DNA from: an uncultured Eubacterium sp.
GTDB lineage: Bacteria; Bacillota_A; Clostridia; Lachnospirales; Lachnospiraceae
DNA: 18,270 nt
Reading direction: 5' to 3'
Assembly (NCBI GenBank): GCA_948560485.1
Contig: CAOXUF010000008.1
Span: 5,637 to 23,906 of the forward strand
Shown here: positions 1-18,270 of the stretch, one piece after another
How the letters are laid out: each line of letters starts with the position of its first letter
How positions within the stretch are numbered: position 1 is the first letter of the stretch
Position numbers and translations under genes: made by a program
Notes under the pieces: generated by a model
The model's input: only the letters and a program-made list of their open reading frames with translations
Databases searched by the model: none
Told to the model about the DNA's origin: nothing

Positions 1-1293
1 GTAAGTCCAGTTGAAAGTAATAGAGATGTACAGATAAGTTCAGTTGCAAGTAATAAAGATGTACAGGCAAGTCCAGTTGCAAATAATAAAGATGTAGTTT
101 CCAGTATGCCAGATGAAAAGAAAAGTGATGACATAGATGATGATACTAATAAAGATGAATATCCTTTAAAAAGGGACAAGAAACCTAGTTTTGCTGATGA
201 CAGGAAAGTAATTTCATTTGAAGAGTATAAAAGGCTTCGTGCTAATGGGGTAAAAGTTGATTATACACATTATAAGGTAGAATATAAGTCACATGAAGAG
301 TATGAAGAGCGTGTGAGGCTTTTGTATGAAGACCATATGAAGCTTAATGCTGAAAGACATAGACAAGAGCTTTCTCAAGCAGTAGAGCAGCCAATCGATA
401 CTGGGGTAGTCAAACATGATATTGATGTACCAGATATAAAGGCAAGTTCAGATGAAGATTTTGGCGATGATTATGCTTCAGATGAAGATTATGGTGATTA
501 TTCTTTAGAAGAAGATAGAGATAGTGCTTCTTCAGATGATAATGAGAAAGAGAACTTAGGTGACTACTCCTCAGATGATGATTATGGTGATTATTCCGCA
601 GATGACGATGAAGATTTTGGAGATTATGATTCAGACGATGATGATTATGGAGATGGTTATTTCTCAGATTCAGATGATAAAGATTATTCTTCAGAAGAAG
701 ATGTAAGTAATGATTATTCTAATAAAGAAGATTCATTAGATGTGTCAGATGAAGAAAAAGTTAATGATTTAGATGATAATACTGAAGAAGATGTAAGTGA
801 TGATGATTACTCCTCAGATGATGAAGATTATGGAGATTATGCTTCAGACGATGATGGTTATGGAGATGGTTATTTCTCAGATTCAGATGATGAAGATAAT
901 TATGGAGATGATGATTACTTTTCAGATGACGAGGAGTATGGTGATGATTATGGAGATTCTTCCTTAGATGATGAAGAAGATTATGGAGATTATGATGTTT
1001 CAGAAGAAGATTCTCCCTCAGATGATAGTGATGTTTCTTCAGATAATGATAAGGGTGAGGACTTAGGAGAACAATGTTCTTCAGATGAAGGTGGTGATTC
1101 CTCAGATGAGAATGATTCCTCTAATGATGTGGATAGTGATTTAGGTGATGAATATTCTTCAGACGATAGTGAAAGTTTTGAAGATGAGTATTTGTCAGAT
1201 GATGAAGATTTAAGCGATGAAGACTCTGGTATTGAAGATGATTATGGTGATGGGTATGCTTCAGATGATGAAGACTTTGGAGATAATTATTAA
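1..1293 (+). CDS. Acidic Asp/Ser/Tyr/Gly-rich repeat protein, 5' end outside window
   Basis: The frame is open from base 1, so the ATG at 106 is probably internal and the true start lies upstream; 430 residues are visible. Residues 2-34 are three 11-residue repeats (SPVESNRDVQI, SSVASNKDVQA, SPVANNKDVVS). About 100 charged, probably helical residues follow, with a KRLRANGVKVDYTHYKVEY-like stretch. The last ~290 residues are low complexity, built from words such as SSDDEDYGDY, YGDGYFSDSDD and EEYGDDYGD, so the protein is extremely acidic. I see no signal peptide, membrane segment or LPXTG sorting motif in the visible part, and only one Cys. It precedes a small membrane peptide and a secreted lysozyme, so a role in conjugation or at the cell surface is possible but inferred. 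Sdr-type SD-repeat adhesins are superficially similar but carry LPXTG anchors. Asp runs could bind cations or mimic DNA; nothing here decides. I do not recognise the family. Confidence 0.8.
   Translation, partial: VSPVESNRDVQISSVASNKDVQASPVANNKDVVSSMPDEKKSDDIDDDTNKDEYPLKRDKKPSFADDRKVISFEEYKRLRANGVKVDYTHYKVEYKSHEEYEERVRLLYEDHMKLNAERHRQELSQAVEQPIDTGVVKHDIDVPDIKASSDEDFGDDYASDEDYGDYSLEEDRDSASSDDNEKENLGDYSSDDDYGDYSADDDEDFGDYDSDDDDYGDGYFSDSDDKDYSSEEDVSNDYSNKEDSLDVSDEEKVNDLDDNTEEDVSDDDYSSDDEDYGDYASDDDGYGDGYFSDSDDEDNYGDDDYFSDDEEYGDDYGDSSLDDEEDYGDYDVSEEDSPSDDSDVSSDNDKGEDLGEQCSSDEGGDSSDENDSSNDVDSDLGDEYSSDDSESFEDEYLSDDEDLSDEDSGIEDDYGDGYASDDEDFGDNY
4..102 (+). repeat. Three 33-bp in-frame tandem repeats
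   Basis: Three consecutive 33-nt units (4-36, 37-69, 70-102) each begin with an AGTYCAGTTG-like stretch and contain AATARAGATGTA. They encode 11-residue repeats of the form S-x-V-x-x-N-(K/R)-D-V. The series probably continues to the left of the window. Such a repeat can change copy number by slippage. Confidence 0.85.
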
Positions 1294-1334
1294 AATTGAG
1301 TTGTATTCAGTACAGCGACAGTTAATAAAAAGTT

Positions 1335-1370
1335 AAGGTGTTAAGTATTCCCAACAATATTTGGGGTATC
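1335..1370 (+). repeat. 36-bp intergenic repeat, copy 1
   Basis: This 36-bp segment matches 2963-2998 at 30 of 36 positions by eye. Both copies start AAGGT, share TAAGTATT, and end AATATTTGGGGTATC. Each lies in the gap after a gene and before the ribosome binding site of the next (1455 and 3028). It is a long form of the GGGGTAT motif. Confidence 0.75.
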
Positions 1371-1454
1371 AATAGATTTGCATAGAAAAGGGATTGATTT
1401 CATTACAGAGTTCGTCAGGTATTTACTAAGAATAAAAGTTAGGAGGAAGGTATC

Positions 1455-1574
1455 ATGAATAAATTATTTGATATTTGGTGTAATTGGGCTTACTGGATAC
1501 TAGAGGGCAACAAGAAGCAAAAAACAATAGGGATTTCACTGCTGGTAACAATGATAATTCTTACTTTATATTAG
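1455..1574 (+). CDS. Small single-pass membrane protein, 39 aa
   Basis: A short reading frame with a strong ribosome binding site (AGGAGGAAGG at 1441-1450, 4 nt before the ATG). It encodes MNKLFDIWCNWAYWILEGNK followed by QKKTIG-like basic residues and a hydrophobic tail ending VTMIILTLY. That is an amphipathic Trp-rich N-terminus, a basic hinge and a short C-terminal membrane segment. It ends 13 nt before the lysozyme gene, so the two are probably co-transcribed. A conjugation-channel accessory peptide is a possibility from position only. I recognise no family. It could also act as a translational leader for the lysozyme gene. Confidence 0.65.
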   Translation: MNKLFDIWCNWAYWILEGNKKQKTIGISLLVTMIILTLY

Positions 1575-1587
1575 GTGGTGGTATGAT

Positions 1588-2940
1588 ATGCGTAAAAGAT
1601 TTGCAGTAGTAATATTATTCTTTGTTATGAGTATTTGTTATGTTAATACTGTATTTGCCACAGCAATAGGGATTCCTATTCCAGGAGTTTCCGATGCAAT
1701 TAATGAGATGATAAAAAAACATGAAAATTTTATCAATAAGCTGAATGAATTTTTAGGGTATGAGCCATCCAATACAGAGATACATAACTGGAGTTTAGCA
1801 ATTGCCACTTTAAGGGCAGATGGTTTTAGCGATGCAGCGATTGCAGGCATTTTAGGAAATGTCAAGGTGGAGGGAGGCACAAAGCAGTTTGCGATAGAAG
1901 GATATAGCGGAAAGAAAACAACAGATGACAAGGATTATACCGAGTTTGAACTTGGTAAGTCCTATGATTATGGCGATGTAGAACCTTCCTTATATACTTC
2001 CCCAAAGACAGGAAAATCAATGGGCGGAGAAGGGCATGGTTTAGTCCAGTGGAGTTTTGGGAGGGCAAGTAACCTTACAAGATTTGCAGAGAGTAGTAAG
2101 TTTGGTTATGTAACAGTTACGCATTGGCATAAAAGGTATGATGGCGATATGGAACAGCATACGTGTAAGATTCCTGATATGGCTGGTCAGGTATGTTTTA
2201 TGGTTGAAGAGTTGAATACAGATTATACCAATGTAAAAGAGCAAATCAAAGATTTAGATAGTGCTTGGTATGCAGCAAAGTTTTTCCATGATGGATATGA
2301 AAAATCAGGTACAGATACGCTCAGGGAAAGACAGACCGCCGCAAATGAAGCCCTGCCTTTGGTTGAGGCATGTACGGCTGTTGTTTCAGTTTCTGAAGAA
2401 AATAAGGATGTTGAGCAGAAAGTTGTTGATAATTTAACATCCAAGCAAATATGGCACGAAGATGAATTTGCCAATTTTAGCAGTTTAGTTGAAAAGTCAT
2501 TATTTTTTCCAACCAGAGATGACCTTAGCCAAGAAAATTTAAAAGGGGTTGTAGATTGGAAAAATAATATTGAGTATGAAAGCGAAGATAATGTGATAAA
2601 GTATATCAGGGTATTTGTTATGCTGTTTGGTATCCTTTTCCTTGTATGGATAGTGCTGATTTACCTTAGTTACTGGTTTGACAGAATCAATAATTTTCTT
2701 GATATTGATATGCTCCCAATTATTACAGCAGGAAGGTTAAGAGTTTCACCAGAGGAGCATGAATGTACATTTAACCCTAAGAGTTACAGCAAAGGACAAG
2801 CTCAGACAGTCAACCATAGAACAATTTTGTTGATATGTATGGCAGGTGTATTTTTTGCAGTTTTGGTTATTTCAGGATACATATATACATTATTAAGTTA
2901 TTTAGTTAGAAAAATGCTTTCTATAGTAGGGACTGCATAA
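1588..2940 (+). CDS. Secreted, membrane-anchored phage-tail-type lysozyme
   Basis: A 450-residue peptidoglycan hydrolase. Residues 1-25 form a signal peptide or N-terminal anchor (basic MRKR, hydrophobic core, VFA). Residues ~65-260 look like the phage tail lysozyme family (Phage_lysozyme2): IAGILGNVKVEGG places a likely catalytic Glu at 95, and GEGHGLVQWSFGRASNL (148-164) is the family's second signature. After a linker come two hydrophobic segments at about 339-363 and 411-434, so the C-terminus is membrane-embedded. Gram-positive conjugation systems use such enzymes to open the wall for the transfer channel. The two-segment C-terminal membrane part is not usual for a simple lysin and suggests attachment to a membrane complex. 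The ATG at 1588 is chosen because it follows AGGTGGTGG and starts the signal peptide. The domain call is firm; the conjugation role is inference. Confidence 0.85.
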   Translation: MRKRFAVVILFFVMSICYVNTVFATAIGIPIPGVSDAINEMIKKHENFINKLNEFLGYEPSNTEIHNWSLAIATLRADGFSDAAIAGILGNVKVEGGTKQFAIEGYSGKKTTDDKDYTEFELGKSYDYGDVEPSLYTSPKTGKSMGGEGHGLVQWSFGRASNLTRFAESSKFGYVTVTHWHKRYDGDMEQHTCKIPDMAGQVCFMVEELNTDYTNVKEQIKDLDSAWYAAKFFHDGYEKSGTDTLRERQTAANEALPLVEACTAVVSVSEENKDVEQKVVDNLTSKQIWHEDEFANFSSLVEKSLFFPTRDDLSQENLKGVVDWKNNIEYESEDNVIKYIRVFVMLFGILFLVWIVLIYLSYWFDRINNFLDIDMLPIITAGRLRVSPEEHECTFNPKSYSKGQAQTVNHRTILLICMAGVFFAVLVISGYIYTLLSYLVRKMLSIVGTA

Positions 2941-2962
2941 TTTTAATGTGAAGTTTATGGAT

Positions 2963-2998
2963 AAGGTACTAAGTATTTTCAGTAATATTTGGGGTATC
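2963..2998 (+). repeat. 36-bp intergenic repeat, copy 2
   Basis: Second copy of the repeat at 1335-1370 (30 of 36 matches by eye), ending in the GGGGTATC motif. It sits 22 nt after the lysozyme stop codon and just ahead of the ribosome binding site of the gene at 3028. Confidence 0.75.
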
Positions 2999-3027
2999 CA
3001 GTTTTTAAGGAAGGTAGGAGGTGCAAG

Positions 3028-3405
3028 ATGGATAAGACATTAAGAACACAGGTAAGTTTAATAGTTCAGAATTATCTTGCTGATGAAGCAAAGCAGTCTG
3101 GAGTAATGGAAACAGAGTCCACTGATGTTGGAGAAGTGATAACTAATCTATGTCTTGAAGATTCAACTTTATCTAATGATTCTGAAGAACCTGTTAAATC
3201 TGTTGAGAAGAGTGGTTTAGAGGGTGAAGTTCGAAGAATAGAAGATTCTTTAAAAGAACTTTATAATATGATTTCAGACCTTAAAGCTACTATTACAAGT
3301 ATGCCAACAGTGAATACTGTAGCTGAAGTTGTAACCGAAGATGAACACGAAACAGAGAGTTTATCTACAGAAACTGAAGTTCTCTTAACCAAAGCAACAT
3401 ATTAG
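3028..3405 (+). CDS. Acidic protein of unknown function with a coiled-coil segment, 125 aa
   Basis: The start is the ATG at 3028, preceded by TAGGAGG with a spacer of 5-6 nt. A longer frame from a TTG at 2989 lacks a ribosome binding site and would run through the 36-bp repeat. The protein begins MDKTLRTQVSLIVQNYLADE and is rich in Glu, Ser and Thr. Residues ~65-95 (EGEVRRIEDSLKELYNMISD) have the heptad-like hydrophobic spacing of a short coiled coil. There is no signal peptide or membrane segment, so it is probably cytoplasmic. It follows the lysozyme gene by 87 nt and may be co-transcribed with it. I recognise no family. Confidence 0.75.
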   Translation: MDKTLRTQVSLIVQNYLADEAKQSGVMETESTDVGEVITNLCLEDSTLSNDSEEPVKSVEKSGLEGEVRRIEDSLKELYNMISDLKATITSMPTVNTVAEVVTEDEHETESLSTETEVLLTKATY

Positions 3406-3840
3406 GAAAAAGTTGAGAAATAAGATTTTAGAAGGTTTTGATATTGGTGATACATGGTTTGTATCAAGTGATTTTGGGGTATCAATTTTCCTTTAAAAGT
3501 ATGATATTTATACATAGAAAATAGATATTTTATATATAAGCAGGAGGCTCTCTTAAAAGTGTAGAGAGTCTCCTGTTTTTTGCCCATATAGATTACTGAG
3601 TTTTTTCTTGATATTGCTCTAAAATGGGTTAGAACTTGTATCCTTATAACCATTGGGGTATGCATCTTTCAGAAATTTATAAGATAAATCTCCATAAAGC
3701 AAGTTCCATAGAAAGTATGATAATAGTGCTTGAATTTACAGGCTTTTAGAGGTAACATACGATAATTATACAAAGCCTGCAAATAAAAAGTCAAGGCTAA
3801 ATTAAAGAACATTGAAAAATTTATACAGGTTGAAAATTAG
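3406..3840 (+). other. Noncoding gap between unknown gene and IS110
   Basis: No reading frame here has a usable ribosome binding site. It holds GGGGTAT motifs at 3476 and 3655, a GATAC/GTATC inverted repeat at about 3449-3466, a strong terminator (3541-3581), and an inverted repeat CAGGCTTT (3739-3746) / AAAGCCTG (3772-3779) with a 25-nt spacer. The last has no T run, so it is not an obvious terminator. Nothing else is evident. Confidence 0.6.
3541..3581 (+). terminator. Rho-independent terminator
   Basis: A 13-bp stem (3541-3553 pairing with 3563-3575, one G-U pair) with a 9-nt loop, followed by six T residues (3576-3581). It ends the left-hand gene block (lysozyme and following gene). Confidence 0.9.
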
Positions 3841-3891
3841 GTATCAAAAAAAGACCACCACACCAGTGCTGATCTAAAATGATAGTGATAA

Positions 3892-5100
3892 TTAGGTTTC
3901 CGAAAGAGATGCAAGATATTCTTTCACTCGTCCGTAGTAGATTCTTAGAAACTTGTTAGCACCTGCGGTCATATAGACATAGTAAGGCTTACCTTGAGCA
4001 CGCTTCTTGTCTAAGAACTGATATACAGGGTCATCTTGTGGATGTGTTTTAATTAAGACATCCATTACCTGAAATAATGTTTTTCTAAGGTCAGAAGAAC
4101 CTCGTTTTGAAGTTGGAACACTCTTTTGTTCATAGGTTCCGGATTCATTAACACCGGGGTCTACACCGGCAAAAGCAGTAATAGCACCTTTGTGAGCGAA
4201 GCGGGAAACATCACCAATCTCAGCCATCAGCTGGGGACCAAGTGAAGGACCAACGCCCTTCATTGCCATAACAATGGGATATTCAGGAAGTTTGGATGCA
4301 GTTTCATTCATAAGTATACGTAGTGACTCAACGGTTGCAGAGGCGCTATTAAGCTGGTCTACGGCTTGTTTGATAATAAGCTTTGTAATGTCATCCTTAG
4401 GGAGTACAGGAACAAGCTCCTTTGCTTTTCCATAGATTTCCTCAGCCTTTGACTGGCTGAAGTTGTACTTTTTGCGTTTGCACCAGTTTTGGTAATGCTC
4501 TAAAAAAGCATTTTGAGACATTTTACGGACACAGTCCACATGCCAGTATGTAGATGCAAAATCAACCCATTTCTGGCTGCCGTCACTGCGGGCAGGACTG
4601 TCAAAGTAAGCATTAATACCAGGATAGGTTTGGTCAAGGATGCCAATAAGGTTATTCTTCATAGCCGTCTTATGTTTCATGTAAAAGCCAAACTGACGGT
4701 TCATGGTTTTAAGCTGATTACGTAATTCGTCCATAACACTATACTGTCTGAGATTATGCCACTTGTCAAGTGCATATCGGGCAATCTTAACGGCATCAGC
4801 TTTATCAGATTTGACTTTACGAAGGGAATCATTGTCGAAATCCTTGATAAGCTTGGGGTTAATGGCACTGACGAAAAGGTTTGCTTCCGAAAGTTGGTGG
4901 GCAAGGACTTCATAATAACGTCCTGTATGCTCCATTACGATTCTGGATTCACCTTCAACAGAATTGATGAGTTCTACAAGTGAATTGATATCACTGGTTG
5001 TGTGTTTGATTTCAAAAGGTGCAGAAACAATCTCACCAAAAGGGCGCATAATTGCAACCATGCTTTTACCTTTAGAAACATCGATACCTACTGCGTTCAT
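3892..5100 (-). CDS. IS110-family transposase (DEDD recombinase)
   Basis: A 402-residue RNA-guided DNA recombinase. The N-terminal RuvC-like domain (about 1-160) has GIDVSKGK (Asp7), VMEHTGRYY (Glu57) and KSDKADA (Asp99, Asp102), the DEDD acidic set. The C-terminal transposase domain has MKGVGPSLGPQL (about 280-291), ITAFAGVDPG and SKRGSSDLRKTLF (331-343), which carries the serine expected of this family. Length is normal and there is no frameshift or stop, so it is probably intact. The ATG at 5100 is chosen because AAGGAG ends 11 nt before it. An upstream in-frame GTG at 5112 overlaps that ribosome binding site. It is the only transposase in the window. Confidence 0.95.
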   Translation of the reverse strand: MNAVGIDVSKGKSMVAIMRPFGEIVSAPFEIKHTTSDINSLVELINSVEGESRIVMEHTGRYYEVLAHQLSEANLFVSAINPKLIKDFDNDSLRKVKSDKADAVKIARYALDKWHNLRQYSVMDELRNQLKTMNRQFGFYMKHKTAMKNNLIGILDQTYPGINAYFDSPARSDGSQKWVDFASTYWHVDCVRKMSQNAFLEHYQNWCKRKKYNFSQSKAEEIYGKAKELVPVLPKDDITKLIIKQAVDQLNSASATVESLRILMNETASKLPEYPIVMAMKGVGPSLGPQLMAEIGDVSRFAHKGAITAFAGVDPGVNESGTYEQKSVPTSKRGSSDLRKTLFQVMDVLIKTHPQDDPVYQFLDKKRAQGKPYYVYMTAGANKFLRIYYGRVKEYLASLSET

Positions 5101-5112
5101 AAAATTTGTCAC

Positions 5113-5340
5113 TCCTTAAGAATTATTGCAATGGTTAAAAACCAGTTTTACTCATTGCCTATTCAATCTACTGTGGTGTGACACGAATGCGCCTATGGCG
5201 ATTCAACCTGCATAAAACGAACGCTGCGAATGAGGAGCTGGTTATCAGTCTTTGTTACGGACGCAAAGTCCAAGAAAGGAAGCCGACATACCTATTGCTC
5301 CATCATTATACAGCTTAAGCAACAAGATGGATAATTCCTT
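5113..5340 (-). ncRNA. Candidate IS110 bridge-RNA region
   Basis: In the IS110 group the long noncoding stretch upstream of the transposase is transcribed into a bridge RNA whose two loops pair with target and donor DNA. Here that stretch is GC-richer than its surroundings and contains compact inverted repeats. CGCC-TAT-GGCG lies at about 5192-5202 and GGAC-GCAAA-GTCC at about 5260-5272, and other stems are likely. The RNA would run on the minus strand toward the transposase. Exact ends and loop assignments need comparison with other copies. If the element were of the IS1111 type, the bridge RNA would lie downstream of the transposase instead. Confidence 0.45.
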
Positions 5341-5396
5341 ACTGGCTGTAAGGGATATTACCCATAAATATATTGTAGTAGAAGGGAGAGATTGGC

Positions 5397-5627
5397 GTGG
5401 CACTTATAGATGTAATCAAAAAAGATATACCATTATTTGATTCATTTCAACAAGATATTGAGAAGCAGTTTGAAAATCTGTTATGTGCATTTTATGGCAG
5501 AGATTATAAGAATGTGTTAGCAAAAGGTAAGCTGTTAGGTAATGAAAAAGCAGGAGAAGTACTATATACAATAAGAGAGATTGAGTCAAAACTTGGTATC
5601 ACAATTATAAAGCCTGAGAGTAAGTAA
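5397..5627 (+). CDS. Small protein of unknown function, 76 aa
   Basis: Starts at GTG 5397 after GAAGGGAGAG (5381-5390). The product begins MALIDVIKKDIPLFDSFQQD and reads as a compact mostly helical cytoplasmic protein (QDIEKQFENLLCAFYG, GEVLYTIREIESKLGIT). It has no membrane segment and no metal-binding cluster. It lies directly beyond the IS110 5' region, so its original promoter may have been separated from it by the insertion. A GGGGTAT motif and a weak hairpin follow the stop. I recognise no family. Confidence 0.65.
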   Translation: MALIDVIKKDIPLFDSFQQDIEKQFENLLCAFYGRDYKNVLAKGKLLGNEKAGEVLYTIREIESKLGITIIKPESK

Positions 5628-5915
5628 GTTATCAAATGAGATAGGTATATTAAGATATGGTATTAAAAGCATTCATTTTGGGGTATTCAATAATTTTTAG
5701 TATTAAAATATAAGAAAATACTAATTTTCAGATTTTAGTTAATATGGTTCATCAGTATTGTATTTAAAATTTTTATTGTGCAATCAATTAGGATTTATAA
5801 GTACAATATTGATGTTATATTGTAAGTATAACATTCGCTATTTATGGAGTTATTTCCAAGATAGCTGAAAGTATCAAGAAATAGTGAATCAGTTTATAGG
5901 AAAGGAGCGAGTTTT
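5628..5915 (+). other. Noncoding gap with motif, hairpin and dyad
   Basis: Contains GGGGTAT at 5680 and, 11 nt after it, a weak terminator-like hairpin (TTAGTATT 5697-5704 / AATACTAA 5717-5724, then TTTT). A small dyad GTTATA-TTGTAAG-TATAAC region lies at 5814-5832 and could be an operator for the downstream pair of genes. I see no convincing -35/-10 pair. Confidence 0.4.
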
Positions 5916-6365
5916 ATGTTTGTATTGTCAGATATGAGATATTTTGAGTTTTCAAATGGATGGGCAGCTGAAGCGTGTTCTATGATAAGAAGTGATAATA
6001 GCTATACTACTTATTGTACTATAGGTGACCGTTACTTTGACCTGCCATCTGGTACGACAATGGCAGCTAGGCAAGGCATTATTGATTATATCATGAAAGT
6101 TGCTGGATTTAGTAAGAATAGGGTAAAAGTTACCTATGAGCAGTATGTTTGCCAGATAAGTATACCAGAAAAAAAGATACGTTTAGGTATCCGTGCTGTT
6201 CCATGTAGTGAGCAGTACACTAATATTAAAGTGTTTATTGATTGTGATAATAAGTTTTATGAAGGGAAAGAGAAGATAGCCTTTAAAAATATTCGTGGTA
6301 TACAAAAATTAGCATTGCATAAGTTAAGCGAGTATGAAAAGAGGTGTGGTTATGCTTGTAGCTAA
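5916..6365 (+). CDS. Unknown protein, first of a paralogous pair, 149 aa
   Basis: Start ATG 5916 after AAAGGAGCGAG. A single-domain soluble protein with GDRYFDLPSGTTMAARQGII (about 37-56), VKVTYEQYVCQI, EKKIRLGIRAVPCSEQYTNI and a C-terminal helix, IRGIQKLALHKLSEYEKR. The same blocks recur in the same order in the next gene (LPxGxTMAxRQGIIDxI, EKKIxLxxxAVPxSExYT, IRGxQxLALxKLSExEK), roughly half identical by eye, so the two arose by tandem duplication. It lacks the C-terminal extension of its neighbour and overlaps it by 14 nt, which suggests translational coupling. No known family is recognised. Confidence 0.8.
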   Translation: MFVLSDMRYFEFSNGWAAEACSMIRSDNSYTTYCTIGDRYFDLPSGTTMAARQGIIDYIMKVAGFSKNRVKVTYEQYVCQISIPEKKIRLGIRAVPCSEQYTNIKVFIDCDNKFYEGKEKIAFKNIRGIQKLALHKLSEYEKRCGYACS

Positions 6366-7155
6366 AGAGATGAGAAACCTTAAATTCTCAAGTAGTAAGG
6401 ATGTAGTTACAGTAGTTGCTGAAGCCACTAACTATGGTTTTATTTTTTATTATTTTATTGGCGGTCGCCCTTTTAATCTGCCAAATGGTTTAACAATGGC
6501 ATCCAGACAAGGTATTATTGACCATATAAAGAAGAATTTTAGACTTGATAATAAAGTAAAAGTCATCTATGAGGATTATTGTTGCCAGATATGCGTACAA
6601 GAAAAGAAGATAACTTTGGATTTGAAAGCTGTTCCACGTAGTGAGAAGTACACCGACATTATAGTTATGGCTAATTCTGTACAAATCTTTAAAGGCAAGG
6701 AGAAGATAACTTTTAATAGTATTCGTGGTATGCAAGATTTAGCACTCAGTAAGTTAAGTGAGTGTGAAAAGCAGAAGGGTATGAGCCAGAGTAATATTTC
6801 AAAACCTGTTACAATGCAAAAGAAAGCTGATACAATTCAACAAAAGCCAGATGTATTAAAGAAAGAAGCATCTAAGCCAAATGGGGTACTTGTTTCTTCT
6901 TTTAAAGAAGGATATGCAGAAGGTGTTGCTCAGAGGCAAAAGCAGAATAAGACTACTGAAGCTATTACCAAGTTCTCAAAGAATGATACAAAGAAGCCAA
7001 ATACTCTCTATCGTAATCTTGGTATTTCAGACGAAGCAGCCGCAAGGGGAAATATGAGTCCAACCAATTACATACTTGAAGGTTTATTTGGCAAGACACC
7101 TGAAGGCGTTAAACCAGCAAAGAATATGACGGAGATAATACAAAGGAAAGGCTGA
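6352..7155 (+). CDS. Unknown protein, second of a paralogous pair, with C-terminal extension, 267 aa
   Basis: The ATG at 6352 is preferred over the one at 6334 because AAGAGGTG lies 7 nt before it. Residues 1-~145 repeat the domain of the preceding gene (GRPFNLPNGLTMASRQGIID, EKKITLDLKAVPRSEKYTDI, IRGMQDLALSKLSECEK). A Lys/Gln-rich linker of ~50 residues follows (KPVTMQKKADTIQQKPD), then a C-terminal part with SFKEGYAEGVAQRQKQN and GISDEAAARGNMSPTNYILE-GLFG. There is no membrane segment. The linker plus tail suggests the shared domain is joined to a second binding function. The shared frame is followed by an AGGGTAC motif and a strong terminator. Function unknown. Confidence 0.8.
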   Translation: MLVAKEMRNLKFSSSKDVVTVVAEATNYGFIFYYFIGGRPFNLPNGLTMASRQGIIDHIKKNFRLDNKVKVIYEDYCCQICVQEKKITLDLKAVPRSEKYTDIIVMANSVQIFKGKEKITFNSIRGMQDLALSKLSECEKQKGMSQSNISKPVTMQKKADTIQQKPDVLKKEASKPNGVLVSSFKEGYAEGVAQRQKQNKTTEAITKFSKNDTKKPNTLYRNLGISDEAAARGNMSPTNYILEGLFGKTPEGVKPAKNMTEIIQRKG

Positions 7156-7227
7156 GATAAGCATAATGTTTTCAGTAGAAATTGATTTTAGGGTACTAAG
7201 TAACTATATTTAAAATAAGCATATGAG

Positions 7228-7266
7228 ATTAGGAGTCTGTACAAAGCAGGACTCCTAATTTTTTTC
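7228..7266 (+). terminator. Rho-independent terminator after the paralogous pair
   Basis: ATTAGGAGTC (7228-7237) pairs with GACTCCTAAT (7250-7259), a perfect 10-bp stem with a 12-nt loop, followed by a T run. The 3' arm includes the stop codon of the convergent XRE gene. There is no A run on the left side, so it should act only on plus-strand transcripts. Confidence 0.88.
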
Positions 7267-7581
7267 CAGTAAAGTTAAGAATCCCAAGAAGAGTTTTTTA
7301 TTATTGCGATTAAGATTGCGGTAGGAAGTAATGATATCTTTTTCTTCTTTGTTGTATTCCTGTTCTGGCTGCCGATATGGGGTACAGTCGGAGAAAAACT
7401 CACCAAGAGTAATATGTAAACCAGCACAGATACGTTCTAAAGTAGTGATAGTAGGCTGATTGTTCTTCTGGAATAGTGAGTTGAGGGAGGAATAGGGTAT
7501 GCCTGATTCTTTTGCGAGTTTATATAAAGACCAGCCACGTTCCTCCATGAGTTCCTTAATTTTTTGTAAGACTTCGTTCAT
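7255..7581 (-). CDS. XRE-family helix-turn-helix transcriptional regulator, 108 aa
   Basis: A Cro/C1-type DNA-binding protein. Residues ~5-60 form the HTH_3 domain: IKELMEERGWSLYKLAKESG, IPYSSLNSLFQKNNQPTITT, LERICAGLHITLGEFF. The C-terminal ~45 residues (EEKDIITSYRNLNRNNKKLF) resemble the short helical tail of small XRE repressors. The ribosome binding site on the minus strand is GAAAGAGGTGG. It is the only non-IS gene on the minus strand and is divergent from the lipoprotein gene, with 215 nt between them. By position it probably regulates itself and/or the lipoprotein gene. CGTTATA (7604-7610) and TATAACG (7680-7686) are candidate operator halves. Confidence 0.93.
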   Translation of the reverse strand: MNEVLQKIKELMEERGWSLYKLAKESGIPYSSLNSLFQKNNQPTITTLERICAGLHITLGEFFSDCTPYRQPEQEYNKEEKDIITSYRNLNRNNKKLFLGFLTLLEKN

Positions 7582-7603
7582 TTTACCACCTCTTTCATTT
7601 TGA

Positions 7604-7686
7604 CGTTATAGATATTTTACAAAGAATACGATGGTTTTATTAGATGAAAGATAGCAAGAAATTATATGACAGATAAAAATATAACG
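7604..7686. promoter_or_regulatory. Candidate operator half-sites between divergent genes
   Basis: CGTTATA (7604-7610) and its exact reverse complement TATAACG (7680-7686) lie 69 bp apart in the XRE/lipoprotein intergenic region. They could be XRE binding sites flanking the regulator's own promoter. In AT-rich DNA a 7-bp match at this distance is weak evidence. Confidence 0.3.
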
Positions 7687-7705
7687 CTTAATTTGAATAA
7701 AGTAG

Positions 7706-7734
7706 TTGATAAACAAGTGATTTAGTGCTATAAT
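7706..7734 (+). promoter_or_regulatory. Sigma-A promoter for the lipoprotein gene
   Basis: TTGATA (7706-7711), a 17-bp spacer and TATAAT (7729-7734), close to perfect consensus. It lies 62 nt upstream of the ATG at 7797 and a strong AAAGGAGAAG ribosome binding site. It is the best promoter in the window. Confidence 0.9.
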
Positions 7735-7796
7735 GGCGTGAATATAGTACGAATAAAAGTAATATTTAAAAGCAATATATCAAAGGAGAAGAAAAG

Positions 7797-9104
7797 ATGA
7801 AGAGAAGGATATTAATTGGGGTATTCCTTGCAACAATGGTAGCGAGTTTAGCTGGCTGTGGTACAAGTAAAGAAACCAAGACAACAAGTACTGAGCCGAC
7901 AACAGTAAAGGAGGAGGAGTCAACAACACAGGTAGTAAAAGATACCGATTACTATATAAACACAGCTTCAGATGAAGAATTGCTATCTAAGAAGCCAGAG
8001 CCGATACAATCGGTGCTTGTAAGTAAGAGGTCTAATAATTCAGAGTATTATATCTGTAATACGAGAATAAAGAGTTTTGCCAGCACAGATAGGTTAGACG
8101 TGGGGAGAGATTATGTATATGATATATTTGTTTTCCCGACAAGTATAGATGGGCATGATATTAAGGGGTTGGACTTTGTAGGAGGCGAGGAAGGTGTAAT
8201 TGAGTGGGTAAATAATAATGATAATTATGAGTATGGAGAAGTCAACGCTCAAGTTGTAGTTATTCCTAGTTCTTTTGAATATTTGTGTACTTCAATATTA
8301 GCAGGGGGTACTACTGGAAACTCTACAGTAAAATTTGAAGAAAAGGGTTCACTTATTCCTGCTAATTTTAATATTAAGAGGATTGTGTTACCAGATACGA
8401 TTAAAAGAATTACTCATTATGCTCAGTTCCCAAATCTTACTAAGATAAACTTACCAGCAAGTTTAGAGGATATAGATGAAAAGGCTTTTAAACTTAGTCC
8501 TAATCTGACCGCCATAGTAGACAAAGATTCATACGCCGAAACATTCTGTAAGGAGCATAACATCAAATTTATATACAGAGAAGATGAAGGAGAGGGTACA
8601 TCTAAGTTGATAGAAGATTCATTACCTGCTTGGAAAAGTGCATATATAGAATATTTCAATAAGTTAGATAATTGTAATTTTTATTCATTTGATTTAGTAG
8701 ATATTAACCTAGATGGTATACCTGAGATTTGCACTGACTACCAACAAGGAGGACAAGGTTTAGTTTATATCAATAAGAATAATGAAGTAAAAGAAATATA
8801 TGATGCAGGATATTGTTCTTATGGTGATAAAGACATAAAAACTCAAAGGTCAGCAATGGAGTATATATCAACCAATATTTATAGATTTGATAAAAAGTCA
8901 CATGATTACATTAATGTTTTTTTAGGAGATTGTTCTATAGATATTAATGGCAATAAAAAGTATAAAATAGGTAATATTGAGTGTTCAGAAGAGGAGTATA
9001 ATTTAAAGGTTGAAAGTAATACTTCAAGCAGTAATCATATAGATGTAGATACTACAAAGTATAAGAAGGATACTTTGATTCAAAAGATAACAGATTATAA
9101 GTGA
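7797..9104 (+). CDS. Lipoprotein with LRR-like segment and Asp-rich calcium-loop-like segment, 435 aa
   Basis: Exported and lipid-anchored: a basic MKRR start, a hydrophobic core, and the lipobox SLAGC with the lipidated Cys at 21. A Thr/Lys/Glu-rich linker (22-50) follows. Residues ~190-260 (IVLPDTIKRITHYAQFPNLT, KINLPASLEDIDEKAF, SYAETFCKEHNIKFIY) look like the BspA-type leucine-rich repeats common on gut Firmicute surfaces. Residues 299-310 (DLVDINLDGIPE) resemble a DxNxDG calcium loop as in dockerin/EF-hand segments, in the C-terminal domain that begins PAWKSAYIEYFNKL. It acts outside the cell on the membrane surface; the ligand is unknown. It has its own promoter, is divergent from an XRE gene, and ends at the hairpin at 9269. 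It is probably accessory cargo. Confidence 0.88.
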   Translation: MKRRILIGVFLATMVASLAGCGTSKETKTTSTEPTTVKEEESTTQVVKDTDYYINTASDEELLSKKPEPIQSVLVSKRSNNSEYYICNTRIKSFASTDRLDVGRDYVYDIFVFPTSIDGHDIKGLDFVGGEEGVIEWVNNNDNYEYGEVNAQVVVIPSSFEYLCTSILAGGTTGNSTVKFEEKGSLIPANFNIKRIVLPDTIKRITHYAQFPNLTKINLPASLEDIDEKAFKLSPNLTAIVDKDSYAETFCKEHNIKFIYREDEGEGTSKLIEDSLPAWKSAYIEYFNKLDNCNFYSFDLVDINLDGIPEICTDYQQGGQGLVYINKNNEVKEIYDAGYCSYGDKDIKTQRSAMEYISTNIYRFDKKSHDYINVFLGDCSIDINGNKKYKIGNIECSEEEYNLKVESNTSSSNHIDVDTTKYKKDTLIQKITDYK

Positions 9105-9426
9105 AAAAGTCTTTAGCTAAGGATTTAAGGAAAAAGTAAAGTTTGTGTACATTAAAGATTAACTTGCAAAAACAAGAGGAAGTCGAGGACTGGCAAGTGA
9201 GTTATAAAGGTATGGATACTTTTGCAGTATAGTCTAACATATAATAAAAGTGAATATATGGTTCGTCAAAAGCACTCATTTGGGGTATTCCTTTATGAGT
9301 GTTTTCTTTTACCAATATATTACTATTTTAATTGATATATAAGTAAATCAGTTAAGAATAATAGTAGTATGCTTCTAAAAGAGACAATTAGAGGAAGTAT
9401 TAAGATAAAAGAAGGAGATGGGTTCT
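9105..9426 (+). other. Noncoding gap with possible structured RNA
   Basis: Besides the terminator at 9269 it holds an imperfect nested hairpin: ACTTGC (9162-9167) pairs with GCAAGT (9193-9198), enclosing AGTC-GAG-GACT (9181-9191). This could be a 3'-UTR structure or a small RNA. No clear promoter for the next gene is seen between 9310 and 9426. Confidence 0.35.
9269..9310 (+). terminator. Terminator hairpin with the GGGGTAT motif in its loop
   Basis: AAAGCACTCAT (9269-9279) pairs with ATGAGTGTTTT (9295-9305), 11 bp with one G-U pair, followed by CTTTT. The 15-nt loop (9280-9294) carries GGGGTAT. It ends the lipoprotein transcript. Confidence 0.8.
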
Positions 9427-10581
9427 ATGAGTTCTTTAGATTATATTGATTTTAGTACATTAATATTCCGCAAAGATTTGGGGGAGTATAACCATTTTAG
9501 GGAATGGTGGGGTAAAAGCTCTGAGTTAAGGAAGAAATTTATCCACCCAGAAGTAGTTGTTAAGGATGGGGTAAGATATATGAATTACAAAGGTAAGCTG
9601 TTGAAGGAATGTGAGGTAGCAAAAGCCTTTGAGAAATCTTTTAAGATTACGAAGTCAAGATTGGAAAGAGGGTATGATATTAAAAAGATTACAAAACAGG
9701 ATGGCTTCTATTATTTAGGCTGTTTTAAGGAAGATGAAGAAAATTGTGAGTTTGCGTATAATGATTTCTATAATGGGGTATCCTCTGAGCCTGTGAAAAG
9801 AATTGTGATGTCGGAAGGGAACACAATCATTGATATGTATGAGAATGGCTCTATTGTACAAGATTTACAGACAGACAGCACATATTATTATTCCAATGAA
9901 GATATAGAGTTTTTTCAGATACTTAGAGAGTTTCCTTTTGACTGGGAGACTGCAGCCATGAGAAATGAGGGGATATTAAAAAGAAAAAAATATATGTATG
10001 ATATTATTGATGGGTTAGAAGAAAATCGTATGTCTGATAATTTCAGGACAGTTGTATATAGCCAGAAGATATTAAACCAGTTTAAGTTAGGATATACAGT
10101 TAGTGAGAAGAAGCTGGATACAGGCAGATGTGATTTTCGAGTTTGTATTTGGTATTTTGGGAATGGGTGTGGTAAAAGACATTATACTGATGGAAGACAT
10201 TGTGATAATGAGGTGGAGGCGGTATGCGAAGCGTATAAGATAGAGCAGTCTGCCACAGGTTCTGACAGTCAGTATCTATTTAATCCAATATATTTCCATA
10301 GAAACCAAAAACATCTATTAGAACAGTACATCAAAGGTGAGTTAACAGAGCTTGGGTTAATAAGGGAAACTTTAGCTGATACAGCAAAAAATCCTTTACT
10401 TATACTCCGTTATAACCTGATAGATGCCTGTAGAAAGTATTGTGTTAAGATTTCTCCATTCAGTTTAAATGAAGAAGGCTATATGGTAAATTTTAATGGA
10501 ACAAGGTATTCTGATTTGGCTAAGAAGTATGTTGAAGGAGAATTATCAAGGGAAGAGATTGAAAATCAGTGTATTTTATAG
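9427..10581 (+). CDS. Unknown soluble protein, 384 aa
   Basis: The ATG at 9427 is chosen because GAAGGAG lies 9 nt upstream; the ATG at 9418 directly abuts that site. No signal peptide or membrane segment is visible. The N-terminal part (MSSLDYIDFSTLIFRKDLGE, HPEVVVKDGVRYMNYKGKLL) is followed by a Tyr/Asp-rich middle. A Cys/His-containing block at about 225-265 (RCDFRVCIWYFGNGCGKRHY, DGRHCDNEVEAVCEAY) could bind metal or form a Cys-rich patch. The C-terminal third is helical (LLEQYIKGELTELGLIRETL) and ends YVEGELSREEIENQ. It carries three GGGGTA motifs in ~270 nt (9509, 9568, 9775). I do not recognise the family. It is followed by an AGGGTAT motif, and the next genes have their own promoter candidates. 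Confidence 0.8.
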   Translation: MSSLDYIDFSTLIFRKDLGEYNHFREWWGKSSELRKKFIHPEVVVKDGVRYMNYKGKLLKECEVAKAFEKSFKITKSRLERGYDIKKITKQDGFYYLGCFKEDEENCEFAYNDFYNGVSSEPVKRIVMSEGNTIIDMYENGSIVQDLQTDSTYYYSNEDIEFFQILREFPFDWETAAMRNEGILKRKKYMYDIIDGLEENRMSDNFRTVVYSQKILNQFKLGYTVSEKKLDTGRCDFRVCIWYFGNGCGKRHYTDGRHCDNEVEAVCEAYKIEQSATGSDSQYLFNPIYFHRNQKHLLEQYIKGELTELGLIRETLADTAKNPLLILRYNLIDACRKYCVKISPFSLNEEGYMVNFNGTRYSDLAKKYVEGELSREEIENQCIL

Positions 10582-10637
10582 ATTCAAGATTTGATTTTCA
10601 ATAATTTTAGGGTATCAAATAAGATATTTTTATCGAG

Positions 10638-10695
10638 TTGTAAAAATTGTTCTGAAGATATATAAGTTGTAAAGAGATGAGTTTTATGGTATCAT
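10638..10695 (+). promoter_or_regulatory. Two tandem promoter candidates
   Basis: TTGTAA (10638-10643), 17 bp, TATAAG (10661-10666); and TTGTAA (10667-10672), 17 bp, TATCAT (10690-10695). The two are offset by exactly 29 bp. Either could drive the gene pair at 10733 and 10974. Confidence 0.55.
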
Positions 10696-10732
10696 AGATA
10701 CTGAGAAGATAGACTTTAAGGAGGTTTTTATT

Positions 10733-10984
10733 ATGGGTGGTAAGTTGAAATTAGAAGATTTAAATATTGGCATGAAAGTGAAAGTATCTGATTTAAGCAG
10801 TATATCAAACACATATATCTTGCTAAGAGAAACAGAAGTAGAAGAGGGCGAGGTGTTAGGGTTAATTGATAGTATACTGTTTTCACCGACTAAAGATGCA
10901 CAAGAAAAAGTTTCTTCAGGAAAGGTTTATTGTGTGTATAATGATAAAATTGATGTAGAGGGAGATATTTACTATGAAGAATAA
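10733..10984 (+). CDS. Small acidic protein of unknown function, 83 aa
   Basis: A strong ribosome binding site (AAGGAGG) precedes the ATG. The product begins MGGKLKLEDLNIGMKVKVSD and continues with LSSISNTYILLRETEVEEGE and VLGLIDSILF. LNIGMKVKVSDLSSI resembles the opening of small beta-barrel proteins in which 'L..GM.V.V..L' begins a barrel, so a small SH3- or OB-like fold is possible but unproven. It overlaps the protease-like gene by 11 nt, implying translational coupling and perhaps a shared role, for example as partner, substrate or inhibitor. No family is recognised. Confidence 0.78.
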   Translation: MGGKLKLEDLNIGMKVKVSDLSSISNTYILLRETEVEEGEVLGLIDSILFSPTKDAQEKVSSGKVYCVYNDKIDVEGDIYYEE

Positions 10985-11621
10985 TTATATACTTTGTAAG
11001 ATGAAAAATAACTGCCTCACAGTCAAATTAGATACTGAGTTGCCTCTCCATGCAAGGAGCATTAATGCTTTAGCTAAAATTGATACTGGCTGTGGTAAAA
11101 CGAGTATCCCTTTAGCCAGTAAGAAATTTATGATAGATGAGGATACTTTGTTTCAGTTTAAGAAGAGTGCTATTGATAATGGTTTATCAGCAAGATTAAG
11201 TTTTGGGGTGTCTGATAATTATAGTGTCAAATACAGAGAGAAAGAGTTATTTGATAATGGAGATTTTTTAAAGTGTAATGCTGTAAATTTTCAGCATAAT
11301 GTACCTTATTTTTCTATAAATGATTATATTTTATCTGATGTTGGAAGTGTAATGGTAAGTTATAATAGAGAGAATAATATACTAATAGGTATGGATATTT
11401 TATCTCAGCTTGATTTTCATTGTGGATATAGCAAGGTTTTAAATAATTACATATTTATTGGGGTATTGAGGACACAAGAAGATAAGTCAGATTATTATAA
11501 AGCCTTAGAGGAGTATTTTGGGGTTTTAAGCAATATGAATGAGAATTTTTTAAATAGTGAAGCTGTTAAAAATGGGGTGGCAGGATTTTTTGATTGGCTA
11601 AAAAATAAGCATAAGAATTAA
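10974..11621 (+). CDS. Retropepsin-like aspartic protease family protein, 215 aa
   Basis: ALAKIDTGCGKTSIPLA carries the catalytic D-T-G triad (Asp37) in the usual hydrophobic-hydrophobic-DTG setting, followed by the Ser/Thr-Ile element. About 100 residues later NILIGMDILSQLDFHCG (135-151) matches the LIGMDhL signature near the end of retropepsin-type domains. Such proteins carry one DTG per chain and work as dimers. The total is longer than the ~100-residue core; the extra C-terminal ~60 residues (YYKALEEYFGVLSNMNENFL, GFFDWLKNKHKN) are helical. No signal peptide is seen, so it is cytoplasmic. It is coupled to the 83-residue gene upstream and ended by a terminator at 11633. Substrate unknown. 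The family call rests on two motifs. Confidence 0.78.
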   Translation: MKNNYILCKMKNNCLTVKLDTELPLHARSINALAKIDTGCGKTSIPLASKKFMIDEDTLFQFKKSAIDNGLSARLSFGVSDNYSVKYREKELFDNGDFLKCNAVNFQHNVPYFSINDYILSDVGSVMVSYNRENNILIGMDILSQLDFHCGYSKVLNNYIFIGVLRTQEDKSDYYKALEEYFGVLSNMNENFLNSEAVKNGVAGFFDWLKNKHKN

Positions 11622-11632
11622 GTTGTATTTTG

Positions 11633-11659
11633 GGGTACACTGAGTGTACTCTCTTTTTT
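11633..11659 (+). terminator. Terminator built from the GGGGTA motif
   Basis: GGGTACA pairs with TGTACTC (7 bp, one G-U pair) around the loop CTGAG, then TCTTTTTT. The GGGGTAC motif supplies the 5' arm. The stem begins only 12 nt after the stop of the protease-like gene. Confidence 0.75.
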
Positions 11660-12018
11660 CTCAGGTACTTTTTATTTTATTAAGACTGATAGTGTATAGG
11701 GCTTATTTCCTGCGTTTTCTTTGATTTTTCCCAATATATCAAAAATAGGCTGTTTGATTTATAAATAAAGTGTATGACAGTGCCTGTTTTGTATGGAAGA
11801 TTTTTGGTAAGATAGCCTTTCATGGTATTTTGAGTTTTTATAGAAAATATTGAGTTTTTAGTACTGGCTTACAGTTCTTTATCCAGTTACAAATGGGGTA
11901 TGTCGATTTGAGTTGTAGTATTGATTTAAGTATCTAACCTATTGTAAGATAAACTGGAATTGATTTATTGATTTGATATATTTTTACTTGTTTTAACAAA
12001 TATAATTTTGTTGTGATA
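11660..12018 (+). other. AT-rich noncoding stretch, left part
   Basis: No supported gene. It includes GGGGTAT at 11895 and many TTTGAT/TTTGAG words that prefigure the repeat array. TCAGGTACTTTTT occurs at 11661-11673 and again at 12047-12059, an exact 13-bp direct repeat 386 bp apart; the second copy sits at the -10 of the promoter at 12019. Confidence 0.5.
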
Positions 12019-12047
12019 TTGACATAGAGTGCTTAATATTAGATTAT
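12019..12047 (+). promoter_or_regulatory. Promoter candidate leading into the repeat array
   Basis: TTGACA (12019-12024, perfect -35), a 17-bp spacer and GATTAT (12042-12047). Transcription would begin near 12054 and enter the 21-bp repeat array. No gene with a ribosome binding site follows for more than 1.5 kb. Confidence 0.6.
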
Positions 12048-12081
12048 CAGGTACTTTTTTTAATGTAGCTAAGGTTTGTTA

Positions 12082-12562
12082 AAATCGTTTCAATAGAAAC
12101 TTGTAATCACTTTGATACATGTTATAAATCGTTTTAATGTAAACTGATGGTTGGTTTAACTTGTGCAACTATCATCTTGATGTATGCAACCGTTGATTTA
12201 AGAAAACCAACTATCATGTTGACTTATGCAAGCATTGATTTAAGAAAATCAACTATCATGTTGACTTATGCAAGCATCGATTTAAGAAAACCAACTATCA
12301 TGTTGACTTATGCAAGCATCGATTTAAGAAAATCAACCATCGTTTCAACTTGTGCAATTAGTGTTTTGATGTATGTAACTACCATTTTGACTAGTGCAAC
12401 TGTCGATTGAATATAACCAACTATCAATTTGAGAAAATCAACTTTTATTTTAATATGAACAAGCATTGATTCAATATTCAATAGTAGTGTCTTGATAATA
12501 TATAATCGATTTGAGAAAACCAACTATTGATTTAACATGAACTGCAAATTGTTATAATAGAG
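12082..12562. repeat. Degenerate 21-bp tandem repeat array, about 22 units
   Basis: Unit starts fall every 21 bp, for example 12166, 12187, 12208, 12229, 12250, 12271, 12292, 12313, 12334, 12355, 12376, 12397, 12418, 12439 and 12460, with one short 19-nt unit at 12502 and decayed units on both sides. The core (12208-12333) is a near-perfect 42-bp dimer repeated three times. Units begin CAAC or CAAG and carry TTGA or TTTA about 11 nt in; some form a CAAC-N6-GTTG dyad. The 21-bp spacing puts every unit on the same DNA face, as in plasmid iterons or partition centromeres. Both strands happen to be open, encoding heptads such as TIMLTYASIDLRK, but there is no ribosome binding site. Confidence 0.88.
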
Positions 12563-12951
12563 AAAATTGTATTGACAAAAGCTAGGAATTGATTTCATAT
12601 GAATTTGCTATTTTAATAAATAGAAAATATCCTCTTGATATAAAAATTTATTGTTTTAACCTTAACCTTTTAATTTCAGTTTTGAGTAAATCGTTTCAAG
12701 AAATTCTTTCCTTAATTTCATCTGTATTGTATGTGTTACAAAAATGATATATTTATTGATTGTTTCAGTAACTTTAAAGTATAAGGACAAAAATAAAGAG
12801 ATTATCTTTTGCATTGAGTAAGATTTGTATTTTTGGTTTGAGTTTTTATTGTAAGGTGAAAATTTTTAGTTCCATATTTACTTTTTAAAATTTTTTATAA
12901 GTGACATGGTATTTTTAGGGTATTACCTTAGTAATGAAAAGTAAGTAACAA

Positions 12952-12990
12952 AAAGTCACTAAAAACTCTATGTGGCTTTGCTCTTTTTTT
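12952..12990 (+). terminator. Terminator with no gene upstream
   Basis: AAAGTCAC (12952-12959) pairs with GTGGCTTT (12972-12979), 8 bp with one G-U pair, then GCTCTTTTTTT. The nearest upstream gene ends at 11621 and has its own terminator, so this one may end a noncoding transcript started at 12019-12047. Confidence 0.72.
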
Positions 12991-13065
12991 GAAATGCCTA
13001 TTTTCAGGGCAAAATTCCTAGAAATTGTAAAAGAATGAAATTGTAATCATAAAATCTTTTCTTTC

Positions 13066-13086
13066 TGTCACTCTTAGTGAGTGACA
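13066..13086. other. Perfect 8-bp hairpin
   Basis: TGTCACTC (13066-13073) and GAGTGACA (13079-13086) flank the loop TTAGT. No T run follows, so it is not a standard terminator. It could be a protein-binding dyad, a single-strand origin structure or an RNA element. Confidence 0.5.
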
Positions 13087-13554
13087 ATTCTAAAGTTCTT
13101 CTTAAAGTCATTTGATTTGAGTTTGCTTTTCCAAAGTAATATGAATTTATTTATCCATATTTCAGATGAATTGATATGTAAAATTACTTGTTTTGATATT
13201 TTTGTTAATCGTTATGAGTAGTATTTTTGTTGCTGTAAGTTGAGATAGCAGCATTTGATAAAGAATAAAAATATGTAGTTTATAAGGAATACATTTACAT
13301 AGAAGAAACCCTCTTTTTAAATGCGATATAAAGCACAACCACCAAACAATCTATAAAAGATTTGTATAGTTTAGCTACTGGTATCTTTTTGAAATCAGAG
13401 TTATAGTACAGCAACGTCAAAGAATTCGTATATTGTGTAAATCTAGTCGGAACTTTGTATCAGGCTCATACAGGCAGTTTACCTGTTTGATGGCAGATAC
13501 TTTGGGGTGCTTGAAAATAAGGCGATACAGGGGCTACAGCGGTGTCATAGAAAA

Positions 13555-13660
13555 AGTCGAATAATATATATTAATCGACCTATGGCTTAAAATCGGGCTT
13601 TCTGGGATAGCAGTATCAAAACAATCAATAAATACGACCTTTTTGGCGAGATTATACGAC
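13555..13660. promoter_or_regulatory. Cluster of four CGAC boxes upstream of the recombinase gene
   Basis: Four copies of a box of the form (A/T)TTA(T/A)CGAC(C/T)T(T/A)T lie within 106 bp of each other. One is on the minus strand (CGAC complement at 13556-13559). Three are on the plus strand, with CGAC at 13576-13579, 13635-13638 and 13657-13660. The first two face each other as a 24-bp near-palindrome (13556-13579) with an all-A/T centre of 14 bp. The last two are direct repeats 22 bp apart and end 5 nt before the ribosome binding site. The layout suits core and accessory binding sites of the adjacent tyrosine recombinase, or an autoregulatory operator. Confidence 0.6.
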
Positions 13661-13680
13661 TTTTGGAAAGGAGGCTTTTT

Positions 13681-14265
13681 ATGAATAAGAAATGTGTAGC
13701 ATTGACAGAAGAACAGTATAAAGAAAGTATTTCTCTGATTCGCAGTGGTTTTAAGCTGGATGGGGTATCCATAAGACCAAACCCACGTATTGCAGCGGTG
13801 TTAGTTTTACAGGCATGTCTTGGTCTGCGGTTAGGAGATACATTACAGCTTAAGATGAACAGCTTTATCAAGGATGGAAACCGATGGAGGCTGGATATCA
13901 AAGAGCAGAAGACAAAGAAGATAAGGTCATTTACTGTTCCTGTTGAAGTATACAGTTTTGTCCAGCAGTATGCTTATGACTTTCATATTGAGAAAAATGC
14001 CAGATTATTTGCAGTTGGCGAGCGTCAGGTAGAGCGTTACCTGAATTTTGTGTTTAACAAGATGGAACTTCCATTGAGAAATTATGGCTCACACAGTTAT
14101 AGAAAATATTTCAGTGTAAAAGTGTATATTGAGAGTGATTACAATATTGAATTAGTAAGGATTCTACTCCAACATTCCAATGTTTCAGTGACACAGCGTT
14201 ATTTGAATATTGGCTCAAAGCAGATTGAGGAGGCACTGGCTTTAACAGCAGGAAGTTTAATGTAA
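13681..14265 (+). CDS. Small tyrosine recombinase, catalytic domain only, 194 aa
   Basis: The full catalytic set is present: Arg50 (ACLGLRLGD), Lys at 77-79 (KEQKTKK), His138 and Arg141 (GSHSYRKYF), His165 (LLQHSNVS) and nucleophile Tyr174 (TQRYLNIG). It is only 194 residues long and lacks the N-terminal core-binding (SAM-like) domain of XerC/D and phage integrases, as do the FimB/FimE inversion-type enzymes. The ATG at 13681 follows GGAAAGGAGG; a TTG at 13663 lies within or before that site and is rejected. The gene probably heads an operon with the next three genes. It is different in kind from the integrase at 16759, so it may serve plasmid resolution, inversion or gene shuffling. Site: probably the CGAC boxes just upstream, by inference. 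Confidence 0.9.
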   Translation: MNKKCVALTEEQYKESISLIRSGFKLDGVSIRPNPRIAAVLVLQACLGLRLGDTLQLKMNSFIKDGNRWRLDIKEQKTKKIRSFTVPVEVYSFVQQYAYDFHIEKNARLFAVGERQVERYLNFVFNKMELPLRNYGSHSYRKYFSVKVYIESDYNIELVRILLQHSNVSVTQRYLNIGSKQIEEALALTAGSLM

Positions 14266-14307
14266 GATGTGTGATAAAGTGTTCCAGAATAAAGAAGGGA
14301 GAAAGTT

Positions 14308-15072
14308 ATGATTCAATTAACAGAATGGTATTTTTCAAAGCATAAGCTGAAAGGGACAAGTGAGATGTGTTATATCGCTCATGGCTTTGTATCAGGGCAT
14401 TCAGAGTTAAAAGATGGTACACATATTGATACAAGCATGATTGAAAAGATAGAGATGGATAAGATAAATAACCGTCTGCTGATGTACACCCATTCAAAAA
14501 ATGAGTATGAGTTACTGTTTGCTGATATATACTTGGAGGAGTTTAAAAAGATACAAGGTTATTTACATCAGTTTAACATTCCTGCCTCATCTTTGAGTGA
14601 ATGTAAGAAATTACAGGAAGAATGTAAGGCAGAGTTGATTGCAAAAGCAGACAGGATATTAAAAAATAATGAGTTGTATCTGATGATAATTGGGGTATTT
14701 GTAAGAAAGGCGTTTTTTAAGAATAGTGATGGAAAAGTGCGTGAGATTCCTGTAAGACCTCATATAGGAATGTTTCAGAACAGTTATCTTGTTACAGACT
14801 GGGAAAAGCATGAGGTCGATTTTCGATATTTTGATGGTATCCGAAGCATCCGACCATACCACTGGTCAGATGGGTTAGAAGCTATCCAGATAGAAAATGC
14901 TGGAAATACAGATATTCTTTTTTTCAGTGGTGATAACCTGCTCTGCAAGGCTGGAGAAGTAACATTGATTGAAAATACACAATTTAGAGGAGAAGGATTG
15001 TTTTCCCCTGATGTGGTGAATGGAAAGTGCATATGTTCTGATGAGATAGAAAAATTACTTAAAAATAAGTAA
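14308..15072 (+). CDS. Unknown soluble protein, 254 aa
   Basis: Start ATG 14308 with GAAGGGAGA upstream, 42 nt after the recombinase gene and probably in its operon. The N-terminal part (MIQLTEWYFSKHKLKGTSEM, CYIAHGFVSGHSELKDGTHI, DTSMIEKIEMDKINNRLLMY) reads as a beta-rich module. A helical segment (~70-120) follows, then a domain with ELYLMIIGVFVRKAFFKN, VRPHIGMFQNSYLVTDWEKH and YFDGIRSIRPYHWSDGLEAI. GFVSGHSELKDGTHIDTS resembles small conserved proteins often found near Firmicute mobile elements, but I cannot name the family. There is no membrane segment and no nucleotide-binding motif. Confidence 0.8.
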   Translation: MIQLTEWYFSKHKLKGTSEMCYIAHGFVSGHSELKDGTHIDTSMIEKIEMDKINNRLLMYTHSKNEYELLFADIYLEEFKKIQGYLHQFNIPASSLSECKKLQEECKAELIAKADRILKNNELYLMIIGVFVRKAFFKNSDGKVREIPVRPHIGMFQNSYLVTDWEKHEVDFRYFDGIRSIRPYHWSDGLEAIQIENAGNTDILFFSGDNLLCKAGEVTLIENTQFRGEGLFSPDVVNGKCICSDEIEKLLKNK

Positions 15073-15119
15073 CAGAATAGAAGTATTATTAAGAGTTTGG
15101 CAAGGAGGATATAAGATTT

Positions 15120-15914
15120 ATGATTTATGTTACTGGTGATTGTCATGGCGATTTTCACCGTTTTACAAAAAAGCAGAGAAATAAATTACCATTTCAACTG
15201 ACAGAAAGTGATTATGTAGTAGTTTGTGGTGATTTTGGGTTATTGTGGGCGGAAGATGAAACTTTTGGTTATAACCTCAAGTGGCTTTCAAGACTGCCAT
15301 TTAAAATTTTATGGGTACAAGGCAACCATGAAAATTACCATATGATTGCTAAGTATCCATTAGAGGAGTGGAATGGCGGTAAGGTACGGCACATTGTAAA
15401 AGATAAGGTTATTCTTTTAGAGAGAGGGCAGGTATTTACAATAGAGGGCAAGACATTTTTTACATTCGGAGGTGCCAGTTCACATGATATCAGTGGAGGT
15501 ATTCTTGATAGAAATTCCCCTACATATTTGCAGGATTACAAGAGAGTTTCACGAAGCGGACAGCCATTTAGGGTATTAAATATATCTTGGTGGAGGGAAG
15601 AGCTACCAACAAAAGAAGAGTTGGAAGAAGGCAGGATGAATTTGGAACAAATGGGGTATCACATTGACTATGTGATTACTCATTGTGCATCCAACCGTAT
15701 ACAAGATGCTTTAGAACGCTATCATATGGGGATAGGTTTTAATACAGGATGGTATAAACAGGATATTCTGACAAATTTCTTTGAGGAATTAGAAGACAGG
15801 CTGCAATATAAGAAATGGTTTTGTGGACATTATCATGAGGATTTTCATATAGATGATAAGCATACTATACTTTATTATAAGATAGCAGCACTTGAGGAAG
15901 AGGTGGTTGAATGA
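15120..15914 (+). CDS. Calcineurin-like metallophosphoesterase, 264 aa
   Basis: All five metal-ligand blocks are present: GDCHGD (Asp7, His9), VVCGDFG (Asp38), VQGNHENY (Asn69, His70), VITHCAS (His188) and CGHYHED (His237, His239). The enzyme should use two divalent metals to hydrolyse phosphomonoesters or phosphodiesters in the cytoplasm. The natural substrate may be protein, nucleotide or nucleic acid; this is not set by the motifs. AAGGAGGA precedes the ATG by about 11 nt. It overlaps the following small gene by 4 nt (ATGA), so the two are translationally coupled. Such stand-alone phosphoesterases are frequent on phages and mobile elements. Confidence 0.95.
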   Translation: MIYVTGDCHGDFHRFTKKQRNKLPFQLTESDYVVVCGDFGLLWAEDETFGYNLKWLSRLPFKILWVQGNHENYHMIAKYPLEEWNGGKVRHIVKDKVILLERGQVFTIEGKTFFTFGGASSHDISGGILDRNSPTYLQDYKRVSRSGQPFRVLNISWWREELPTKEELEEGRMNLEQMGYHIDYVITHCASNRIQDALERYHMGIGFNTGWYKQDILTNFFEELEDRLQYKKWFCGHYHEDFHIDDKHTILYYKIAALEEEVVE

Positions 15915-16123
15915 ATTTGCTAAATGAAAAGTCAAGAAATCCCAAGAGAATAAGACCAATGCTTGAGAAATTGGAGGAAGCATGGAATTTATATCCAGAT
16001 ATGAGATTAGGACAGCTCATAGCAGTTTGTGTTGGTAGAGATAGTGTTTGTGGTATTGAAGATGACAAAATGCTTGAAAGAATACAGGGTTATATTGATA
16101 AGATGAAAAGTGCTGGTTTGTAA
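15911..16123 (+). CDS. Small conserved-looking protein coupled to the phosphoesterase, 70 aa
   Basis: The start codon overlaps the stop of the phosphoesterase gene (ATGA), a standard coupling arrangement. The product has NPKRIRPMLEKLEEAWNLYP followed by DMRLGQLIAVCVGRD. The pattern 'RI..ML..LE.AW...PD.RLGQLI' is typical of short helical proteins of unknown function found beside phage and mobile-element genes and broadly recalls the YihD-like type. It ends with DDKMLERIQGYIDKMK, a further helix. It probably partners or regulates the phosphoesterase, by coupling only. Confidence 0.82.
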   Translation: MNLLNEKSRNPKRIRPMLEKLEEAWNLYPDMRLGQLIAVCVGRDSVCGIEDDKMLERIQGYIDKMKSAGL

Positions 16124-16475
16124 TAAGGTACAACATAGTCTGTATGCCATGTATAGCACAGTGCATTCGTTGTTTAAATTGGGAAGATAGATTTTGTAAT
16201 GGTAAGTCTTATAGGTCTTTGATGATTTAAGAGTTGTTTTTGTGGTTGTATACTGAGCTGTAAATGGGGTATTATTTCCTCCACTGAAATTCACTTAAAA
16301 ATGAAGCATATCTGATAAAGATGCGTATTGTTTTGGAGAAGATTGATTATGAAATAAGGTATATAATGTTAATTTTCTGAGTAAGATAGTTTTTACCTAT
16401 AAATCAAATTAAATGTGTGGTATTAGCTGATATAGATTATGTTTAGTAGCTTTTTTTGAAAGGAGGTTACTAATC
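16124..16475 (+). other. Noncoding gap before xis
   Basis: No supported gene. It contains the last GGGGTAT motif of the window (16266). TATAAT occurs at 16362-16367 but lacks a good -35 at 16-18 bp. The stretch separates the motif-bearing backbone from the motif-free xis-int cassette, so it may be a module border. Confidence 0.45.
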
Positions 16476-16664
16476 ATGCAGATTGAGTCTATTTTATTAA
16501 ATGTCGAGGAGACCGCTTCTTACCTTCATATTGGTAAGACAAAAACAAGAGAGCTTTTTAAAAAGTATGACAGAGTTTTTGTAATTCATATTGGGAATCG
16601 CTCTTATGCACATAAAGTATTATTGGACAAGTGGTTATTAGCACAAGTGAAATTAACAAAATAA
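16476..16664 (+). CDS. xis: Excisionase (Tn916 Xis type), 62 aa
   Basis: A small winged-helix DNA-binding protein that bends the element ends and steers the integrase toward excision. LLNVEETASYLHIGKTKTRE (8-27) is the helix-turn-helix of the excisionase/MerR-like family; the C-terminal part (VFVIHIGNRSYAHKVLLDKW) matches the wing and final helix, where the usual I/V-G-xx-R-x-I element appears as IGNRSYAHK. The length is normal for Tn916-type Xis (about 67). AAAGGAGG precedes the ATG. It lies 94 nt upstream of the integrase gene, the standard Tn916 order. Confidence 0.88.
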   Translation: MQIESILLNVEETASYLHIGKTKTRELFKKYDRVFVIHIGNRSYAHKVLLDKWLLAQVKLTK

Positions 16665-16758
16665 TTATTTAGGAAAAGGATTAGAAAGCGAGTAGCAGTT
16701 ATCATATAATAAGATAATTTGAGCAAGCTCGTTTTCAGTCCTTGTTATGGAGGTTAAG

Positions 16759-18009
16759 ATGAAAAAAGCAATTTTGCCAAAAGGAATAAGGTTAAGTAAA
16801 GGTAGTTATGAGGCAAGGAAAACAGTAAATGGGGTGTCTATTTGCTTACATAATAAAGATTTGGATAAGTTGATTGTTCAGTTTAATGAAGCTATTGAGA
16901 TGGCAAAAAACAGTGTGGATTATAAGGTAAAAAATACAACACTTAATGAATGGTTTGAAGAGTGGTTTGATACGACAAAAAGGCTTACTATCAAAGAAAC
17001 AAGTATCGCACCTATGAAAAGAAAATATCATCGTACATTTGGTTTTTATCTAGGAGAAAGAAAAGTTAGTACGTTAATGCCAGCGGATATTCAAAAGGCA
17101 ATTAATGCAATGGATTCAGATGAAGTTGCAGTTTCTACTATTATGGATGCAAAGGGTTTATTACATCAATGTTTAGATGCAGCGGTTGCAAATAGATTTT
17201 TGGTAGCTAATCCATGTGTAGCGGTGTCAGTTCCCAAAAAGTACAAAGAAGCTGAGGTGGAAATTGCGTTGACAGAAAAAGAGCAGAGAGAGTTTTTATC
17301 TTATGTTGATGGTTCTTGGTACAAAGAGATGTTTTATTTTATGTTCCTGACAGGAGTAAGAGTGGGCGAGTTGGGTGCAGTTCAATGGCAAGATATTGAT
17401 TTTGAGGCAAAAGTAATACATATTCGTCATTCGCTTAGTTGTAATTATTGTGAAGGAGTAAAAAGAGAAGTTATGGTATCCCCTAAGACAGCTTGTTCAA
17501 ATAGGGAGATTCCATTTATTGGCGAAATGGAGGAAATATTACTCAGTCAAAAGAAGAAGGTAACTAAGTTGAAGAAAGATTTGGCTGATAGGTGGAGAGG
17601 AAAAGAATTTACTGACTTGGTTTTTGTTACAGGAATGGGTAGTCCTTGTTCAAGATATATTGTTGAAAAAGAGATTAATAAAACTGTAGAAAGAATGAAT
17701 GAAGATGAAGCGAGAATGGCGGTTATGGAAAATCGTAAGCCAGTTGAAGTGATAAGAAAATTTCATCCACATACAATTAGACACACTTTTGCTACCAGAT
17801 GTGCGGAGAAAGGGATTGATGTTAAAGTGGCACAAAGACTGTTAGGACATAGCAATGTAACAATTACTTTAAATGTTTATACGCATGTTAATGAAGCAAG
17901 ACAGCTTAAAGAGCTTGAGAAATTCGGGAATGTTGGTGCAGAGTTTGCAGAAAAGGATTCCCCAACGGCTGAAGAGCTTTCCCCAATTAGCTCTAAAAGC
18001 CATTTTTAG
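16759..18009 (+). CDS. int: Tn916-type tyrosine integrase, 416 aa
   Basis: It has an N-terminal arm-binding domain (LPKGIRLSKGSYEARKTVNG), a core-binding SAM-like domain (about 60-160, TLNEWFEEWFDTTKRLTIKE) and a C-terminal catalytic domain. Catalytic residues are Arg201 (LTGVRVGELG), Lys243 (VSPKT), His338 and Arg341 (HPHTIRHTFATR), His364 (LLGHSN) and Tyr374 (NVYTH). The length is typical of ICE integrases of this type. The ATG at 16759 is preferred over 16747 because GGAGGT lies 6 nt before it. It catalyses integration and, with Xis, excision of the element. The last ~25 residues (AEKDSPTAEELSPISSK) are an unusual Ser/Pro/Glu-rich tail. Its position at the edge suggests the attachment site lies just to the right. 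Confidence 0.95.
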   Translation: MKKAILPKGIRLSKGSYEARKTVNGVSICLHNKDLDKLIVQFNEAIEMAKNSVDYKVKNTTLNEWFEEWFDTTKRLTIKETSIAPMKRKYHRTFGFYLGERKVSTLMPADIQKAINAMDSDEVAVSTIMDAKGLLHQCLDAAVANRFLVANPCVAVSVPKKYKEAEVEIALTEKEQREFLSYVDGSWYKEMFYFMFLTGVRVGELGAVQWQDIDFEAKVIHIRHSLSCNYCEGVKREVMVSPKTACSNREIPFIGEMEEILLSQKKKVTKLKKDLADRWRGKEFTDLVFVTGMGSPCSRYIVEKEINKTVERMNEDEARMAVMENRKPVEVIRKFHPHTIRHTFATRCAEKGIDVKVAQRLLGHSNVTITLNVYTHVNEARQLKELEKFGNVGAEFAEKDSPTAEELSPISSKSHF

Positions 18010-18046
18010 GGGCTAAATAAGTATTTATTTTTCCCCAAATTTTTCT
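18004..18046 (+). terminator. Probable int terminator
   Basis: GGGG (18009-18012) with following TAAATA pairs imperfectly with TATTTA...CCCC (18033-18036), then AAATTTTT. It overlaps the int stop codon. A second hairpin, TTTTTCTT (18040-18047) / AAGAAAAA (18054-18061), follows directly. Confidence 0.55.
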
Positions 18047-18147
18047 TGGAGAAAAGAAAAAGCAAACTATTTTATCATAGTATTGAGTTTAAAATTATCT
18101 TTTGAGATAGGTCAAAGAATTTTTGATAATTTTAATAATGGAAAATA

Positions 18148-18182
18148 AATTTGCATAACAGTTAGGATAATTTGCATAACAG
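18148..18182 (+). repeat. Direct repeat AATTTGCATAACAG, two copies 21 bp apart
   Basis: Exact 14-bp copies at 18148-18161 and 18169-18182. Tn916-family ends carry short direct repeats bound by the arm-binding domain of Int, so these are candidate integrase arm sites and place the element end close by. The core attachment sequence cannot be fixed without the other end. Confidence 0.6.
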
Positions 18183-18218
18183 ATGAATCAGTAAACTTCT
18201 GAATGAAATTGATTCACG

Positions 18219-18262
18219 AACCCCTGAAAATCCCATAGAATGGGCATTTTCAGGGGTTTTTT
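18219..18262 (+). terminator. Strong terminator near the right edge
   Basis: AACCCCTGAAAAT-CCCA pairs with TGGG-C-ATTTTCAGGGGTT (17 bp with one bulged C), loop TAGAA, then a T run. It is much more GC-rich than its surroundings and may belong to the chromosomal flank or mark the element end. Confidence 0.88.
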
Positions 18263-18270
18263 GCGTTCTA

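Follow-up and report, generated by a model that had tools for sequence, protein, structure and literature searches.

The window, a stretch of 18,270 nucleotides from an uncultured Eubacterium sp. of the Lachnospiraceae, covers part of a mobile element, the left part of which falls outside it. The genes include an acidic-repeat gene, an IS110 copy, a short tyrosine recombinase gene and, at the right, an xis-like ORF and an integrase gene; dispersed among and within them is the short word GGGGTA (Table 1). No Rfam family matched the window at gathering scores, and near-identical DNA was found in no plasmid and, among phages, as one match to the IS110 region.

Table 1 Motif copies and genes in the window, in order of position
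Feature	Position	Strand	Context
TGGGGTA	246–252	+	in acidic-repeat gene
TGGGGTA	402–408	+	in acidic-repeat gene
TGGGGTAT	1362–1369	+	intergenic
TGGGGTAT	2990–2997	+	directly ahead of likely start of 121-aa ORF
TGGGGTAT	3475–3482	+	intergenic
TGGGGTAT	3654–3661	+	intergenic
IS110 transposase gene	3892–5112	-	motif-free
TGGGGTAT	5679–5686	+	intergenic
TGGGGTA	6882–6888	+	coding
XRE/Cro-type regulator gene	7255–7581	-	antisense to motif strand
TGGGGTA	7378–7384	+	within minus-strand XRE gene; same-place copy in G001; codons ACC CCA in both (frame by eye)
TGGGGTAT	7817–7824	+	coding
GGGGTA	8305–8310	+	sole copy without preceding T
TGGGGTAT	9281–9288	+	loop of terminator-like hairpin (by eye)
TGGGGTA	9508–9514	+	coding
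TGGGGTA	9567–9573	+	coding
TGGGGTAT	9774–9781	+	coding
TGGGGTAT	11459–11466	+	coding
TGGGGTA	11631–11637	+	GGGGTA 10-nt gap after stop codon; 5′ arm of terminator-like hairpin (by eye)
TGGGGTAT	11894–11901	+	intergenic; copy kept in G001
Tyrosine recombinase, ~194 aa, catalytic domain only	13681–14265	+	marker of motif-bearing loci; candidate reader
TGGGGTAT	13761–13768	+	within recombinase gene; copy kept in G001
254-aa protein without recognised fold	14308–15072	+	adjoins recombinase; common to 6 of 7 large islands compared
TGGGGTAT	14691–14698	+	within 254-aa gene; copy kept in G001
TGGGGTAT	15652–15659	+	within metallophosphoesterase-like gene
TGGGGTAT	16265–16272	+	last copy; between small ORF and xis
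xis-like ORF, 62 aa	16476–16664	+	motif-free; named from position and size, no Pfam hit
Integrase, 420 aa	16747–18009	+	motif-free

An exact count gave 22 copies of GGGGTA and 14 of GGGGTAT on the plus strand and none of either on the minus strand, in agreement with the initial annotation. All 14 copies of GGGGTAT extend to TGGGGTAT, one base beyond the word named there, and a T precedes GGGGTA in 21 of its 22 copies. Markov models of order 0, 1, 2 and 3 predict 4.3, 2.9, 4.1 and 6.8 plus-strand copies of GGGGTA and 1.4, 0.9, 1.5 and 2.8 of GGGGTAT; at order 3, TGGGGTAT is expected 0.99 times on that strand, as against 14 observed (Poisson p = 4e-12). The predictions are higher at order 4 (18.8 GGGGTA, 9.8 GGGGTAT) and order 5 (13.7 GGGGTAT), because these models already hold most of the word. 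TACCCC is expected only 0.4–0.8 times under orders 0–3, and its absence alone therefore tells little; the earlier view that the excess is the strong point and the missing complement the weak one was well founded. No 8-mer of the window scores higher than TGGGGTAT (z = 13.1), and close behind comes TCAGATGA (z = 12.7), the score of which is attributed to the acidic repeat gene; a further 24 windows of 20 kb, taken from host stretches and out-of-clade recombinase loci, have no 8-mer with z above 8.5. When the islands described below, each cut to its first 20 kb, were set beside these 24 windows, the 6-mer z of islands G002 (5.1) and G116 (5.0) did not rise above the best of them (5.5), and with 7-mers both islands exceeded all 24. 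The IS110 copy and the xis–int segment are free of the motif, as had been noted; at the 1.5 copies per kb seen elsewhere, the respective p values are 0.08 and 0.05. Spacing of the motif is near random (interval CV 0.69–1.00), and regular spacing was rejected on this ground. The motif strand has a G-skew in the window and in the islands.

We conclude that the motif belongs to a family of mobile islands of gut bacteria, namely Lachnospiraceae-type integrative elements whose integrase modules and cargo vary. In G005, 51 sense copies lie in a 22-kb island, and the 78 kb of flanking DNA have 8; the density falls sharply at the island bounds in G005, G004, G003 and G001, where G003 and G004 start at contig ends and may extend further. 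No polarity switch occurs inside G005 or G001, for both of which the sequence read continues beyond the island on either side. The initial annotation had named two results that would speak against an element-borne signal, a similar density across the host and loss of the excess under order-3 Markov or codon-aware models, and we looked for both. GGGGTAT lies below its reversed control in all five host genomes, islands included; since the five hosts searched lack the density, a host Chi or KOPS word is unlikely, and a host-wide one was rejected. The excess survived the models: in five of six islands, none of 300 synonymous-codon shuffles (genes containing N dropped) reached the observed number of coding copies, the sixth island being G002, whose coding copies are not in excess (2 vs 1.0 expected), and an intergenic excess is also seen in the islands. 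A codon effect was thus rejected in five of the six. Taken by itself, the window shows a bias to frame 0, 9 of the 13 copies in its plus-strand ORFs reading GGG GTA; copies within ORFs of 90 aa or more (34 of 51 in G005, 37 of 61 in G004 and 24 of 45 in G003) use all frames.

The word is also exact, as the best one-mismatch words reach no comparable excess in six of seven islands, the exception being G116 (TGGGTA, 38 vs 21.9). The GGGGTA core is kept across islands of 29–47% GC, and the flanking bases vary by island in what may be called dialects (TGGGGTAT, TCAGGGGTACT, GGGGTACTT, GGGGTAA, GGGGTATC). Within 30 bases either side, conserved positions common to the islands run only from about -3 to +8. 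The islands have no common second half-site at a constant distance, and a recombination site of two half-sites was rejected for want of a second conserved block. A short exact word, almost always on one strand and with a dialect for each island, suggests that something carried by the islands reads it. Our results support a motif that is element-owned, strongly polar, exact and independent of codons; this part of the initial proposal of a polar DNA signal stands, and a Chi-like, KOPS-like or transfer-orienting action on DNA is conjectural.

Between G005 and G003, GGGGTA is the best retained of 84 frequent 6-mers (0.64 of 53 copies; median 0.37). Between the window's element and its relative G001, 6 of 8 copies are kept at a background of 0.59, which is not significant, and GGGGTA ranks 24th of 280 6-mers; in each alignment with G116, neither of the 2 copies is kept. 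Motifs sit within conserved genes and are kept in collinear alignments, and alignment breakpoints fall within 30 bp of a motif in 7 of 34 and 3 of 14 cases, compared with 14% and 9% at random. Gene content differs between islands. The plus-strand orientation reported for the copy in the minus-strand XRE gene (7379) was confirmed, and the antisense copy that G001 has at the corresponding place makes this a site, albeit a single one, that leans towards action at the DNA level.

Unexpectedly, the motif is enriched near gene ends: 21 copies start 4–15 nt after a plus-strand stop codon vs 2.5 expected (at most 7 in 400 circular shifts), these being a minority of all copies, with 10 of the 21 from G004, and 9 lie 4–15 nt before a start codon vs 2.5 expected (at most 8 in the shifts), where in short gaps some copies may count for both classes. 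In or up to 20 nt upstream of called terminators lie 16 of 254 copies, compared with 4.7 expected, a moderate association (8 were observed in each of the two classes, for which individual shifts gave up to 8 and 10). In G116 and at position 11632 of the window, a terminator-like hairpin has the motif as its 5′ arm and a 3′ arm that pairs with it by way of G·U, so that no TACCCC is made (by eye). Most island ORFs run in the direction of the motif; one minus-strand ORF of G116 holds one minus-strand copy, in a non-dialect form, and few real antisense genes are available for comparing polarity with transcription.

The motif co-occurs with one clade of the ~194-aa tyrosine recombinase encoded in the window. 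Across the 14 in-clade loci (113 kb) there are 120 copies in sense and 2 in antisense orientation (36 expected), and across the 9 out-of-clade loci (64 kb) there are 6 and 2 (9.6 expected), the clade labels having been taken from the tree after the motif counts were known. At six out-of-clade loci, no other polar word rose above the level of ordinary windows. The 54 relatives on viral contigs have no overall excess (126 sense, 142 antisense; 142 sense expected); single loci vary (L108, 7/3 vs 1.4 expected; L111, 1/8 vs 0.6), and among their 7-mers a simple repeat scores highest (z = 13), with all others at or below 10. In an alignment, the catalytic R, K, HxxR, H and Y are all present (by eye), and most of the N-terminal part is missing. 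From 362 homologues, 15 of the 120 among the matches listed were aligned with 6 sequences from the window and the loci. The protein weakly matches XerH/XerA-type recombinases (PDB 5jjv, E = 1e-3; NCBIfam NF040815, E = 8e-9, where its 35.5 bits lie far below the curated cut-off of 220 bits). Of the seven large islands set side by side, six have the recombinase, as do compact motif-bearing units (C. difficile and Sarcina plasmid hits were left out of the analysis), and it is the leading candidate for a reader because, among the genes compared, it alone occurs in both. Motif and recombinase could merely share ancestry. G002 (locus L002) has an array of 13/0 copies with no recombinase on its 16-kb contig and no hit in its genome at E = 1e-30; L004, with 7/1 copies, was left out of the recombinase tabulation because no recombinase hit was found there. 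Among the seven loci in which the gene for the 254-aa protein (33 of 107 homologues aligned) was found, the array is present at every one of the four that also have the recombinase. This protein was nevertheless rejected as a universal reader, as a profile search found none in the compact units or G116, and it is also opposed by L006, where a homologue is present without an array. The structure that AlphaFold predicts for the 254-aa protein (mean pLDDT 90) matched nothing in the PDB with an E value under 0.019, so that no function could be read from it. The exact 254-aa sequence of the window is listed for 30 contigs.

Judging from these sequence comparisons, we tentatively favor, while holding it somewhat short of probable, the reading that a factor encoded by the island, with the recombinase as the leading candidate, recognizes GGGGTA as a dispersed and oriented signal. 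An island-encoded protein would recognize some 8–11 bp of the word in one direction, and the small XerH/XerA-like enzyme may be that protein. A one-way process on island DNA, for example recombination, replication or transfer, could be kept in register by reading in one direction, and copies would then accumulate where genes tolerate them. It is also possible, if rather unlikely, that the word serves as a one-way "watermark", its dialects co-evolving with the minimal tyrosine recombinase and marking island DNA, or its transcripts directly behind stop codons, as self for processing in one direction. The clustering behind stop codons and the match between polarity and gene direction make a role at the transcript level a serious rival: an antiterminator, an RNA-binding protein or an RNA polymerase-associated protein of the island would read GGGGUA in the nascent RNA or the non-template strand, and polarity would therefore follow transcription. 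The copies ahead of starts, the moderate terminator association, the mostly co-directional ORFs and the G·U-paired hairpins agree with this; however, the antisense copy in the XRE gene is conserved between the window's element and G001, many copies lie inside long ORFs in all frames, and the stop-codon spike comes mainly from G004. We regard this rival as possible but doubtful.

Three further explanations seem improbable to increasing degrees. If the small recombinase inserted integron-like cassettes in direct orientation, with GGGGTA as the cassette boundary, this would account for the polarity, the placement directly behind stop codons, the presence of the recombinase at both kinds of locus and the differing gene content, but breakpoints are not significantly at motifs, conserved genes retain motifs in collinear alignments, and no longer site structure surrounds the core; we consider it improbable. 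That the word has no present function and only reflects composition, codon usage or shared ancestry is very improbable: the G-skew, the in-frame GGG GTA copies of the window and the ordinary coding count of G002 would fit this view, whereas order-3 Markov models and synonymous shuffles fall short in five of six islands, and the intergenic excess, the retention and exactness of the word and the different dialects speak against it. A type III-like restriction enzyme needs head-to-head sites, and one-way sites would evade it, in keeping with the rarity of antisense copies near in-clade recombinases (2 of 122, vs about 5.4 expected from composition). This explanation, to which we give next to no weight, accounts for the avoided orientation but not for the excess of the other; moreover, antisense counts are not clearly under expectation, and in genes they are slightly above shuffles (G005, 2 vs 0.5; G003, 2 vs 0.9).

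Dense oriented or dispersed words of whole chromosomes, such as Chi, KOPS and DUS, have each led to a DNA-processing machine. Our search of the open-licence literature returned no report of a mobile element carrying a dense polar dialect word of its own. A word that ends at the island edge and keeps its core while its dialect changes would point to a new island-carried machine, for which the recombinase gives a concrete candidate reader, and word counts alone would offer a way to find such islands.

The relation of the island motif to Chi, KOPS or DUS may be one of likeness only. Chi is a polar, short, exact and lineage-specific word of the host; the island motif shares these four properties, but the five hosts hold GGGGTAT below the reversed control. 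Integron arrays combine a tyrosine recombinase with direct-oriented attC sites behind stop codons. The islands resemble them in orientation, placement and enzyme, yet no attC-like structure was seen, sites also lie inside genes, and breakpoints are not clearly at sites. The window recombinase, at ~194 aa and lacking most of the N-terminal part, differs from XerH and XerA. No FtsK-like translocase was recognized by Pfam among the island proteins scanned, which covered part of the ORFs. In two reports (PMC5357621, PMC5993296), KOPS and AIMS are short words with a strand bias, which give a DNA motor its direction and are linked to a Xer recombinase system, with a quoted KOPS density of one per 13 kb. 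The island motif likewise has a strand bias and a link to an Xer-type recombinase; unlike these words, it is not host-wide, averages about one per 0.4–1.2 kb across islands, and does not converge or switch polarity inside G005 or G001. The DUS of Neisseriaceae, as described in PMC3630211, are short dispersed words with a core and lineage dialects largely congruent with the reader ComP, and they occur inside genes and near terminators, often as inverted pairs at the latter. As set against that description, DUS are spread over the whole genome on both strands, whereas the island motif is confined to mobile islands and nearly one-way; the two are alike as dense short words with a shared core and lineage dialects that also lie inside genes.

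The GGGGTA word is exact, nearly one-way and dialect-bearing; it is restricted to the islands and associated with a single recombinase clade. In the window, an exact recount bore out the 22 GGGGTA and 14 GGGGTAT of the initial annotation, all on the plus strand with none on the complement, and the claimed excess survived a third-order Markov model. All GGGGTAT copies are TGGGGTAT, the highest-scoring 8-mer of the window (14 vs 0.99 expected, z 13.1); by the same test z was ≤8.5 for every 8-mer in 24 other 20-kb windows, drawn from host stretches and out-of-clade loci. In the first 20 kb of the related islands, named here by their genomes, this test gave z 14.6 (G001), 28.0 (G005), 23.0 (G004), 21.9 (G003), 11.1 (G002) and 6.4 (G116). 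The G116 7-mer GGGGTAA had z 8.6 (7-mers of other windows, ≤7.9) and 11.9 across 33 kb. Scored as 6-mers against the 24 control windows, G002 and G116 were unremarkable. The second strongest polar 8-mer of the window, TCAGATGA (17/0), was attributed, on inspection of TRF units, to repeats of an acidic protein (see table).

A codon effect, against which the initial annotation had argued, was rejected for five of six islands by shuffling synonymous codons in plus-strand ORFs ≥120 aa long, leaving out any that contained N. Coding copies exceeded all 300 shuffles in these five (window, 13 vs 3.6; G001, 8 vs 1.8; G005, 23 vs 5.0; G004, 34 vs 8.4; G003, 22 vs 5.3), the exception being G002 (2 vs 1.0). 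Outside these ORFs, the six islands held 9, 11, 26, 26, 22 and 11 copies, respectively, vs 2.2–6.4 expected under the order-3 model. One-mismatch words had no comparable excess, with G116 a partial exception (TGGGTA, 38 vs 21.9). Between G005 and G003 (75% identity), 17 of 27 copies are retained vs 0.26 for the average 6-mer, and GGGGTA was the best retained of 84 frequent 6-mers; retention was 5/9 for G005–G004 (background 0.14), 4/7 for G003–G004 (0.12) and 0/2 for both G005–G116 and G003–G116. The window–G001 value, 6/8 vs a background of 0.59, was not significant (rank 24 of 280).

The arrays have edges, and the signal belongs to the element, as had been proposed. Sense/antisense counts were 51/6 within 332–354 kb of G005 vs 8/4 over the 78 kb read outside it, 61/0 within 0–32 kb of G004 vs 5/1 in the remaining 24 kb, and 45/3 within 0–20 kb of G003 vs 5/7 in 80 kb; G001 has 20 copies in 20 kb, all on the recombinase's strand, vs 13, from both strands, across 100 kb. 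GGGGTAT occurs 220–617 times on both strands of the host genomes, islands included, below its reversed control in all five. Beside the G001 element (L011) lies a gene reading, by eye, like tsf (elongation factor Ts), possibly the insertion site. Flanking bases give each island a consensus dialect: TGGGGTAT in the window and G001, TCAGGGGTACT in G005 (A precedes the core in 51/51 copies), TCAGGGGTAY in G003, GGGGTACTT in G004, GGGGTAA in G116 (31/44) and GGGGTATC in G002 (8/13). No cross-island conservation was found outside about −3 to +8 around the core. The 30 kb examined in G005 contain seven antisense copies, one of them in the flank; two look dialect-like by eye.

A tree of 23 recombinases unites the motif-bearing loci in a single group (FastTree support 0.888). 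Within 4 kb on each side of the recombinase, contig permitting, the 14 loci of this group carry 120 copies in sense and 2 in antisense orientation (36 and about 5.4 expected from composition) and the nine out-group loci 6 and 2 (9.6 sense expected), the grouping having been read from the tree after the motif counts. A subsequent external check on 54 viral-contig relatives (26–47% identity) gave 126 sense and 142 antisense vs 142 sense expected. Seven genome loci, L001–L007, were reached through the 254-aa gene next to the recombinase, with sense/antisense counts of 9/0, 13/0, 34/3, 7/1, 35/0, 3/0 and 31/3. The array is present at all four with the recombinase (L001, L003, L005 and L007); of the other three, L002 has it, L004 is weak and L006 has none. 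G002, the genome of L002, is thus the exception, with an array but no recombinase on its short contig. The recombinase is scattered among the genomes surveyed: 11/397 (family), 5/391 (class) and 10/299 (second family) at E 1e-30, in draws that overlap and include the centre genomes; 2/37 genomes of one genus and 1/11 of another at E 1e-40; and 2/398 genomes of the phylum with profile A2 at E 1e-45.

Two kinds of in-group locus can be distinguished. Large islands of about 20–33 kb have varying integrases (by Pfam, a tyrosine integrase in the window and G005 and a large serine one in G004 and G002). Compact units (L055, L057, L063, L064 and relatives, in G149, G136 and G307) recur within G149 and G307; the best preserved encode a REP_ORF2-G2P replication protein (Pfam, two copies scanned), a resolvase-like protein (under the Pfam cut-off), the recombinase and an IS110 transposase. 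A pretoxin-HINT gene adjoins the G136 unit, and toxin-like neighbours elsewhere were judged by eye. When compact-unit genes and the 254-aa protein were compared by profile, only the recombinase closely linked large islands to compact units; the IS110 transposase of the window matched those of the units distantly (E 4e-17).

Features with coordinates in the window and two related loci
Feature	Locus	Position	Observation
Acidic Asp/Ser-rich repeat protein	window	106-1293	
IS110 region	window	3774-5382	89% match to unannotated human-gut phage record MT837272.1
Terminator-like hairpin	window	11631-11660	
42-base tandem array	window	12166-12341	TRF 4.2 copies, 92% matches; within small ORF 12147-12410; repeats also align to G001
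Recombinase	window	13681-14265 (+)	protein 99.5% identical to that of G001
254-aa gene	window	14308-15072 (+)	protein about 81% identical to that of G001; 107 homologues; model of high confidence (mean pLDDT 90), but nothing in the PDB matched its fold below E 0.019
Recombinase	L001 (G001)	9374-9955	
684-aa protein	L015 (G005)	2983-5037	resembles, by eye, a divergent adenine methyltransferase of the D12 type (DIFGGSG, DSPY); no Pfam, PHROGs or NCBIfam match

We infer an island-encoded reader, which would have a footprint of about 8–11 bp. Our favoured, still tentative, candidate is the recombinase; the word would then serve a one-way process on the DNA of the island. Because copies cluster behind stop codons and near terminators, a pattern that the initial annotation had not foreseen, a reader of the transcript is a real, if somewhat less likely, alternative. 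Twenty-one copies begin 4–15 nt past a plus-strand stop codon vs 2.5 expected (maximum 7 in 400 circular shifts), G004 supplying 10 of them, and nine begin 4–15 nt ahead of a start codon vs 2.5 expected (maximum 8). Several lie between a stop codon and a terminator-like hairpin; 16 of 254 copies fall inside or ≤20 nt upstream of called terminators vs 4.7 expected, a moderate excess. In G003 and G004 orthologues (about 40% protein identity) the motif occupies this post-stop site in both, with differing surroundings. By eye it forms the 5′ arm of terminator-like hairpins at L052 (G116) and in the window; at both, TACCCC is not formed because the 3′ arm uses G·U pairs. Against a transcript-level reader, however, the XRE-gene copy conserved in the window and G001 is antisense to its gene (codons ACC CCA), which, though one site, favours action on DNA. 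That the copies are cassette sites seems improbable, that they are a by-product more so, and we give least credence to an anti-restriction feature.

The island word has the full defining features of neither DUS nor KOPS/AIMS. DUS, nearest in form, have a common core and lineage dialects congruent with ComP and are tied to terminators (PMC3630211), and ICEs have reportedly been detected through their DUS dialects (PMC7371117); unlike the island word, DUS are genome-wide and often paired as inverted repeats. KOPS/AIMS are nearest in polarity, but are host-wide and far sparser (PMC5357621, PMC5993296).
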